Assembly: GCF_002001205.1 (NCBI RefSeq)
Contig: NZ_MUNZ01000086.1
Coordinates: 62,001 to 126,000 of the forward strand
Origin: Hydrogenophaga sp. A37
GTDB taxonomy: Bacteria > Pseudomonadota > Gammaproteobacteria > Burkholderiales > Burkholderiaceae_C
DNA length: 64,000 nucleotides
Direction: 5' to 3'
The stretch's first letter is position 1, and the number at the start of each line of letters is the position of its first letter. The position numbers and the translations under genes were made by a program. The notes under the pieces were generated by a model. It worked only from the letters and a program-made list of their open reading frames with translations. It was not told the origin of the DNA and made no database searches. Below, in pieces: positions 1 through 64,000 of this stretch.

Positions 1-2
1 TG

Positions 3-740
3 GGCACCAGTTTTTTCCAGAACAAGGCGGTGTCGACGCTGATCATCGAAAAGCTCCCTGTCTCGATCAGCCTGGGTCTGTGGACCTTTTTCATCAGCTA
101 CCTGGTCGCGGTCCCGCTGGGCGTGGCCAAGGCGGTGAGGGCGGGTTCGAGGTTCGATCTGGTGACGACGCTGCTGGTGTTGATCGGCTATGCGATTCCC
201 GGCTTTGTACTGGGTGTGGCGCTGCTGGTGGTATTTGGTGGTCAGTTGCAGTGGTTCCCGCTGCGCGGCCTGACGTCCTCAAACTGGGACGAGCTGAGCT
301 GGGGGGCTCGCATCGCCGACTACCTCTGGCACATCACCTTGCCGGTGACCGCCATGGTGCTGGGCAGTTTTGCCGTGACCGCGATGCTGACCAAAAACGC
401 CTTCCTCGAAGAAATCCGCAAGCAGTATGTGATGACGGCCCGCGCGAAGGGGCTGTCTGAGCGGCAGGTGCTCTGGAAACACGTGTTCCGCAACGCGCTG
501 ATTCCGATCGTGACGGGTTTCCCCGCAGCGTTCATCGGCGCCTTTTTCACCGGCGCATTGCTGATCGAAACCCAGTTCTCGCTCGACGGTCTGGGTCTGC
601 TGGGCTATGAGAGCGTGATCCGGCGTGATTACCCGGTGGTGATGGGCACGCTGTTCCTGTTCACCCTGATCGGTTTGGTGACCAAGCTGATTTCCGACCT
701 CTGTTACGTGTGGGTCGACCCCCGCGTGAAGTTCGATTGA
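3..740 (+). CDS. yejB: Peptide ABC transporter permease YejB (5' partial)
   Basis: Inner-membrane permease of a peptide importer of the YejABEF type. The frame is open to the left edge and the residues before the first internal GTG (position 30) already fit YejB, so the true start lies outside the window. Several hydrophobic segments are visible. The permease cytoplasmic loop (EAA motif, A-R-A-K-G-L...F-R-N-A-L) is encoded near 436-500. About 245 residues remain of roughly 360 usual for the family. It is followed after 5 bases by yejE and then yejF, which sets the identity. The binding protein yejA is expected upstream, outside the window. Confidence 0.93.
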   Translation, partial: GTSFFQNKAVSTLIIEKLPVSISLGLWTFFISYLVAVPLGVAKAVRAGSRFDLVTTLLVLIGYAIPGFVLGVALLVVFGGQLQWFPLRGLTSSNWDELSWGARIADYLWHITLPVTAMVLGSFAVTAMLTKNAFLEEIRKQYVMTARAKGLSERQVLWKHVFRNALIPIVTGFPAAFIGAFFTGALLIETQFSLDGLGLLGYESVIRRDYPVVMGTLFLFTLIGLVTKLISDLCYVWVDPRVKFD

Positions 741-745
741 TCTCC

Positions 746-1774
746 ATGGCCTCAATGTCCCCTTCCCGCCGCGCCTGGCAACGCTTCAAGCGCAACCGCC
801 TGGGCTACTGGAGCCTGGTGGCGTTCTGCGTGCTGGTGGTGCTCAGCCTGTTCGCCGAGCTGCTGTCGAACGACAAGCCGCTGATCGTGCGCTACGAGGG
901 AAAGACCTACTTCCCGATGTTGCGGGACCACCCCGAAACCACGTTCGGCGGTGACTTCGAATCGACCACCGACTACCTCGACCCCTTCGTGCAAGAGCAG
1001 ATCACGAAGGGCGACAACTGGGCGGTGTACGCGCCCAATCCGTACGGGCCGAAGACCCTGAACTACTTCGCGAAAGAACCCAACCCGTCCCCACCCACCC
1101 GGGACAACTGGATGGGCACCGACGACCGGGGGCGCGACTTGCTGGCGCAATTGATCTACGGCTTTCGCGTGAGCGTGCTGTTCGCGCTGGCGCTGACATT
1201 CGTTGGCACGGTGCTGGGTGTGCTCACGGGCGCGATCCAGGGTTTTCTGGGAGGGCGGACCGATCTGGTGTTTCAGCGTTTCATCGAGATCTGGTCGTCC
1301 ATGCCGGAGCTGTACCTGCTCATCATCTTCGCGGCCGTGCTGTCGCCCAGCATCGGACTGCTGCTGGTGCTGCTCAGCCTGTTTGGCTGGATGGGCCTGT
1401 CGGACTACGTGCGCGCCGAATTTCTGCGCAACCGCCAGCTGGACTATGTGCGCGCCGCGCGGGCGATGGGGCTGTCCAACCTGCAGATCGTCTGGCGCCA
1501 TGTGCTGCCCAACAGCCTGACACCGGTGGTGACCTTTTTGCCGTTTCGCATGAGCGCGGCCATCCTGGCGCTGACCTCGCTGGACTTCCTGGGTCTCGGC
1601 GTGCCGCCCGGTACGCCGTCGCTGGGGGAGCTGCTCAGCCAAGGCAAGAACAACATTGACGCGTGGTGGATTTCGCTCTCCACCTTCGCGGTGCTCGTGA
1701 TCACGCTGTTGCTGCTCACCTTCATGGGCGACGCCTTGCGCGATGCGCTCGACCCGAGAAAGGCCGAGCGATGA
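746..1774 (+). CDS. yejE: Peptide ABC transporter permease YejE
   Basis: Second permease of the Yej peptide importer, 342 residues, about the E. coli length. An N-terminal helix is followed by a long periplasmic stretch with YejE-like features (NDKPL, W-M-G-T-D) and then the transport domain. The EAA loop (A-R-A-M-G-L...H-V-L-P-N-S) is encoded near 1450-1520. I chose the ATG at 746, just after the yejB stop; an alternative ATG sits at 755. The stop overlaps the yejF start as ATGA, which indicates translational coupling. It should pair with YejB in the inner membrane. Confidence 0.95.
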   Translation: MASMSPSRRAWQRFKRNRLGYWSLVAFCVLVVLSLFAELLSNDKPLIVRYEGKTYFPMLRDHPETTFGGDFESTTDYLDPFVQEQITKGDNWAVYAPNPYGPKTLNYFAKEPNPSPPTRDNWMGTDDRGRDLLAQLIYGFRVSVLFALALTFVGTVLGVLTGAIQGFLGGRTDLVFQRFIEIWSSMPELYLLIIFAAVLSPSIGLLLVLLSLFGWMGLSDYVRAEFLRNRQLDYVRAARAMGLSNLQIVWRHVLPNSLTPVVTFLPFRMSAAILALTSLDFLGLGVPPGTPSLGELLSQGKNNIDAWWISLSTFAVLVITLLLLTFMGDALRDALDPRKAER

Positions 1775-3369
1775 GCGCCTTGCTGGAGGTCAAGAACCTG
1801 CGCGTGTCCTTCAACGGACAGGAGGTGGTGCACGGCATCGACTTCTCGGTGGCGGCGGGTGAGAAGCTCGCCCTGGTGGGCGAGTCCGGCTCGGGAAAGA
1901 CCGTCTCCGCCTTGTCCTTGCTGCGGCTGATGCACGGCGCGCAGATCTCGGGCTCGGCGAACTTGAACGGTCGGGATCTGCTGACCTTGAGCGAACACCA
2001 GTTGCGGGCCGTTCGGGGCGATCAAGTGGCCGTGATCTTCCAGGAACCCATGACCTCGCTCAACCCGCTCTACAGCGTGGGTGAGCAGATCGCCGAGGTG
2101 CTGCAACTCAAAAAGGGGCTCACCGCAGCGCAGGCCAAGGCGTCCACGGTGGAGTTGCTGGCCTCGACGGGCATCCCCGAGCCGGCGCGCCGGGCAGGCG
2201 CTTTCCCGCACCAGTTGAGTGGCGGGCAACGGCAGCGGGCGATGATCGCCATGGCGCTGGCCAGTGCCCCCCAGCTGCTGCTGGCCGATGAGCCGACCAC
2301 CGCGCTGGATGTGACGGTTCGGGCGCAAATTCTGGACCTGTTGTCCGACTTGCAGCGGCAACACGGCATGGCCGTGCTGCTCATCACGCACGACCTGAAC
2401 CTGGTGCGCCGTTTCGCCGACCGTGTGGCGGTGATGGAGCAGGGCCATCTGGTGGAGCAGGGTGCGGTGTCGCAGGTGTCTGCAGCGCCGCAACATGCCT
2501 ACACGCAACGCCTGCTGGCGAGTGAAGCTCGGCGCGATGTGGTCGAGGCCGTGGTCTCCGCCGCTGCACCGGTGTTGCAGGCGAAAGGTTTGCGCGTGAG
2601 TTACCCGGTGCCGCTGCCAGGCATCAAGGGCTGGTTCCGACAAGGCGCCTTCGTTGCACTGGAGGGTGCCGACTTCGCCATCGCGCCTGGGACCACCCTG
2701 GGTGTGGTGGGCGAATCGGGCTCGGGCAAATCGACCCTCGCGCTGGCCGCGCTGGGCCTGCTGCCCCATGAAGGCCACCTCAGTGTGGCCGGCTCCGGCT
2801 GGACCGAGGCCCATGCTGCAGGGCACACAAGAGCCCTGCGCCAGCGCGTGCAGGTGGTGTTCCAGGACCCTTTTTCCTCGCTGTCGCCTCGACTGACGGT
2901 GGAGCAAATCGTGGGCGAGGGGCTGACCGTTCACGCGTCAGAGTTGAGCGCTTCACAGCGCCGTGAGCGCGTGCAGGCGGCGCTGGCCGACGTCGGTCTG
3001 GTGCAAGACCCGACGCAGGCGAGCGACTGGCTGCAGCGCTATCCACACGAGTTTTCCGGCGGGCAGCGCCAGCGGCTGGCGATCGCCCGCGCCTTGATCG
3101 TTCAGCCGACCTTGTTGGTGCTGGACGAGCCGACCAGCGCCCTTGATGTCACGGTGCAGCAGCAGGTGCTGGCGCTGCTGCAACGCTTGCAACGCGAGCG
3201 CGGGCTGAGCTACCTGCTGATCACCCATGATGTGGCCGTGATCCGCGCCATGGCCCACGAGGTGCTGGTGCTCAAAGACGGGAAAGTGCTGGAGTGCGGC
3301 AGCGTTGAACAGGTACTGAACCATCCCCGGCACGCCTACACACAGGCGCTCGTCAGAGCCGCTGCCTGA
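1771..3369 (+). CDS. yejF: Peptide ABC transporter ATP-binding protein YejF (two ATPase domains)
   Basis: Double ATPase subunit that powers the Yej peptide importer, 532 residues. Two complete ABC domains are visible. The first has Walker A GESGSGKT near residues 37-44 and signature LSGGQRQR. The second has Walker A GESGSGKS near residues 314-321 and signature FSGGQRQR. Each has a Walker B ending in DEPT and an H-loop histidine (LLITHD). The start is the ATG that overlaps the yejE stop by 4 bases. It is the last gene of the yej operon. Substrate cannot be read from the sequence; in enterobacteria the system imports short peptides and microcin C. Confidence 0.95.
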   Translation: MSALLEVKNLRVSFNGQEVVHGIDFSVAAGEKLALVGESGSGKTVSALSLLRLMHGAQISGSANLNGRDLLTLSEHQLRAVRGDQVAVIFQEPMTSLNPLYSVGEQIAEVLQLKKGLTAAQAKASTVELLASTGIPEPARRAGAFPHQLSGGQRQRAMIAMALASAPQLLLADEPTTALDVTVRAQILDLLSDLQRQHGMAVLLITHDLNLVRRFADRVAVMEQGHLVEQGAVSQVSAAPQHAYTQRLLASEARRDVVEAVVSAAAPVLQAKGLRVSYPVPLPGIKGWFRQGAFVALEGADFAIAPGTTLGVVGESGSGKSTLALAALGLLPHEGHLSVAGSGWTEAHAAGHTRALRQRVQVVFQDPFSSLSPRLTVEQIVGEGLTVHASELSASQRRERVQAALADVGLVQDPTQASDWLQRYPHEFSGGQRQRLAIARALIVQPTLLVLDEPTSALDVTVQQQVLALLQRLQRERGLSYLLITHDVAVIRAMAHEVLVLKDGKVLECGSVEQVLNHPRHAYTQALVRAAA

Positions 3370-3445
3370 GCTTGAACTACGATCCACACAGCCTGCTTCA
3401 ATGCATCGATCGCGCTGACCCGACCGCGCGAACCCAGATTTCCCC

Positions 3446-4231
3446 ATGAACCCAAATCCCATTCCCGTGGCGCCCCGACCCATCCCCGTGGACATGATGT
3501 CGCCGACGCGCTGGATCGAACTCGGCTGGGATGACCTGCGTGCCAACCCGCTGCCCGGGCTGATCCACGGCTTTGCCCTGGCGGTCATCGGCTGGATTCT
3601 GTTGTGGGTAGCCCGGGATCGGTTCTGGCTGCTCGCGGGTGCGTTTTCTGGCTTTCTCATTGTGGCGCCCGTGCTGGCCACAGGGCTGTACCACATCAGC
3701 CGCGAACGCGCCGCCGGCCGGCTCGCCGATCTGGGCGACGTGGTGGCGCTTTGGCGTTCGTTTGACGGCAGGCTGGTGCGCTTCGGCCTGTTGCTGGGGT
3801 TGGCTGGCACCGGCTGGGTGCTCACGTCGGCCGGTTTGATCACCTTGTGGTCACCGGTCCCGATCCACAAGCCCGCCGACTTTCTGCGTCATGTGGTGTT
3901 GGCCCGGGAAGTGGGCCTGTTCGAGGCCTGGCTGGTTCTGGGCGCCTTGCTGGCGGCGCCTGTGTTCGCTTCCAGCGTGGTCGCCATACCGATGCTGGTG
4001 GACAAAGGTGTGCCGGTGAGCATGGCCGTGTCCGCCAGCTGGCGAGCTGTGGCCGACCACCCGGGGCCGCTGGTGTGGTGGGCGGTGTTGATTGCGATGC
4101 TGGTGGGTTTGGGCATGATCACCGGCTTGCTGGGGCTGATCGGGGTCATCCCGCTGATCGCTCACGCCAGCTGGCATGCCTACCGCGATCTGACTGCGCC
4201 AACTTCCCCTGTGCCGGTGTCGGCCCACTGA
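3446..4231 (+). CDS. DUF2189-type multi-helix membrane protein
   Basis: Predicted inner-membrane protein of 261 residues with about six hydrophobic segments and a short polar, proline-rich N-terminus. The pattern W-x-x-L-G-W-x-D-L followed by membrane helices matches the uncharacterised DUF2189 family, often found near respiratory genes in proteobacteria. No catalytic motif is visible and the function is unknown. It starts 76 bases after yejF and ends 20 bases before the next small membrane gene on the same strand, so the two may be co-transcribed. Confidence 0.75.
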   Translation: MNPNPIPVAPRPIPVDMMSPTRWIELGWDDLRANPLPGLIHGFALAVIGWILLWVARDRFWLLAGAFSGFLIVAPVLATGLYHISRERAAGRLADLGDVVALWRSFDGRLVRFGLLLGLAGTGWVLTSAGLITLWSPVPIHKPADFLRHVVLAREVGLFEAWLVLGALLAAPVFASSVVAIPMLVDKGVPVSMAVSASWRAVADHPGPLVWWAVLIAMLVGLGMITGLLGLIGVIPLIAHASWHAYRDLTAPTSPVPVSAH

Positions 4232-4251
4232 GCCCGCCGGGTCACCCTGTC

Positions 4252-4473
4252 ATGGAAAATACGATTTTTGGCCTGACCGAAGGGCAGATCGCCCAATTCG
4301 GCCTCACCTTCGGTGTCGGTGCCTTCATTCTCTACATGTTGTTCATCGTGCTCAACCTGGCGCTGGAGGCCAAGGCGGGCAAGTTCGGCACCTTCATTCT
4401 TTTTCTCGTTTTGTCCTTTGGCATGCTGGGGTTTGTGGCCAAAAGTGTCATTCAATGGGTGCTGGGCATCTGA
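4252..4473 (+). CDS. DUF2788-type small membrane protein
   Basis: A 73-residue protein with two clear hydrophobic helices separated by a short basic loop (E-A-K-A-G-K). It resembles the DUF2788 family of small inner-membrane proteins of unknown function in beta- and gammaproteobacteria. It lies 20 bases behind the DUF2189 gene and directly ahead of the promoter of the rimP-nusA operon. The ATG at 4252 is the only sensible start. The family assignment is from remembered pattern and is less certain than the existence of the gene. Confidence 0.65.
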   Translation: MENTIFGLTEGQIAQFGLTFGVGAFILYMLFIVLNLALEAKAGKFGTFILFLVLSFGMLGFVAKSVIQWVLGI

Positions 4474-4498
4474 ACAGTGTGAATCCCTGGCCTCAATC

Positions 4499-4528
4499 TT
4501 GCAAAGGAGCCCCTAGACGGGTTACAAT
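4499..4528 (+). promoter_or_regulatory. Sigma-70 type promoter of the rimP-nusA-infB operon
   Basis: TTGCAA (4499-4504) and TACAAT (4523-4528) are separated by 18 bases and match the -35 and -10 consensus closely. Transcription would start near 4535 and give a leader of about 125 bases before rimP. Position ahead of the whole translation operon supports it. Confidence 0.7.
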
Positions 4529-4543
4529 GCGAGCTTCACGACC

Positions 4544-4576
4544 AAATGGGCGGGTAACTACCGGCCCATTTTTTTT
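4544..4576 (+). terminator. Leader terminator or attenuator hairpin ahead of rimP
   Basis: AAATGGGC (4544-4551) pairs with GCCCATTT (4564-4571), with an inner GGT/ACC extension, and is followed by a run of T. This is a textbook intrinsic terminator, yet it lies between the promoter at 4499-4528 and rimP, where it would act on the operon's own transcript. A second small hairpin, AACGC/GCGTT with loop TTTA, follows at 4603-4616. Control by antitermination or by NusA feedback is inference. Confidence 0.7.
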
Positions 4577-4660
4577 GGCCGAACGCTTTTGATTCTTCGT
4601 CGAACGCTTTAGCGTTGCGTCGGCGATTCACCGACCTTCAACAAGGCAGATACCGTACAG

Positions 4661-5254
4661 ATGGCTTGGCAAGACACCGTAACGCAAACCGTGACAGGAC
4701 TGGGTTTTGACCTGGTGGACCTTGAGCGCTCCGCCGGTGGTTTGTTGCGCGTCACGATCGATCTGCCATGGTCGCCGCCCGAGCCCGGTCATCCAACGCC
4801 GCCTGAGCAATTTGTGACGGTGGAGGATTGCGAGAAGATCACTCGCCAGCTGCACTACCTGCTGGAGGTGGAGGGTCTTGAGTACAGGCGCCTGGAGGTT
4901 GGCTCGCCTGGCATTGATCGACCGCTGCGTCATGAGGTTGACTTCATCCGTTTTGAAGGCCGCGTGGTGGATTTGACGCTGAAGGCGCCGATCGGTGTCA
5001 CCGATTCAACGGTGTCGGCCAGTCGAAAAAAGTTTCGCGGTACGCTGGAGCGTGCTGCCGATGGGGTGATGTGGCAGGTGGTCTGGAGCGATGCGCCAGA
5101 ACCTAAGCCTGGCCAGCGCGTGAGCAAGAAGCGCATGCCGTTGCCCCTGCAGGCCCTGGCGTTTGTGCTGGACGATATCCAGCAGGCGCGTCTGGCCCCG
5201 ATTGTGAATTTCAAGGGCCGCCAGTCGGCACACGCCGGACCTGATTCCGCGTGA
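4661..5254 (+). CDS. rimP: Ribosome maturation factor RimP
   Basis: Assembly factor for the 30S ribosomal subunit, cytoplasmic, 197 residues. The N-terminal alpha/beta domain contains the conserved L-E-V-G-S-P-G-I-D-R-P-L element near residue 80, a hallmark of RimP, followed by the C-terminal SH3-like domain. It is slightly longer than E. coli RimP because of a proline-rich insertion near residues 30-48 (W-S-P-P-E-P-G). It is first in the conserved operon with nusA and infB, and its transcript starts about 125 bases upstream behind a leader terminator. Confidence 0.96.
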   Translation: MAWQDTVTQTVTGLGFDLVDLERSAGGLLRVTIDLPWSPPEPGHPTPPEQFVTVEDCEKITRQLHYLLEVEGLEYRRLEVGSPGIDRPLRHEVDFIRFEGRVVDLTLKAPIGVTDSTVSASRKKFRGTLERAADGVMWQVVWSDAPEPKPGQRVSKKRMPLPLQALAFVLDDIQQARLAPIVNFKGRQSAHAGPDSA

Positions 5255-5332
5255 TGTTGGTGCTGTGTGTGTTGTTGTGGCAGTTAAATGTTTGTGACTC
5301 TGAAAAAGAGCTTCGGAAAGGTGGCGAGTGAT

Positions 5333-6832
5333 ATGAACCGCGAAATGTTGATGCTGATCGATGCCATCTCACGCGAGAAGAACGTCGAGCGCGATGTTGT
5401 GCTGAGCGCTGTTGAATTGGCGCTGGCTTCGGCCACCAAGAAACTCTACAAAGGAGAGGTGGACATTCGTGTTGCCATGGATCCGGACAACGGTTCTTAT
5501 GAGACCTACCGCCGCTGGTTGGTCGTGCCCGATGAGGCGGGCCTGCAAAACCCCGACGCCGAAGAGTTGCTCACCGATGCCCGCGACGAGATCGCCGACA
5601 TCGAAGAAGGCGATTTCATCGAGAAGCCGGTGGAAAGCGTGCCGATTGGCCGCATCGGTGCCATGGCAGCCAAACAGGTCATCCTGCAAAAAATCCGCGA
5701 TGCCGAGCGTGAAATGTTGCTCAACGACTTCATGTCGCGCGGAGACAAGGTGTTTGTCGGTACCGTCAAGCGCATGGACAAGGGCGATCTGATCGTCGAG
5801 AGCGGCCGGGTGGAAGGTCGTCTCAAGCGCGGCGAAATGATCCCGAAGGAAAACTTCCGTACCGGTGATCGCGTGCGCGCCATCATTCTGGAAGTGGATC
5901 TGACGCTGCGCGGTGCACCCATCATCCTGTCGCGTTCTTCGCCTGCTTTCATGATTGAACTCTTCCGTCAGGAAGTGCCAGAAATCGAGCAAGGCCTGCT
6001 GGAGATCAAGACCTGTGCTCGTGACCCGGGCTCTCGCGCCAAGATCGCCGTGCAGTCGCACGACAAGCGCATCGACCCCATCGGCACCTGCGTCGGTGTG
6101 CGCGGTTCACGGGTCAACGGCGTGACCAACGAACTCGCCGGCGAACGCGTGGACATCGTGTTGTGGTCGGAAGACCCGGCGCAGTTCGTGATTGGCGCGC
6201 TGGCCCCGGCCAACGTAGTCTCCATCGTGGTGGACGAAGAGCGCCACGCCATGGACGTGGTGGTGGACGAGGAAAACCTCGCCATCGCCATCGGCCGCGG
6301 TGGTCAGAACGTGCGACTGGCGTCCGAGCTGACCGGCTGGCGCATCAACATCATGACGGCCGACGAGTCGGCCCAGAAGCAGGCCGAAGAGGCCGACGGC
6401 ATCCGCAAGGTGTTCATGGCCAAGCTGGACGTGGACCAGGAAATCGCCGATATCCTGATCGAAGAGGGTTTCACCAGTCTCGAAGAAGTGGCCTACGTGC
6501 CCCTGCAGGAGATGCTGGAAATCGAATCATTCGATGAGGACACGGTCAACGAACTGCGCACCCGAGCCAAAGATGCGCTGTTGACCATGGAAATTGCACA
6601 AGAGGAAAGCGTCGAAGGGGTGTCGCAGGATCTGCGTGACCTCGAAGGGCTGACCCCGGAGCTGATCGCCAAGCTGGCAGAGGGCGGTGTGCACACCCGA
6701 GATGAGCTGGCCGATCTGGCCACCGACGAATTGACCGACATGACTGGCCAGACGCCTGAAGAGGCGACGGCATTGATCATGTTGGCCCGCGCTCACTGGT
6801 TCGCCGGTGAGGAAACGCCTGCTTCCAACTGA
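5333..6832 (+). CDS. nusA: Transcription termination/antitermination factor NusA
   Basis: RNA polymerase-associated elongation factor that modulates pausing, termination and antitermination, 499 residues. The N-terminal polymerase-binding domain starts M-N-R-E-M-L. S1 and two KH RNA-binding domains follow (GVRGSR and IGRGGQN), then the C-terminal acidic repeats typical of proteobacteria. I chose the ATG at 5333 because the NusA family starts there and a GGTGGCGAG ribosome site precedes it; the frame is open 15 codons further upstream, to 5288. It lies between rimP and infB as in most proteobacteria. Confidence 0.97.
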
Positions 6833-6864
6833 ACCGCGCAGGCCCGAGCGGAGAAAAAACACCT

Positions 6865-9723
6865 ATGACCAGTACCACCGTCGCCGAATTGGCCGCCGAG
6901 CTGAACAAGCCCACCCATACCCTGCTGGAGCAACTCTCCGCCGCAGGGGTGCCCAAAACCGAGGGGACCGATCGGGTCACCGAGTCCGACAAGCAGATGC
7001 TGTTGGGCCACCTCAAGGCCAGCCACGGCACGGTCAGTGGCGAGCGCAAGAAGATCACGTTGGTGAAAAAATCCACCACTGAAATCAAGCAAGCCGATGC
7101 CACCGGGCGTGCCCGCACGATCCAGGTCGAGGTTCGCAAAAAGCGCACCTTCGTCAAGCGAGACGACGAAGTGGCTACGCCCGAGGCACCAGCCGAACCC
7201 GTTGAGCCGGCCGCGCCGTTGATCGACGCCGCCGAGTTGGCCCGCCGTGAGGAAGAAGCGCGTCATCAAGCCGAATTGTTGCGGCGCCAGGAAGAAGAGC
7301 TGGCCCAGAAGCGTCAGGAACGCGAGGCAGAAGAGGCGCGCCAGGCCGAGCAGGCTCGTCAAGCCGCGGAAGCGGTGGAAGCCGCCGCGCGCGCTCAAAA
7401 AGAAGCGGCCGCAGCCACCCCGGCACTGGACGCACCGGGTTCTGCCGTCGCACGCATCGCCGAACAGGCTGAAGCTCACAGCGCCGCTCTGCAGCGCGAG
7501 TCGGCTGCCCGTGTGTTGGCGGACAAAAAGGCCGAGGTCAAAAAAGCAGATGACCTGCGCGCTCAGGACCTGCTCGACCGTCGCCGCAAAGCCGAAGCCG
7601 AAGCGGCCAACATCCGCGCGATGATGGCGGCGCCCGCCAAGACGATGGTGGCCAAGAAGCCTGAGCCGGTGCCAGATCCGAAGGCGATCAAAGGCACGTT
7701 GCACAAACCCGCCGGAACGCCGGGTGCGAAGCCGGCGGGCACGACCGCTGCGGCGGCGGGTGCCGGTGGCAAGAAGGAAGTCAAATCCGAGAACCTGTCG
7801 TCAACCTGGAAGGACGACGCGGCCAAGAAGAAAGAAATCAAGACCCGTGGCGACACGAGCGCGGGCCGTTCCAACTGGCGTGGGGGCCCCCGCAGCGGTG
7901 GCCGTCGCAACGACCGTGACAGCCGCGACAACTCGGCGAGCACTTTTGTGGCGCCGACCGAAAACAAGGTCATTGAGGTTCACGTGCCCGAGACCATCAC
8001 GGTGGCTGAGCTGGCGCACAAGATGAGCCTGAAATCGTCCGAGGTCATCAAGCAGTTGATGAAGCTGGGCCAGATGGTCACCATCAACCAGCCGCTGGAC
8101 CAGGACACTGCCATGATCGTGGTGGAAGAACTGGGCCACACGGCCGTGATCGCTGCATTGGACGACCCGGAGGCTTTCACTGAAGAAGAAGGCACCCAGC
8201 AAACGGCCGAAGCATTGCCGCGCGCACCCGTGGTAACCGTCATGGGTCACGTGGACCACGGCAAAACCTCGCTGCTGGACTACATCCGCCGAGCCAAAGT
8301 GGCTGCAGGCGAGGCCGGCGGCATCACCCAGCACATCGGTGCTTATCACGTGGAAACCCCGCGCGGCATGGTGTCCTTTCTCGACACCCCGGGTCACGAG
8401 GCGTTCACCGCCATGCGGGCCCGAGGCGCGCAGGCGACCGACATCGTGATTCTGGTGTGCGCCGCCGACGACGGCGTGATGCCCCAGACCAAGGAAGCCA
8501 TCAAGCACGCGAAAGCGGCAGGCGTGCCCATGGTGGTGGCGCTGACCAAGATCGACAAGCCCGGCATCAACCTGGAGCGCGTGCGCTCCGAGCTGGTGGC
8601 CGAAGAAGTGGTGCCAGAAGAATTTGGTGGTGATGTTCCTTTCGTGGGTGTTTCCGCCAAGACCGGTGAGGGCGTCGATGCCCTGCTGGAGCAGGTGCTG
8701 CTGCAGGCCGAAGTGCTGGAACTCAAGGCGCCGGTCGACGCCATGGCGAAGGGCCTGGTGATCGAAGCCCGCCTGGACAAGGGGCGCGGTTCCGTGGCCA
8801 CGGTGCTGGTGCAGAGTGGTACGCTGAAAACCGGTGACGTGGTGTTGGTGGGCCAGACCTCCGGTCGCGTGCGCGCCATGCTGGACGAAAACGGCAAGCC
8901 GATCAAGTCGGCAGGACCTTCGATCCCGGTGGAAATTCAAGGCCTGTCGGAAGTGCCACAGGCTGGCGACGACTTCATGGTGATGATTGACGAGCGCCGT
9001 GCGCGCGAGATCGCCACCTACCGTGCGGGCAAGTTCCGCAACACCAAGTTGGCCAAGCAACAAGCCGCCAAACTGGAGAACATGTTCACCGACATCTCTG
9101 CGGGTGAAGTCAAGGTCTTGCCGATCATCGTCAAGGCCGACGTGCAGGGCTCGCAGGAAGCGTTGGGCGCCTCGCTGCTCAAGCTTTCGACCGACGAGGT
9201 CAAGGTGCAGCTGGTGTTCTCTGGCGTCGGCGGTGTCAGCGAAAGCGACGTGAACCTGGCCATCGCCTCCAAGGCGGTCATCATCGGCTTCAATGTGCGG
9301 GCCGACGTGGGCGCGCGCAAGTTGGCCGAAGGCAACGATGTCGATCTGCGCTACTACAACATCATCTACGACGCAGTGGATGAGTTGAAGGCGGCCATGT
9401 CCGGCATGCTCGCACCTGAAAAGCGCGAAGAGATCATCGGTTCGGCCGAAATCCGTACGGTGTTCGTGGCGACCAAGATCGGCACCATCGCCGGTTGTAT
9501 GGTCACTTCGGGCATGGTCACCCGAAACGCTCACTTCCGTCTGCTGCGCGAGAACGTCGTGGTCTACACCGGCGAGATCGACACGCTAAAACGCCTGAAA
9601 GACGACGTGCGCGACGTCAAGGAAGGCTTCGAGTGCGGTATCAAGCTCAAGAACTACAACGACATCAAAGAAGGTGATCAGCTGGAGTTCTTCGAGATCA
9701 AGGAAGTGGCGCGCACGCTGTAA
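6865..9723 (+). CDS. infB: Translation initiation factor IF-2
   Basis: GTPase that places initiator tRNA on the 30S subunit, 952 residues. An N-terminal IF2N domain is followed by a long alanine/glutamate/lysine-rich linker (residues about 90-270) and a second IF2N motif. The G domain has G1 GHVDHGKT at residues 461-468, DTPGHEAF, the G4 motif TKID and the G5 motif SAK. Domains II, III and C2 complete it. Length is normal for long betaproteobacterial IF-2. Internal starts that give a shorter isoform, as in E. coli, are possible but I did not identify one. Confidence 0.97.
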
Positions 9724-9726
9724 ACC

Positions 9727-10101
9727 ATGGCCCGCAAAGCGTCCTCCGTCCCCAACCGCGGTTTCCGCGTGGCCGACCAGATCCAGCGCGATCTGGCGGA
9801 GTTGATCGCGCGCGAGTTGAAAGACCCGCGCGTGGGCATGATCACGATCAATGCGGTCGAGGTCACGCCCGACTATGCGCACGCCAAGGTGTTTTTCAGC
9901 CTACTGACCGGCGACCCCGACGAAACCCAGCAGGGCCTCAACGCGGCCGCTGGTTTTCTGCGCACGGGCTTGTTCAAGCGCCTGCACATCCACACGGTGC
10001 CCACGCTGCATTTCGTGTTCGACCGCACCACCGAACGTGCCGCCGACATGAATGCGCTCATCTCGAAGGCTGTGGCCTCTCGGTCAAAGGACGAAAGCTG
10101 A
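9727..10101 (+). CDS. rbfA: Ribosome-binding factor A
   Basis: Small KH-fold protein needed for late 30S maturation and 16S 5'-end processing, 124 residues. The N-terminal [13 protein letters not shown] and the K-D-P-R-V-G-M-I-T element near residues 36-44 are family hallmarks. It starts 3 bases after the infB stop and ends 2 bases before truB, a tightly packed operon arrangement. Confidence 0.96.
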
Positions 10102-10103
10102 CC

Positions 10104-11093
10104 ATGCAGGGCCAACGCACAAGGGTGCCGCGGCGCCCTTTGCACGGGGTGCTGCTGCTCGACAAACCGCTGGGACTCTCCAGCAACCAGGCTTTGCAAA
10201 AGGCCAAGTGGTTGCTGCGCGCGGAGAAAGCGGGCCACACCGGCACGCTGGACCCGTTGGCCACTGGCGTGCTGCCGCTGTGCTTTGGCGCCGCGACCAA
10301 GTTCAGCCAGTTGCACCTGGACGCCGACAAGACCTATGAGACCACCGTGCGCCTGGGTGTGAAAACCTCCACTGGCGACACGGAAGGCGATGTGATCGAA
10401 ACCCGTCCAGTCACATGCACTGTCGGCCAGGTGGTCGAGGTGCTGGACCGCTTCATGGGGCCGATCAGCCAGGTGCCGCCGATGCACAGTGCGCTGAAGA
10501 AGGACGGTAAGCCTCTCTACGAATATGCGCGCGTGGGCGAAACGGTGGAGCGCGAGGCCCGACACGTGCTCATTCACGATCTGGAGCTGCTGGACATGTG
10601 CCTGGAGGGCGAGCAACCCCAACTGCGCCTGCGTGTGACCTGCAGCAAAGGCACCTACATCCGGACCTTGGGCGAAGACATTGCCGAGGCGCTGGGATGC
10701 GGTGGCCACCTGGTGGCGTTGCGCCGAGTGGTCACCGGGCCATTCAGCGAGGCGCAGTGCATCACCATTGATGCACTGGAGCAGGCCAGCGACCCGGAGC
10801 GGCAAACACACCTGCTGCCGCTGGAGTGCCTGCTCGACCGTCACGCTCGACTCACGCTGGGCACAGAAGATGCAAAGCGTTTCCTCAACGGTCTACGCCG
10901 TCGCGGAGACTGGTCCGATCAGCCGCAGGTGGCTGTGTACGGACCGTCCGATGCCGTCTCACCACACGAACCCTTGTCTTCGGTCCTGTTGGGCAGCGCC
11001 CGCACCGAAGGCGGCGAATTGATCCCGGGGCGGCTGCTGAGCCCCATCGAAATACAGCAAATCCTGGAAACCTCACCGGAACTCACATCATGA
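10104..11093 (+). CDS. truB: tRNA pseudouridine(55) synthase TruB
   Basis: Converts U55 of the tRNA T-loop to pseudouridine, 329 residues. The catalytic aspartate lies in [12 protein letters not shown] at about residue 50, and the G-T-Y-I-R-T-L element of the family is present. The C-terminus carries a PUA-like extension somewhat longer than E. coli TruB. The stop overlaps the typA start as ATGA, so typA is likely translationally coupled. Confidence 0.96.
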
Positions 11094-12910
11094 GCAAACA
11101 AATCCGCAACATCGCCATCATTGCCCACGTTGACCATGGCAAAACCACCATGGTGGACCAACTGCTGCGTCAGTCGGGCACCTTCGCCGAACACGAAAAA
11201 GTGGTCGACACGGTGATGGACAACAACGCGATCGAACGCGAGCGCGGCATCACCATTCTGGCCAAGAACTGTGCCGTGAGCTGGGAAGGTACGCACATCA
11301 ACATCGTCGACACCCCTGGCCACGCGGACTTCGGTGGTGAGGTGGAGCGCGCGCTGTCCATGGTCGACGGCGTGGTGTTGCTGATCGACGCGCAGGAAGG
11401 CCCGATGCCGCAGACCCGTTTCGTGACCAAGAAAGCCCTGGCTCTGGGTCTCAAACCGATTCTGGTGGTCAACAAGGTAGACAAGCCCGGCGCCCGTCCG
11501 CAACACGTGGTGAACGCTGCCTTCGATCTGTTCGACAAACTGGGTGCGACCGACGAACAGCTCGACTTCCCCGTGGTCTATGCTTCGGGCATCAACGGCT
11601 GGACCTCGCTGGAAGAGGGCGCAGCGGGCGAGCAGTGGGGTCCCGACATGTCAGCCCTGTTCAACACCGTGCTGCAGCACGTGCCAGCCCAAAAGGGTGA
11701 CCCGGCTGCACCGCTGCAACTGCAGATCTCTGCACTGGACTTCTCCACCTTCGTGGGCCGTATTGGTGTGGGCCGCATCAGCCAGGGCACGATCAAGCCA
11801 CAGATGGATGTGCTAGTGATGGAAGGTCCCGATGGCAAAGCTGTCAAAGGTCGCGTCAACCAGGTGCTGACCTTCCAGGGTCTGGACCGCGTGCAGGCCT
11901 CCGAAGCTGGCCCGGGCGACATCGTACTGATCAACGGCATTCCTGAAATCGGCATCGGCGTGACGGTGACCGATGCAACCAACCCCGCGCCGCTGCCCAT
12001 GCTCAAGGTCGATGAGCCGACCCTGACCATGAACTTTTGCGTGAACACCAGCCCGCTGGCCGGTCGCGAAGGCAAGTTCGTGACCAGTCGCCAGCTCTGG
12101 GACCGCCTGCAGAAAGAGCTGCAATCCAACGTGGCGCTGCGCGTCAAGGAAACCGACGAAGAGGGCATCTTTGAGGTGATGGGCCGAGGTGAACTTCACC
12201 TGACCATCCTGCTGGAAAACATGCGCCGCGAAGGCTACGAATTGGCGGTGTCCAAGCCCCGCGTGGTATTCCGTGATGTGGATGGCGTTCGCCACGAACC
12301 GATCGAGCTGGTGACGGCCGACATCGAAGAGCAGCACCAGGGCGGCGTGATGCAGGCCCTGGGCGAGCGCAAGGGCGAGCTGGCCAACATGGAACCAGAC
12401 GGCCGTGGCCGTGTGCGCCTGGAGTACCGCATCCCGGCTCGGGGCCTGATCGGTTTCACCAACGAATTCCTGAACCTGACCCGCGGCTCGGGCCTGATCT
12501 CCAACATCTTCGACAGCTACGAGGCGCACAAAGGCGACATCGCCAGCCGCAAGAATGGTGTGCTGATCTCCATGGACGACGGTGAAATCTTCACCTACGC
12601 CCTGGGCAAGCTGGACGACCGCGGCCGCATGTTCGTGAAGGCCGGTGACCCGGTGTATGAAGGCATGATCGTCGGCATCCACAGCCGCGACAACGACCTG
12701 GTGGTCAACGCCACGCGCACCAAGCAGCTGACCAACTTCCGCGTGTCCGGCAAGGAAGACGCGATCAAGATCACGCCACCAATCGACCTGAACCTCGAAT
12801 ACGGTGTCGAGTTCATCGAAGACGACGAGCTGGTCGAAATCACGCCCAAATCGGTCCGTCTGCGCAAGCGCTTCCTGAAGGAAAGCGACCGCAAGCGCAA
12901 CCGCGACTGA
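11090..12910 (+). CDS. typA: Ribosome-associated GTPase TypA/BipA
   Basis: Translational GTPase related to EF-G that acts in 50S assembly and stress adaptation, 606 residues, the family's usual length. The G domain has G1 AHVDHGKT near residues 10-17, the switch region [19 protein letters not shown] and NKVD. The C-terminal TypA-specific domain follows. The ATG overlaps the truB stop. It is the last gene of the rimP operon and is followed 9 bases later by an intrinsic terminator. Confidence 0.96.
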
Positions 12911-12919
12911 TGTCTCACC

Positions 12920-12948
12920 AACACGGCCTTGCGCCGTGTTGTTGTTTC
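12920..12948 (+). terminator. Intrinsic terminator after typA
   Basis: AACACGGC (12920-12927) pairs perfectly with GCCGTGTT (12933-12940) around a five-base loop and is followed by GTTGTTTC. It closes the rimP-typA operon. It covers a GTG at 12936 that could be taken for a start of the next gene, an argument for starting that gene at 12954. Confidence 0.75.
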
Positions 12949-12953
12949 AGCCC

Positions 12954-13970
12954 ATGCCTTTTCGCGCCCTTAGCCGCCTGAGTCACACCCAGGCGGTGTT
13001 CATGATGATCGCGGTGACCCTCATGTGGTCCATCGCCGGGGTGGTGTCGCGCCAGCTCGAATCGGCGGCCCGCTTTGAGGTGACCTTCTGGCGCAGCGCG
13101 TTCACTGCGCTGTCGCTGCTGATCATCCTGCCGGTCTGGCGCGCGGCCGACCGGGCATCCGGTGTTCTCGATGTGCCCGCAGGGAAGGGCCGACTGCAAC
13201 GCCACTGGGGAGTGTTGGCCGCCTCGCGCGCGTTCTGGGTCTCCGGCGTGTGCTGGAGTGTGATGTTCACTGCCTTCATGCTGGCGCTGACCTTCACCAG
13301 CGTGGCCAACGTGCTGATCATCATGTCGGTCGGTCCGCTGTTCACCGCCTTGCTGGCGCGCTTTGCCATCGGTCAGCAACTGCCATTGAGAACCTGGACG
13401 GCCATCGTGGCGGCCGGTGCGGGCATTGTCTACATGTACGGCAGCCAGATGCTTCAGGCCTTCGCAGAGCCCAGCGCCAATCCATCGGGCTTGCTGATCG
13501 GCTCTGTCGCGTCGCTGTGTGTGCCCGTTGCAGGGGCGATCAACTGGACCGTCGTGCAACGCAGCCAGTCGCACGGGCAGCAAATCGACCTTGTGCCCTC
13601 GGTTTTGCTCGGCGCGCTCATTTCTTCGCTGGTGACCTTGCCGCTGGCCGCGCCCTTTGCCGCCACGGGCAGTGACGTGGCTTGGCTGGCCATGCTGGGC
13701 CTGGTACAGCTCGCCATCCCCTGCGCGCTGGCAGTGGTATGCGCGCGTTCGCTCAAGGCCCCCGAGGTCTCGCTGCTGGCCCTGCTGGAGGTGATCTTCG
13801 GCATCGTCTGGGCTTGGCTCTGGGCCAACGAAACACCCGGGCGCGAAGTGCTGCTCGGTGGTAGTGTGGTCATCACCGCGCTGCTGTTCAACGAGCTGCT
13901 GGCCTGGCGCGACCGCAACGCCAGCCCGATGCCAACTCAACCCGACGAAAGCGGCGCCACGCCGCATTGA
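12954..13970 (+). CDS. DMT/EamA-family membrane transporter
   Basis: Predicted inner-membrane exporter of about 338 residues with around ten hydrophobic helices arranged as two EamA repeats, the layout of the drug/metabolite transporter superfamily. Helix 1 contains A-V-T-L-M-W-S, and repeat 2 contains the E-V-I-F-G-I-V-W-A element near the C-terminus. Substrate is unknown. I prefer the ATG at 12954 because the upstream GTG at 12936 lies inside the typA terminator. It ends 19 bases before the hydratase gene on the same strand. Confidence 0.85.
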   Translation: MPFRALSRLSHTQAVFMMIAVTLMWSIAGVVSRQLESAARFEVTFWRSAFTALSLLIILPVWRAADRASGVLDVPAGKGRLQRHWGVLAASRAFWVSGVCWSVMFTAFMLALTFTSVANVLIIMSVGPLFTALLARFAIGQQLPLRTWTAIVAAGAGIVYMYGSQMLQAFAEPSANPSGLLIGSVASLCVPVAGAINWTVVQRSQSHGQQIDLVPSVLLGALISSLVTLPLAAPFAATGSDVAWLAMLGLVQLAIPCALAVVCARSLKAPEVSLLALLEVIFGIVWAWLWANETPGREVLLGGSVVITALLFNELLAWRDRNASPMPTQPDESGATPH

Positions 13971-13989
13971 TCTCTCCAGGAACACCGCC

Positions 13990-15090
13990 ATGAGCCAGAC
14001 GCCCGTTGAACAGCACGTCATCACCGAAGTCCGTGGCCGTGTCGGCTGCATCACCCTGAACCGGCCCAAGGCGCTCAATGCACTCTCGCTGGGCATGATC
14101 CGTGACATCACCGCGGCCTTGATTGCCTGGCGCGACGACACCCAGGTGCTGGCGGTCGTGGTTCGTGGCATGGGTCGGGACGGCCCGTTCGGTGCCTTTT
14201 GTGCCGGCGGTGACATCCGCTTTTTCCATCAAGCGGCACTGGCGGGCAATCCCGAACTGGACGATTTTTTCACCGAAGAGTACGCACTCAACCATCTGGT
14301 GCACACCTACGCCAAGCCCTACATCGCGCTGATGGATGGCATCTGTATGGGCGGTGGCATGGGGATCAGCCAGGGCGCCAGTCTGCGCATCGTTACTGAG
14401 CGCAGCCAACTCGCCATGCCAGAAACCGGCATCGGACTGTTTCCCGACGTCGGTGGCGGCTACTTTCTCAGTCGGTGTCCGGGGCGCGTCGGTGAATACT
14501 TGGCACTCACCGGCTTGGTGCTCAATGGTGCGCAGGCCATGGGTGTGGGTCTGGCCGATGCCCAGGTGGACAGTGGCCGGTTGCAGAGCCTGTGGGACAG
14601 CCTGGGACAGACTCCGTACGAGACCGGTGAGGCAGTGCAACGCTGGTGCCAGAATCATGTGCAGAAACACGTGGAGCCCAGTGGCTTGCCTCTGGCCGAT
14701 ATCGACCGGGTCTTCGGGCTCGGCAGCGTGGGCGCCATGCTGACCACGTTGGAACTGGGCAATGGCAACTGGTCGCAACAGACTGCCGTGATGCTGCGCA
14801 AGCGCTCGCCGCTGATGTTGCACGTCGTTCTGGAGCAGATCCGCCGCGCACGGCACTTGGGGCTGACCGACAACCTGCGCATGGAGCGCGACATGGTGCG
14901 CCGCTGCTTCCACCTGCGACCCGGTGCCGCCAGCGAAACGGTGGAAGGTATTCGGGCACTGGCCATCGACAAGGACCATGCACCGAAATGGAATCCTGCG
15001 AAAGCGGAAGACGTGACGCCCGCCATGGTCGCTCTGTTCTTCGATAGCCCCTGGCCAGCCCACGCCCATCCGCTTCGATCACTGGGCTGA
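13990..15090 (+). CDS. Enoyl-CoA hydratase/isomerase family protein, 3-hydroxyisobutyryl-CoA hydrolase-like
   Basis: Crotonase-fold enzyme of 366 residues, longer than simple hydratases and close to HIBYL-CoA hydrolases of valine breakdown. The oxyanion-hole segment F-C-A-G-G-D-I-R and the second glycine-rich motif G-G-G-M-G are present. The expected catalytic glutamate is in M-P-E-T-G-I-G-L-F-P-D-V-G-G near residue 145. The C-terminal half (L-R-K-R-S-P.. and R-C-F-H-L-R-P) also fits the hydrolase subfamily. It sits alone between the transporter and the oppositely oriented smpB, so context adds little. The exact substrate is inference. Confidence 0.8.
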   Translation: MSQTPVEQHVITEVRGRVGCITLNRPKALNALSLGMIRDITAALIAWRDDTQVLAVVVRGMGRDGPFGAFCAGGDIRFFHQAALAGNPELDDFFTEEYALNHLVHTYAKPYIALMDGICMGGGMGISQGASLRIVTERSQLAMPETGIGLFPDVGGGYFLSRCPGRVGEYLALTGLVLNGAQAMGVGLADAQVDSGRLQSLWDSLGQTPYETGEAVQRWCQNHVQKHVEPSGLPLADIDRVFGLGSVGAMLTTLELGNGNWSQQTAVMLRKRSPLMLHVVLEQIRRARHLGLTDNLRMERDMVRRCFHLRPGAASETVEGIRALAIDKDHAPKWNPAKAEDVTPAMVALFFDSPWPAHAHPLRSLG

Positions 15091-15135
15091 CCGATCAGGC
15101 ACCTCCGGCCGTCGGCCGAAAGTGCGTGGGCGGTG

Positions 15136-15630
15136 TCAGCGGGTGCGGCTTTTCATGACCCGCTCGACTTCGCGCTTGCCTTCACGCTCCTTGATGGTGT
15201 CGCGTTTGTCATGTTCCGCCTTGCCTTTGGCCAATGCCATTTCGCATTTCACCTTGCCGTTCTTCCAGTGCATGTTGAGAGGAACCAAGGTGTAGCCCTT
15301 CTGCTCGACCTTGCCGATGAGGCGGCGGATCTGTTCGCGGTGCAGCAGCAGTTTTTTCGTGCGCACCGAATCTGGACTGATGTGGGTGGAGGCTGTGTTG
15401 AGCGGGTTGATCTGACAGCCGATCAGGAACAGCTCACCCTCGCGGATCACCACGTAGCCGTCGGTGAGCTGCACCTTGCCTTCTCGAAGGGCCTTCACCT
15501 CCCAACCTTCGAGCACCATGCCGGCTTCGAAGCGCTCTTCAATGGCGTAGTTGAAGAGCGCTTTCTTGTTGTCGGCGATGCGGCTGTCAACGCCCTTGAC
15601 GGGCGCGGTTTTGCTGGGTTTGGTGGCCAT
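15136..15630 (-). CDS. smpB: SsrA-binding protein SmpB
   Basis: Partner of tmRNA in rescue of stalled ribosomes, 164 residues. The OB-fold core contains N-K-K-A[13 protein letters not shown] near residue 22, and [11 protein letters not shown]. The C-terminal basic tail (K-R-D-T-I-K-E-R-E..) enters the decoding centre in known SmpBs. The ATG reads from 15630. It is divergent from ratA, with about 100 bases between. The tmRNA gene itself is not visible in the window. Confidence 0.96.
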
Positions 15631-15733
15631 GAGGTGTCAGTTGCGGCCGTTTCAGGCCAATACAATGGCAGCGAAGTAGCTGCCGGGCGGCGTGCCGAAT
15701 GTGGCCTGTTGCCTTGAGTGCCCGCCCGATTGT

Positions 15734-16177
15734 ATGAAAACGATTCAAAAGTCTGTTTTGCTCTGGCACAGCGCGCATGAAATGTTCGCGCTGGTGACCG
15801 ATGTGCCCCAATACCCGCAGTTTTTGCCGTGGTGTGATCACAGCGAGGTGGTGGAAAGCGATGACGCTGGCATGGTGGCCAAAGTGGGCATGTCCATCAG
15901 TGGCCTTCGCCAGAGCTTCACCACACGCAACACCCATGTGGACGACCGCCAGGTGCTGATGGAACTGGTCGATGGACCGTTTTCCCACCTCGAAGGGGTT
16001 TGGGACTTTATCCCGCTCGGGGATGGCACGCAACGGGCCTGCAAGGTGGCGTTTCGCCTGACCTATGGTTTTTCCAGTCAAGCGCTGGCGACGCTGGTCG
16101 GCCCTGTTTTCGATCGCATCGCCGGCAGTCTGGTGGACGCTTTCGTCAAGCGTGCTGACCAGGTGTATGGGGCATGA
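15734..16177 (+). CDS. ratA: RatA/Coq10-type START-fold protein
   Basis: 147-residue protein of the START/Coq10 superfamily. Bacterial members are named RatA (reported as a ribosome-association toxin in E. coli) or viewed as ubiquinone-binding chaperones. The P-Q-Y-P-x-F-L-P-W-C motif near residue 29 and the L-x-G-x-W-x-F element near residue 85 are hallmarks. It overlaps rnfH by 4 bases, the common ratA-rnfH pair downstream of a divergent smpB. I chose ATG 15734, where the family starts. Which of the two roles applies cannot be told from sequence. Confidence 0.92.
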   Translation: MKTIQKSVLLWHSAHEMFALVTDVPQYPQFLPWCDHSEVVESDDAGMVAKVGMSISGLRQSFTTRNTHVDDRQVLMELVDGPFSHLEGVWDFIPLGDGTQRACKVAFRLTYGFSSQALATLVGPVFDRIAGSLVDAFVKRADQVYGA

Positions 16178-16506
16178 TGGACATCGCACTGGTCTTCTCG
16201 CCCGCAGCGCGCGAGGTACACGAAATGCACCTGACGGTGCCAGAGGGTACGACGCTCAAGGAGGCCCTGCACCTGGCGGGATGGCTGGAACGCTTTCCCG
16301 CCATCAAGCAAGCGCCGTTGGAGGTTGGAATCTGGGGGCGCAAAGCCTCAGCAAGCACGCTGTTGAGACAGGGTGACCGCGTCGAGATGTATCGGGAACT
16401 GCGCGTGGACCCGAAAGTTGCGCGCCGTGAGCGCTTTGTGGGACAAGGCTCCCGGGGCGCAGGCTTGTTTGCCCAGCGCCGACCAGGGTCCAAAGCGGGC
16501 TATTGA
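16174..16506 (+). CDS. rnfH: RnfH/RatB family ubiquitin-like protein
   Basis: 110-residue protein of the RnfH (UPF0125) family with a beta-grasp, ubiquitin-like fold. The pattern E-V-x-L-x-V-P-E-G-T-T-L-x-E-A near residue 20 and the G-D-R-V-E-x-Y-R-E-L element near residue 70 are typical. The C-terminus is extended by a glycine/arginine-rich tail. It starts within the ratA stop (ATGATG) and its last 7 bases overlap the 3' end of the convergent DUF4124 gene. Function in the cell is not firmly known. Confidence 0.9.
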   Translation: MMDIALVFSPAAREVHEMHLTVPEGTTLKEALHLAGWLERFPAIKQAPLEVGIWGRKASASTLLRQGDRVEMYRELRVDPKVARRERFVGQGSRGAGLFAQRRPGSKAGY

Positions 16507-17078
16507 ACGGTAGCTTGCGGGCCTGCAGCCTGCGGCATGGGGCCGCAATCGGAGCGGATGATCTCGTCGAGCCGCTTGGTTTCAGTACCTCGGGCCTTGT
16601 CGTCCATGATCTCACGCTCACCCTTGGCATTGGTGGTGGCGATGCGGATGCCGGAGTCGAACGTGGTCTTGGCACGTTTGGCGCGTTCACAGTTCTCTGC
16701 GCGTGCCTTGGCCAACTTTTCGGTCTCGGCTTTTTTCTTGGCTTGAGCGGCTTCTTCTGCCTGCTTTTCGGCTTGTTTCTTCTTGGCTTCGAGCTGTTCG
16801 TCCCGGCCCGTCACCTTGGGGGCAGGTGCAGCAACGGGCGCACCGGCTGCCGCGTCGGAAGTGGCGGCATCCGACGTCTTGACCTCGGTTCGCGCGCCCG
16901 GCCTCTTGAGAATGTTCTTGTCGGGGATGCCCGGAGGTGGCGCTGTGTCGCTGAACACTTTGGCGCCAGAGCCGTCAATCCATTGCCATTGCGCCTGGGC
17001 CCCGCCGCTGGCCAGGATGGTCAGCAAGGCAAACGCAACGGGGCGCCAGAGTGAGAGGGGTGTGTGACGATGAGACAT
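16500..17078 (-). CDS. DUF4124 domain secreted or envelope protein
   Basis: 192-residue protein with a signal peptide (hydrophobic stretch then A-Q-A near residue 30). A DUF4124 domain follows (W-Q-W-x-D-G-S-G-x-x-V-F-S-D-x-P-P-P), as is common in periplasmic proteins of Burkholderiales. The middle (residues about 95-135) is a lysine/alanine/glutamate-rich coiled coil. The C-terminal part has N-C-E-R-A-K. No enzyme motif is seen. It is divergent from guaB and convergent with rnfH. Its role is unknown. Confidence 0.8.
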   Translation of the reverse strand: MSHRHTPLSLWRPVAFALLTILASGGAQAQWQWIDGSGAKVFSDTAPPPGIPDKNILKRPGARTEVKTSDAATSDAAAGAPVAAPAPKVTGRDEQLEAKKKQAEKQAEEAAQAKKKAETEKLAKARAENCERAKRAKTTFDSGIRIATTNAKGEREIMDDKARGTETKRLDEIIRSDCGPMPQAAGPQATVQ

Positions 17079-17201
17079 CAGATCAGTTTACCCGTTGACC
17101 ACCTCCCGCGCACCCACGTCCTGCTGCCGGGCGATGAACAAGTCGCGTTTTGTGCAAATGGAAGTAGCGGAAGTGGCACTCACGCGGGTCATGCCATGAC
17201 C

Positions 17202-17228
17202 TTGTGGCTGCTTGGCCCCGGGTACAAT
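17202..17228 (+). promoter_or_regulatory. Probable guaB promoter
   Basis: TACAAT (17223-17228) is a good -10 box; TTGTGG (17202-17207) is the best -35, with a short 15-base spacer. The resulting leader is under 20 bases before the guaB ATG at 17251. The non-optimal spacing makes the -35 assignment uncertain. Confidence 0.45.
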
Positions 17229-17250
17229 CGTGTTTTTGGAGCTTTACCCC

Positions 17251-18720
17251 ATGCGCCTACTCGGCAAAGCGCTCACCTTCGACGATGTTTTGTTGGTGCC
17301 AGCGTACTCCCAGGTCCTTCCCAAGGACACCTCTCTCGCCACCCAGTTTTCCCGCAACATCAAGCTGAATCTACCCTTGGTTTCAGCCGCGATGGACACC
17401 GTGACGGAAGCTCGCCTAGCGATTGCGATTGCCCAGGAGGGCGGCATCGGCATCATCCACAAGAACCTCACCGCGCAGGAGCAGGCCGCCCATGTGGCCA
17501 AGGTCAAGCGCTACGAATCGGGTGTACTGCGCGACCCGGTCGTTATCACTCCCCAGACCACGATCCGACAGGTGATGAAGCTGTCCGATGACCTGGGCAT
17601 CTCCGGCTTCCCGGTGGTGGAAGCGGGTCGGGTGGTTGGCATTGTCACCGGCCGCGACCTGCGTTTTGAAACCCGCTACGACCTGCCGGTCAGCGAGATC
17701 ATGACGCCGCGTGAACGGCTGATCACCATGCCCGACGGCACCACGCCGGCCGAGGCCAAGACCCTGCTCAACAAGCACAAGCTCGAACGTCTGCTGCTCG
17801 TGAACGACGCCTTTGAACTCAAGGGCCTGATCACGGTCAAGGACATCACCAAACAGCTCAACTTTCCCAACGCCGCGCGCGACGCCGCCGGCCGTCTGCG
17901 CGTGGGCGCCGCGGTGGGTGTGGGCGAAGGCACCGAAGAGCGCGTGGAAGCGCTGGTGAAAGCTGGTGTGGACGCTATCGTGGTGGACACGGCCCACGGC
18001 CACAGCAAGGGCGTGATCGACCGCGTGCGCTGGGTCAAACAGAACTACCCACAGGTGGACGTGATCGGCGGCAACATCGCCACCGGCAGCGCCGCTCTGG
18101 CGCTGGTGGAAGCGGGTGCCGACGGTGTCAAGGTCGGTATCGGCCCCGGCTCCATCTGCACCACCCGCATCGTGGCCGGTGTGGGCGTGCCCCAGATCAT
18201 GGCCATCGACAACGTGGCCACGGCGCTGCAGACCACCGGCGTGCCCATGATCGCCGACGGCGGTATCCGCTACAGCGGCGACATCGCCAAGGCCATCGCG
18301 GCCGGCGCCAACACCGTGATGATGGGTGGCATGTTCGCCGGCACCGAAGAGGCGCCGGGCGAGATCGTGCTGTACCAGGGCCGCAGCTACAAGAGCTACC
18401 GCGGCATGGGCTCCATCGGTGCCATGCAGCAGGGCAGCGCCGACCGCTACTTCCAGGAAAGCAGCACCGGTAACCCCAACGCAGACAAGCTGGTGCCCGA
18501 GGGCATTGAAGGTCGCGTGCCCTACAAGGGCTCGGTGGTGTCCATCATCTTCCAGATGGCCGGTGGCCTCAGGGCCTCCATGGGTTACTGCGGTTGCCCG
18601 ACCATCGAGCACATGCGCGCCAAGGCCGAGTTCGTCGAGATCACCTCGGCGGGCATCCGCGAGAGCCACGTGCACGATGTGCAGATCACCAAAGAGGCGC
18701 CGAACTACCGCGCCGAGTGA
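17251..18720 (+). CDS. guaB: IMP dehydrogenase
   Basis: NAD-dependent oxidation of IMP to XMP, the first committed step to GMP, 489 residues. The TIM barrel is interrupted by two CBS domains at roughly residues 95-205. The catalytic cysteine is in G-P-G-S-I-C-T-T-R near residue 303, and the flap and monovalent-cation loop are intact. I chose ATG 17251 ([14 protein letters not shown]), the family start. guaA follows downstream, with a small membrane gene between them. Confidence 0.97.
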
Positions 18721-18956
18721 TCGTCGTGCGACCCACGTCACCGCCCGAGCCGTTGCAATGGCAAGTGTGGGCGCTCTACGCGCTGGCACTTGTGTTGGGC
18801 GGCATGGTGGCCTATGGGTTACTGACCGGTGAAACCCCGGGTCGGCACCCGTTCAGCCGGGCCACCGATCCCGAAAAGTTCTGGCAGTCCCTGTCCCTGT
18901 TGTTCATGCTGGCGCTCGCTGCCTTCTTCGGCGCACGTTGGCTGAACCGGCGCTGA
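18717..18956 (+). CDS. Small two-helix membrane protein between guaB and guaA
   Basis: 79-residue protein with two hydrophobic helices (about residues 15-35 and 58-73) and a polar loop between. The GTG at 18717 overlaps the guaB stop (GTGA) and a second GTG is at 18726; neither has a strong ribosome site, so coupling to guaB is likely. No family is recognised. It ends 23 bases before guaA and appears to sit within the guaBA transcript. Confidence 0.55.
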
Positions 18957-18979
18957 TTCTTCCACCGGTCTTGTCCTCC

Positions 18980-20596
18980 ATGCAGCACCAGAAAATCCTC
19001 GTTCTAGATTTCGGTTCCCAGGTCACTCAGCTCATCGCCCGCCGCGTGCGCGAAGCCCATGTGTACTGCGAAGTCCATCCCTGCGACGTGAGCGACGCCT
19101 GGGTGCGCGAGTTCGCCGCCGACGGCCAGCTCAAGGGCGTGATCCTCTCCGGCAGCCACGCCAGCGTCTACGAAGTGGACGACAAGGCTCCGGATGCCGT
19201 GTTTGAACTGGGCGTGCCCGTGCTGGGCATCTGCTACGGTATGCAGACCATGGCGCAGCAGCTGGGTGGCAAGGTGGAGGCGGGCCACACCCGCGAATTC
19301 GGTTACGCCGAAGTCCGCGCCCGTGGCCACACCCCCCTGCTCAAAGACATCGCCGACTTCCATACCCCCGAAGGCCACGGCATGCTCAAGGTCTGGATGA
19401 GCCACGGTGACAAAGTCACCGAAATGCCCCCGGGCTTCAAGCTCATGGCCAGCACCGACAGCTGCCCCATTGCCGGCATGGCCGATGTGGATCGCGGGTA
19501 CTACGCGGTGCAGTTCCACCCCGAGGTCACGCACACGGTGCAGGGCAGGGCGCTGCTGGAGCGCTTTGTACTCGACATCTGCCAAACGCGGGCCGACTGG
19601 GTGATGCGCGACCACATCGAGGAAGCGGTGCAGAGGATCCGCGAACAAGTGGGTGATGAAGAAGTCATCCTCGGCCTGTCTGGCGGCGTGGATTCTTCGG
19701 TGGCCGCCGCCCTGATTCACCGCGCCATCGGCGACCAACTGACCTGCGTCTTCGTCGACCACGGCCTGCTGCGCCTGAACGAGGGCGACATGGTGATGGA
19801 CATGTTCGTCGGCAAGCTGCACGCCAAGGTGATCCGCGTCGATGCGGCCGACCAGTTCCTCGGCCATCTGGCCGGGGTGAGCGAACCGGAAGCCAAACGC
19901 AAGATCATCGGCCGCGAATTCGTCGAGGTTTTCAAGGCCGAAGCGGCCAAACTAATTTCAAGTGGTGCATCAACAAAAGGCGCCAAGTGGTTGGCACAAG
20001 GCACTATTTATCCGGACGTGATTGAGTCCGGTGGTGCCAAGAGCAAGAAAGCCGTCACCATCAAGAGCCACCACAACGTGGGCGGCCTGCCTGAGCAACT
20101 GGGCCTGAAACTGCTGGAGCCGCTGCGCGACCTGTTCAAGGACGAGGTGCGCGAACTCGGTGTGGCCCTGGGCCTGCCGCACGACATGGTCTACCGCCAT
20201 CCATTCCCGGGCCCGGGCCTGGGCGTGCGCATCCTTGGCGAGGTGAAGAAAGAATTTGCCGACCTGCTGCGCAGGGCCGATGCGATCTTCATTGAAGAGC
20301 TGCGTTCCACCATCGACCACCCCAGCGGCAAGAGCTGGTACGACCTCACCAGCCAGGCCTTCACCGTTTTTCTACCGGTCAAGAGTGTGGGCGTGATGGG
20401 CGACGGTCGCACCTACGACTACGTGGTGGCGCTGCGCGCGGTGCAGACCAGCGATTTCATGACCGCCGATTGGGCCGAGCTGCCCTATGCGCTGCTCAAG
20501 AAGGTGTCCAGTCGCATCATCAACGAGGTGCGCGGCATCAACCGTGTGACCTACGATGTGAGCAGCAAGCCACCCGCGACGATCGAGTGGGAGTGA
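18980..20596 (+). CDS. guaA: GMP synthase (glutamine-hydrolysing)
   Basis: Converts XMP to GMP using glutamine and ATP, 538 residues. The N-terminal class I glutamine amidotransferase has its catalytic cysteine in G-I-C-Y-G near residue 85 and the H-P-E dyad. The ATP-pyrophosphatase domain has the PP-loop S-G-G-V-D-S-S, and the C-terminal dimerisation domain ends T-I-E-W-E. I chose ATG 18980. The last 20 bases are repeated at 34452-34471, which marks the gene's 3' end as the integration site of an island. A patch near 19950-20035 uses more A/T-rich codons than the rest. Confidence 0.97.
20577..20596 (+). repeat. attL: guaA 3' end, left copy of island repeat
   Basis: Last 20 bases of guaA, CGACGATC then GAGTGGGAGTGA. 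The last 12 bases recur exactly at 34460-34471 and 5 of the preceding 8 also match. Confidence 0.75.
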
Positions 20597-21190
20597 CGGG
20601 AGCCAAACAAATCTATATAGATCAACGGGTTGCGGTTGACCGTTGACGATGTGAATGTGTCATCAACGAGTATTCACGCTTTTGCGATACACACTAAACG
20701 ACTTCCGCACCGTCTCCGGGCCTTCTTTGCGCACCGCAGACGCGATTCCCGGCAGCCGCCAAACAGCGGCATCCGGCGGGCAGGGAAGGGCGGTGTTTTC
20801 GTGGCGACTTTGAGTGTCCAGTCTCGCTGGAGGCGGACTCACTCAGTTGCCCTGGTGAAGCTGTTCGCTTTTCCCTTCTGAAGGACCGTTCTGAAGCGAT
20901 GCCGTCGGCCCGTTGGCTCACTAAGGGCGCCCAATATCGGGCATCGATAGAAAGAAGGCGAGGGGTTCCTGCCGAGCGTTCTCAGTCAAATAGCGGACCA
21001 GTCTCGAGAGCAGAACTGCGGCCTGTGTCAAGGATTTGATGGACAGGAGAACTGTCCAGATGTGCGGGTCGTCCATGTTTTGGCACGACCTGCTGGTCGC
21101 GTGAAGCGATACAAACTGTTGAGCGTTCCGATGTGGGTTGGACCTGGCGCGAGCAACTTGACTTCATCGTCAGCCACCACAAGATTTGTT
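20597..21190. other. Gene-poor left end of the guaA island
   Basis: No credible gene is seen here. The segment begins with a perfect palindrome, ATCTATATAGAT (20611-20622). This overlaps an 18-base sequence (20619-20636) that recurs exactly at 47646-47663. The rest alternates AT-rich and GC-rich patches, and short frames on both strands lack ribosome sites or family resemblance. It is most likely decayed island DNA. Confidence 0.5.
20619..20636 (+). repeat. 18-base exact repeat, copy 1
   Basis: AGATCAACGGGTTGCGGT occurs here, 22 bases after the guaA stop, and again at 47646-47663 inside the putative Xer element. The flanks of the two copies do not match. Confidence 0.6.
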
Positions 21191-21210
21191 GGGAAGATCT
21201 CGGTATCCAG

Positions 21211-21507
21211 GCGCAGCACGGCGTGCAGCTGATCGAGGACGACGCGTACGGCGAAACTGGTGGAGCGGCACTTCCCGGCCGGCACCCGCGTCACGCGGCC
21301 CGAAGGCGGCTATTTCCTCTGGCTGGAGCTGCCGCCCGAGGTGGACGCGCTGGCGCTGCACCAGCGGGCCAGGGCCTGCGTCATCAGCACCGCGCCGGGC
21401 GTGCTGTTCTCGGCCGACCACCGCTTCACCCACCACCTGCGGCTGAACGTGGGGCACCAGGGCGATGCACGGTTTGACGGGGCGATCAGGCTGCTGGGCA
21501 AGCTTGG
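21211..21507 (+). pseudogene. Relic of a PLP-dependent aminotransferase (MocR-like) with internal deletion
   Basis: Two pieces of one aminotransferase domain are joined out of frame. Positions 21211-21255 encode Q-L-I-E-D-D-A-Y-G-E, the segment with the aspartate that binds the PLP ring nitrogen. From 21251, one frame over, comes the C-terminal end (K-L-V-E-R-H-F-P-A-G, then G-G-Y-F-L-W-L-E-L-P). The PLP-lysine region between them is missing, as is everything upstream. The layout resembles class I aminotransferase domains of MocR regulators. The second frame has no stop before the downstream transporter. Confidence 0.7.
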
Positions 21508-21745
21508 CAGGCCAAACCCATTTGAGGGGTGCCCCTCGCGCTTGAAACAGCGCGATCACGATGGGCGGCCTTGCAAGGCTGAAGGCGGGCCCTCACGGCC
21601 TTCCCGGGTTTTCATTCCCTTGCAAAGGCACACCGCGTTTCCCGGGCGTTCAATCCCTGTTCAGCGATGCCGCAAACAGAGGGCGCATGATGGGGTGAAA
21701 AGCCAGGGTCAAAATCGCCTGGGTGCCCGAAACGGAAATTCGTTG

Positions 21746-23116
21746 ATGTCCTCACCAACCGCTGCCGAAAGTCCTTCAATGGATGGCGCTCACCTGAAAA
21801 GAAGCTTGGGCTTTGGCGATCTGGTCGCTTTTGGACTGGCCTACATCGCCATCGTGGCGCCTCTGACGAGCCTGGGATTTGTCTGGGCTGCTTCCGACGG
21901 GTTGATCGCCTCGTCTTTCTTGGTGGCGGCCATTTGCATGTACTTCACCGCGCTGAGCTATGTCACCATGAGCCGAGCGATCCCCAACGCCGGTTCCGTT
22001 TACGGGTTTGCACGCCGAAGTCTGGGTCACCGCCTGGGCTTCCTGGCAGGGTGGTTGATCCTGATGGACTACCTGTTGGTCCCCGCCTTGGTCTTCACGC
22101 TCATGGCCATCGGGATGGCGTTGCTGGCTCCCGCATTGGGTCTGGCCGGGTGGATCTGCGTCGTCGCCTTGATCACGCTGGGATTGAACTGGTGCGGTAT
22201 CGGCACCACGTCCAAGATCAACGCCTTTTCGGTGGCGATGCAATGTGTGATCGTGACCGTGGTGCTGGTTCTCACCATCATGGCGCTCAATGGCGGCGCG
22301 GGCAATGGTGCCCTGACCGCCCAACCTTTCGTGGGCGACCGAGGCATTCACTGGCCTCATGTGTTCTCGGGGGCCTCGATCGCCGTCATGGCGTTTCTGG
22401 GCTTTGATGCCATCAGCACGCTCTCGGAGGAAACCCGAGATTCCAGCGACCAGGGCTTGATCGGCAGGGCCATCTTGACGGTGCTGGCGGTGACCAGCGT
22501 GCTGTTCGTGTTCATCGCGTGGGCCGTTGGCAACCTGATGCCTGCCATCGAGATGCAGGACCCCGGTGCCGCCATCTTTGAGCTTCTGGGCCAAACAGTG
22601 GGGCCGTGGGCCTCGATCACGCTGGCGTGGGCACTCGCCGTCGTGGTGGGCTTCACCAATACCCTGCCCATGGTCGCGGGCGTATCAAGGGTGCTCTTCG
22701 CCATGGGGCGCGACCGCCAGTTGCCCGCCACTTTGGGCCGCGTTCATGGCGCCAGCGGCGTGCCGCGTGTGGCGCTGGTGACGGCCACCCTGGTGCCCAT
22801 GGTGACGGCGTTGGTGTTGAGGGATCGGGTGGAGGTCCTGGCATCGATGGTCAGCCTGGGCGCTCTGGGCGGCTTCATCATGCTTCACATATCCGTGATG
22901 GTGTATTTCAGGCACAGCGATCAGCGTTCTGTGTATTTCCACATTGTGGCGCCTGCGCTGGGCTTGATGGTGGCGCTTGCCGTGTTGCTCCGCATGCATC
23001 CGAGCGCTCTGAAAATGGGGGCGGTCTGGCTGACCATGGGCATGGTTTACAGCGCTTGGCTGAATCGGCGTGCCCGCCGGGACCAAGACGGGCAAAGGCC
23101 AAAAGAGCAAGGATGA
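21746..23116 (+). CDS. APC-family amino acid/polyamine permease
   Basis: Inner-membrane transporter of 456 residues with about twelve hydrophobic helices. The first helix motif (F-G-D-L-V-A-F-G-L-A-Y), the S-Y-x-x-M-S-R-x-I-P-N-A-G-S-V-Y segment and F-L-G-F-D-A-I-S-T-L-S-E-E-T near residue 215 place it in the APC superfamily, close to putrescine/amino acid permeases. I chose ATG 21746; a further ATG is at 21779. The frame is open far upstream through the aminotransferase relic, which I regard as chance. It is the first intact gene of the guaA island. Substrate is unknown. Confidence 0.88.
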   Translation: MSSPTAAESPSMDGAHLKRSLGFGDLVAFGLAYIAIVAPLTSLGFVWAASDGLIASSFLVAAICMYFTALSYVTMSRAIPNAGSVYGFARRSLGHRLGFLAGWLILMDYLLVPALVFTLMAIGMALLAPALGLAGWICVVALITLGLNWCGIGTTSKINAFSVAMQCVIVTVVLVLTIMALNGGAGNGALTAQPFVGDRGIHWPHVFSGASIAVMAFLGFDAISTLSEETRDSSDQGLIGRAILTVLAVTSVLFVFIAWAVGNLMPAIEMQDPGAAIFELLGQTVGPWASITLAWALAVVVGFTNTLPMVAGVSRVLFAMGRDRQLPATLGRVHGASGVPRVALVTATLVPMVTALVLRDRVEVLASMVSLGALGGFIMLHISVMVYFRHSDQRSVYFHIVAPALGLMVALAVLLRMHPSALKMGAVWLTMGMVYSAWLNRRARRDQDGQRPKEQG

Positions 23117-23188
23117 GAAGGGGCGCCCATCCCGACAGCGCCGCTCTTGCGGGTGGATTCACCTTCAAAGGGGCTTCGCCAATGAAAC

Positions 23189-23220
23189 AGGGCGACAACA
23201 CCCTATCGTGTTGTCGCCCT
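23189..23220. terminator. Bidirectional hairpin between convergent genes
   Basis: AGGGCGACAACAC (23189-23201) pairs perfectly with GTGTTGTCGCCCT (23208-23220) around a six-base loop. The T-rich side is on the minus strand (GTTTCATT), so it best serves the amidohydrolase gene, but it also lies behind the permease. Confidence 0.75.
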
Positions 23221-23255
23221 GGCCTTCAGGCGCTGGGCGCGGTGCCCAGGCATGG

Positions 23256-25190
23256 TCAGTGGTTGTGGCCGTCCCCGTGCGGCGAGCCCTTCACGATGGC
23301 GTGGCCGGCCGATCCATTGATATTCAACCTGCGGTCATGGGCGCGGGTTTCATGCTTCGACGGGGTCATCAGCGCTGCAAACTTGTCTTTCGCGGCAACG
23401 ACCCGGCCCCCGCTCATGGTCATCAGCACCTGGTTGCGTGCCAGCTTCTCTTCGGGAACGCGCAGGAAGTCTTTGTCCAGGGCGATCAGGTCGGCAAATT
23501 TGCCCTTCTCGATGGAGCCCACGTACTTCTCCAATCGCAGCTGGTAGGCCGCTTCGATGGTGGCTGCGCGGAGCGCGTCAATACGCGACAGCGCAGGATC
23601 GGCGTTGATCGGGCCCTCGAAAATCGGGGCGATGCTGGCAGCGCTGTGCGGGTTCGTCGGGTCACCAGATCTTGTCACGCCCACCTTGAGCGCCAGGAAC
23701 GTGTCGATCGGATCGATCGGCCAGTCGCTCCCAAAGGCCACACGTGCACCGGCGTTGCGAAGGCTGCCAAAGGGTTCCATGCGTGCGAAGCGATCAGGCC
23801 CCAGGTGGTTTTCGGTGTCCCCGATCGAGTAGGGCGCCCGCTGTGCCCATTGGAACGACATGGTCGCACTGACGTTCAGCGGGGCAAAGCGCGGATAGTC
23901 GGCCACGGCCACGGTTTCGCCATGGGCAATGGCAGGTCGGAAGTCGGCACGTGGTCGCTGAGCGCGAACGTATTCCACGGCGTCAAGTGTTTCCCGCACG
24001 GCGCGATCTCCCGTTGCGTGCAGGTGCATGTCAAGACCGCTGTCCACCGCTTCCAGCATCATCGGCTTGATCACACTGGCCGGGAAATACACCTCTCCCA
24101 TATTGGTGCCTGGTACCCAGTTCGGCGCCGCTGCGGTGCCCTGATTCTCGAAGTAGGGGGCCAGCATGGCGCCCGTGTCGCCAGGGGCGTTGACCACGCC
24201 GTCCATGAACACTTTGAGGATCTTGGCCGAAATGCCCGGTGCAACCTGGGGCTCACCCTGGTCGGTCGTGGCAACAAAGGCTTTGGCCTGGGCGACCGCG
24301 GCTTTTGGATCTGCGGCCGTGATGGCGGCATCCATGACATAGGTCAGATGGACGCGGGCGGTAAGTTCGCCCTCGTCTTTCAGTTTCTTGAAGGTTTTGG
24401 CGTGCGCTTCGCCCGCCGCGGCGTCCATGAACGAAGTGATGCCTTGATCGCGCAGGGCTTGCAATGCTGCGCGGCCTTGTTGCAGCAAAAATTCGTCGGT
24501 GTCCGGCGGAATGGCCGCTTTGACTTGCCAGCCTGCGGCATCCTCGCTGATGCCGCTTGGGTTGCCTGCACCATCCCGGAGAAATTTTCCGCCGGTGGGG
24601 TCTGGCGTGGCGGCAGTAACGCCCGCGAGTGTGAATGCCCGCGTGTTGGCCAGCACCGCGTGGAAGTCGCTGGAGGTCACCGCAATGGGGCGGCTCGTGG
24701 TCAGCGCGTCGAGCACGGTTTTGGTGGGGTCACCGTCGATGCCGTTGGTGGCCTGTCGATCCCAGTTGACGGCCTCGAGCCAGGTGTCGGGCTCTTTGTC
24801 CGCGCTCGTGTCCAGGCATGCCTGCAGTCTTTGTGCCAGCTGAGCGTGCGACAGCGGGGCGTAGGCCAAGTCGCAAATCAGCAGGGCTCGGCCACCAGCC
24901 AGGGAGTGCATGTGCCCGTCCACGAAGCCCGGCATCAGCATCTTTCCGCCCAGATCAATGACCTGGGTGTTCTTGCCAATCCAGTCCTTGGCGTCGGAGT
25001 TTTTGCCCACAAACACGATCTTTCCGTCGCGCACGGCGACGGCCTGTTGAATCGAGTTGTTGGCATCCAGTGTGACCACCTTGCCGTTGCGCAGAACGGT
25101 ATCGGCGGTTTCGTCGTCCGATCCACCGCAAGCGGTGATGACGAGCGCCACACATGCCAGCGAGGCGCCAGAAATTTTTGTCCAGTTCAT
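23256..25190 (-). CDS. Amidohydrolase family lipoprotein (YtcJ-like)
   Basis: Metal-dependent hydrolase of the amidohydrolase superfamily, 644 residues, with a lipoprotein signal (lipobox I-T-A-C near residue 20), so probably exported and lipid-anchored. The first metal motif is in P-G-F-V-D-G-H-M-H-S. A barrel-domain histidine (H-A-T-G-D-R-A) and the late D-W-P-I-D motif (G-S-D-W-P) match YtcJ/LAF3-type enzymes. I chose ATG 25190 because AGGAGACA lies just upstream. It is convergent with the permease and lies behind the LuxR gene on the same strand. Substrate is unknown; a cyclic amide or N-acyl compound is the usual type. Confidence 0.85.
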   Translation of the reverse strand: MNWTKISGASLACVALVITACGGSDDETADTVLRNGKVVTLDANNSIQQAVAVRDGKIVFVGKNSDAKDWIGKNTQVIDLGGKMLMPGFVDGHMHSLAGGRALLICDLAYAPLSHAQLAQRLQACLDTSADKEPDTWLEAVNWDRQATNGIDGDPTKTVLDALTTSRPIAVTSSDFHAVLANTRAFTLAGVTAATPDPTGGKFLRDGAGNPSGISEDAAGWQVKAAIPPDTDEFLLQQGRAALQALRDQGITSFMDAAAGEAHAKTFKKLKDEGELTARVHLTYVMDAAITAADPKAAVAQAKAFVATTDQGEPQVAPGISAKILKVFMDGVVNAPGDTGAMLAPYFENQGTAAAPNWVPGTNMGEVYFPASVIKPMMLEAVDSGLDMHLHATGDRAVRETLDAVEYVRAQRPRADFRPAIAHGETVAVADYPRFAPLNVSATMSFQWAQRAPYSIGDTENHLGPDRFARMEPFGSLRNAGARVAFGSDWPIDPIDTFLALKVGVTRSGDPTNPHSAASIAPIFEGPINADPALSRIDALRAATIEAAYQLRLEKYVGSIEKGKFADLIALDKDFLRVPEEKLARNQVLMTMSGGRVVAAKDKFAALMTPSKHETRAHDRRLNINGSAGHAIVKGSPHGDGHNH

Positions 25191-25294
25191 TCTTTGTCTC
25201 CTGCTCACCGTGAGCCGTTGTCATGGTAGGGAGACTGGGCCGCGCTTGGCCCTCTGCAGATGCGGAGGGTGGGCGTGCGTCCCGACGTGCGGGC

Positions 25295-26263
25295 TCAGGG
25301 ATTGGGATGGAGAGCCGATCCCAACTCGACCTTGTTGCGCACCCCCAGTTGCAGATAGATGTTGCGAATGTAGGTGCGAACCGTTGCCGGGGTCAGGTCG
25401 AGCAGGCGGGCGATTTCCTTGTAGGAGTCACCGCGCGCGTACAAGACGGCAACGCTGCGTTCCCGGGGTGGCAAGCGCAGGGCTTGCGAGTCCCGCCCGA
25501 ACGACAGGGCGATCAACTCGCCGCTGGGTTGAAACCACAGTCGGTGGCGACCCAGCGTGACACTGCCATCGCCGGCGTTGATGCGCGCCAGCAGTTCGGG
25601 TGGCAGTGGCGAGCTGAACCAGCCAGGCAGGTTTTCGCGCAGCAGCGCGCCCAGCTGGCCGCCGAGGTAGAGCAGATCACCGTTGCGGTCAGACAGGGCA
25701 AAGTGGTCAGACGCTTGGTGGGTCGAGGCGTTGAGCAGGTTTTGCACCTGGAGATGCCAGTGGTGCAGCAGGTGCCGCGTGAACTCCTCGAACATGACGC
25801 TGGCGAGGTCGTCGAAGGCTGGCTGGTGTTCGTCGCGGTACAGGGAAACGAAAAACAGCATGCCGCTGCCGGGCAGCTCGGCCGTCGTGGCCATGGCATG
25901 GTAAAGACGGTGCTTGCGGGAAAAAGAGGCGACCGCCGGCGCGGGATCGTCATAGCCGCTGAAGCGCACCACCGTGCCCAAGGCTTGCATGGAACCGGTG
26001 GCAAAGTCGTCGACGCCAGCGAGTGCGTTCCATTCGTCAGCGAAGCTGCTGCTCAGGTTGATGCGGCCGTGCAGCCAGTTGCGCCGCGGGTTCTGGGCGT
26101 CCTCGTCGGTCACCTCTCCCCACCAGGCAGACTGGAAAGGCACCAGCTTTTCCAGCACGCGCAGGGCGTCGAGCACCTGCCGCTCGGGCTGTGCCGACCT
26201 GGCCTGGCCGCTCAATGCCAGCAGGCTCTCGCTGAAGGCGCGCAAGGATTCGACGGCGTACAT
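25295..26263 (-). CDS. LuxR-type transcriptional regulator
   Basis: 322-residue protein whose last 65 residues form a LuxR/FixJ helix-turn-helix (L-P-P-R-E-R-x-V-A..G-D-S-Y-K-E-I-A..L-x-L-T-P-A-T-V-R-T-Y-I-R-N-I-Y). The first 250 residues have no recognised sensor domain and no receiver phosphorylation site is apparent, so it is probably a single-component regulator. It ends 104 bases before the amidohydrolase lipoprotein on the same strand; control of that gene is a reasonable guess. Confidence 0.85.
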   Translation of the reverse strand: MYAVESLRAFSESLLALSGQARSAQPERQVLDALRVLEKLVPFQSAWWGEVTDEDAQNPRRNWLHGRINLSSSFADEWNALAGVDDFATGSMQALGTVVRFSGYDDPAPAVASFSRKHRLYHAMATTAELPGSGMLFFVSLYRDEHQPAFDDLASVMFEEFTRHLLHHWHLQVQNLLNASTHQASDHFALSDRNGDLLYLGGQLGALLRENLPGWFSSPLPPELLARINAGDGSVTLGRHRLWFQPSGELIALSFGRDSQALRLPPRERSVAVLYARGDSYKEIARLLDLTPATVRTYIRNIYLQLGVRNKVELGSALHPNP

Positions 26264-26452
26264 GGCTCAGGCGCGCAAAAGAACGGGTTGTACAGGCATG
26301 CCGGTGGTGGGTGCCCCGCGTCTTTGTCTGTGCCGACGCATGTGGGCCGCTATGTTCGGGCGAGCGTACCTGATGCGGCCAACTCGGTGGGCATCGGTCC
26401 ACTGGCCTCGGCCCGACGGCAGGGGCAGGCCCGACGAGCGCTGGTGCGCGCA

Positions 26453-27355
26453 TCACGCCTTGAACAGTTCGATCACCAGGGCTCTCAGCCACTGCTGCAT
26501 GGGCACTTGCTGGTAGCGGCGGCTCCAGTGCAGGGCGACGGTGAAGTCCCTCAAGGGCAGGCGCGGTTCGAGCAGGCAAAAGCCCTCGGCGGGCGCAAAG
26601 CCTTGCGCGATCTCCCGGGGCATCAGAACCCCCAGGTCGGTGGAGCGCACGATGGCCGGCAGCGCCAGAAAGGTCGAGGTCACCAGGCGCACCTGGTGTT
26701 CCAGATGGAGCATCTGCAAGATGCGCAACGTATCGGTGTGGGAGCGCACGGCGACATAGTGCAATTGGTTCAGGCGTTCCAGTGCCAGCGAGCCCGATTT
26801 GGCGTAGCGGGTGATGGGGTGGTCGGCGCGCAACAGCAGTGCGTAGCGGTCGGTCAACAAGTCTTCTTTGGCGGTGTCCTTCGCAGCGGGCAGGAAGCCG
26901 ATCGCGATATGCAGTTGGCCGGTGTCCAGCGCAGCAGCCACTTCACCGGGCGGCCAGGCCCTGGCTTGCAGTTGCATGTGGGGCGCCCGTTCCTCCATCG
27001 CCGCCATCAGCTTCGGCAGGAAACGCGCTTCGCCAATGTCGGTGAGGTGCAGGCGAACCTCTTCGGTGGAGGTCAGCGGATCGAACTGGTCGGACTCCTG
27101 CAAACCCGCTTCGAACAGGGCCATGCCCGCCTGCACCGAGCGCGCCAGGCGGTCCGCCCGCTCGGTGGGGCGCACGCCGCCCATGGCGCGCTCGAAGATC
27201 GGATCCCTTAGCACCAGCCGCAGCCGCGTCAGTGCCTGGCTGGTGGCGGGTTGCGACAAGCCCAGTTGCTCGGCCGCTCGGCTGATGTTGCGCGTGCGGT
27301 AGATCGCGTCGAACACCCGCAGCAGGTTGAGGTCCAGCGTTTCAATATTCGTCAT
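26453..27355 (-). CDS. LysR-family regulator, probable controller of the mandelate cluster
   Basis: 300-residue LysR protein. The N-terminal winged helix (L-N-L-L-R-V-F-D-A-I-Y...S-R-A-A-E-Q-L-G-L-S-Q-P-A-T-S) is followed by a substrate-binding domain. I chose ATG 27355, the family start (D-L-N-L-L-R), though the frame is open 22 codons upstream. It is divergent from the benzoylformate decarboxylase gene across 84 AT-rich bases, the classic LysR layout. An aromatic acid such as mandelate or benzoylformate as inducer is inference. Confidence 0.9.
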   Translation of the reverse strand: MTNIETLDLNLLRVFDAIYRTRNISRAAEQLGLSQPATSQALTRLRLVLRDPIFERAMGGVRPTERADRLARSVQAGMALFEAGLQESDQFDPLTSTEEVRLHLTDIGEARFLPKLMAAMEERAPHMQLQARAWPPGEVAAALDTGQLHIAIGFLPAAKDTAKEDLLTDRYALLLRADHPITRYAKSGSLALERLNQLHYVAVRSHTDTLRILQMLHLEHQVRLVTSTFLALPAIVRSTDLGVLMPREIAQGFAPAEGFCLLEPRLPLRDFTVALHWSRRYQQVPMQQWLRALVIELFKA

Positions 27356-27439
27356 ATGGATATTACTTATTAGTCTCATATTATTGATCAATGATGGATG
27401 CGGCCGCAGACTTGCCTCCATTCACCAGCCGAGCCTGCC
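27356..27439. promoter_or_regulatory. Divergent regulatory region, LysR gene / mandelate cluster
   Basis: AT-rich gap in GC-rich surroundings. It contains two direct ATATTA copies (27360-27365 and 27378-27383) and a palindrome ATTGATCAAT (27383-27392). These are candidate LysR-binding elements; no clean T-N11-A site stands out. Confidence 0.45.
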
Positions 27440-29059
27440 ATGACCGCACCTGACACCCAACGCCCACCCACCGATGCCCAGCCCACCGTGCGCGAGGCGG
27501 TGATTCAACTGATGCGCGACCTCGGCATCGACACCGTGTTCGGCAACCCGGGTTCGACCGAGTTGCCGATGTTCCGCGACTACCCGTCTGATTTCAGGTA
27601 CGTGCTCGGCTTGCAGGAGTCGGTGGTGATCGGCATGGCCGATGGCTATGCCCAGGCCACGCGCAATGCCTCGATGGTCAACCTGCATTCGGCGGCGGGT
27701 GTGGGCCATGCCATGGGCAACATCTTCACGGCGTTCAAGAACCAGACGCCGATGATCGTGACCGCCGGCCAGCAGTCGCGTTCCATCCTGCCCTTTGACC
27801 CATTTCTGTTCGCGGCCCAGGCGACCGACCTGCCCAAGCCCTACGTGAAATGGGCCGTCGAGCCGGCGCGGGCCGAAGATGTGCCGTTGGCACTGGCCCG
27901 CGCCTACCGCATCGCCATGCAGCCGCCTTGCGGCCCGGTATTTGTTTCGATCCCGGCCGACGACTGGGATCGAACCACCGAGTGGGTGACGCCACGCCAG
28001 ATGAGCCAGGCCATCGGGCCCGATCCGGTATCGATCACTCGTGTGGCGACCGCCCTGAACGCCAGCCGCAGGCCCGCCATCGTGGTGGGGGCTGGTGTGG
28101 ACCGGGACGGCGCGGTCGGGCGCGTGGTGGCCCTGGCCGAACAGCACCGGGCCGCCGTGTACACAGCGCCCATGAGCGCTCGGTGTGGTTTCCCGGAGCG
28201 GCATCCGCTGTTCGCTGGGTTTCTCCCGGCCATGCGCGAGCGCATCGTTCAGCGGCTGGCCGAACACGACCTGATTCTGGTGCTGGGCGCTCCGGCCTTC
28301 AGCTACCACGTCGAAGGGCAGGGGCCTCACATTCCAGCGGGCGCGACCTTGTTCCATATCGTCGATGACCCCCAGACCGCCGCCTGGGCGCCGGTGGGCG
28401 ACAGCGTGGTGGCGAGCCTGCACCTGGCCCTGGATGCCTTGCTGGAACACAGTGCCCCGCCGCAGCGCGCGGCACCCACCGGGCGCGCCACGCCACAGGA
28501 GGCTGTCGCCGGCGTTCCGATGAGCGTGCCCTATGTCTTGCAGTCGCTGGACCGTGCGCGCCAGCCGGGTGACGTGGTGGTGGAGGAGGCGCCCGGTTCA
28601 CGCAGCGACATCCAGGCCCACCTGCCCATGGCAGGCGCCGACAGCTTCTACACCATGGCCAGTGGGGGTCTGGGACACGGCATGCCTGCGGCTGTGGGGG
28701 TCGCGCTCGCGCGACAGCGCCAAGGCCAGGCAGGGCGGGTCATCGCCTTGATCGGAGACGGGTCCAGCATGTATGCCATCCAGGCGCTCTACACCGCCGC
28801 TCAGATGAATGTGCCCATGACCTTCGTGATCCTGAACAACCGGCGCTACGCCGCCTTGCAGGACTTTGCGCCGGTGTTCGGCTATGCGCCTGGCGTCAAG
28901 CCCGCGGGCACCGACCTGCCCAACCTGGACTTCGTGATGCTCGCGCAAGGGCAGGGCATGACGGCGGAACGCGCCGAGGCCCCCGATGCGTTGGCGCCCG
29001 CCCTGGAGCGTGCACTGCGGCATCCCGGCCCCTTCCTTATCGAGATCGTGGTGGCTTGA
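27440..29059 (+). CDS. mdlC: Benzoylformate decarboxylase (thiamine diphosphate enzyme)
   Basis: Decarboxylates benzoylformate to benzaldehyde, 539 residues. The family's catalytic residues are in place: serine in G-N-P-G-S-T-E-L-P, the cofactor-activating glutamate in L-Q-E-S-V-V, histidine in N-L-H-S-A-A-G, and a second histidine in F-S-Y-H. The thiamine-diphosphate/Mg motif is G-D-G-S...N-N. The pattern follows Pseudomonas putida MdlC closely rather than acetolactate synthase. I chose ATG 27440. It is first in a run with aldehyde dehydrogenase and mandelate dehydrogenase, which fits the mandelate pathway. Confidence 0.9.
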   Translation: MTAPDTQRPPTDAQPTVREAVIQLMRDLGIDTVFGNPGSTELPMFRDYPSDFRYVLGLQESVVIGMADGYAQATRNASMVNLHSAAGVGHAMGNIFTAFKNQTPMIVTAGQQSRSILPFDPFLFAAQATDLPKPYVKWAVEPARAEDVPLALARAYRIAMQPPCGPVFVSIPADDWDRTTEWVTPRQMSQAIGPDPVSITRVATALNASRRPAIVVGAGVDRDGAVGRVVALAEQHRAAVYTAPMSARCGFPERHPLFAGFLPAMRERIVQRLAEHDLILVLGAPAFSYHVEGQGPHIPAGATLFHIVDDPQTAAWAPVGDSVVASLHLALDALLEHSAPPQRAAPTGRATPQEAVAGVPMSVPYVLQSLDRARQPGDVVVEEAPGSRSDIQAHLPMAGADSFYTMASGGLGHGMPAAVGVALARQRQGQAGRVIALIGDGSSMYAIQALYTAAQMNVPMTFVILNNRRYAALQDFAPVFGYAPGVKPAGTDLPNLDFVMLAQGQGMTAERAEAPDALAPALERALRHPGPFLIEIVVA

Positions 29060-29106
29060 AGGCCACAGCGACTGAACTTTCACAACCACCTGACGGAGAC
29101 AAGACC

Positions 29107-30558
29107 ATGAGCGATATCCAGATGCTGATCGGCGGCGAGCAACGCTTCGCCTCCAACGGAGCGACCTTCGAGCGCCGCAACCCGCTGGACCACAGCGTGG
29201 CCACACGGGCCCCCGCCGCCACACCCGACGACGCGCGTGCCGCGGTGGACGCGGCGGCCAAGGCCTTCCCCGCGTGGGCGGCCATGGGTCCGGGCGAGCG
29301 CCGCGGGCTGCTGATGAAAGCGGCTCACGCGCTCGAAGCCAAGGGAGCGGCCTTTGCGGCAGCCATGGCGTCCGAAGTCGGTGCATCCGGTATCTGGGCG
29401 GGCTTCAATGTGCACCTCGCGGCCGACATGCTGCTCGAAGCCGCCTCGATCACCACCCAGATCAGCGGTGAGGTGATTCCCTCCAACGTGCCGGGCAGCC
29501 TGGCCATGGCGGTGCGCCAGCCCGCCGGTGTGGTGCTGGGCATCGCACCCTGGAACGCCCCCGTGATTCTGGGTGTGCGCGCCATCGCCACGCCGCTGGC
29601 CTGCGGCAACACCGTGGTGCTCAAGGGCTCCGAGCTCAGCCCGGCCACCCACGGACTGATCATCGAAGCCTTGCAAGAGGCCGGCCTGCCCGCCGGCGTG
29701 GTGAACTTCGTGACCAACGCCCCGGCCGATGCCGGCGCCGTGGTGGAGGCCATGGTCGCGCACCCGGCGGTGCGCCGTGTGAATTTCACCGGGTCCACCA
29801 AAGTGGGCCGCATCATTGCCCAGACCTGCGCCAAATACCTCAAGCCCGCCGTGCTTGAGCTTGGTGGCAAGGCGCCGATGCTGGTGCTGGACGATGCCGA
29901 CCTGGACGCGGCCGTGGCGGGTGCCGCGTTCGGCGCCTTCGCCAACTCGGGCCAGATCTGCATGTCCACCGAGCGCCTCATCGTGGACCAGAAGATCGCC
30001 GATGATTTCGTGGCCAAGCTCGCGGCCAAAGCCCAGTCGCTGCCGCTGGGTGATCCGCGCAACGGGCCGGTGGTGCTGGGCTCGGTGGTCGACATGGCCA
30101 CGGTCGAGCGCTGCAACGCTTTGATCGACGACGCGCTGGCCAAGGGCGCCACGCTGGTGTGCGGTGGCAAGGCCGACAACACGCTCATGCCGGCCACGCT
30201 GCTGGACCATGTCACGCCCGAGATGGCGATCTACCGCGAAGAGTCCTTCGCACCGGTCAAGGCCATCGTTCGCGTCAACGGCGTGGAAGAGGCTGTGGCC
30301 TGCGCCAACGACAACGAATTCGGCCTCTCGTCCGCCGTGTTCGGGCGCGATGTCGCGCGCGCCTGGCAGGTCGCGGCGCGCATCGAGTCGGGCATCTGCC
30401 ATGTGAACGGACCGACCGTTCACGACGAAGCACAGATGCCGTTCGGCGGCGTCAAGAACTCGGGCTACGGCCGGTTTGGCGGCAAGGCCGGCATTGAGGC
30501 CTTTACCGAGCTGCGCTGGATCACGGTGCAGACCGCGCCTCGCCACTACCCGTTCTGA
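29107..30558 (+). CDS. NAD(P)-dependent aldehyde dehydrogenase, probable benzaldehyde dehydrogenase
   Basis: Oxidises an aldehyde to its acid, 483 residues. The general-base glutamate is in V-L-E-L-G-G-K-A-P at about residue 251 and the catalytic cysteine in G-Q-I-C-M-S at about residue 285. The Rossmann element F-T-G-S-T-K-V-G is present. The overall pattern resembles vanillin/salicylaldehyde/benzaldehyde dehydrogenases. ATG 29107 has a GGAGACA ribosome site. It follows the decarboxylase by 47 bases, so benzaldehyde to benzoate is the likely reaction (the mdlD role). Confidence 0.88.
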   Translation: MSDIQMLIGGEQRFASNGATFERRNPLDHSVATRAPAATPDDARAAVDAAAKAFPAWAAMGPGERRGLLMKAAHALEAKGAAFAAAMASEVGASGIWAGFNVHLAADMLLEAASITTQISGEVIPSNVPGSLAMAVRQPAGVVLGIAPWNAPVILGVRAIATPLACGNTVVLKGSELSPATHGLIIEALQEAGLPAGVVNFVTNAPADAGAVVEAMVAHPAVRRVNFTGSTKVGRIIAQTCAKYLKPAVLELGGKAPMLVLDDADLDAAVAGAAFGAFANSGQICMSTERLIVDQKIADDFVAKLAAKAQSLPLGDPRNGPVVLGSVVDMATVERCNALIDDALAKGATLVCGGKADNTLMPATLLDHVTPEMAIYREESFAPVKAIVRVNGVEEAVACANDNEFGLSSAVFGRDVARAWQVAARIESGICHVNGPTVHDEAQMPFGGVKNSGYGRFGGKAGIEAFTELRWITVQTAPRHYPF

Positions 30559-30562
30559 CCCC

Positions 30563-31504
30563 ATGGCACAGACCATGAACATCTCCATCGTGGGCGCAGG
30601 CGCCATGGGGTCTTTTTTTGGCGGGCTGCTGGCCGAGGCGGGTCACGCGGTCACGCTGATCGACGTCAATGAAGCCCACCTGAGCGCTATTCAGACCCAA
30701 GGGCTGCTGCTGGACACCGACGCGGGGCAGCGCCGCGTCCAGGGCCTGCGGGCCTGCCGCCCGCACGAGGCCGCGGAGCTGCCCGACCTCCTGATGGTTT
30801 TCACCAAGACGCTGCACACGACCCAGGCCTTGCTGGGCGTGCGGCATCTGATCGGTGACCGTACCCATGTGCTGTCCTTGCAGAACGGGCTGGGCAACGT
30901 CGAGAAGATCACCGAATACGTGCCCATCGAACGCGTGTTGGTGGGCGTGACCACCTGGCCGGCCGATCTGGTTGGTCCGGGCGAGGTGCATTCGCATGGT
31001 CAGGGCGGTGTGCGCCTGATGTCGGCCGATGGGCGCGACCATGTCCTGATTGCGACGGTGGTGACGGCGTTTTCCGATGCCGGCTTGCTGGCCCGCAAGG
31101 ACGAAGCGGTCTGGTGTGCCATCTGGGAGAAGGTAGCTTTCAACGCGGCGCTGAATTGCATTTGTGGCGTGAGCGGCTCCACCGTGGGTCAGGTGGGCGA
31201 TCTGGCTGAGAGCAGGGTGCTGGCGCACGCGGTGGTGAGCGAAGTCCTGGCCGTGGCCCAGGCCCATGGCATCGCGGTGAAACCAGACGCGGTGCACGCC
31301 ACGGTGGACCACGCGCTGGACCACCACAAGAACCACAAACCCTCGATGCTGCAGGACCTGTTGGCCGGCCGTGCCACCGAGATCGATGCGATCTGCGGAT
31401 CGGTGCTGCGCCAGGGTCGGTCGCTGGGTGTCGCGACCCCATTGACCGAGGCCTTTCATGCCTTGGTGCGCCTCAAGGAAGCCTCCTCGCGACCGGCGGT
31501 CTGA
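30563..31504 (+). CDS. Ketopantoate reductase-like oxidoreductase (ApbA/PanE family)
   Basis: 313-residue NADPH-dependent reductase. The N-terminal Rossmann fold (I-V-G-A-G-A-M-G-S-F-F-G) is followed by the ApbA C-terminal domain with the catalytic lysine region (W-E-K-V-A-F-N-A-A-L-N). It lies 4 bases after the aldehyde dehydrogenase stop, inside the mandelate cluster. A pantothenate role is therefore less likely than reduction or oxidation of a 2-oxo or 2-hydroxy acid related to the pathway; that is inference. Confidence 0.82.
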   Translation: MAQTMNISIVGAGAMGSFFGGLLAEAGHAVTLIDVNEAHLSAIQTQGLLLDTDAGQRRVQGLRACRPHEAAELPDLLMVFTKTLHTTQALLGVRHLIGDRTHVLSLQNGLGNVEKITEYVPIERVLVGVTTWPADLVGPGEVHSHGQGGVRLMSADGRDHVLIATVVTAFSDAGLLARKDEAVWCAIWEKVAFNAALNCICGVSGSTVGQVGDLAESRVLAHAVVSEVLAVAQAHGIAVKPDAVHATVDHALDHHKNHKPSMLQDLLAGRATEIDAICGSVLRQGRSLGVATPLTEAFHALVRLKEASSRPAV

Positions 31505-31574
31505 CCGGCCACGGGTCGTCTGGTCCCGCTTTTCATTTCCCCGTTCCCATTTCATCCACGACAGGAGACAAACT

Positions 31575-32636
31575 GTGCTTTCAATTCTCAAACGCCCCCC
31601 TGTGCGCCGCTGCGCCGCCTCGCTCACCCTGGCTGCGGTCGCGGTCCTGACCTGTTCGGCTGCCTCGGCCCAGCAGGTGGTGCTGCGCGTGCACCACTTT
31701 CTGCCCAGCACCTCCAACGCACAGGTCAAGCTGATCCAGCCATGGTGCGACAAGATCGCCAAGGAGTCGGGCGACAAGCTGAAGTGCCAGATCTACCCCT
31801 CGATGCAACTGGGCGGCACGCCCCCGCAGTTGATCGATCAGGTGCGCGACGGCGTGGTGGACATGGTCTGGACCGTCCCGACCTATGCGGCCGGACGCTT
31901 CACCAAGTCGGAAGTCTTCGAGTTGCCGTGGATGGCGTCCACATCCAAGGCGGGCAGCCAGGCGCTCTGGACCTACGTCGACAAGAACGCGCAAGACGAA
32001 TACAAGGGCGTGCGGCGCATCTTCATGCACCTGCACGACGGGGCGCTGTTCCATTTTTCCAAGGCGCAACCCAAGACCATGGAGGAGCTGCGGGGCTTGA
32101 AGGTTCGTGCGGCCACCCGCATCAACGCCCGCATGTTGCAGGCCCTGGGTGCCACACCCGTCGTGATGCCACTGCCCCAGGTGCCCGAGGCCTTGTCCAA
32201 GGGACTGGTGGATGGCGCGGCCGTTCCATGGGAAGGCTCGCCGGCCATTCGCCTGCCCGACTTCGCCAAATACCACCTGGATGTGCCCGCCGGCGCGCCC
32301 CGCATCTCCAACACCATCTTTCTGTTTGCCATCAACCAGGCCAAGTACGACGCGCTGCCTGCGGACCTGAAGCGGGTGATCGATGCCAACAGCGGTGTGG
32401 CCACCTCCGCCTGGGCGGGCGAGACGGGTTTCGACAACGTGGTCGAGACCTTCAAGAAAGCCGCCAAGGACAGTGGCGGCACTTTCTACAACTTGCCCGA
32501 CGCGGAGTACCAGCGCTGGGTCAAAGCCACCGACCTGGTCGACGACGAATGGATCAAGGAAGCCAACGCCAAGGGGGCCGACGGTCGCAAACTGCTGGAC
32601 GAAGCCCGCGCTCTGGTCAAGCAGCACAGCAAATGA
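31575..32636 (+). CDS. TRAP transporter substrate-binding protein (DctP family)
   Basis: Periplasmic binding protein of a TRAP carboxylate importer, 353 residues. A signal peptide ends near A-S-A-Q-Q. The DctP elements (L-P-S-T-S, M-Q-L-G-G-T-P-P-Q-L-I-D-Q-V-R-D-G) and the conserved arginine region (G-L-K-V-R-A-A-T-R) are present. Start is GTG 31575 with an AGGAGACA site 6 bases upstream. Its stop overlaps the mandelate dehydrogenase start. The permeases DctQ and DctM are absent from the window. Mandelate or benzoylformate is a plausible ligand, by context only. Confidence 0.87.
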   Translation: MLSILKRPPVRRCAASLTLAAVAVLTCSAASAQQVVLRVHHFLPSTSNAQVKLIQPWCDKIAKESGDKLKCQIYPSMQLGGTPPQLIDQVRDGVVDMVWTVPTYAAGRFTKSEVFELPWMASTSKAGSQALWTYVDKNAQDEYKGVRRIFMHLHDGALFHFSKAQPKTMEELRGLKVRAATRINARMLQALGATPVVMPLPQVPEALSKGLVDGAAVPWEGSPAIRLPDFAKYHLDVPAGAPRISNTIFLFAINQAKYDALPADLKRVIDANSGVATSAWAGETGFDNVVETFKKAAKDSGGTFYNLPDAEYQRWVKATDLVDDEWIKEANAKGADGRKLLDEARALVKQHSK

Positions 32637-33790
32637 GCCAGCGGCGCGCGGCCCACCGGCTCACGGTGAACGACTGGCGGGAGGCGGCGCGCCGTTCGCT
32701 GCCGCGCTTTGTGTTCGAGTACTTGGACGGCGCGGCCGAAGACGGGCTCGGGCTGGTGCGCAACCGCACCGCGCTCGACGCCGTCACGCTCGCGCCGCGC
32801 GTGCTACGCGACACCCGGCAGATCGATCCGTCGATCACGCTGCTGGGCCAGACGTGGGCGCAGCCCTTCGGCATCGCCCCCACGGGTCTGAATGGACTGG
32901 TCCGGCCCGGGGGCGACCTCATGGGCGCGGCGGCGGCGCAGGCCATGGGTGTGCCCTTCGTGCTGTCAACGGCCTCCAATGAGCGGCTGGAGGCCGTTCG
33001 GGAGGCAGCGCCGAACGGCCAGCTCTGGTTGCAGCTCTATGTGATGGAAGACCACAGCATCGCAGAGCAGATGCTGCGGCGCGCCCGCCTGGCGCGGTTC
33101 GATGCGCTGGTGCTGACCGTGGACGTGGCGGTCAGTGGCCTGCGGGAGCGCGATGTGCGCAACGGATTCAAGCTGCCATTCAAGCCCACGCCGTCGCTCG
33201 TGCTGGACCTGCTGCGCCACCCCGCGTGGTCGATGCGACTGGCGGCGGGCGGAGCGCCCCAGTTCGCCAACCTGGTCGAAAACCCCGGGGCCCGCATGTC
33301 GGCCCAGGCCCAGGCCGCGCTGCTGGCGCGCGCCATGGACCGCGGACTGGACTGGGCCTCGTTGCGTTGGTTGCGCCAGCACTGGGACGGCCCGCTCATC
33401 CTCAAGGGCATCCTGCACCCGGACGATGCCCGGCGGGCTTTGGAGGAGGGCGTTGACGCGCTGATCGTGTCCAACCACGGCGCCCGCCAGCTGGACCTGG
33501 CGCCAGCCTCCATCACGCAGCTGCCGGCCATCGTGGATGCCGTGCACGACCGCCTGCCGGTGCTGATGGACAGCGGCATCCGCCGAGGGGCCGACGTGGC
33601 GCGCGCACTGGCTTTGGGTGCGCACGCCGTATTGATCGGGAGGCCAGTGTTGTACGGGCTGGCGGTCGACGGTCAGGCCGGTGTTCAGAGCGTGCTCCAG
33701 ACCTTGGCGGATGAGCTGGAGCGCAACCTGATATTGCTGGGGGAAGCCGACGTCGGCTCACTGCGCGCCAGACGAACCCAGGCCGCCTGA
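32633..33790 (+). CDS. mdlB: FMN-dependent 2-hydroxy acid dehydrogenase, probable (S)-mandelate dehydrogenase
   Basis: Oxidises 2-hydroxy acids, here most likely mandelate to benzoylformate, 385 residues, TIM barrel. FMN and catalytic motifs are present: Y in L-Q-L-Y-V, T-V-D-V-A-V-S-G-L-R-E-R-D near residue 160, the invariant histidine and arginine in S-N-H-G-A-R-Q-L-D, and D-S-G-I-R-R-G. The R-E-R-D and E-A-L/W-A-S-L-R-W-L-R elements resemble P. putida MdlB. The ATG overlaps the TRAP gene stop. It supplies the first step of a pathway whose next two steps are encoded upstream. Confidence 0.88.
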   Translation: MSQRRAAHRLTVNDWREAARRSLPRFVFEYLDGAAEDGLGLVRNRTALDAVTLAPRVLRDTRQIDPSITLLGQTWAQPFGIAPTGLNGLVRPGGDLMGAAAAQAMGVPFVLSTASNERLEAVREAAPNGQLWLQLYVMEDHSIAEQMLRRARLARFDALVLTVDVAVSGLRERDVRNGFKLPFKPTPSLVLDLLRHPAWSMRLAAGGAPQFANLVENPGARMSAQAQAALLARAMDRGLDWASLRWLRQHWDGPLILKGILHPDDARRALEEGVDALIVSNHGARQLDLAPASITQLPAIVDAVHDRLPVLMDSGIRRGADVARALALGAHAVLIGRPVLYGLAVDGQAGVQSVLQTLADELERNLILLGEADVGSLRARRTQAA

Positions 33791-33821
33791 GTCTCGACCC
33801 TGCGCTCAAGTGAGCGCAGGG

Positions 33822-33985
33822 TCAGTGCTTGACCGGTTCCTGCGTGCCCTGGTTGCGCCAGTCGCGCGGTGCGCAACCAAATTGCTCCTTGAAGCAGCGG
33901 CTGAAATGGGTCGCGTCGTTGAAGCCCCAGGAGAAGGCGATGTCGCTGACGCTGCGAGCACCAAACCGCGGATCGATCAGGTCCC
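33822..33985 (-). pseudogene. C-terminal relic of an AraC-family regulator
   Basis: About 50 residues remain, covering the second helix-turn-helix of an AraC protein (D-P-R-F-G-A-R-S-V-S-D-I-A-F-S-W-G-F-N-D, then H-F-S-R-C-F-K) and the end of the protein. The rest of the gene is gone, replaced by an IS3-family remnant joined near 33978-33986. It lies behind mdlB on the opposite strand and may once have regulated the cluster. Confidence 0.8.
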
Positions 33986-34354
33986 GCCGCTTAACAGCCT
34001 TCAGAGCCTTTTTTTTCGAACGACCTCCTGCAGGATCTGCTTGTCCAGCGTCAGGTCGGCCACGATGCGCTTCAGACGAGCGTTCTCGTCTTCGAGCATC
34101 TTCAAGCGCTTGAGCTCGGTCACGCCCAGATCCCCGAACTTCTTCTTCGACGTGTAGTACGTCGCTTCGGACACGCCGATCTGGCGGCACACATCGACCA
34201 CCGGGGTTCCTGACTCAGCCAACCGCAGCGCGTAGGCGATCTGTTCCTCTGAAAATCTCGACCTCTTCATTGCTTCTCCTTGCGCCCCTTCGGGCTTGCC
34301 GGAAAGCAACCGTACCTCTAGTTTTGAAAAGTCCGGAATTCGGGGGAGACGTCA
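33986..34354 (-). mobile_element. Truncated IS3-family element (IS407-group-like)
   Basis: One end of an insertion sequence: a probable terminal sequence starting TGACGTCTCCCCC on the minus strand (outer edge 34354), orfA complete, and only about a dozen codons of orfB before the AraC relic begins. An A8 run (34009-34016 on the minus strand) sits where IS3 elements make a -1 frameshift, and the -1 frame continues K-K-A-L-K-A-V-K-R-R as orfB does. The other end and most of orfB are missing. Confidence 0.75.
34001..34270 (-). CDS. IS3-family transposase OrfA
   Basis: 89-residue protein with the OrfA helix-turn-helix (F-S-E-E-Q-I-A-Y-A-L-R...V-C-R-Q-I-G-V-S-E-A-T-Y-Y) and leucine-zipper region (L-K-M-L-E-D-E-N-A-R-L-K-R-I-V-A-D-L). 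I chose ATG 34270 at M-K-R-S-R-F. The stop lies just past the A8 slippery run. Without orfB the element cannot transpose by itself. Confidence 0.85.
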   Translation of the reverse strand: MKRSRFSEEQIAYALRLAESGTPVVDVCRQIGVSEATYYTSKKKFGDLGVTELKRLKMLEDENARLKRIVADLTLDKQILQEVVRKKRL

Positions 34355-34451
34355 CTGGATGCGCTATCGAATGCGACGGTAATTCTGTCGGTATCGTGCC
34401 ATTCCTCGGAGGGCACACAGTGCGCTTTCACTCTGAGCCGCGACCGACCAT
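34355..34451. other. Island DNA between the IS remnant and the right repeat
   Basis: Ninety-seven bases without a gene. An integrase would normally lie near one end of such an island; none is present here or at the left end. Confidence 0.5.
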
Positions 34452-34471
34452 TGACAATAGAGTGGGAGTGA
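34452..34471 (+). repeat. attR: right copy of the guaA 3'-end repeat
   Basis: TGACAATA then GAGTGGGAGTGA. Read in the frame of guaA it encodes T-I-E-W-E-stop, as does the real guaA end at 20577-20596, although three bases differ. Codon-level conservation with base differences argues that this derives from a guaA 3' end rather than arising by chance. Confidence 0.75.
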
Positions 34472-34512
34472 GTGGACACAGCCCATGAGACGCCTCAGCA
34501 CCAGACATAACA

Positions 34513-34528
34513 CTGTTCAAATATACAG
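34513..34528. promoter_or_regulatory. LexA (SOS) box
   Basis: CTGTTCAAATATACAG fits the CTGT-N8-ACAG consensus with an AT-rich core. It overlaps a TATACA that could serve as a -10 box and lies 48 bases before the start of the 2H phosphoesterase gene. Confidence 0.65.
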
Positions 34529-34576
34529 TTTTGACGCAAAATGGCACCCCGCCAACGCAGCCCAAGGAGGTGTTGC

Positions 34577-35152
34577 ATGGGTACCCGACACGATCTCTAT
34601 TTCATGTTGCACCTGCCGGATGCGATTGCCAAGGCCATCGTGTGTCATCAACGGCAGCTGAACGCCTCGTACCGAGGGCCGTCCAAACCCATGGACCCGG
34701 ACCGGCTGCACACTACGCTGGTACCGCTGGGTTCTTATGAGCAACGCATCCCTCTCGAAGTCCTGCGGGTGGCTCGAAAGAGCGGCGCCTTGTTGGATGA
34801 AGCTCCTTTCAGGGTCTGCTTTGACACGCTGCAGTCCCGTGGGCAGCAACGCGAGCTTGGGACGGTGGAGTTGGCGGGGCATGGTCAGGGTGTGCAGCCG
34901 CTGTACCGTCTGCGTCGGCAACTGGTGGATGCCCTCAGACAGGCTGGCTGGCCGCCAGAGTGTATAAGGCAAAGCTTTTATCCGCACATCACGTTGGACT
35001 ACCGGCATGAACCGGTTGGCGTGCGTCGCATCAAGCCTTTGACCTGGGAGGTGACCGAAGTCCAACTGGTCGACAGCCACTACGGCGAAGGACGCCATGA
35101 AGTGCTGGCGCGCTGGCCGTTACAGGACCGTCAGCCGTCGCTGTTCGACTGA
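34577..35152 (+). CDS. 2H phosphoesterase, LigT/ThpR-like, with candidate clamp-binding tail
   Basis: 191-residue member of the 2H (2'-5' RNA ligase/cyclic phosphodiesterase) superfamily. The two signature histidine motifs are H-T-T-L at residue 45 and H-I-T-L at residue 137. The last residues, Q-P-S-L-F-D, resemble the beta-sliding-clamp-binding consensus QL[S/D]LF. The start is ATG 34577 because a perfect AAGGAGGTG site precedes it; an upstream in-frame ATG at 34541 has none. A LexA-type box at 34513-34528 suggests DNA-damage control. tadA follows after 35 bases. Substrate is unknown. Confidence 0.8.
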   Translation: MGTRHDLYFMLHLPDAIAKAIVCHQRQLNASYRGPSKPMDPDRLHTTLVPLGSYEQRIPLEVLRVARKSGALLDEAPFRVCFDTLQSRGQQRELGTVELAGHGQGVQPLYRLRRQLVDALRQAGWPPECIRQSFYPHITLDYRHEPVGVRRIKPLTWEVTEVQLVDSHYGEGRHEVLARWPLQDRQPSLFD

Positions 35153-35169
35153 GGGATGCCGCAGGGTGA

Positions 35170-36561
<1,392 letters not shown>

Positions 36562-36588
36562 TCCAGTCCATCCTTTTCAAGTCATTCC

Positions 36589-37530
36589 ATGAGCCACATC
36601 TACATCTATTCCCCATCCAGCGCTGTGCGCGACAAGGCCGCTTTCCGCCGTGGCGTGGCCCGGCTCAAGCACCTGGGCCACGAGGTGGAGATCGACGAAG
36701 CGGCGCTGAGCAGCCACATGCGTTTTGCCGGCGACGACGCGACCCGCTTGGCCGCCATCACCCGCGCGGCGGCCAGTGGCGCAGAGGTGGCGCTGATTTC
36801 GCGTGGCGGCTACGGTCTGACGCGCATCCTGCCCGCGTTGCCCTTCAAGAAAATCACGCAGGCCATTGAGCGCGGCACCCGGTTTGTGGGTCTGAGCGAC
36901 TTCACCGCCCTGCAGTGCGCGTTGCTGGCCAAAACCGGCGCTGTCACCTGGGCGGGGCCGGCGTTGGGCGAAGACTTCGGCACTGAAGAGACGCCGGACG
37001 ACATCATGGAAGCGTGTTTCGACGATCTGGTTTGCGGGCAAGGGGAGGGCAGCGGCTGGCAGTTGCCGAAATCCGACCTCCCAGCGCTGGTAGCCCGACA
37101 AAAGAAGCCGGCGGCGGATGGACCTGAGCTGCGGGTGCGAAACGCCACGCTGTGGGGTGGCAACCTGACGGTACTTTGCGGGCTTGTAGGCACGCCCTGG
37201 TTGCCTCAAGTCAAGGGTGGTGTGCTGTTCTTGGAAGACGCCAACGAGCACCCTTATCGCATCGAGCGGCAACTGACGCAGTTGCTGCTGGCGGGAGTGC
37301 TCGATCAACAGAAGGCGGTGGTGTTGGGTGCCTTCAACCGCTTCAAGCTGGTGCCACACGACAAGGGGTTCAAACTGCAGACGGTGGTGGACTGGCTGCG
37401 AACCCGCACTCGCACACCGGTGCTCACGGGCCTTCCGTTTGGGCACGTGCCCACCAAGGTGGCGCTGCCTGTGGGGCAGAAGGTTGAGCTGATGGTGCAG
37501 GGCAGGGACGCCCTGTTGTATTGGGGTTGA
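36589..37530 (+). CDS. LD-carboxypeptidase (S66 family, LdcA-like)
   Basis: 313-residue cytoplasmic serine peptidase of the S66 family. LdcA members trim the terminal D-alanine from muropeptides in peptidoglycan recycling. The glycine motif R-G-G-Y-G, the serine in V-G-L-S-D-F-T-A-L, the glutamate in L-E-D-A-N-E and the histidine in L-P-F-G-H-V-P-T-K are the expected catalytic elements. It starts 27 bases after the tadA fusion on the same strand, so the two may share a transcript. Confidence 0.88.
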   Translation: MSHIYIYSPSSAVRDKAAFRRGVARLKHLGHEVEIDEAALSSHMRFAGDDATRLAAITRAAASGAEVALISRGGYGLTRILPALPFKKITQAIERGTRFVGLSDFTALQCALLAKTGAVTWAGPALGEDFGTEETPDDIMEACFDDLVCGQGEGSGWQLPKSDLPALVARQKKPAADGPELRVRNATLWGGNLTVLCGLVGTPWLPQVKGGVLFLEDANEHPYRIERQLTQLLLAGVLDQQKAVVLGAFNRFKLVPHDKGFKLQTVVDWLRTRTRTPVLTGLPFGHVPTKVALPVGQKVELMVQGRDALLYWG

Positions 37531-37534
37531 GGCT

Positions 37535-37867
37535 TCAGCGCCCCATGCGGTGTGATTCCATCAGGCTCTTGGGAATCAGGCCCTGGAAAACGGGCGTCAG
37601 GCTCCGCATGGCATCTCCCGCCTTCGCTTCTCCGTGCAAGCGGCTGAGCACTGCCATCATTTCGGAGCGGGCGAACCACAGCGCATGTGCGTCGTGCACG
37701 TACAGCAACCGGTGCTTGAGGCGCGGATTCACTTCAGCCCCATCGATACCCAGCGTGGCAAGCATGGCTTGCCGAACTGGTTCCAGTGATTCAGGCGAAT
37801 GTTTGCGTACGTCGGAACCCAGCAGGGCGGAAATGCTGTGGCGTAACGTGGGCTTGATCCAGCGCAT
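37535..37867 (-). CDS. Conserved hypothetical protein, 110 residues
   Basis: Small soluble protein with several arginine/leucine-rich helices (R-Q-A-M-L-A-T-L-G-I-D-G..., W-F-A-R-S-E-M-M-A-V-L). No family is recognised and no signal peptide or membrane segment is seen. It is convergent with the carboxypeptidase gene, 4 bases apart. The ATG at 37867 abuts a small divergent frame at 37868. Codon use is normal for the window, which supports it being real. Confidence 0.6.
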   Translation of the reverse strand: MRWIKPTLRHSISALLGSDVRKHSPESLEPVRQAMLATLGIDGAEVNPRLKHRLLYVHDAHALWFARSEMMAVLSRLHGEAKAGDAMRSLTPVFQGLIPKSLMESHRMGR

Positions 37868-37984
37868 ATGAAGACCCTCAACGACGTTATGTCTATGGGC
37901 TCAGAATACGCCCTGAAGCGGGCTGCGCGCAAGGCGCTGAACCTCAGTAAAGTCAAGAAAACAACAGGCAAATCAAGCGTTTAA
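37868..37984 (+). CDS. Possible small basic protein, 38 residues
   Basis: Short frame starting M-K-T-L-N-D-V and ending lysine-rich (K-V-K-K-T-T-G-K-S-S-V). Its ATG directly touches the divergent start of the 37535-37867 gene (CATATG). No clear ribosome site precedes it and no family is recognised, so it may be chance. Confidence 0.2.
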   Translation: MKTLNDVMSMGSEYALKRAARKALNLSKVKKTTGKSSV

Positions 37985-38254
37985 CCAGACTGTTTAAGAT
38001 ACTGCCTTCAGAGACTGAGTACCTTGGAGATACATCCTGACATTGAAGTTCTGTGTCGGGTACCTGCGGTAAGTCCTTTGAACGAGATTGTTCGGTCAGA
38101 TTGGAATGGGTCGGAAATACACCCTCAATTCCGGTCGTTGTTCGCCGAGAATGTGTGATAAACCGCACGCTGTCTGAGCGATACGGGGTAGCCGTTGCGT
38201 CTTGGATAAGCCGCTTCAGTTGTACGTTGCCCACACAGAAGATTTGATTGACCC
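37985..38254. other. AT-richer intergenic stretch, nothing recognised
   Basis: Two hundred and seventy bases between the small frame and the cyclase gene, less GC-rich than the surroundings. No tRNA, hairpin terminator or recognisable gene was found. It presumably carries the promoter of the cyclase gene, but no clear -35/-10 pair stands out. Confidence 0.4.
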
Positions 38255-39199
38255 ATGGCTGAACTGACGATTGCTTTTGTGGACCTGACTGGAAGCGTGT
38301 CGGTGTTTGAAACACTGGGCAACGACCGTGCGGCCAAGGCCGTCACCAAACTCACCCAGTGGATCGGGTCCGTCGGCCTGGAGCACAACGGCAAGGTGGT
38401 CAAAATGTTGGGCGACGGTGTCTTGCTGTCGTTCACCAACAACCGCCTGGCGGTGGAGTGCATGAGCCTGATCCAGCAGGAGCACGCGCAACGCGTGGCA
38501 CAGTGGCCGAACCGCCTCAAGCTCATGATGCAGATCGGCATGGCCCGTGGACAGGTCGTTCAGGTGGACGGCGACTGTTTCGGTGACGCGGTGAACGTGG
38601 CGTCCCGCCTGAGCGATCTGGCCGGGCCTGAGCAAATTCTGGTCAACGAAACCGTGATTCGCAAGCTCGGCAAAGCACCCAACGTGCGCAGCCGCAGCCT
38701 GGGACCGATCCGGATCAAAGGGCGGGTTGAACCGGCCGAGGTGTTTCGCATTGAGTGGCAGACCGAGATGCTTTCCGAGTTTCTGACACTGCCGGCCGAC
38801 CTGCACGCGCTGCGCAAGACGACCGAGTCTGTGTTCGGTGGCATCGAGTTGGGCTGGCTGGATGCCAACCAGTCGTTCAATCTCACCGACCTTCCTTTGA
38901 AAATCGGGCGCGTGCCCGAAGCGAATTTCGTGGTCAACGACCCGCGCGTGTCGCGCCTGCACGCGAGCATCGACATCAGGTCCGGCAACTACCTGCTCGA
39001 AGACACCAGCAGCTATGGGACCTGGGTTCGCTTTGCCGGCGTCGAGAACGTGATTTCTCTTCGAAGGCAGGAATGCCTGCTGCACAGCGACGGCGAGTTC
39101 GCCATGGGTGCACCTTTCACCGACATCAGCGCACCCACCGTCAGCTTCAGGTTGGTCGATGGCCAGATGGTGCTGGGGCACGTCCCACTGCGCCCCTGA
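38255..39199 (+). CDS. Class III adenylate/guanylate cyclase domain fused to an FHA domain
   Basis: 314-residue cytoplasmic signalling protein. Residues 1-170 form a class III cyclase domain: metal aspartates in F-V-D-L-T-G-S and L-G-D-G-V, the base-selecting lysine in K-V-V-K-M-L-G-D, and the transition-state asparagine and arginine in F-G-D-A-V-N-V-A-S-R. All are kept, so activity, probably on ATP, is likely. Residues about 215-290 are an FHA phosphothreonine-binding domain (I-G-R-V-P-E..., R-V-S-R-L-H-A). No membrane segment is present. The trigger is unknown; a Ser/Thr kinase partner is not seen nearby. Confidence 0.85.
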   Translation: MAELTIAFVDLTGSVSVFETLGNDRAAKAVTKLTQWIGSVGLEHNGKVVKMLGDGVLLSFTNNRLAVECMSLIQQEHAQRVAQWPNRLKLMMQIGMARGQVVQVDGDCFGDAVNVASRLSDLAGPEQILVNETVIRKLGKAPNVRSRSLGPIRIKGRVEPAEVFRIEWQTEMLSEFLTLPADLHALRKTTESVFGGIELGWLDANQSFNLTDLPLKIGRVPEANFVVNDPRVSRLHASIDIRSGNYLLEDTSSYGTWVRFAGVENVISLRRQECLLHSDGEFAMGAPFTDISAPTVSFRLVDGQMVLGHVPLRP

Positions 39200-39271
39200 G
39201 CGCTGTTGTTCGGCCGACCGTGCCAAAACGCTGTGGCATGGCACCATGCGGGCACTACAAGGAGACCGACC

Positions 39272-41761
39272 GTGCGTTGGATGAAACGTTCTGCCCGATG
39301 GTTCGCTGGAATGCTGGCGCTCGCCACGATGGCCTGTGCGCTGTATGCGTGGCGCAGCCTGCCCCAGGTCGATGGTGAGTTGAAGCTGCCGGGTCTGCGG
39401 GCTGTGGTAAAGGTGCAGCGAGACGCCAGCGACGTCACCCACGTTCTCGCGAAGGACCCTCGCGATGCCTGGATGGCGATGGGCTATGTGCATGCGCAGG
39501 AACGCGGCTGGCAGCTCGAATTCAATCGACGCGTGATGCGCGGAACGCTGTCTGAAGTGTTCGGCCCATCGACCTTGGAGACCGACATGCTGATGCGCAC
39601 GCTGGCCATCCGCGAAGCGGCGAAGGCGCAGGTTGCGGGGCTCAGTGACGAAGCCCGGCAGGCGCTGCAGGCCTACAGCGATGGCGTGAACGCTTTTTTT
39701 GCGCACCGGAAACAGGCGCTGTCACCCGAGTTCCAGATCCTGCGCGTCGACCCTCGCGAAGAGGCCATCGCCGGCCGCTATTGGGACGCCGCAGACAGCG
39801 CGGGCTGGGCGCTCATGATGGCGCTGGACCTCGGCGGCAACTGGGGCAACGAGCTGGCCCGCCTGTCCGCGCTGCAGGTGCTGGACACGCAGGCGCTCTG
39901 GCAGCTCTTTCCTGCCTACCCGGGCGAGCAACCCATCGCCACAGCCGATCTGAGCCGCTTGTACCGTGAGCTCGGGGTGTTTCGCGCGGCGCCGCTCAAG
40001 ACCTCGGCGCCGAACGGTACCGGCGCATCGGCCTGGCGCGTTCAACTGGCTTCGGGCATTCAGGAGTGGAGCCGCTCGCTCGGTGATATTGAAGGCAAGG
40101 GCTCCAACAACTGGGCCGTGTCTGGCGAGCGCAGTGCCAGCGGCAAACCCTTGCTCGCCAACGATCCGCACCTGGGCCTGAGTGCGCCCGCGATCTGGTA
40201 TTTCGCCCGGCTCCAGGCGCCCGACGTGGACGGCATCAAAGGCATGGACGTGATGGGCGCAACCTTGCCCGGCACGCCCTTCGTGGTGCTCGGCCGCACC
40301 AGCGAAGTGGCCTGGGGTTTCACCAACACCGGGCCGGATGTGCAAGACCTGTATCTGGAGCAACTGAACCCCGCCGTGCCGCAGCGCTACCGCACACCCG
40401 CCCCACAAGGCCAGGAAGCCTGGGCCGAGTTCACCCAGCGCATCGAAACCTTCAAGGTCAAGGGCCAGGCCGACGTGACCCATGTCGTGCGGAGCACCCG
40501 CCACGGCCCGGTGCTCAGCGACATTCCCGGGCGCACGCGTAACCTGATCGACACCGATCGCTTTGCGGTGGCCCTGCGCTGGACGGCGCTGGATCCTGAC
40601 AACCGCAATGTGATGGCGACGTTGGCGTCGAACCGGGTCAAGTCGGTCGACGAGCTGATCGAGGCCTACCGCGACTTCCATTCGCCGATGCAAAACGCCG
40701 TGATGGCCGACCGCAGCGGCCGCATCGCCTACAAGGCCGTGGGGAAGGTGCCGGTGCGCGCGGCGGACAATCACATCCGGGGCGTCGCGCCCGCACCTGG
40801 CTGGGACGCGCGCTACGACTGGACGGGCTGGTTGCCCTACGAGGCCACGCCGCAAGACAACGGCAGCAAGGGCTGGATCGCCACCGCCAACCAGCGCATC
40901 CACACGCCCGACTACCCCCACTTCCTGACGCAGGACTGGGCCGCGCCCTACCGGCAGGAGCGCATTGAAACGTTGCTCGCTCAGACGTCGAAACACAGCA
41001 TCGAAAGTTTCCAGGCCCTGCACGGCGACCAGTTGTCGGCGGCCACGGTGAAACTGCTGCCCTACCTGGTGAAAGCGCCTTCTGCCCACGCTCTGGCCAC
41101 TGGGGCCAAGGCCGAGCTGGAGGGATTCAAGGGCGAGATGCTTGCCGAGCGCGCCGCGCCGCTGATCTACAGCGTGTGGGTGGACGAGTTCACCCGGGCG
41201 GTGATCGGCGGTCGGCTGGGCAAGGAAAAGTTTGAGAGCCTGTACGGCAAGCGCCTGTTTCGCAACGCGGTCGAAGACCTGCTGCAACGCGACGACAAGG
41301 ACTGGTGTGGTGCGCAGGGCTGCAACGTGGCCAGTGGTTCGGCGCTGGACAGGGCGCTGGACCGCATTCAGGCGCTGCAGGGTGGCGATGTCAAGAGCTG
41401 GCGTTGGGGCGAGGCGCATCCCGCCATTTCCATCCACCGGCCGTTCAGCAACGTGGCCGCGCTGGCCCCTTTGTTTGAGGTACGGGGCGCCACAGGCGGG
41501 GACCCGTTCACCGTCAACGTAGGCCAGTACCACCTGGACAAGGCGGACGCGCCGCTGGCCAACCGGCATGCCGCCAGCCTGCGGACCATCTACGACCTCG
41601 CCGACCTGGAGAACTCGCGGTTCATCTACCAGACCGGTCAAAGCGGCAACGTGTTTTCAAGCCGCTACCGCGACATGAGCGAGGACTGGGTCGCGGTCAA
41701 GTACCGGCCCTTGCAGATGCAACCCCAGCGGTGGTCCAGCAGCCTGAGCCTGCTGCCCTGA
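39272..41761 (+). CDS. Penicillin acylase family Ntn-hydrolase
   Basis: 829-residue precursor of the penicillin G acylase/acyl-homoserine-lactone acylase family, probably periplasmic (N-terminal helix at residues about 8-30). The alpha region has the Y-V-H-A-Q-E-R motif. The self-cleavage site is G-S-N-N-W with the nucleophile serine near residue 278. The conserved N-D-P-H-L motif follows. Start is GTG 39272, with AAGGAG 7 bases upstream; an ATG at 39281 is possible. Substrate could be a beta-lactam side chain, an acyl-homoserine lactone or another amide. Confidence 0.88.
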   Translation: MRWMKRSARWFAGMLALATMACALYAWRSLPQVDGELKLPGLRAVVKVQRDASDVTHVLAKDPRDAWMAMGYVHAQERGWQLEFNRRVMRGTLSEVFGPSTLETDMLMRTLAIREAAKAQVAGLSDEARQALQAYSDGVNAFFAHRKQALSPEFQILRVDPREEAIAGRYWDAADSAGWALMMALDLGGNWGNELARLSALQVLDTQALWQLFPAYPGEQPIATADLSRLYRELGVFRAAPLKTSAPNGTGASAWRVQLASGIQEWSRSLGDIEGKGSNNWAVSGERSASGKPLLANDPHLGLSAPAIWYFARLQAPDVDGIKGMDVMGATLPGTPFVVLGRTSEVAWGFTNTGPDVQDLYLEQLNPAVPQRYRTPAPQGQEAWAEFTQRIETFKVKGQADVTHVVRSTRHGPVLSDIPGRTRNLIDTDRFAVALRWTALDPDNRNVMATLASNRVKSVDELIEAYRDFHSPMQNAVMADRSGRIAYKAVGKVPVRAADNHIRGVAPAPGWDARYDWTGWLPYEATPQDNGSKGWIATANQRIHTPDYPHFLTQDWAAPYRQERIETLLAQTSKHSIESFQALHGDQLSAATVKLLPYLVKAPSAHALATGAKAELEGFKGEMLAERAAPLIYSVWVDEFTRAVIGGRLGKEKFESLYGKRLFRNAVEDLLQRDDKDWCGAQGCNVASGSALDRALDRIQALQGGDVKSWRWGEAHPAISIHRPFSNVAALAPLFEVRGATGGDPFTVNVGQYHLDKADAPLANRHAASLRTIYDLADLENSRFIYQTGQSGNVFSSRYRDMSEDWVAVKYRPLQMQPQRWSSSLSLLP

Positions 41762-41767
41762 GCGGGC

Positions 41768-42559
41768 TCAGGCGGTGGCGTTGAGGGTGCCGGGCTTCGT
41801 GGTGCCCAAGCCGGCCAGAGCCGTTTCGTTGTAGCGGCGCGTGGCGGCTTCTGCCTGGGCGCTGATCTGAGCCACGAAGGAGCTCAGTTCGGCGCCTGAA
41901 ATTTCACCATCTCTGTTGGCGTCGACAGAGCTCATCATGGCCTGCAACTGTTCGTCGGACACCGCTGCTTGTGCGACCTCCGTGCTCTCGGCTTCGGTGG
42001 CCGCGGCTGCGGTATCGGCGGCTGTGGCTGCCGCTGCTGCTTCGGGTGTGGCAGCGGCCACCGGTGTGGCGCCCTCGGCCCCAGGGATTGGTTCGTGAAT
42101 GGTGCTGACCACCGTGGTGGTTGTGGTCGTGCTCACCATGGTGCCTTCGGGGAGCGAGGCCTCGGGGGTGATGCCGAACTCGGCCATGGAAATGTTGCCG
42201 TCGGCGTCGGCGTCCAGCTCGGCAAAACGCGCTTCATCGCCTCGGGACTGGACGAAGGCCTGTGTGTCCGACGGCGGCGTGAACAGCTGTTGCAGCAGCT
42301 GACCCACCTCGCTGCCATTGAGTGAGCCGTCGCTGTCGGCATCAAGGGAGGCGTAAAGCTCCTCGGCGCCTTCACCCGCGTCGACGCCCAGTTTGCCCGC
42401 TACCTTTTCCAGGGCGGCCTTGAATTCGTTCTGGTCAACGCCGCCACTGCTGTCGGTGTCCATCTTCTTCAACATCTTGTCCTGCAGGTGCGTGGACAAG
42501 GCGGAGCTGATGGACGACAGGGTCTGGGCCCAGGCGCTGGTGGATTCGACGGTGCTCAT
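41768..42559 (-). CDS. Four-EF-hand calcium-binding protein
   Basis: 263-residue protein with four canonical 12-residue EF-hand loops: D-T-D-S-S-G-G-V, D-A-D-S-D-G-S-L, D-A-D-A-D-G-N-I and D-A-N-R-D-G-E-I, each ending in glutamate. A threonine run followed by an alanine/threonine-rich linker separates the third and fourth loops. There is no signal peptide or membrane helix. ATG 42559 has AAAGGA upstream. It is convergent with the acylase gene, 6 bases apart. Calcium sensing is likely; partner unknown. Confidence 0.85.
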   Translation of the reverse strand: MSTVESTSAWAQTLSSISSALSTHLQDKMLKKMDTDSSGGVDQNEFKAALEKVAGKLGVDAGEGAEELYASLDADSDGSLNGSEVGQLLQQLFTPPSDTQAFVQSRGDEARFAELDADADGNISMAEFGITPEASLPEGTMVSTTTTTTVVSTIHEPIPGAEGATPVAAATPEAAAAATAADTAAAATEAESTEVAQAAVSDEQLQAMMSSVDANRDGEISGAELSSFVAQISAQAEAATRRYNETALAGLGTTKPGTLNATA

Positions 42560-42688
42560 GGGGGTTCCTTTCAGGGGACTTGCCGTACAGGTGACGACAC
42601 AATGGTCCGATAAAAGAAGCCCCGTCAAGCCGGTCAACAAAGGGGCTGAAACCCCGCTGTTCAGGCGATTGCCTGCGCCGCCTTCAGG

Positions 42689-43456
42689 CTATTTCAGCTT
42701 GCCCGAAAGGAACTGCGCCAGCCGCTCGGACTGGGGATTGACCAGCACCTCGCGCGGGTTGCCCTGTTCCTCGATGCGGCCCTGGTGCAGGAACAACAGG
42801 TGGTTGCTGACCTCGCGGGCGAAGCCCATTTCGTGCGTCACCACCACCATGGTGCGACCCTCTTCGGCCAGCGTGCGCATCACGCGCAGCACCTCGGTGA
42901 CCAGTTCCGGGTCGAGTGCGCTGGTGGGTTCGTCGAACAGCATCACCTCGGGTTCCATGGCCAGCGCGCGCGCGATCGCCACGCGTTGCTGTTGGCCGCC
43001 CGACATGTGGGCCGGGTACTTGCCTTCGACGTCGCGCAGACCGACCTTCTCCAGGTACTTGCGCGCCGTGACCACCGCCTCTTCTTTGCCTTTGCCCAGC
43101 ACGTGCATGGGCGCCTCGATGATGTTCTCCAACACCGTCAGGTGCGACCAGAGGTTGAAATGCTGGAACACCATGGCCAGCTTCGCGCGGGATCGTTGCA
43201 GTTGTTTGTCGTCGGCGGCCTTGAGCATGCCGTCCTTCGCCGTGACCAGCTTGAGCTCTTCTCCGGCCACGATGATGCGGCCTTGCTGCGGGCGCTCCAG
43301 CAGGTTCATGCAGCGCAGGAAGGTGGACTTGCCTGAGCCGGAGGAGCCGATGATGCTGATCACATCGCCCGCGCTGGCTGTCAGCGACATGCCCTTGAGC
43401 ACCTCGTGCGAGCCGTAGCTCTTGCGGATGTCGATGGCTTCAAGTTTGGTGGTCAT
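42689..43456 (-). CDS. aotP: Basic amino acid ABC transporter ATP-binding protein (AotP/HisP-like)
   Basis: 255-residue ATPase of a polar amino acid importer. Walker [10 protein letters not shown]-loop [10 protein letters not shown] (the HisP-type form seen in arginine/ornithine/histidine systems), signature M-S-G-G-Q-Q-Q-R and Walker B M-L-F-D-E-P-T-S are present. It is last in a five-gene minus-strand operon whose order (binding protein, permease, permease, desuccinylase-like, ATPase) equals Pseudomonas aotJQMOP. Arginine/ornithine as substrate is inferred from that order. Confidence 0.9.
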
Positions 43457-43471
43457 AGCGGGCTCGAAAAA

Positions 43472-44593
43472 TCAGGGGCTCAGCAAGTTGCCAGAGCGGA
43501 TGGGGGTGCGACCGGCGATGCGACACAGTTCCATGCCGGTGGTGGCCCACCGTAAGTTGTGGCGGGCATACACCACGCCTTCGATGGCAGCGTGGATCGT
43601 CGTTTCCTGGGTGGACAAGGGGTCCACAACGCGGGCAAGCAACTGGCCCGCCTGCACCACGTCGCCCACATCGGTGGCAAACACGATCACGCCCGCGTGC
43701 GGCGCGTGCAAGGATTCTGTGCCGGCCAGTGGCGTGGGCTCGCACAGGGGTTCGGGCAGGGCCGGGGCCGGACCGGCCAGCACGCCGATGTGACGCAGGT
43801 AAGCCACGATGGCCTCGCTGTCTTGCGCGGCGAGTGCATCCGACACGTCGGTCTGCCCACGCAGCTCGACGGTGGTACTGGCGCAGGCCAGCGGCACCGG
43901 CGCCTGGTCGGCGAAATGTTCGCGCAGCCGCCACCAGGGGCCGGAGAGGGCTTCGTCAAAGGAGATCAAGGGTCCGGAACCGCGTGCCCAGAGCAGGGCG
44001 CGGGCACCCAGCAGGCGCGCCAGCGGTTCCATCTGGTCCACCATGGGCTGCTCCACGTACAGGTGGAGCACCGCTTCAAAGTCGCAATGCAGGTCCAGCA
44101 CCACGTCGGCATCGCAAGCCAGCGTCATCAACACATGACGCAGGCTCTGCAGCTCGGTGGTCGGCGTCTGCGCCTTCATCGCCCGGTGCATCGCGGCGCG
44201 GATCAGCCGCTTGTTCGCGTTGGCATCCGGCCCCAGTTCGGTGGTGATCTCATCTTTCACCAGCGCGAAAAAATCGGGGTAGTTCCGGTTGAAGTTGTCC
44301 ATGCTGCCCAGATCGAACCGACCCATCTGGTGGTGCATCAGGGTCTGGCTCAAGCCGATGGGATTGCACACCGGCACCAGCACCACTTCGCCCGCCAACT
44401 CACCCCTCTGTTCGGCCGCTTCCAGCAGCCCGCGGAGGTGGTGGGCGGTCAACATGCCTGGCAGTTCGTCGGCGTGCAGGCTGGCCTGCACATAGGCTTT
44501 AGGGCCAGCGCCGGGCGTACCAAAGTGCAGGCTGGTGACCTGGCGCTGGGTGCCCAGTGAGGGAGAGAGAAGAGGGTGGTGAACCTGTTGCAT
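43472..44593 (-). CDS. aotO: Succinylglutamate desuccinylase/aspartoacylase family protein (AotO-like)
   Basis: 373-residue protein of the zinc-dependent AstE/AspA family. Candidate zinc ligands are H40 and E43 (S-L-H-A-D-E-L-P-G) and H169 (D-L-H-C-D). The C-terminal 100 residues resemble a biotinyl/lipoyl-like beta domain (A-T-D-V-G-D-V-V-Q-A-G-Q-L-L). It lies between the second permease and the ATPase of the transporter, the place of aotO in Pseudomonas. Deacylation of an imported N-acyl amino acid is a reasonable guess; the real substrate is not known. Confidence 0.85.
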   Translation of the reverse strand: MQQVHHPLLSPSLGTQRQVTSLHFGTPGAGPKAYVQASLHADELPGMLTAHHLRGLLEAAEQRGELAGEVVLVPVCNPIGLSQTLMHHQMGRFDLGSMDNFNRNYPDFFALVKDEITTELGPDANANKRLIRAAMHRAMKAQTPTTELQSLRHVLMTLACDADVVLDLHCDFEAVLHLYVEQPMVDQMEPLARLLGARALLWARGSGPLISFDEALSGPWWRLREHFADQAPVPLACASTTVELRGQTDVSDALAAQDSEAIVAYLRHIGVLAGPAPALPEPLCEPTPLAGTESLHAPHAGVIVFATDVGDVVQAGQLLARVVDPLSTQETTIHAAIEGVVYARHNLRWATTGMELCRIAGRTPIRSGNLLSP

Positions 44594-44608
44594 CAGGCAA
44601 AGAAAAGG

Positions 44609-45325
44609 TCAGTGCGTGCGGGGACGCAGGTAGGCAAGGAAACGGCGCTCCAACAGGCGGAACACGTACACCAGCGCGAAGGTGAGGATGAAGTACAGCA
44701 CCGCCACGACGATGAACGGCTGGAACGCGAGGTAGTAGGTCTTGTAGATCGCATAGGCCGCGTTGGTCAGGTCGTACAACGCCGGCACCACGCTGGCAAG
44801 CGAGGTGGCGTGCAGCATCATCACCACCTCGTTGGAGTAACCGGGCAGGGTGCGGCGCAGGGCGCTGGGCAACACCAGCCGGAACATCATGTTCCACTTG
44901 CCGTAGCCCGACGCCTGGGCGGCTTCGATCTCGCCGGCAGGTGTTTCCTTGATGGCGCCGGCCAGCATTTCCACGGTGTAGGCGCAGGTGTTGAGCGTGA
45001 AAGCCAGCACGGCACAGAAGAAAGGGTCTTTGAACCAGGTGAACGGCCAGTGGGTGTCCCACAATCCTTGCACCCATTCAAGCTGGGCGATGCCGTAGTA
45101 GATGAAATACACCTGAATCAGCAGCGGCGTGCCGCGCACGACATAGGTGAACAGCCAGACCGGCCCATGGACCCAGCGGTTGCGAGAGACACGCATCAGC
45201 GTGAGCGGCAGCGTCAGCAGGGCACCAGCGATCAGGCTGACGGCCAACAGCTCCATGGTGGCAACGAAACCGGTCCAGTACAGGGCCAGGTTTTGCGGCT
45301 GAAAAATGATGGCGAACTTGTCCAT
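44609..45325 (-). CDS. aotM: Basic amino acid ABC transporter permease (AotM/HisM-like)
   Basis: 238-residue inner-membrane permease with about five helices. The EAA loop (E-A-A-Q-A-S-G-Y-G-K-W..L-P-S-A-L-R) near residue 155 and the early G-T-P-L-L-I-Q-V-Y-F-I-Y-Y-G segment are typical of the HisM family. Its start overlaps the stop of the other permease by one base, so the two are coupled. Confidence 0.9.
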   Translation of the reverse strand: MDKFAIIFQPQNLALYWTGFVATMELLAVSLIAGALLTLPLTLMRVSRNRWVHGPVWLFTYVVRGTPLLIQVYFIYYGIAQLEWVQGLWDTHWPFTWFKDPFFCAVLAFTLNTCAYTVEMLAGAIKETPAGEIEAAQASGYGKWNMMFRLVLPSALRRTLPGYSNEVVMMLHATSLASVVPALYDLTNAAYAIYKTYYLAFQPFIVVAVLYFILTFALVYVFRLLERRFLAYLRPRTH

Positions 45326-46026
45326 CAGAAGTCGCCCCGCTTTACGCCCACCGAGTAGCGCGCCTCGGCCTTGCGCAGCAGCAGCAGGCTGATGGATGAA
45401 ATCAAAAGATACAGGACGCCCGCAAAGGCCATGAACAGGATGGCCGCGCCGGGGATTTCACCTCGTGCCGCAGCGCCAGCCTGCTTGGCCAGGTTGGTGA
45501 TGTCGGCCAGGCCAATCACCGAAACAAGAGCGGTGGCCTTCAGCAGCACCAGCCAGTTGTTGGTGAAGCTGGGGAGTGCAAAGCGCACCATTTGCGGGAG
45601 CACCATGCGCCGAAATGTGTAAAGGCGGCTCATGCCAAAGGCCCATCCGGCCTCCGACTGGCCCTTGGGCACACTCATGATGGCGCCGCGAAAGGTTTCA
45701 GTCATGTACGCGCCGTACACGAAACCGATGGTCAGCACGCCAGCCACGAAGGGGTTGATCTGCGGCCCGCTGCGGTACCCCAGCAGCTCCGCAATGTCGT
45801 TGACCAGAATCTGCCCGCCGAAATACAGCAGCAGCATCCACACCAGATCCGGGACGCCCCGGATCACGGTGGAGTAAATGTCGCCAACCCAGTTGAGCCA
45901 GCGGTAGGGAGAGAGTTTGGCCGCCGCCCCGGCCAGGCCGAGGACGGCGGCGACCACCAGGGCACCGAGCGCGACACCGATGGTGACGAACAGGCCTTGA
46001 AGGATGTTCAGCAAGTAGGTCGTCAT
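45325..46026 (-). CDS. aotQ: Basic amino acid ABC transporter permease (AotQ/HisQ-like)
   Basis: 233-residue inner-membrane permease. It contains the R-G-V-P-D-L-V-W-M-L-L-L-Y-F-G-G segment of the HisQ type and an EAA loop (E-A-G-W-A-F-G-M-S..V-L-P-Q-M-V). It pairs with the 44609-45325 permease and starts 28 bases after the binding-protein gene. Confidence 0.9.
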   Translation of the reverse strand: MTTYLLNILQGLFVTIGVALGALVVAAVLGLAGAAAKLSPYRWLNWVGDIYSTVIRGVPDLVWMLLLYFGGQILVNDIAELLGYRSGPQINPFVAGVLTIGFVYGAYMTETFRGAIMSVPKGQSEAGWAFGMSRLYTFRRMVLPQMVRFALPSFTNNWLVLLKATALVSVIGLADITNLAKQAGAAARGEIPGAAILFMAFAGVLYLLISSISLLLLRKAEARYSVGVKRGDF

Positions 46027-46054
46027 CGGGCGCGCGTGTCGTCAGATCAGCGGA

Positions 46055-46921
46055 TCAGGAACCCCAGATGTCCACACCAGGAACGTGTTTCTCGGACAGT
46101 TCTTTCCACTTGCCGTTGTCGCGGATGGCCTTGATGCCGGCGTTGAGCGCATCGCGCAGAGCCGTGTCCTCCTTGCGCAGGGCCACGCCAGCGCCAGCGC
46201 CGAAGTACTTGGCATCAAACTCGACGGGGATGCGGGTGCCGGCGCAGCTGTAGTCCTTGCCATCGGGCGTAGACAGGAAACCGCCATTGACTTCGACCAC
46301 GTCGGCCACCGTGCCGTCAAGGCGGCCCGACTTGATGTCGAGGTAGACCTGATCTTGCGCGTCGTAAGGCACGATGGTCGCACCCGCGGTCTTCAGTTCA
46401 CCCATGGCGTACTTTTCCTGGGTGGAGGCTTTCAGCACACCGATCTTTTTGCCTTTGAAGTTGGCCGCTTCGGCGCCCAGTTTCAGTGCCGTCTTCACGA
46501 CCACGCACGACGGCGTGTTGTAGTACTTGCCCGTGAAGTCCACGGCCTGCTTGCGCTCTTCGGTGATGGACATCGACGAGATGATCACGTCGTATTTTTT
46601 GGCCTGCAGACCGGGGATCATGCCGTCCCAGGCTTGTTCGACGAACACGCACTTGCTCTTGAGTTCATCGCACAGGGCCTTGGCCACATCGACGTCAAAG
46701 CCAGCGGGTTCGCCCGCGTCAGTCTTGTAGGTGAAGGGCTTGTAGGTTGGGTCAATGGCGACGCGCAATTCGGGCCAAGGGCTGGCAGCCGGAGCCGCTG
46801 CGGGCGCTTCGGCGGTCGGTGCAGGAGCGGCCGGTGCCGCAGGCGCGGGTGCTTCGGTCTTGCCACAGCCGACAAGGGAGGCGGCGCCAATGAGACTGAG
46901 CGAGAGAAACAGGTGTTTCAT
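46055..46921 (-). CDS. aotJ: Basic amino acid ABC transporter binding lipoprotein (AotJ/HisJ-like)
   Basis: 288-residue substrate-binding protein. It begins with a lipoprotein signal (lipobox L-V-G-C near residue 19) and a proline/alanine-rich linker of about 30 residues. The bilobal domain follows: Y-K-P-F-T-Y, G-F-D-V-D-V-A-K-A-L-C, then S-M-S-I-T-E-E-R and the cysteine pair of the arginine/ornithine-binding type. I chose ATG 46921, where the lipoprotein signal starts. It heads the aot-type operon. The region upstream contains a dif-like half site at 47096-47123. Confidence 0.9.
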   Translation of the reverse strand: MKHLFLSLSLIGAASLVGCGKTEAPAPAAPAAPAPTAEAPAAAPAASPWPELRVAIDPTYKPFTYKTDAGEPAGFDVDVAKALCDELKSKCVFVEQAWDGMIPGLQAKKYDVIISSMSITEERKQAVDFTGKYYNTPSCVVVKTALKLGAEAANFKGKKIGVLKASTQEKYAMGELKTAGATIVPYDAQDQVYLDIKSGRLDGTVADVVEVNGGFLSTPDGKDYSCAGTRIPVEFDAKYFGAGAGVALRKEDTALRDALNAGIKAIRDNGKWKELSEKHVPGVDIWGS

Positions 46922-47095
46922 AGATGTCCTAGAACAGGTTGAATGAAGGTGGCCGGATTGGACTCCTGCCGGTGCCCAACATTGTAGGTCTGGGCAGTCC
47001 AATTTCCCGAGTGCACCATGCTGGTGTTTCCCCGGATGCGGGGCGGTCGCGGGAATGCATACGCAACATTTGGGCCTTGTCGTTGGGTTTATATT

Positions 47096-47123
47096 TATTA
47101 ACATAATATACATCGTGGAACAT
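47096..47123. other. Left Xer/dif-like site of the putative IMEX
   Basis: TATTAACATAA (47096-47106) plus central TATACA is, on the other strand, TGTATA-TTATGTTAATA, nearly the XerD half and centre of the E. coli dif site. The other arm, TCGTGGAACAT, is diverged, as in elements that use host XerCD. The 15 bases 47106-47120 recur at 49116-49130. Confidence 0.55.
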
Positions 47124-47166
47124 CAAGCCACCACCAGCAAAGCAGCCCTGTAGCGCTCAAACCCGC

Positions 47167-48246
47167 ATGGAACAAGGCCAACGCTTCAAAGCTATGACAT
47201 CAAGTCTGGGCTTCTCTGCGGCTGACGTTGCGAATTTTCTGCAGGTCTCGCCGCGCACGGTACAGCTCTGGATCTCTGGTCGCGTGCGCATCCCGTACAT
47301 GGCCTTCAAGCTGCTTCGCCTGCAACTGAGGTACGAGCTTCCTGGCGAGGCATGGGCTGGCTGGCACCTGTCAGCTGGTCGCCTGTATACGCCTGAGGGC
47401 CACGAGCTGAACCCGCATGACTTCTCCTGGTGGTCGCTCCTGGTTCGCAAGGCTGCTTTGTTCTCGGAGCTGTACCAACGCCTCCAAGCGCGGGAGCGGC
47501 CGGATCGGGCGCGCTGGGTGCGTAGCGCGCACGCTCCCGAGCGGGACGCGTCACGCGCCGCAGGCGCGGAGCGTTCTGCCGGGGGGCTTGTCCCATCTAA
47601 AACAAGTCGCCAAAGACTGTCGGTCGCTCGGGTCAAAACCAAGGCAGATCAACGGGTTGCGGTGATATCACCAGTAGTCCAAGATCGGCCCACACCACCC
47701 CGAAACCCATATCAACATGATGAGGAAGTGATATCACCATGCGGGCCTATCCCTTGCGCCTCAAAGACGAACTCGCCGACGCCGGCAAAGCTCACGCCGA
47801 GTCCCTCGGCATCAGTTTCAATGCCCTGGTTGCCGTCGCCCTGGACGCCTACTTACACGGTGACACCGGCCCTGGCAAAGTCAAGCGCAAACCAGTTCAA
47901 GCCACCCGCCCAGCCAAGGCCAAACCCGCCAGCAAGGCCCCAGGCTTCATCAAGCCTGCAGGCCTTGAGCGCTTCGATCAGTGGCATCCAGACCCGCGCA
48001 ACTGGCGCAACTTCTGTGAGCCCGACACCTGGCCATACCGTGACCCTGACTGGCAACCACCCGCAGGCGTCAAAGTCCCGTTTGAAGACCCCTTCACCGC
48101 TCCAGATGATGTGCCAGAGTCTGAGGTCAAGGCCTTTGAAGACGCCTATTGGTCAACCCACGAACGCCCGGATCGTCCATGGTTTGAAGCCGGCGACATC
48201 CATTGATCTTCCGGGCCGTGTCGTCCGCTGTGGGGGCCGGTCATGA
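47167..48246 (+). CDS. VC1465/XafT-like Xer recombination activation factor, over-long frame
   Basis: The first 105 residues match the VC1465 family pattern: a helix-turn-helix (F-S-A-A-D-V-A-N-F-L-Q-V-S-P-R-T-V-Q-L-W), then L-P-G-E-A-W-A-G-W-H-L and T-P-E-G-H-E-L-N-P-H-D-F-S-W-W-S-L-L-V-R. The V. cholerae member XafT activates XerD at dif. The frame stays open to 359 residues; beyond about residue 190 it is proline/serine-rich and looks like the wrong frame of the overlapping 47739-48206 gene. The stop overlaps the next ATG (ATGA at 48243). The true end may be earlier if a frameshift is present. Confidence 0.65.
   Translation: MEQGQRFKAMTSSLGFSAADVANFLQVSPRTVQLWISGRVRIPYMAFKLLRLQLRYELPGEAWAGWHLSAGRLYTPEGHELNPHDFSWWSLLVRKAALFSELYQRLQARERPDRARWVRSAHAPERDASRAAGAERSAGGLVPSKTSRQRLSVARVKTKADQRVAVISPVVQDRPTPPRNPYQHDEEVISPCGPIPCASKTNSPTPAKLTPSPSASVSMPWLPSPWTPTYTVTPALAKSSANQFKPPAQPRPNPPARPQASSSLQALSASISGIQTRATGATSVSPTPGHTVTLTGNHPQASKSRLKTPSPLQMMCQSLRSRPLKTPIGQPTNARIVHGLKPATSIDLPGRVVRCGGRS
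47646..47663 (+). repeat. 18-base exact repeat, copy 2
   Basis: AGATCAACGGGTTGCGGT, identical to 20619-20636 just downstream of guaA. This copy abuts the first palindromic operator at 47661. Confidence 0.6.
47661..47672. promoter_or_regulatory. Palindromic operator 1, GGTGATATCACC
   Basis: Perfect 12-base palindrome. Its core GTGATATCAC recurs at 47728-47737, directly before the ribbon-helix-helix gene, as expected for autoregulation. Confidence 0.6.
47728..47737. promoter_or_regulatory. Palindromic operator 2, GTGATATCAC
   Basis: Perfect palindrome placed between the GAGGAAG ribosome site (47722-47728) and the ATG at 47739. A bound repressor here would block an elongating or initiating polymerase at the gene start. 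Confidence 0.6.
47739..48206 (+). CDS. Ribbon-helix-helix N-terminal protein of the putative IMEX
   Basis: 155-residue protein. Residues 1-40 (L-R-L-K-D-E-L-A-D-A-G-K-A-H-A-E-S-L-G-I-S-F-N-A-L) fit a ribbon-helix-helix DNA-binding fold of the Arc/MetJ type. A lysine/proline-rich linker follows, then a tryptophan/proline/acidic C-terminal region of unknown fold. A good ribosome site (GAGGAAG) precedes ATG 47739. Twin GTGATATCAC palindromes lie just upstream, so it probably represses itself. It overlaps the long XafT-like frame in another frame. Confidence 0.65.
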   Translation: MRAYPLRLKDELADAGKAHAESLGISFNALVAVALDAYLHGDTGPGKVKRKPVQATRPAKAKPASKAPGFIKPAGLERFDQWHPDPRNWRNFCEPDTWPYRDPDWQPPAGVKVPFEDPFTAPDDVPESEVKAFEDAYWSTHERPDRPWFEAGDIH

Positions 48247-48638
48247 GCCCTACCCCTCGCATCTGGCCTACTGAAAAGCGCCCTGCCGATTGTCACGACT
48301 GGCTTAGCGCTGAAGACGTTGTGGGGCATGCCTTGGCGGCCTACTACATGGCCTGCAAGTTCGTCAACGAACGCCCTCCTGGCCGCCGATTTGTGAGCTT
48401 TGAAGGCACCCCGTATTGCACTCGTGAGGCCTTCGGCGATCACCTCGTTTATCTGTTTGAGAAGCGTGTCAAAGGTTCGGGCTACGAGCTCGGCGTCAAT
48501 GACGCCTGGAAAGATGAGCTCAAGTGGCTCTTGCGAGCTCGGTTGCCTCAGTCCGCCTTCGGGTGGTTCCCTGACGAACTGATAGAGCCCACCCCTGACC
48601 ACGTCCCTGCAAAGGGGGGAGGAACAACCCCGAAGTAG
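48243..48638 (+). CDS. Unknown protein of the putative IMEX, 131 residues
   Basis: Soluble acidic-to-neutral protein with aromatic residues spread evenly (W-L-S-A-E-D-V-V-G-H-A-L-A-A-Y-Y-M-A, F-V-S-F-E-G-T-P-Y-C-T-R-E-A-F-G-D-H-L). No family is recognised. The ATG overlaps the stop of the frame starting at 47167 (ATGA). It is followed after 19 bases by a terminator hairpin. It may serve replication or packaging of the element, but nothing in the sequence shows this. Confidence 0.55.
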   Translation: MSPTPRIWPTEKRPADCHDWLSAEDVVGHALAAYYMACKFVNERPPGRRFVSFEGTPYCTREAFGDHLVYLFEKRVKGSGYELGVNDAWKDELKWLLRARLPQSAFGWFPDELIEPTPDHVPAKGGGTTPK

Positions 48639-48657
48639 ACCATCGGCCACCAAAAGC

Positions 48658-48689
48658 GAAACGCCCCGGAGGGCAATCCGAGGCGTTTC
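48658..48689 (+). terminator. Terminator after the IMEX genes
   Basis: GAAACGCC (48658-48665) pairs with GGCGTTTC (48682-48689), with an inner CGGA/TCCG pairing, and is followed by TGTC. The T tract is short, so it may be weak. Confidence 0.55.
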
Positions 48690-49105
48690 TGTCACAACCC
48701 AATTGAAGCTCAAGCAATGACTAAATCGAAGTCTACAGGTAATTGCGTTGCCTGCAAACCCATTGGAGCGCGGGAAAAAGCGTTTCCCTGCCCTGGGCGC
48801 GTCGTGCGCCACCACTTCGGCCATTCGCCAGCATCCTGGCGCGCCGGGCTCCCCTCTCCCTTTGGTCGGCAGCTAGCGGGTGCCCGCGTGGCCGTTCAGG
48901 CCATGCAGGGGGCGCTTAGCCCTGGGGTTGAGGGGGCAGCAAGCCCCCCACCTGGGAGGGCCCTTAGGGCACGGCGGGGACCGCTGGTGGCCTGCCAACC
49001 TGCTCGCCGGATTGATGTAATCCGGTAACCAGTCTCAATCCAAATTAGCGCCTTCATTGGCGCATTAATTACGCACCAAACGAAAGAATTTCGATATGAT
49101 TAAAA
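48690..49105. other. Structured non-coding segment of the putative IMEX
   Basis: About 400 bases without a convincing gene. A very GC-rich part (about 48780-48990) is followed by two hairpins: CCGGATT/AATCCGG (49007-49013 with 49019-49025) and GCGCC/GGCGC with AT-rich outer stem (49043-49070). Such hairpins near an att site could form a single-strand origin or recombination site. A 103-codon frame from 48717 lacks a ribosome site and reads through the GC-rich part, so I do not call it. Confidence 0.4.
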
Positions 49106-49133
49106 CTCAGTCACGATATACATCGTGGAATGT
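49106..49133. other. Right Xer-type site of the putative IMEX
   Basis: CACGA-TATACA-TCGTG (49112-49127) is an inverted repeat around the same centre as the left site. The right arm TCGTGGAATGT matches the element-type arm of the left site rather than a chromosomal dif arm. Confidence 0.5.
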
Positions 49134-49179
49134 CAAAGCACCAGCCCGAAAACAGCCCTGAAGAGCTCCTGACGCTGTC

Positions 49180-49320
49180 ACCGGAGAGCGATATCTCCGC
49201 TTCCTGTATGAGCATCCGGTGCTCGCCACCTGCATCCGGCAGCGAGACATCGCCAGCTACATCCGGGTCCCTCCGGTACCGCTCAGTCGCATGCGCTCGC
49301 GACTGCCCGAGGCGCCCCTA
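49180..49320 (+). pseudogene. Relic of a Crp/Fnr-type regulator C-terminus
   Basis: One frame reads E-R-Y-L-R-F-L-Y-E-H-P-V-L, then I-R-Q-R-D-I-A-S-Y-I-R-V-P-P-V-P-L-S-R-M-R-S-R-L. This is the helix-turn-helix of a cyclic-nucleotide-binding regulator (compare the Q-I-A-S-Y-L-G-V-T-P-x-x-L-S-R pattern). Nothing of the sensor domain is present and the frame has no fitting start. It lies just beyond the right Xer site. Confidence 0.5.
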
Positions 49321-49340
49321 CCAGACCACGAAAAGCGAAA

Positions 49341-49372
49341 AACCCCGGCCAGGCGATGCCAGGACCGGGGTT
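49341..49372 (-). terminator. Terminator of the tctBA transcript
   Basis: AACCCCGG (49341-49348) pairs with CCGGGGTT (49365-49372). On the minus strand the stem is followed by TTTCGCTTTTCG after the TT of the stem, a good intrinsic terminator 26 bases behind the tctA stop. Confidence 0.75.
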
Positions 49373-49397
49373 GGACACCATGGTGGTGTTGCGGAGA

Positions 49398-50909
49398 TCA
49401 GTCTTCCACGAAGGCTTCTTCGCGCTTTTTCTTGATCGACGGCAGCAGCACGACGACCAACAATGCTGCAGCAATCGCGAGCAACGAGGCCGAGAGCGGA
49501 CGGGTCACGAACACCGACCAGTCGCCGCGCGAGATCAGCAGCGCGCGGCGCAGGTACTCTTCCATCATCGGGCCCAGGATCAGGCCCAGCAGCAGCGGCG
49601 CGGGTTCGCAGCCCAGCTTGATGAACAGGTAGCCGATGAAACCGAAGATGGCAACCATCCAGATGTCGAAGCTGTTGTTGTTGGTCGAGTAGACCCCGAT
49701 TGCACAGAACAGCAGGATGGCGGGAAACAGCCAGCGGTACGGCACGGTCAGCAGCTTGATCCAGATGCCAATCAGCGGCAGGTTCAGGATCACCAGCATC
49801 AGGTTGCCAATCCACATGGAGGCGATCAGGCCCCAGAATAGCTCGGGGTTGCTGGTCATGACCTGCGGGCCCGGCTGGATGTTGTGGATGGTCATGGCAC
49901 CGACCATCAGCGCCATCACGGCGTTGGGGGGAATGCCTAGGGTCAGCAGCGGGATGAACGAGGTCTGCGAACCGGCGTTGTTGGCCGATTCAGGTGCCGC
50001 CACACCGCGGATGTTGCCCTGGCCGAACGGCACTTCACCGGGCTTGAGCTTGGTTTTCTTCTCGATCGTGTAGGCCGCAAAGGCCGACAGCAGCGCCCCA
50101 CCACCGGGCAGGATGCCGAGCGCCGAGCCCAGCGCCGTACCGCGCAGCACCGCAGGAATCATGTTCTTGAAGTCTTCCTTGGTCGGCATGATGCCTTCGA
50201 CCTTGCCGGTGAAGACCTCGCGGTGCTCTTCGGGTTGCGACAGATTGTTGATGATTTCGCCGTAGCCGAACACACCCATCGCGATCACGATGAAGCTGAT
50301 GCCGTCGGTCAACTCGGGAATGTCGAAGCTGAAACGGGCCACACCCGAGTTCACGTCGGTACCCACCAGACCCAGCAGAAGGCCCAGCAGGATCATCGCG
50401 AGCGCTTTGATCAGCGAACCGGAAGCCAGCACCACGGCGCCGATCAGGCCGACGATCATCAGCGAGAAGTACTCAGCCGGGCCGAAGTTCAGCGCCATCT
50501 CGGTCAGTGGCGGTGCGAACGCGGCCACGATCAGTGTGCCCACGCAACCGGCAAAGAACGAGCCCAGGCCGGCTGCGGCCAGCGCGGGGCCTGCCCTGCC
50601 CTTGCGAGCCATCTGGTAGCCATCGATCACGGTCACGACCGATGAAGATTCACCGGGCAGGTTCACCAGGATGGCGGTGGTCGAGCCGCCGTACTGGGCG
50701 CCGTAGTAGATGCCGGCCAGCATGATGAGCGCGGCCACGGGTGGCAGGCCGTAGGTGGCCGGCAGCAGCATGGCGATGGTCGCCACGGGGCCGATGCCCG
50801 GCAAGACGCCGATCAGCGTGCCGAGCAGGCAGCCGACGAAGGCGTACATCAGGTTCTGGAGGGTGAAAGCGACGCTGAAACCCAGCGAGAGGTTGTCAAT
50901 CAATTCCAT
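49398..50909 (-). CDS. tctA: Tripartite tricarboxylate transporter large permease (TctA family)
   Basis: 503-residue inner-membrane protein with about twelve helices. The duplicated TctA motif (G-x-x-P-G-I-G-P at residues about 36-43 and G-I-L-P-G-G-G-A near residue 260) and Y-G-A-Q-Y-G-G-S-T near residue 70 are diagnostic. It works with a small TctB subunit and a periplasmic TctC binding protein. tctB lies immediately upstream (16 bases); no tctC is near. Citrate is the classic substrate, but in Burkholderiales many carboxylates are used. Confidence 0.93.
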   Translation of the reverse strand: MELIDNLSLGFSVAFTLQNLMYAFVGCLLGTLIGVLPGIGPVATIAMLLPATYGLPPVAALIMLAGIYYGAQYGGSTTAILVNLPGESSSVVTVIDGYQMARKGRAGPALAAAGLGSFFAGCVGTLIVAAFAPPLTEMALNFGPAEYFSLMIVGLIGAVVLASGSLIKALAMILLGLLLGLVGTDVNSGVARFSFDIPELTDGISFIVIAMGVFGYGEIINNLSQPEEHREVFTGKVEGIMPTKEDFKNMIPAVLRGTALGSALGILPGGGALLSAFAAYTIEKKTKLKPGEVPFGQGNIRGVAAPESANNAGSQTSFIPLLTLGIPPNAVMALMVGAMTIHNIQPGPQVMTSNPELFWGLIASMWIGNLMLVILNLPLIGIWIKLLTVPYRWLFPAILLFCAIGVYSTNNNSFDIWMVAIFGFIGYLFIKLGCEPAPLLLGLILGPMMEEYLRRALLISRGDWSVFVTRPLSASLLAIAAALLVVVLLPSIKKKREEAFVED

Positions 50910-50924
50910 GGTCGGTCCTTGGTA

Positions 50925-51413
50925 TCAGGTCGTCAGGAACGCAGGCCACACGGGGAACTGCAGGTTCAGCAATTTGACAAAGGCGCCATAGCTGCCGATG
51001 GCCAAGATGGTGGCGAGAATCAGCGTGGACTTGAGCTTGAACCCGGGCTGGGCCATGCTGGCAATGATCACCAGGGCGTAGATGGCCACGATCAGGCCCA
51101 TGGCGGGGAACCCGAGCGAGGGCAGGCCGACGAGCAGCGCACCGAAGGCCAGGTTGGCACCGAGCACGAAGCCCAGCGGGCGCCATGCGAAAGCGCCAAT
51201 CTTGTCTCCGCCGGGCCCTCCTTGGGTGAACGATTTGAACGTGATGATCACGCCCAGAACCGCCAGGATGATGCCCAGCATGAGCGGGAAATAACCGGGT
51301 CCCATGCGGGCGGCGCCGCCCACCTGGTAGCTTTGAGCTCCCCAGGCAAAGCTGCCACCAACGGCGGCGAACATGAGTCCCGAAAAAAAGTCTTTTTGAC
51401 TGGCGATGGCCAT
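50925..51413 (-). CDS. tctB: Tripartite tricarboxylate transporter small permease (TctB family)
   Basis: 162-residue membrane protein with four hydrophobic segments. The N-terminal D-F-F-S-G-L-M-F and G-P-G-Y-F-P-L-M-L-G motifs are the TctB signature. It is first of the two-gene tctBA unit. The TctC-type binding protein expected upstream is replaced by an unrelated ankyrin gene, so binding proteins must come from elsewhere in the genome. Confidence 0.9.
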   Translation of the reverse strand: MAIASQKDFFSGLMFAAVGGSFAWGAQSYQVGGAARMGPGYFPLMLGIILAVLGVIITFKSFTQGGPGGDKIGAFAWRPLGFVLGANLAFGALLVGLPSLGFPAMGLIVAIYALVIIASMAQPGFKLKSTLILATILAIGSYGAFVKLLNLQFPVWPAFLTT

Positions 51414-51541
51414 GGCTTGTCTCCTCGGATAAAGAACAAGCGCGATTCTGGGGGGCTTTGGCCCTGAGGTGCATGTGGGTTACACCTACAGAGGTCCTCA
51501 AACTGGCGCCAAGTTGATGGCGCACCCACCCTTGCCGAGTT

Positions 51542-52222
51542 TCATCGAGCCTTGTTGGACCGTGCGCGCAGCGCGGCCGCCACCAGTTCGGCCGTCTCGT
51601 CCCGGCCCGCCCGCCGCGCGAAGTCCACCGCAGTCAGCCCCTGTTCGTTGCGCAATGAGGGATCGGCGCCCTCCTCCAGCAGCAGACGCACCACGTCGGC
51701 GTGACCGTAATGTGAGGCCAGCATCAGCGGTGTGCTCTTGTTCGGAGATTCGGCATCGATGTAGGCATGGTGGTGCAACATGAGGCGCACCATCTCCACG
51801 CTGTCGGGTTCGGTGCGCGAGGCTGCGTAATGCAGGGGCGTCCAGCCCGTTTTGTTGACCTCCGCACCGCGCTCGATCAACCGCTTCGCTGACTCCAGCT
51901 GGCCCTTGATGGCAGCGATCATCAACGGACTTTCCCCTTGGACATTGCGGGACTCCACTTTCACCGTGCGCTGGCTGAGCAAGAAATTCACCACCTTGGT
52001 CGAATCTTCTCGCAAGGCCACATGCAGCGCGTGGTCGCCTCGTTCGTTGCGGGTGTTCAGGTCGAAGCCGCGCAACGCGAGCCCGACCATGGCGGATTCG
52101 TTGTCCAGTTCAGCTGCCTTGAAGAAGTCATCGAAAGAGCCGGCCGAGGCAGTCATGGACGCAATAAAAAGAACATTTAAAACAATGCTTTTTTTAATAG
52201 TCTTGATGTGATTCATCCACAT
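51542..52222 (-). CDS. Exported ankyrin-repeat protein
   Basis: 226-residue protein with an N-terminal signal sequence (K-S-I-V-L-N-V-L-F-I-A-S-M-T-A-S-A) and about four to five ankyrin repeats (G-D-H-A-L-H-V-A-L, G-E-S-P-L-M-I-A-A, G-W-T-P-L-H-Y-A-A, S-T-P-L-M-L-A-S-H-Y-G-H). It is probably periplasmic. The ATG at 52222 sits next to the tatD stop (TGAAATG), so it is likely co-transcribed with tatD; ATG 52216 is an alternative. The binding partner is unknown. Confidence 0.85.
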   Translation of the reverse strand: MWMNHIKTIKKSIVLNVLFIASMTASAGSFDDFFKAAELDNESAMVGLALRGFDLNTRNERGDHALHVALREDSTKVVNFLLSQRTVKVESRNVQGESPLMIAAIKGQLESAKRLIERGAEVNKTGWTPLHYAASRTEPDSVEMVRLMLHHHAYIDAESPNKSTPLMLASHYGHADVVRLLLEEGADPSLRNEQGLTAVDFARRAGRDETAELVAAALRARSNKAR

Positions 52223-52223
52223 T

Positions 52224-53030
52224 TCAGCCTGCCACCCGGTTGAAGAGCTGGTCAAAATTGCGGCTGGTCGCTTCACCTACCTCGGCCACACTCAATCCTT
52301 TGATCTCGGCGACCTGTTGCGCGACGTGGGGCACATAGGAAGGGTTGTTGGTCTTGCCCCGATGCGGTACCGGCGCGAGATACGGGCTGTCGGTTTCAAT
52401 GAGCGTGCGGTCCAGTGGCACGAACCGGGCCACGTCGCGCAGGTCGCTGGCGTTGCGAAAGGTCAGAATGCCGGAGAAAGAAATGAAGAATCCGAGGTCC
52501 AGCGCCGCTCGAGCCACCGCCTCGGTTTCCGTGAAGCAGTGAAACACGCCGCGGGATCGCGGCAGTGACTCGGGAGCGGAGGAGAACCCGCCCTCGTCCC
52601 TCAGTATGGCCAAGGTGTCGTCAGAGGCGCTGCGGGTGTGGATCACGAGCGGCAGGTCGGTCTGGCGGCCAGCGCGGATGTGAACCCGGTACCGGTCTCG
52701 TTGCCATTCCATGTCGGCCACGCTGCGCCCGTTGAGACGGTAGTAGTCCAGGCCGGTTTCTCCAATGCCCACCACGCGCGGACGCGCGGCACGGGCCAGG
52801 AGGTCTTCCAGGCTGGGCTCCAGAACGCCTTCGTTGTCGGGGTGCACGCCGACCGTGGACCACAGATTGGCATGGTCGCGTGCCAGTGCATGCACCGCCT
52901 CGAATTCTTCCAGGGTGGTGCAAATGCAGAGCGCACGCTCGACCTGCGCCCGTTCCATGGCCGAGAGAATGGCGGGCAGCTGGGCGGTGAGCTCTGGAAA
53001 GCTCAGGTGGCAGTGGGAGTCGGTGAACAT
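52224..53030 (-). CDS. tatD: TatD-family metal-dependent hydrolase
   Basis: 268-residue TIM-barrel deoxyribonuclease-like enzyme. The first metal motif D-S-H-C-H-L is at residues 4-9, with G-E-T-G-L-D-Y-Y near residue 93, the histidine in H-T-R-S-A, V-F-H-C-F-T and the E-T-D-S-P-Y-L-A-P segment near residue 205. Members act as 3'-5' DNases or DNA-quality enzymes. Upstream on the same strand lie pilZ, holB and tmk, a conserved cluster. Confidence 0.93.
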   Translation of the reverse strand: MFTDSHCHLSFPELTAQLPAILSAMERAQVERALCICTTLEEFEAVHALARDHANLWSTVGVHPDNEGVLEPSLEDLLARAARPRVVGIGETGLDYYRLNGRSVADMEWQRDRYRVHIRAGRQTDLPLVIHTRSASDDTLAILRDEGGFSSAPESLPRSRGVFHCFTETEAVARAALDLGFFISFSGILTFRNASDLRDVARFVPLDRTLIETDSPYLAPVPHRGKTNNPSYVPHVAQQVAEIKGLSVAEVGEATSRNFDQLFNRVAG

Positions 53031-53088
53031 GCAGGGAAACCAGGTTCAAGGCGCACGGGCCAAGCGGCCGGGCCTCGGCAACAGACGG

Positions 53089-53460
53089 TCAGATGGTCTG
53101 GGTCGCGCGTTCAGAACCCAGGCTTGTGCCCAGGATTTCTTCGATCTTGATTTTGAGGTGTCTGGACTTTTCGTCGGCAGGGAAACGGATGCCCACGCCC
53201 TGGGTGCGGCCGCCTTGCGACTTGGCGGGCGTCACCCAGGCCACCTTGCCGGCCACCGGATAACGCTGGGGATCGTCGGGCAGACTGAGCAGCACATACA
53301 CATCGTCGCCGATGCGGTAGTCGCGCGACGAGGGAATGAAAATGCCGCCGTCGGTGAACAGGGGGATGTAGGCTGCATAGAGTGCCGCTTTCTCCTTGAT
53401 GGAGAGCTGAATCACGCTGGGGCGCGACGACGCTGGAGAAGGGCTGGGGCTGGTGCTCAT
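53089..53460 (-). CDS. pilZ: PilZ-domain protein (type IV pilus type)
   Basis: 123-residue protein with a single PilZ-like domain: N-terminal serine/proline-rich tail, then Y-I-P-L-F-T-D-G-G-I-F-I-P and V-A-W-V-T-P. It lacks the R-x-x-x-R motif needed for c-di-GMP in canonical PilZ domains, as in the original pilus-biogenesis PilZ. Its position directly after holB fits that protein in Pseudomonas and Xanthomonas. ATG 53460 is chosen over 53481. Confidence 0.87.
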   Translation of the reverse strand: MSTSPSPSPASSRPSVIQLSIKEKAALYAAYIPLFTDGGIFIPSSRDYRIGDDVYVLLSLPDDPQRYPVAGKVAWVTPAKSQGGRTQGVGIRFPADEKSRHLKIKIEEILGTSLGSERATQTI

Positions 53461-53504
53461 GGCGTTGAAGTTTAGCGGCAAACCACAGCCTGTGGCGCCA
53501 GGAA

Positions 53505-54542
53505 TCAGGTCCGTGGTGCCCTTCGGGCGAGCGCCTGTCGCGTCGCTGCGACCCAGGCTTCTTGCATGAGCCCTGGGTTGTAAGGGTGCTCGACCGTGCG
53601 GGCGGCCTGCATCAGCGCACTCGACCAGCGCGCCAACGCCATCCAGCGAGGAGCGGGCGGCAGGCTGTCGACAGGGAAAAACCGGGGCGACGCACCAGCG
53701 GCCACCGACATCAGGTCATGACACAGTTTTTGCAGCAGCTCCAGCTGCTGCGCGGCGGTCCAGTCGGACAGCAGCGACCAGTCGCCCTTGGCCAGCGCGC
53801 GTGGCAGCTCGCTCCAGCGAGATGCCGCCAGACCGCTGCGTCCCCAGGCCAGCGCGTCGTCGGGTCGTCCGCCTGCGGCCTGCAACCAGACCCGCGCCTG
53901 TTCGGCGCCAGGTTCTTTGGCACCCTCTTTCCGTGCGCGCGCCTGCAGCCAGTCAAGCGCCTCGGCTTCGGATGGCCAGGCCATCGCATGCGTCTGACAA
54001 CGGCTGCGGATGGTGGGCAACAGCTGGTGCGTGGCCTCACTGGCGAGCACGAAGCGGGTGTCGCCGGCCGGCTCTTCCAGCGTCTTGAGCAAGGCGTTGG
54101 CGGTCACGTGGTTCATGCGCTCGGCCGGGTAGACCAGCACCGCCGTGCCGCGTCCGCGTGCGCTCGTGCGCTGCGCGAAGGCCACCATGTCGCGCATGGC
54201 GTCGACGCGGATTTCCTTGCTGGGCTTGCGCTTTTTGTCGTCGATCTCTTTCTGGGCGGATTCCGAGAGCGGCCAGCCGCGTTCCAGCAGCACCGTTTCC
54301 GGCATCAGCACCACCAGATCGGGGTGCGCGCGGCTGCCCACCAAGTGGCAACTGCCGCACTCGCCGCAGGCGCCCGTCGGCGTCGGGTGCTCGCACAACC
54401 AGGCTTGCGCCAGGCCCAGGCCGAGCTCGTATTGGCCGAGGCCAGACGGACCTTGCAGCAGCCAGGCGTGGCCGCGCTGGCCCAGCAATTGCGACAGTTG
54501 CCGCTGAATCCACGGCGCGGCGATGGCGATTGTTGTGCTCAT
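53505..54542 (-). CDS. holB: DNA polymerase III delta-prime subunit
   Basis: 345-residue clamp-loader subunit. The degenerate Walker A ([11 protein letters not shown]), zinc module (C-G-E-C-G-S-C) and the [10 protein letters not shown] motif followed by I-R-S-R-C are diagnostic. The start is the ATG overlapping the tmk stop by 4 bases. It follows tmk as in most proteobacteria. Confidence 0.94.
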
Positions 54543-55231
54543 CGGGGACCGCTGTTGGCAGCGACCATGATGGACAGCCAACCGCGCCGCACGAAGATGC
54601 TGGTGAGCTGTTGCCAGACCTGATGGCGGGGCTGATCGGACTGGATGCGGGCAAACCGCCCCGGATCGGCCGCGGCGCGCGCCTCGTAGCCGGCGGCCAC
54701 ATGGCGGAAAAAATCCAGTGGCTGTGCTTCGAAGCGGTCTGGCGTGCGCGCATCGGCCAGGCGGGCGGCGGCGGTTTCGGGCGGCAGGTCGAACCACACG
54801 GTCAGGTCGGGCTGGCGAAGGGTGTTGGCCGGGGCTGCGGGGGTGGTCTGCACCCAGCGCTCCAGTGTCCCGAGAACGCCCAGGTCAAAACCGCGCCCAC
54901 CGCCCTGGTAGGCAAAGGTCGCGTCGGTGAAACGGTCGCACAGCACCACCTCGCAGCGTGTCAGCGCCGGCTCGATCACGTTCATCAGGTGGTCGCGCCG
55001 CGCGGCGAACACCAGCAGCGACTCGGTGAGTGGGTCCATCGCATCGTTCAGCACCAGCGCGCGCAGCTTTTCGGCCAGTGGCGTGCCGCCGGGTTCGCGC
55101 GTCAGTGTGACGGTGCGGCCCTGATCCCGGAAGGCGTCAGCCAGTCCGGCAATGTGGGTGGACTTGCCGGCGCCGTCGATGCCTTCGAAACTGATGAAAA
55201 GACTTCGGGCCGGAGGGGTCGGTTGGGGCAT
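54539..55231 (-). CDS. tmk: Thymidylate kinase
   Basis: Phosphorylates dTMP to dTDP, 230 residues. The P-loop is [11 protein letters not shown] near residues 14-24, the dTMP-binding element L-T-R-E-P-G-G-T-P near residue 40, then [14 protein letters not shown]. It is translationally coupled to holB and lies 6 bases after mltG. Confidence 0.95.
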
Positions 55232-55237
55232 GTTGGT

Positions 55238-56248
55238 TCAGCGTTGCAACTGGTATTGACGCACCGCCGCATTGTGCTCTGCCAGCGTGGAGCTGAAGAC
55301 GCTGCTGCCGTCGCCGCGCGCCACGAAGTACAGCGCCGACGTGTTGGCCGGTTGCACCGCGGCCTTCAGCGACGCCCAGCCCGGCATGGCAATGGGCGTG
55401 GGCGGCAAGCCGGCGCGGGTGTAGCTGTTGTAGGGGGTGTCGGTCAGCAGGTCGTCGCGGCGCAGGTTACCGTCGAAGCGTTCACCCAGGCCGTAGATCA
55501 CGGTGGGATCGGTCTGCAGCCGCATGCCGATGCGCAGCCGGTTGCTGAACACGCCGCCCACCATCGCGCGGTCGGCTTCGGTGCCGGTTTCTTTTTCGAT
55601 GATGCTCGCCAGGATCAGCGCCTCGTCGGGAGCGCGCAGCGGCGAAGCGGGGTCGCGTTGTGCCCAGGCCTGGCTCAGCCGCTCTTCCATGGCCAGGGCG
55701 GCTTGGCGCAGCACGCTGGAGGCCGCGGCATGGCGAACCACGCGGTAGGTGTCGGGGAAAAAACGGCCTTCAGGATGGCGGCCGGGGAAGCCGATGCGCG
55801 CCATCACGCCGGCCGCGTCCAAGCCCTCCAGGTCTTGCGTCAGGTCGGGCGAGCGCCGCACAGCGGCCAGCAGTTCGCGAAAGTTCCAGCCTTCCAGCAG
55901 CGTGAGGCTGCGCAGCGCCTGCTCACCCTTCACGAGCTGGTTCAGCAGGCCGCGTGGTGTGGTGCCTGGCTTGATCTCATAGGTGCCGGCCTTGATGCCC
56001 CGCGCCTGCCCCGACAACCGGAACCAGGCGTACAGCACAGTGGGCGGCGTGTTCACGCCCGCCTGGGCAACCGCTTCGGCCACACCGCGGGCCGACGCAC
56101 CAGGGGCGACCTGAAACTCCAGCGGCGACGCTGCACTGGTCCCGGCCGGCAAGGGCAGCGGCTGTCCCAGCCACCACCACGCGCCTGCTGCGGTCAGACC
56201 GGCCAACAACAGGGGCATCAGCAGGAGCCAGGCAAAAAAACGTTTCAC
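55238..56248 (-). CDS. mltG: Endolytic murein transglycosylase MltG
   Basis: Cleaves nascent peptidoglycan strands at the inner membrane, 336 residues. One N-terminal transmembrane helix (residues about 3-27) is followed by the LysM-like part and the YceG domain. The catalytic glutamate is E218 in A-S-I-I-E-K-E-T, and the late G-L-P-P-T-P-I motif is present. The mltG-tmk-holB order is conserved in proteobacteria. It is divergent from ygfZ. Confidence 0.94.
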   Translation of the reverse strand: MKRFFAWLLLMPLLLAGLTAAGAWWWLGQPLPLPAGTSAASPLEFQVAPGASARGVAEAVAQAGVNTPPTVLYAWFRLSGQARGIKAGTYEIKPGTTPRGLLNQLVKGEQALRSLTLLEGWNFRELLAAVRRSPDLTQDLEGLDAAGVMARIGFPGRHPEGRFFPDTYRVVRHAAASSVLRQAALAMEERLSQAWAQRDPASPLRAPDEALILASIIEKETGTEADRAMVGGVFSNRLRIGMRLQTDPTVIYGLGERFDGNLRRDDLLTDTPYNSYTRAGLPPTPIAMPGWASLKAAVQPANTSALYFVARGDGSSVFSSTLAEHNAAVRQYQLQR

Positions 56249-56327
56249 AGCAAGGAGGTCGGGGACTGGGCGCGGTCAGGCGCTGAAAGGGTCGGCGCAT
56301 GATAATCGACCGCACTGTTTCACCCCC

Positions 56328-57287
56328 ATGGCACACGATGCCCCGCGCATGACCACCAGCCCCACCGGACTTCCCCTCGCCGCAGCCCTGAACGGCGTCG
56401 CACCATTGCTCCACCTGGGCGTGATCCGCGCACAAGGTGAAGAAGCGGCCAAGTTCCTCCACGGTCAGCTGACCAACGATTTTTCGCTGCTCGGCCTCTC
56501 GGAAGCGCGCCTGGCCGGGTTCTGCTCGGCCAAAGGGCGCCTGCTGGCCAGCTTCATCGGTTTCAAGTTGGCGCACGACGACATTCTTCTGGTGTGCAGC
56601 GCCGACCTGCTGCCGGCCACGCTCAAGCGCCTGTCCATGTTCCTGCTGCGCGCCAAGGCCAAGCTCAGCGACGCCAGCGCCGGGTTTCAGCTCTGGGGTC
56701 TGGCGGGCGATGCCGTGCCGGCGGCGTTGCCCGCCGCGCCGTGGAGCAAGCTCGATGCAGACGGCGGGCAAATGGTGCGTCTGTATCCGGGAGCGGGTGT
56801 GGACCGCGCGATGTGGGTGGCGCCAGTGGACGCGCCCGCTCCGGGCGGCGAGCGGCTGGCTGATGCTCAGTGGCGCTGGCTGGAGGTGATGAGCGGTGTG
56901 GCCACGCTGTCGCAGCCAGTGGTCGAGGCCTTCGTGCCGCAGATGCTCAACCTCGAATCGGTCGGCGGCGTGAACTTCAAGAAGGGTTGTTATCCCGGCC
57001 AGGAAGTGGTCGCACGCAGCCAGTTTCGCGGCACGCTCAAACGGCGCGCCTACGTGGTTCAGGGCGACGCGGCCATGACGACGGGGCAGGAGATCTTCCA
57101 CGTCAACGATCCTTCGCAGCCTTGCGGCACGGTGGTCGAGGCCGCACCCCACCCCGAAGCCGGCTGGAGCGCCATCGTCTCCATGCAGACCAGCGCGGCC
57201 GGCGGCGGCCGCTTGCACCTCGCCGCTGCCGACGGCCCGGGCCTGAGCTTGCTGCCCCTGCCCTACCCGCTGCTCGCGGACATTTGA
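56328..57287 (+). CDS. ygfZ: Folate-binding protein YgfZ
   Basis: 319-residue tetrahydrofolate-binding protein that supports iron-sulphur enzymes such as MiaB. The signature K-G-C-Y-x-G-Q-E appears as K-K-G-C-Y-P-G-Q-E-V-V-A-R near residue 225. The N-terminal L-H-G-Q-L-T-N-D-F element is typical. The ATG at 56328 is used; 56349 is an alternative. It is divergent from mltG, the usual neighbour in Burkholderiales. Confidence 0.93.
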   Translation: MAHDAPRMTTSPTGLPLAAALNGVAPLLHLGVIRAQGEEAAKFLHGQLTNDFSLLGLSEARLAGFCSAKGRLLASFIGFKLAHDDILLVCSADLLPATLKRLSMFLLRAKAKLSDASAGFQLWGLAGDAVPAALPAAPWSKLDADGGQMVRLYPGAGVDRAMWVAPVDAPAPGGERLADAQWRWLEVMSGVATLSQPVVEAFVPQMLNLESVGGVNFKKGCYPGQEVVARSQFRGTLKRRAYVVQGDAAMTTGQEIFHVNDPSQPCGTVVEAAPHPEAGWSAIVSMQTSAAGGGRLHLAAADGPGLSLLPLPYPLLADI

Positions 57288-57302
57288 AACACCGGGGCCG
57301 GC

Positions 57303-58148
57303 ATGTGCCTGATCGCCTTCGCCATCGACGCCGACCCAGCTTGCCCGCTGCTGATCGCCGCCAACCGAGACGAGTTCTTCGACCGCCCCACCGAGCCGTT
57401 GCACCGCTGGGCCTTGCCTGACGGCAGCTTCGTGCTGGCCGGGCGCGACCTGCGAGATGGCGGCACCTGGCTGGGGGTGGGTGAAAGCGGCCGCGTGGCC
57501 ATGCTCACCAACGTGCGAAACGCCCACCCAGGTCCGGGCCGGCGCAGCCGGGGCGAGTTGCCGGCGCGATGGCTCCAGACCCACGTCGACGCAGAAAAAT
57601 TCATCGCCGGCATCGACCCCGCCGCGCACGGCGGGTTCAACCTGATCGTGGGTGACTTCCACGCGGGCTTCTGGGCCTGGATCACCAACCGCGATCCCGC
57701 GCGACCCCACGAGGACGGCTCCGAAAAGCTGCACAGCCAGCGACTAGCACCCGGCATTTACGGGGTGTCGAACGCGGCGCTGGACACACCCTGGCCGAAG
57801 ACCCAGCGGTTGAAGTCGGCGGTCGGCGAAGCGCTGGGCGCACCGTCGATGCAGGATCAGCACCGGGTGCTGAGAGAGGCTCTGGCCGACCGCATCACCG
57901 TTGCCGCTCAAGCCTTGCCGCAGACCGGCGTTCCGACGGACATTGAGCAAGCGCTGTCGAGCCCGTTCGTCGACATGCTCGGGCGCGGCTATGGCACCCG
58001 CAGCAGCCTGATCGCGCGCGTGACGCACCCCGGCGATGCCGGCGGGCCATGGCAAGTGCGGCTGGACGAATGGACACACCGGGCGGGTGGCGTCGGTCCG
58101 CACCGCTGGTCAGGTGATGAGCGCCGGACCCACCGCCTGCACTGGTAG
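57303..58148 (+). CDS. NRDE-family (TANGO2-like) protein
   Basis: 281-residue protein with the defining N-terminus M-C-L-I-A-F-A and A-A-N-R-D-E-F-F-D-R-P-T, a cysteine in position 2 as in Ntn-type folds. Eukaryotic TANGO2 and bacterial HtpA-type homologues have been linked to haem handling. It begins 15 bases after ygfZ on the same strand, so co-transcription is likely. It is convergent with the following gene. Confidence 0.88.
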   Translation: MCLIAFAIDADPACPLLIAANRDEFFDRPTEPLHRWALPDGSFVLAGRDLRDGGTWLGVGESGRVAMLTNVRNAHPGPGRRSRGELPARWLQTHVDAEKFIAGIDPAAHGGFNLIVGDFHAGFWAWITNRDPARPHEDGSEKLHSQRLAPGIYGVSNAALDTPWPKTQRLKSAVGEALGAPSMQDQHRVLREALADRITVAAQALPQTGVPTDIEQALSSPFVDMLGRGYGTRSSLIARVTHPGDAGGPWQVRLDEWTHRAGGVGPHRWSGDERRTHRLHW

Positions 58149-58154
58149 CGCCGC

Positions 58155-59024
58155 TCACACCAGGGGCCAGAACATCTCCTGGTGTTCGATGCCCGCCTCG
58201 ACAAATGCATCGCCCCGTTTCAGGTATCCCAGCCGCTCGTAAAAGCCCACGGCGCTGCGCTGGGCGTGCAGCATGACCTCGCGGTCACCGCGCGCGCGTG
58301 CCGCATCGGTGAGCGCGACCAATACCAGGCGCCCCAGAGATCCCCCTCGCAGCACCCGGTGAACCGCCATGCGGCCGATCCGGCCAACGCCGGGCTGCTC
58401 AGCCACCATGCGCCCCGTGGCCACCGGTGTGCCCAGGCGGTTGTAGGCCACGGCGTGCAGCGCGGTGGCGTCGGCCGCGTCGCTGACCAGTTCCTTGGGG
58501 ATGCGTTGCTCTTCAACGAACACGTCGGTGCGCAGCACCTGGGCGTCGGCGCCCAGCGTGGCCCAGTCGCCGATGGTCACGGTGGTCATCGCCTCGCCCG
58601 CTTCATAGCCCAACAGGATGTGGCGCAGCGCCTCGGGCACCGGACGCGAGGTCTGTGTGGCCGGGTCGGCGAACACGTAGATGAGCTCCCCGGTGATCAG
58701 GTGCTCGTCGCCTCGGAAGATGGCGCCGGTGAAGGTGATGGACGAGCTGCCGATGCGGCTGCACTTCATGGCAACCTCGATCTGATCGTCCAGCTGCGCG
58801 GAGGCATGAAATTCGACCGTGGCCTTGACCACGTAAAGATCGCCGTTGAGCTGGCGCATCGATGCTTCATAGGGCAGCGCCAGGGCTCGCCAGTAGTCGC
58901 TGATGGCCGTATCGAAGTACATCAGGTAGTGGGCGTTGAAGACAATTTTCTGCATGTCCACTTCGGCCCAGCGCACGCGCAGGCGGTGGAAGAAGCGGAA
59001 GTCTGATCGTTTCAGGGTGGTCAT
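58155..59024 (-). CDS. Fusion: hotdog acyl-CoA thioesterase + GNAT acetyltransferase
   Basis: 289-residue two-domain protein. Residues 1-135 are a 4-hydroxybenzoyl-CoA thioesterase/YbgC-type hotdog domain (R-V-R-W-A-E-V-D-M-Q-K-I-V-F-N-A-H-Y-L). The catalytic aspartate of YbgC (usually D in the D-x-x-G position) is here in V-D-M-Q-K. Residues about 150-289 form a GNAT domain of the ElaA kind (V-F-V-E-E-Q-R-I-P, then G-R-I-G-R-M-A-V and A-V-G-F-Y-E-R-L-G-Y). There is no internal stop or start. Substrates are unknown; both act on acyl-CoA. Confidence 0.87.
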   Translation of the reverse strand: MTTLKRSDFRFFHRLRVRWAEVDMQKIVFNAHYLMYFDTAISDYWRALALPYEASMRQLNGDLYVVKATVEFHASAQLDDQIEVAMKCSRIGSSSITFTGAIFRGDEHLITGELIYVFADPATQTSRPVPEALRHILLGYEAGEAMTTVTIGDWATLGADAQVLRTDVFVEEQRIPKELVSDAADATALHAVAYNRLGTPVATGRMVAEQPGVGRIGRMAVHRVLRGGSLGRLVLVALTDAARARGDREVMLHAQRSAVGFYERLGYLKRGDAFVEAGIEHQEMFWPLV

Positions 59025-60008
59025 TCAGCGGGCTCCAAAGGCGTGTCTGAGGGCACGGGCGGCGTCGTTGTGGGCGGTCAATGCCGGCGGGATGGCGCGG
59101 CCGAACTGAATGAAGCCATGCACCATGCCCGCATAGATTTCGATGTCCACCGGCACCCCCGCCATGCGCAGGCGGTCGGCGTACATCACGCCTTCGTCCG
59201 TCAGCGGGTCGCACTCGGCCAGACCGATCCAGGCCGGGGCCACGCCGTCCAGCTCACGCACCTGACCGTGCGCATCGACACCGTCCAGTGGGGCGAAGCG
59301 CCAGTCATTCCGGTCTTCCGGGCCGCGCAGGTACTGGTTGAAGAAGTAGGTGATGTGCGGCTCTTCCAGCAGAAAACCTTCGGCGAAGGTCTTGTGGCTG
59401 GGGGTGTTCTGGTGGCCGGCGGTGCCGGGGTAGAACAACACTTGCAGGGCCAGCGGCCAGCCCGCATCGCGCGCGGCGATGGCGGTTGCCGCGGCGAGTG
59501 TGCCGCCGGCGCTGTCACCGCCGACCGCGAGGTGGGCACCGTCGAGCCGCAGCGCGCTGGCGTGGTCGCGCAGCCAGGCGAGGCTGTCCCAGGCGTCATC
59601 GGCGGCGGTCGGGAATTTCGATGCCGGGGCAAGCCGGTAGTCCACCGACACCACAGCGCAGTGCGCCAGATGGGCCACGTGGCGACACAGGGGCTCGTGC
59701 GTGGCCACGCTGCCCACCGTGAAGCCGCCGCCGTGAAAGTACAGCAGCACGGGCAGAGGGTGTTCGGACGCCGGAGCAAACAGCCGGGCAGGCAAGGCGA
59801 AGCCGTCTCGCGCGGGGATGCTCAGGTCTTCGACCCGGGCCAGCTTGTGCGACGGAATGTCCAGCACCCCCGCACCGGCGGCGTAGGCGGCCTTGGCCTG
59901 ATCGGGCGACAGGGCGTGCATGGGCGGGTGCCCGGCGCGGGCGATGCGGTCGAGCACGCCGCGCATGGCGGGCGACAACAGGGCTCTGGGGTTGCGGTGG
60001 TGCGACAT
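59025..60008 (-). CDS. Alpha/beta hydrolase, hormone-sensitive lipase family
   Basis: 327-residue esterase. The H-G-G-G-F oxyanion motif is near residue 90, the nucleophile serine is in G-D-S-A-G-G near residue 160, the acidic residue lies in E-C-D-P-L-T-D-E, and the histidine is in M-V-H-G-F near residue 295. I chose ATG 60008. Its stop adjoins the start of the hotdog-GNAT gene, with no gap between the two, so they are probably co-transcribed. Substrate is unknown. Confidence 0.9.
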   Translation of the reverse strand: MSHHRNPRALLSPAMRGVLDRIARAGHPPMHALSPDQAKAAYAAGAGVLDIPSHKLARVEDLSIPARDGFALPARLFAPASEHPLPVLLYFHGGGFTVGSVATHEPLCRHVAHLAHCAVVSVDYRLAPASKFPTAADDAWDSLAWLRDHASALRLDGAHLAVGGDSAGGTLAAATAIAARDAGWPLALQVLFYPGTAGHQNTPSHKTFAEGFLLEEPHITYFFNQYLRGPEDRNDWRFAPLDGVDAHGQVRELDGVAPAWIGLAECDPLTDEGVMYADRLRMAGVPVDIEIYAGMVHGFIQFGRAIPPALTAHNDAARALRHAFGAR

Positions 60009-60180
60009 GGGTCGGCATTGTGGCTGTCTTTTGTGCGACCGGCTGCCGTGTGGGTGACGTTGGTCGGAGCGCCCCACACCCGTATATTCGCCACAGTGCT
60101 GCGCTGGGCAACACCACCCCCTCGAACACACAGGCGCCACCCAGCGCACACCGTGGAACCGGCTTTGCCGGGCCACTGGT

Positions 60181-60224
60181 GTGGTCCCCCTGTGGGGGAA
60201 GACGCGAAGCGGCGCAGGGGGAGA
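60181..60224 (+). repeat. Palindromic GC-rich intergenic repeat-like element
   Basis: The stretch GGTCCCCCTGTGGGGGAAG followed by GCGAAGCGGCGCAGGGGGAG can fold as nested hairpins (CCCCC with GGGGG twice). It resembles dispersed repeats I remember from Comamonadaceae intergenic regions; I could not check copy number. It lies just upstream of the alcohol dehydrogenase ATG and includes part of its ribosome site region. Confidence 0.4.
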
Positions 60225-60234
60225 GCGGAACCTT

Positions 60235-61371
60235 ATGGCCCAAATCCTCTATGTGACGAACATCCTGATCGATTTCGGCGCGCTCTCGCAGCTGCAGGCC
60301 GAGTGCGAACGGGTGGGCATCCGGCGCCCTCTGATCGTGACCGACGCGGGCGTCAAAGCGGTGGGCCTGCTCGACAAAGCGCTCGCCGCCCTGCCCGGCC
60401 TGAAGCCGGCGGTGTTTGACCAGACGCCGTCAAACCCGAACGAAGCGGCCGTGCGAGCCGCGGTGGCGGTGTACCGAGCCGAAGGCTGCGACGGCCTGAT
60501 CGCGCTCGGCGGCGGCAGCTCCATCGACTGCGCCAAGGGCGTGGCCATCGCGGCGGTGCACGAAGGCCCGCTCAAGACCTACGCCACCATTGAAGGCGGC
60601 TCGCCGAAGATCACCGACCGCGTGCCACCGCTGATTGCCGTCCCGACGACCGCTGGCACCGGCAGCGAGGTGGCGCGCGGCGCCATCGTGATCGTGGACG
60701 ACGGCCGCAAGCTGGGCTTTCACAGCTGGCACCTGGTGCCCAAGACTGCCCTCCTCGACCCGGAGCTCACGCTGGGCCTGCCATCCATGCTGACCGCCGC
60801 CACCGGCATGGACGCCATCGCCCATTGCATGGAAACCTTCATGGCACCGGCCTTCAACCCGCCGGCCGACGGCATCGGGCTTGATGGTTTGCAGCGCGGC
60901 TGGGCGCACATCGAACGCGCAACGAACGATGGCAGCGATCGAGAGGCGCGGTTGAACATGATGAGCGCATCCATGCAGGGCGCGATGGCGTTCCAGAAAG
61001 GCCTGGGCTGCGTGCACAGCCTGAGCCACAGCCTGGGCGGCGTGAACCCGCGCCTGCACCACGGCACGCTCAACGCCATGTTCCTGCCGGCCGTGATCGC
61101 GTTCAACGCCGAGGCCGAGTCGATAAAGAAAGACCGCCGGCTGGACCGCATGGCCCACGCCATGGGCCTGGCCAGCGGCAGCGACATCGGCGAAGCGATC
61201 AAGGACATGAACGCCCGCCTGGGCCTGCCCAGCGGCCTGGCCGCCATGGGTGTCACGCCCGATCTGTTCGGCAAGGTGATCGAAGGCGCGCTGGCCGACC
61301 ACTGCCACAAGACCAACCCGCGCCTTGCGAGCCCGGACGACTACCGGACCATGCTCGAAGCCGCAATGTAA
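60235..61371 (+). CDS. Iron-containing alcohol dehydrogenase
   Basis: 378-residue group III alcohol dehydrogenase. The NAD-binding G-G-G-S-S-I-D-C-A-K is near residue 93. Metal ligands are the aspartate and histidine in M-D-A-I-A-H-C-M-E, a histidine in G-C-V-H-S-L-S-H and one in L-H-H-G-T-L-N-A. I chose ATG 60235 (M-A-Q-I-L-Y-V). It is a single gene followed at once by a terminator. Substrate is unknown. Confidence 0.92.
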   Translation: MAQILYVTNILIDFGALSQLQAECERVGIRRPLIVTDAGVKAVGLLDKALAALPGLKPAVFDQTPSNPNEAAVRAAVAVYRAEGCDGLIALGGGSSIDCAKGVAIAAVHEGPLKTYATIEGGSPKITDRVPPLIAVPTTAGTGSEVARGAIVIVDDGRKLGFHSWHLVPKTALLDPELTLGLPSMLTAATGMDAIAHCMETFMAPAFNPPADGIGLDGLQRGWAHIERATNDGSDREARLNMMSASMQGAMAFQKGLGCVHSLSHSLGGVNPRLHHGTLNAMFLPAVIAFNAEAESIKKDRRLDRMAHAMGLASGSDIGEAIKDMNARLGLPSGLAAMGVTPDLFGKVIEGALADHCHKTNPRLASPDDYRTMLEAAM

Positions 61372-61372
61372 A

Positions 61373-61402
61373 AAAGGGCCGGAGCGTGAGCCCCGGCCCT
61401 TT
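61373..61402. terminator. Bidirectional terminator
   Basis: AAAGGGCCGG (61373-61382) pairs with CCGGCCCTTT (61393-61402). A-rich and T-rich flanks let it work in both directions, between the alcohol dehydrogenase and the convergent lipoprotein gene. Confidence 0.85.
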
Positions 61403-61424
61403 CTTGGTCCTCAAAGGCAAATCC

Positions 61425-61931
61425 TTACTGGATGCGCTTGAGCGTGTAGCGGCTGTCGTAGAAGGCGTTGGCGTAGCCTTCGGCATCTTCGGGGCCGTCC
61501 ACGTCACCCAGTTGCAGGGTGTTGCCGTTGACGTACATGACCAGCTTGCCGTTCTTCTGGGTCGAGGTGCCGGAGAACTTGTCGACTGTCACGCCGCCCA
61601 AGGTCTTGGTGCCCGCGTGCGTCATCGACAGGCCCGTCAGGACCTTCTCATCCTTGACGCTGGGTCCCGAGCATGAGGTGCCGACGTAGGCATAGGCGAT
61701 CACGTCGCCGGTGAAGCTAGTGGCCGAAGTTTTGGTGAAATCGGCGCGGGCTTTGGCGGAAGCGCCGCTGTCTTCGTAGCAGTCGGATTCCCAGGAACCG
61801 ATGTACTTGGCCACCACATCGCCGGTCGTGTCGCCGGGCAACGGGTCTTCGTCACCTCCACCACAGGCAGCGGTGAAGACGGCAGCGGCCAGGCACATGG
61901 CGATCAGCTTGAAACGGGGATGCATCGTCAT
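61425..61931 (-). CDS. Small lipoprotein, unknown function
   Basis: 168-residue protein with a lipoprotein signal (A-V-F-T-A-A-C-G-G-G near residue 20). The mature part is a beta-rich domain with a cysteine pair (S-D-C-Y-E-D and T-S-C-S-G) and glycine/threonine-rich strands. No family is recognised. I chose ATG 61931 with an AGGACC site; ATG 61925 is also possible. It is convergent with the alcohol dehydrogenase. Confidence 0.72.
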   Translation of the reverse strand: MTMHPRFKLIAMCLAAAVFTAACGGGDEDPLPGDTTGDVVAKYIGSWESDCYEDSGASAKARADFTKTSATSFTGDVIAYAYVGTSCSGPSVKDEKVLTGLSMTHAGTKTLGGVTVDKFSGTSTQKNGKLVMYVNGNTLQLGDVDGPEDAEGYANAFYDSRYTLKRIQ

Positions 61932-62090
61932 CGGTAAGGTCCTCAAAAAACGGGGGTTCAAAAGTGCTTGCGTGGTCGCTCCGCGCAAGGGCTTGTTCAT
62001 ACTGCCACGGCATTCTGCCCGAGAACCCGAACACGCGAACTGTTACCCCGGCAACGCCCGGTTGCAGCGCGCTGAAACGGGCCGCTTGGC

Positions 62091-63068
62091 TCACCGACCC
62101 CCGCGAACCATGCTGAGCACCTTGCCCATGTCCAACGTGCGTGAGAGCTCTTGCATCTGCGGCAGGTACTGGGCCTGCATCTGCTTGGCCGGTACCAGCA
62201 GCTTCTGAAAGCTCTCCTGCAGCAGTGCAGTGCTCATCACCCGGCCTTCGGCGTAGTAGCGCTTGGCCACATGGCCCAGCGCGTAGGTGGTGGCGAAGGA
62301 AAACGCGACGCCGGTGGCCGCGCTGCCGATCCCGCCGATGGTGCGCCCGGCGATCTTGCCCAACAGGCCGCCCAGCAGCTTGCGCCCGAACTGTTCGACG
62401 TACTGCGAGGTCAGACCCACCCCCACAGCGGCGATGAATTCTTTGATGTGGCCTTGGTCGAGTTCGATGCCGTGCGCTCTGCCGATGTTGTAGACCATGC
62501 GCACCTGCAGCGGGATGATGGCCATGGAGGCCCACGACTGAGGCAGGAGCTCCAGCGCGCCGTTGAGTTTCGCCCCACTCAGGATGAGGGCGTCCAGCTC
62601 GTCGTCCTGCATCGAGGGGACTTTCGAGAGTGGCGTGGCCATGGAGGCCGCCACCACCGCGGGCAGCGAGGCGGGTGCGGCCGCCTCGGCGGCGTCGACC
62701 ACCGCGTCCGCCTCGCGCTCAAACGCGGCTGTCTGGGCCGCATCGGGTTTCAGTCGGGCCTTCAAGTCAGCCAGAAAGGCCGTCTCGGCCGGGCTCTGAC
62801 GCCCGTCGGCGTCGCACACGCACACCGCCATTTCATAGGCGAGTTGGCGGTGGCTGGGGTCGGTCAGTGCGCCGACCGCGTCGGCCAACGTCACGCGCTT
62901 GAGCAGCACGTCCTGGTACAGCCCGGCCAGGCCCGCGCCAGCGCTGTCGTGCCCCAGGGTTTCGGAGAGTTGGCGAATCGCCTCGCGTTCGGTATCGGCC
63001 TTGTCGCCGTCGGCGAACGCGGCCAGCAGCGCGATGGTGAGAATGGCTTTCTGTGCCTGGATGTCCAT
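62091..63068 (-). CDS. TerB-like/DUF697 domain protein
   Basis: 325-residue protein. The N-terminal 110 residues look like a TerB tellurite-resistance helical domain (A-A-F-A-D-G-D-K-A-D-T-E-R-E-A-I and A-V-C-V-C-D-A-D-G-R-Q-S-P-A-E), an acidic metal-binding pattern. An alanine-rich linker leads to a C-terminal region with two or three hydrophobic, glycine-rich helices (L-L-G-G-L-L-G-K-I-A-G-R-T-I-G-G-I-G) of the DUF697 kind. It is probably membrane-associated; function is unknown. Confidence 0.75.
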   Translation of the reverse strand: MDIQAQKAILTIALLAAFADGDKADTEREAIRQLSETLGHDSAGAGLAGLYQDVLLKRVTLADAVGALTDPSHRQLAYEMAVCVCDADGRQSPAETAFLADLKARLKPDAAQTAAFEREADAVVDAAEAAAPASLPAVVAASMATPLSKVPSMQDDELDALILSGAKLNGALELLPQSWASMAIIPLQVRMVYNIGRAHGIELDQGHIKEFIAAVGVGLTSQYVEQFGRKLLGGLLGKIAGRTIGGIGSAATGVAFSFATTYALGHVAKRYYAEGRVMSTALLQESFQKLLVPAKQMQAQYLPQMQELSRTLDMGKVLSMVRGGR

Positions 63069-63161
63069 GGTGGTGATGCCCTTGTTGTGCGAATGAACCG
63101 CACTGTAGAGCCCACCGGGTCACCCAAGTTCCTGCACTGACCGCTCCGGACCGCCAGGAGA

Positions 63162-63617
63162 TCAGCTCCGCGCGACGTCGATGGCGTCCTGGGTGGAGCG
63201 CAGGACGCCTCGCACCAGCGGGAACATGTCACCGATCGCATCCAGCAGGCTGCCCACGGTCAGGCTGCACACGCCCAGCAGGTGGGTCTGGGCGAAGCTC
63301 GCGGTGCCGTCCGGTGCCGCAGCGGGCGACAGGCTCTGGCTGATCGCGGCAGACAGCCCGTCGAGTTCCAGAATCTTGAGCCGGGCCGGCGTCGAGGTGG
63401 AAGTCATGCCCATGCGGGACCAGTAGGCCAGACCGACCTGCTCCACCAGCACGGTCTCCATCGATGCCGACATCACCTCGCTCACCCAGGGCACCAGCGG
63501 TGCGAGGTGCGACTTGTGGGTTTCGTCGGAGAGCACACGGTCAACCAGCGCGTGGGTTTGTTGCATGAATGCAGAAAGGGACACTTTGAAGCTCTCGAAC
63601 TGGTCGTCGTCGGTCAT
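63162..63617 (-). CDS. Hypothetical protein, 151 residues
   Basis: Helical, mainly soluble protein (F-K-V-S-L-S-A-F-M-Q-Q-T-H-A-L-V-D-R-V-L and V-S-E-V-M-S-A-S-M-E). A more hydrophobic segment lies near residues 115-135. No family is recognised and no signal peptide is seen. It lies 93 bases upstream of the TerB-like gene on the same strand, so it may be the first gene of a two-gene unit. Codon use matches the neighbours. Confidence 0.6.
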   Translation of the reverse strand: MTDDDQFESFKVSLSAFMQQTHALVDRVLSDETHKSHLAPLVPWVSEVMSASMETVLVEQVGLAYWSRMGMTSTSTPARLKILELDGLSAAISQSLSPAAAPDGTASFAQTHLLGVCSLTVGSLLDAIGDMFPLVRGVLRSTQDAIDVARS

Positions 63618-63775
63618 GGCTCACACCTTGATACAGATGAAGGAAGAAGGCCATCGTGCCCACACCTGGTGGGCCCGGCGGCGCGGGGACTGCCTCTGTA
63701 TCGGCAGAAAGCCCGGGAACCTTGATCTCCCCCACGGGTTCTGATGCCTTGCCCACTCCGCCGATAATCCACCCC

Positions 63776-64000
63776 ATGCGCTTTCTGATCGACTTTTTCC
63801 CCATCGCCCTCTTCGTCGCGGCCTACAAGCTCGGTGACATCTACACCGCCACCGGCGTGCTGATGGGGGCCACGCTGCTCCAGACCGGCCTCATCTACGC
63901 CATCGACCGCAAGCTGCAGACCCTGCAGAAGGTCACGCTGGTGCTGATAATCGTGTTCGGCACGCTGACGCTGGCGCTGCACGACGAGCGCTTCATCAAG
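63776..64000 (+). CDS. yciB: Septation protein A / YciB (3' partial)
   Basis: First 75 residues of an inner-membrane protein of the YciB/IspZ family, cut by the window edge. The N-terminus [17 protein letters not shown] and the [10 protein letters not shown] element are typical. Homologues influence septation and envelope synthesis. The family is about 180 residues long. It is divergent from the hypothetical gene at 63162. Confidence 0.93.

Follow-up and report, generated by a model that had tools for sequence, protein, structure and literature searches.

How a mandelate operon came to lie behind the housekeeping gene guaA is the question raised by the stretch of DNA analysed here (the window), 64,000 nt of Hydrogenophaga sp. 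A37 (GCF_002001205.1, contig NZ_MUNZ01000086.1, positions 62,001 to 126,000). An earlier note, made from the sequence alone, had placed a genomic island in the 3′ end of guaA, bounded by a 20-base repeat of the guaA end 13.9 kb downstream. The repeat is as it had described: the copies at 20577-20596 and 34452-34471 are 13,875 bp apart and identical at 17 of 20 positions, with the final 12 (GAGTGGGAGTGA) exact, and both spell T-I-E-W-E-stop. The insertion leaves guaA intact, with the gene open up to its own stop at 20596. On both strands of the window, GAGTGGGAGTGA with at most one mismatch occurs only at these two sites, while the mean over 100 dinucleotide shuffles was 0.23 matches, with two or more in 3 of the 100. 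ACNATNGAGTGGGAGTGA occurs twice in the entire 5.55-Mb genome, both times at this locus, and a reversed control pattern has no occurrence. The direct repeat that flanks the module contains GAGTGGGA (at both core positions in Table 1), which is given as the core of guaA islands, present as a direct repeat at the guaA 3′ end, in the relevant passages of PMC9376610 and PMC7775301.

Table 1. Features of the guaA locus and the inserted module (window coordinates)
Feature	Position	Strand	Evidence or remark
guaA, insertion target	18980..20596	+	coding sequence intact, no internal stop; at most 98% identity to congeners
attL core GAGTGGGAGTGA	20585..20596	+	inside 20-base repeat 20577-20596
D-type left end	20597..20843	+	CGGG, ~20 bases, ATCAACG, then TTGACGA
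PLP aminotransferase C-terminus, probable remnant	21260..21500	+	NCBIfam MocR_like_YczR E 1.2e-6, ORF residues 3-77; weak
Amino acid permease	21746..23116	+	PF13520
Amidohydrolase, Amidohydro_3 family	23256..25208	-	PF07969 E 8.5e-73
LuxR-type regulator	25295..26263	-	PF00196
LysR-type regulator adjoining mandelate operon	26453..27421	-	same position by operon in 4/4 congener stretches
Benzoylformate decarboxylase	27440..29059	+	NF005485 801.5 bits vs cut-off 493; PDB benzoylformate decarboxylases
Aldehyde dehydrogenase, presumed benzaldehyde dehydrogenase	29107..30558	+	PF00171; ~81% identity, 4/4 congener stretches
Ketopantoate-reductase-family protein	30575..31504	+	PF02558/PF08546; PDB relatives; possibly D-mandelate dehydrogenase
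DctP-type TRAP solute-binding protein	31575..32636	+	PF03480; 78-80% identity, 4/4 congener stretches
FMN 2-hydroxyacid dehydrogenase, (S)-mandelate-dehydrogenase-like	32633..33790	+	PF01070; PDB 6bfg (S)-mandelate dehydrogenase E 1.4e-90
Truncated AraC-type regulator, C-terminal HTH only	33822..34190	-	FeaR-like fragment; runs into IS remnant
Insertion-sequence OrfA remnant (HTH_Tnp_1)	34001..34309	-	PF01527
Element right end	34361..34471	+	common to 26 other distinct right ends
Arm-like pair GACGGTA (34375), GTCGGTA (34387)	34375..34393	+	76 and 64 bp before core motif
attR core GAGTGGGAGTGA	34460..34471	+	inside 20-base repeat 34452-34471; element motif TTGACAATA at 34451-34459
2H phosphoesterase, first right-flank gene	34541..35152	+	PF13563; directly after guaA in G027

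The right copy had been taken for a second guaA 3′ end, and this is wrong, because the sequence that precedes it, CGACCGACCATTGACAATA, is not guaA. A duplicated guaA end is also ruled out by elements beside different guaA sequences, which keep TTGACAATA. The right repeat is the element's own half-site, and its identity to guaA derives from the recombination core. The window's right end matches 54 of the 58 columns conserved in 26 other distinct right ends, including 20 of the 24 columns outside the core and arms, the features by which the 26 sequences were picked. A pair of arm-like repeats with 12-bp spacing lies upstream of 39 of 111 testable cores, downstream of none, and in 373 of 200,000 random segments. 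Islands in genomes with a guaA integrase terminate in the same right end, on the guaA contig in G021 and G088 and on another contig in G065, G070 and G078. Counting the source genome, 11 of 67 genus genomes have the core motif of this right end, with the native guaA end of G080 set aside. As a chance control, a fuzzy search for a second copy of each gene's own last 24 bases downstream of 60 guaA ends in 59 genomes (838 kb in all, at most 20 kb per end) gave none, against one in the window. It overlooked right ends found later in G024, G075, G077 and G086, because only the core is common to guaA.

An exact empty site is present in one congener, G027, as the island reading predicted: guaA is followed directly by the 2H gene, and the joined flanks of the window align with it over 879 columns at 75.8%. 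The 1.8-kb element of G024 and the corresponding locus of three congeners form a second occupied/empty pair (130-136 of 156 positions identical); this element also contains an insertion-sequence remnant like that of the window. Seven further genomes of the genus carry a 2H gene of at least 49% identity. Of these, G027 is empty, G021, G070 and G078 carry the island right end directly before the 2H gene, and in G025, G083 and G033 guaA is separated from that gene by 2 to 5 kb of other DNA, in which the right end was not recognised. The empty site and the recurrence of the right end at other guaA loci thus support an island in the guaA 3′ end. The further claim, that the cargo is accessory and the genes outside are conserved, stands where tested for the cargo, with benzoylformate decarboxylase in only 6 of 67 genus genomes, but not for the flank, since the 2H gene too is scattered, occurring in 15 of 60 genomes and in eight of these at no more than 49% identity. 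In the five other genomes that have it, benzoylformate decarboxylase was not observed next to guaA. In G078 the guaA island is split over contigs, and the decarboxylase gene could sit inside it.

No integrase was recognised in the module. Three guaA integrases searched by tblastn against window positions 20001-35000 gave a best E of 0.01, profile searches of module ORFs of at least 55 aa gave no match at E 10, and no integrase remnant was recognised in the left 660 bp. Indeed, no integration or excision gene of the module's own was found, with tyrosine integrases searched for directly and other recombinases through Pfam scans only. The scanned ORFs had other Pfam matches or none, and alpA was not among them. 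In the genus, the nine best integrase matches (at least 765 bits) all lie directly after guaA and the next scores 282 bits; the source genome has none of this class. The target site is already known, and the integrase-less module there is the new part; the missing integrase did not figure in the earlier sequence-only reading, and no paper on integrase-less guaA modules was found among the open-access papers searched.

The left end is of a distinct type, here termed D-type. By BLAST over 399 family genomes it matches the window alone, while a gapped pattern derived from the first ten examples is found in 8 of the 399; hence it is recognised by its layout and not by overall similarity. Positions 20606-20843 are nevertheless 83% identical to the left end of G086. 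D-type left ends were located at 15 sites, the window included (13 from one survey plus G086 and L255), nine at the guaA stop and six directly after a right core. The cargo of modules with this left end is a catabolic operon in the window and includes toxin-antitoxin pairs elsewhere. Ten modules were delimited at both ends and an integrase was recognised in none of them; among the genomes searched, no element with an integrase had a left end of D-type, and the window's left end is unlike those of the integrase-bearing islands seen in this analysis. An all-against-all comparison of 18 modules revealed no gene common to all that might be a new recombinase. At 11 of 13 loci with guaA inside the same 8-kb block there was no integrase match, from which no integrase-free rate is drawn because such blocks favour short elements. 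In none of the genomes examined was the window's module seen in circular form or inserted elsewhere.

Two Methylibium modules have the left 236 bp (94%) and the right ~51 bp (84%) in common, and no shared sequence was found in the stretch that separates the two ends. Module cargo is not different in every case: G383, G492 and G494 have genes in common close to each module end, the Aquariibacter module matches Methylibium module 2 over ~2 kb and the Piscinibacter module in its right part, and an acetyltransferase/TacA pair is common to G086 and G077, the latter with a left end of another type.

We propose that the segment 20597-34471 is probably a site-specifically integrated passenger module at the guaA 3′ end, lacking an integrase and movable only by one acting in trans. 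A guaA-specific tyrosine integrase, presumably of the P4-like class, would be supplied by another element, and the circular module would have recombined with the guaA end inside GAGTGGGARTGA, with the last codons and stop of guaA retained. The attL site would then consist of guaA and the D-type left end, and attR of the module's right end, with its two arm-like repeats and TTGACAATA, and the core. The repeats are the likely arm sites, and excision by an incoming integrase would again place guaA next to the 2H gene. The island may still be able to move. However, the GACGGTA arm, which is present in 5 of ten D-type left ends, is missing from the first 300 bp of the window's left end, so the window's attL may be inactive. 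Formally, the window module can be read as a CIME belonging to the guaA islands, a class already known.

A different history is that an ordinary integrase-bearing guaA island was stripped of its integrase and transfer genes through deletion and IS activity, kept both ends and is now an inert remnant, which we rate at somewhat below even chances. The two readings overlap in what is present at the locus and part ways over the continuing mobility of such modules. In favour of decay are the aminotransferase remnant at the left and the IS and AraC remnants at the right, which would also fit an origin through later rearrangement; G077, with a type-A left end that retains the start of an integrase, exemplifies the route, and the account of CIMEs in PMC5704250 has them arise by such decay. 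Against decay, the left end matches modules in which no integrase was recognised, ten of them delimited at both ends, and not the integrase-bearing islands seen here, and the tblastn search recognised no integrase remnant in the window.

It is also conceivable, though unlikely, that a small D-type module with toxin-antitoxin-like cargo arrived at guaA first, for which the 3.5-kb module of G086 is a model, and that the mandelate operon entered afterwards, through homologous recombination or an IS; the 13.9-kb block would then never have moved as one unit. The operon was found in congeners but not seen at guaA there, lying 330 kb off on the guaA contig in G070 and on other contigs in G035 and G084, in the window's gene order for the parts found; its G+C content is 0.675 compared with 0.57-0.59 at the island edges, both of which carry truncated genes. 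Size alone does not demand two steps, because other modules with D-type left ends reach 8-18 kb (G383, Piscinibacter, Methylibium and Rubrivivax). That the 20-base repeat is coincidental and the gene order ancestral is exceedingly improbable: a 12-mer repeat by itself is a weak sign, but this one is unique in the genome, the empty site is precise and both ends recur in modules of other genera. A chance repeat was ruled out by the shuffle control and the two-copy count.

More tentatively, the passenger module may be one instance of a cassette-like system at the guaA 3′ end of the Burkholderiales, in which non-autonomous modules of 1.4 to 18 kb with exchangeable cargo, stacked head to tail and with nothing but the D-type left end and the arm-pair/core right end to define them, would be inserted and shuffled by guaA-specific integrases visiting on larger islands, the window holding a module with the whole mandelate pathway. 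Island finders keyed to an integrase would overlook such modules. If they are moved in trans, they offer addiction modules and catabolic operons a route to spread and accumulate behind a housekeeping gene, and the conserved left signature, arm pair and core can be searched for as a simple pattern and put to the test as a substrate for recombination.

In integrons, cassettes with differing cargo between like ends lie head to tail and are recombined by IntI at their attC sites. The guaA modules resemble such arrays in their head-to-tail series with varied cargo, while their site is the guaA att core. The known guaA islands (GIsul2 and ICERspD18B; Song et al. 2012, cited in PMC7775301), as far as those accounts describe them, share with the window the guaA 3′ end and the GAGTGGGA repeat, but carry their own P4-type integrase with alpA nearby, whereas the window module has no recognised integrase and a left end unlike those of the integrase-bearing islands seen here. 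According to the relevant part of PMC9376610, the GIsul2 integrase moves an att-flanked CR2-sul2 unit with no integrase gene inside the unit; here too, two guaA-type att sites enclose DNA that lacks the integrase gene, although the unit sits within an integrase-bearing island and the window module stands alone at guaA. The microcin H47 island of E. coli, as outlined in PMC3191183, is similar in size (~13 kb), in its imperfect flanking repeats and in having no recombinase, being excised by outside functions, but differs in its repeats (144-148 bp) and cargo. A CIME, as described in PMC5704250, keeps attL and attR, as does the window module, with integration genes not recognised. The window's right end recurs in the integrase-bearing genomes G021, G065, G070, G078 and G088, and its left end was found in no integrase-bearing element. 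CIMEs are decay products in that account, whereas D-type modules have the same ends in several genera and no gene that all of them share, some of them in head-to-tail series.

The earlier note had reported that the end of guaA recurs 13.9 kb downstream, and this repeat is confirmed: the 20 terminal bases of the gene are matched with 17 identities, the last 12 exact, and the length between the repeats is 13,875 bp. With up to one mismatch, the 12-base core has no other site in the window, and ACNATNGAGTGGGAGTGA occurs twice in the whole 5.55-Mb genome, both copies being here (reversed pattern, 0). The same note had read the right copy as a second guaA 3' end. That origin was rejected: TTGACAATA is part of the element and not of guaA, and the T-I-E-W-E of the right copy therefore does not descend from a second guaA.

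Of 67 genus genomes, 61 yielded the end of guaA; the comparison drew on 60 stretches downstream of it, two of them from G014. G027 has guaA immediately adjoining the region and gene that flank the block on its right, and an alignment of this locus with the joined window flanks crosses the junction over 879 columns (75.8%), which provides the empty site that the earlier note had proposed to look for. A second occupied/empty pair comprises the 1.8-kb element of G024 and the corresponding loci of G014, G017 and G032 (130 to 136 of 156 identical). The right end also occurs elsewhere, a point that the earlier note had proposed to check: the 2H phosphoesterase gene that begins the right flank is preceded in G021, G070 and G078 by a window-like edge ending in TTGACAATAGAGTGGGARTGA. 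The 2H gene is also present in G025, G083 and G033, where other sequence occupies that place and no right end was recognised. We hold with high confidence that the block was inserted site-specifically at guaA.

Positions of the block, its boundaries and neighbouring features (window coordinates unless a contig is named)
Feature	Position	Strand	Remark
guaA stop	20596		
Block	20597-34471		
Insertion-sequence end and OrfA remnant	34001-34360		Also in the G024 element (L110), a different guaA element
Right copy of guaA end	34452-34471		
Box ACTGTTCAAATATACAGT	34512-34529		LexA-like by consensus; just upstream of the 2H gene
TadA-like (cytidine/adenosine-deaminase-type) and alpha/beta hydrolase domains	35170-36561		Single open frame, apparent fusion
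Penicillin-amidase-family protein	39206-41758		Adjoins the EF-hand protein
Protein with several EF-hand calcium-binding motifs	41771-42640	-	
Other tyrosine integrase	G000:C140:52475-53653		Outside the window, ∼27 kb upstream of guaA; genome's best profile match

Boxes more or less similar by eye to that in the window precede the 2H gene in G021, G025, G027, G033, G070, G078, G082 and G083, and the gene product is possibly a DNA-damage-regulated RNA-end enzyme.

A tyrosine integrase starts within ∼310 bp of the guaA stop in nine genus genomes, and all three of those scanned contain Phage_integrase and arm-binding domains. Against a profile built from five of them, all nine score at least 765 bits and the next best match among the 67 genomes scores 282, a gap that marks the nine, by sequence, as a guaA-specific class. 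By the same profile the class is absent from the genome of the window (best match 250 bits), and the block yielded no recognisable integrase-like sequence. Seven genus genomes have the right end and guaA on one contig, two with the integrase (G021, 76.8 kb from guaA with the integrase beside the gene, and G088, 165 kb) and five without (the window, 13.9 kb; G075, 4.5 kb; G086, 3.5 kb; G024, 1.8 kb; G077, 1.5 kb). Profile searches found the class nowhere in these five genomes, of which G075 is only 59% and G086 only 86% complete; G077 retains the start of an integrase. In G065, G070, G073 and G078, all with the integrase, the right end is on a separate contig, so we infer its link to guaA. Other integrases ∼27-43 kb upstream of guaA, found in G007, G017, G023, G025, G027, G080, G084 and G089 as well as in the window's genome, suggest a second insertion hotspot nearby.

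Within the genus, TTGACAATAGAGTGGGARTGA was found with up to two mismatches in 12 of 67 genomes, including G080, where it is the native guaA end (reversed control, 0). A related pattern occurs in at least 119 stretches from a collection of 84,980 species; among the matches listed, the titles are mostly of beta- or alphaproteobacteria, and some matches may be chance. In seven records (L158, L168, L181, L199, L202, L206 and L233), an integrase is located downstream of the right-end motif at a distance of a few hundred bases, the arrangement expected if an element with its own integrase had inserted behind another. A pair of GACGGTA-like repeats with 12-bp spacing, putative integrase arm sites, lies upstream of the core at 39 of 111 testable sites, downstream at none, and in 373 of 200,000 random segments. 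In 21 of the 39, as in the window, the repeats lie 76 and 64 bp upstream of the core motif, which is the commonest position. The window's is one of 27 distinct right ends with this spacing. In the 26 others 58 columns reach at least 80% conservation, and the window agrees with them at 54; since core and arms are conserved through how the sequences were picked, columns outside them were counted separately, and 20 of 24 match.

The left end of the integrase-bearing islands is unlike that of the window, which resembles G086 (83% over 238 bp) and shares with other modules a layout, here termed D-type, of core, CGGG, ∼20 bases, (A)TCAAYG, ∼15 bases and TTGAYRA. This pattern occurs at 10 places in eight of 399 family genomes from seven genera (reversed control, 0); three of these genomes, judged by contig and coordinates or by sequence, are those of Methylibium, Aquariibacter and Rubrivivax already in the set. 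In 18 stretches it occurs 13 times, eight at the guaA stop and five directly after the right core of another module. With L255 (after a right core) and G086 (at the guaA stop, deviating from the pattern by one base but counted), D-type sites total 15. A right end was found for nine of the 13, of which eight have the full arm pair and one a single arm, and G086, with both arms, is the tenth; for the remaining four none was found within ∼6 to 20 kb of sequence.

Modules also stand head to tail, in Methylibium (1.4 and 16 kb, then a third left end), Rubrivivax albus (12 and 18 kb, with an integrase piece beside guaA), Piscinibacter (9.9 kb after a right core, guaA being outside the stretch examined) and, without D-type left ends, Polaromonas (1.6 and 1.5 kb) and G496 (2.8 and 2.1 kb). 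The first two Methylibium modules share 236 bp on the left (94%) and ∼51 bp on the right (84%), with no similarity found in the sequence enclosed by these shared ends. Among the ORFs of 18 modules the integrase profile, which recovered the nine integrases as a positive control, matched only the G077 remnant. No gene is present in every module; cargo is partly common to G383, G492 and G494, to Aquariibacter with Methylibium 2 and Piscinibacter, and to G086 with G077. Small modules carry HipA and a TacA-like antitoxin with an acetyltransferase (G086), AbiEi/AbiEii-like pairs in both modules (G496), a Gp49/HTH pair with a beta-lactamase-fold protein (G075), regulators, and many ORFs without a Pfam match.

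The block itself encodes a LysR regulator, benzoylformate decarboxylase, aldehyde dehydrogenase, ketopantoate-reductase-like protein, DctP and an (S)-mandelate dehydrogenase-like FMN dehydrogenase, a set that would constitute a mandelate pathway with substrates judged from the protein families. The decarboxylase is present in six of 67 genus genomes. The stretch around it was examined in four of the five others (G070, G035, G078 and G084): the parts found keep their order, the FMN dehydrogenase was detected in two, and searches of these stretches did not find the permease, amidohydrolase and LuxR gene that the block also carries. In G070 the decarboxylase gene shares a contig with guaA at a distance of 330 kb, and those of the remaining genomes are on other contigs; that of G078 may lie inside a guaA island split over contigs. 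Near the block edges lie the remnants of an IS, an aminotransferase and an AraC regulator. The mandelate operon may have joined a smaller module later, or the block may have moved whole.

Our preferred description of the block is an integrase-less module, in formal terms a cis-mobilizable element (CIME), that relies on a guaA-type integrase from elsewhere. With such an integrase it may still move freely, but no integrase-bearing D-type element was found, the left end of the window lacks the GACGGTA arm present in five of ten D-type left ends, and the remnants at the edges hint at rearrangement. The guaA target site and core are already known, and the open-access literature searched gave no description of guaA modules that lack an integrase and have common ends. 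The GIsul2 integrase was shown to move CR2-sul2, a unit without the integrase gene (PMC9376610), and the microcin H47 island is a known example without any recombinase gene (PMC3191183).
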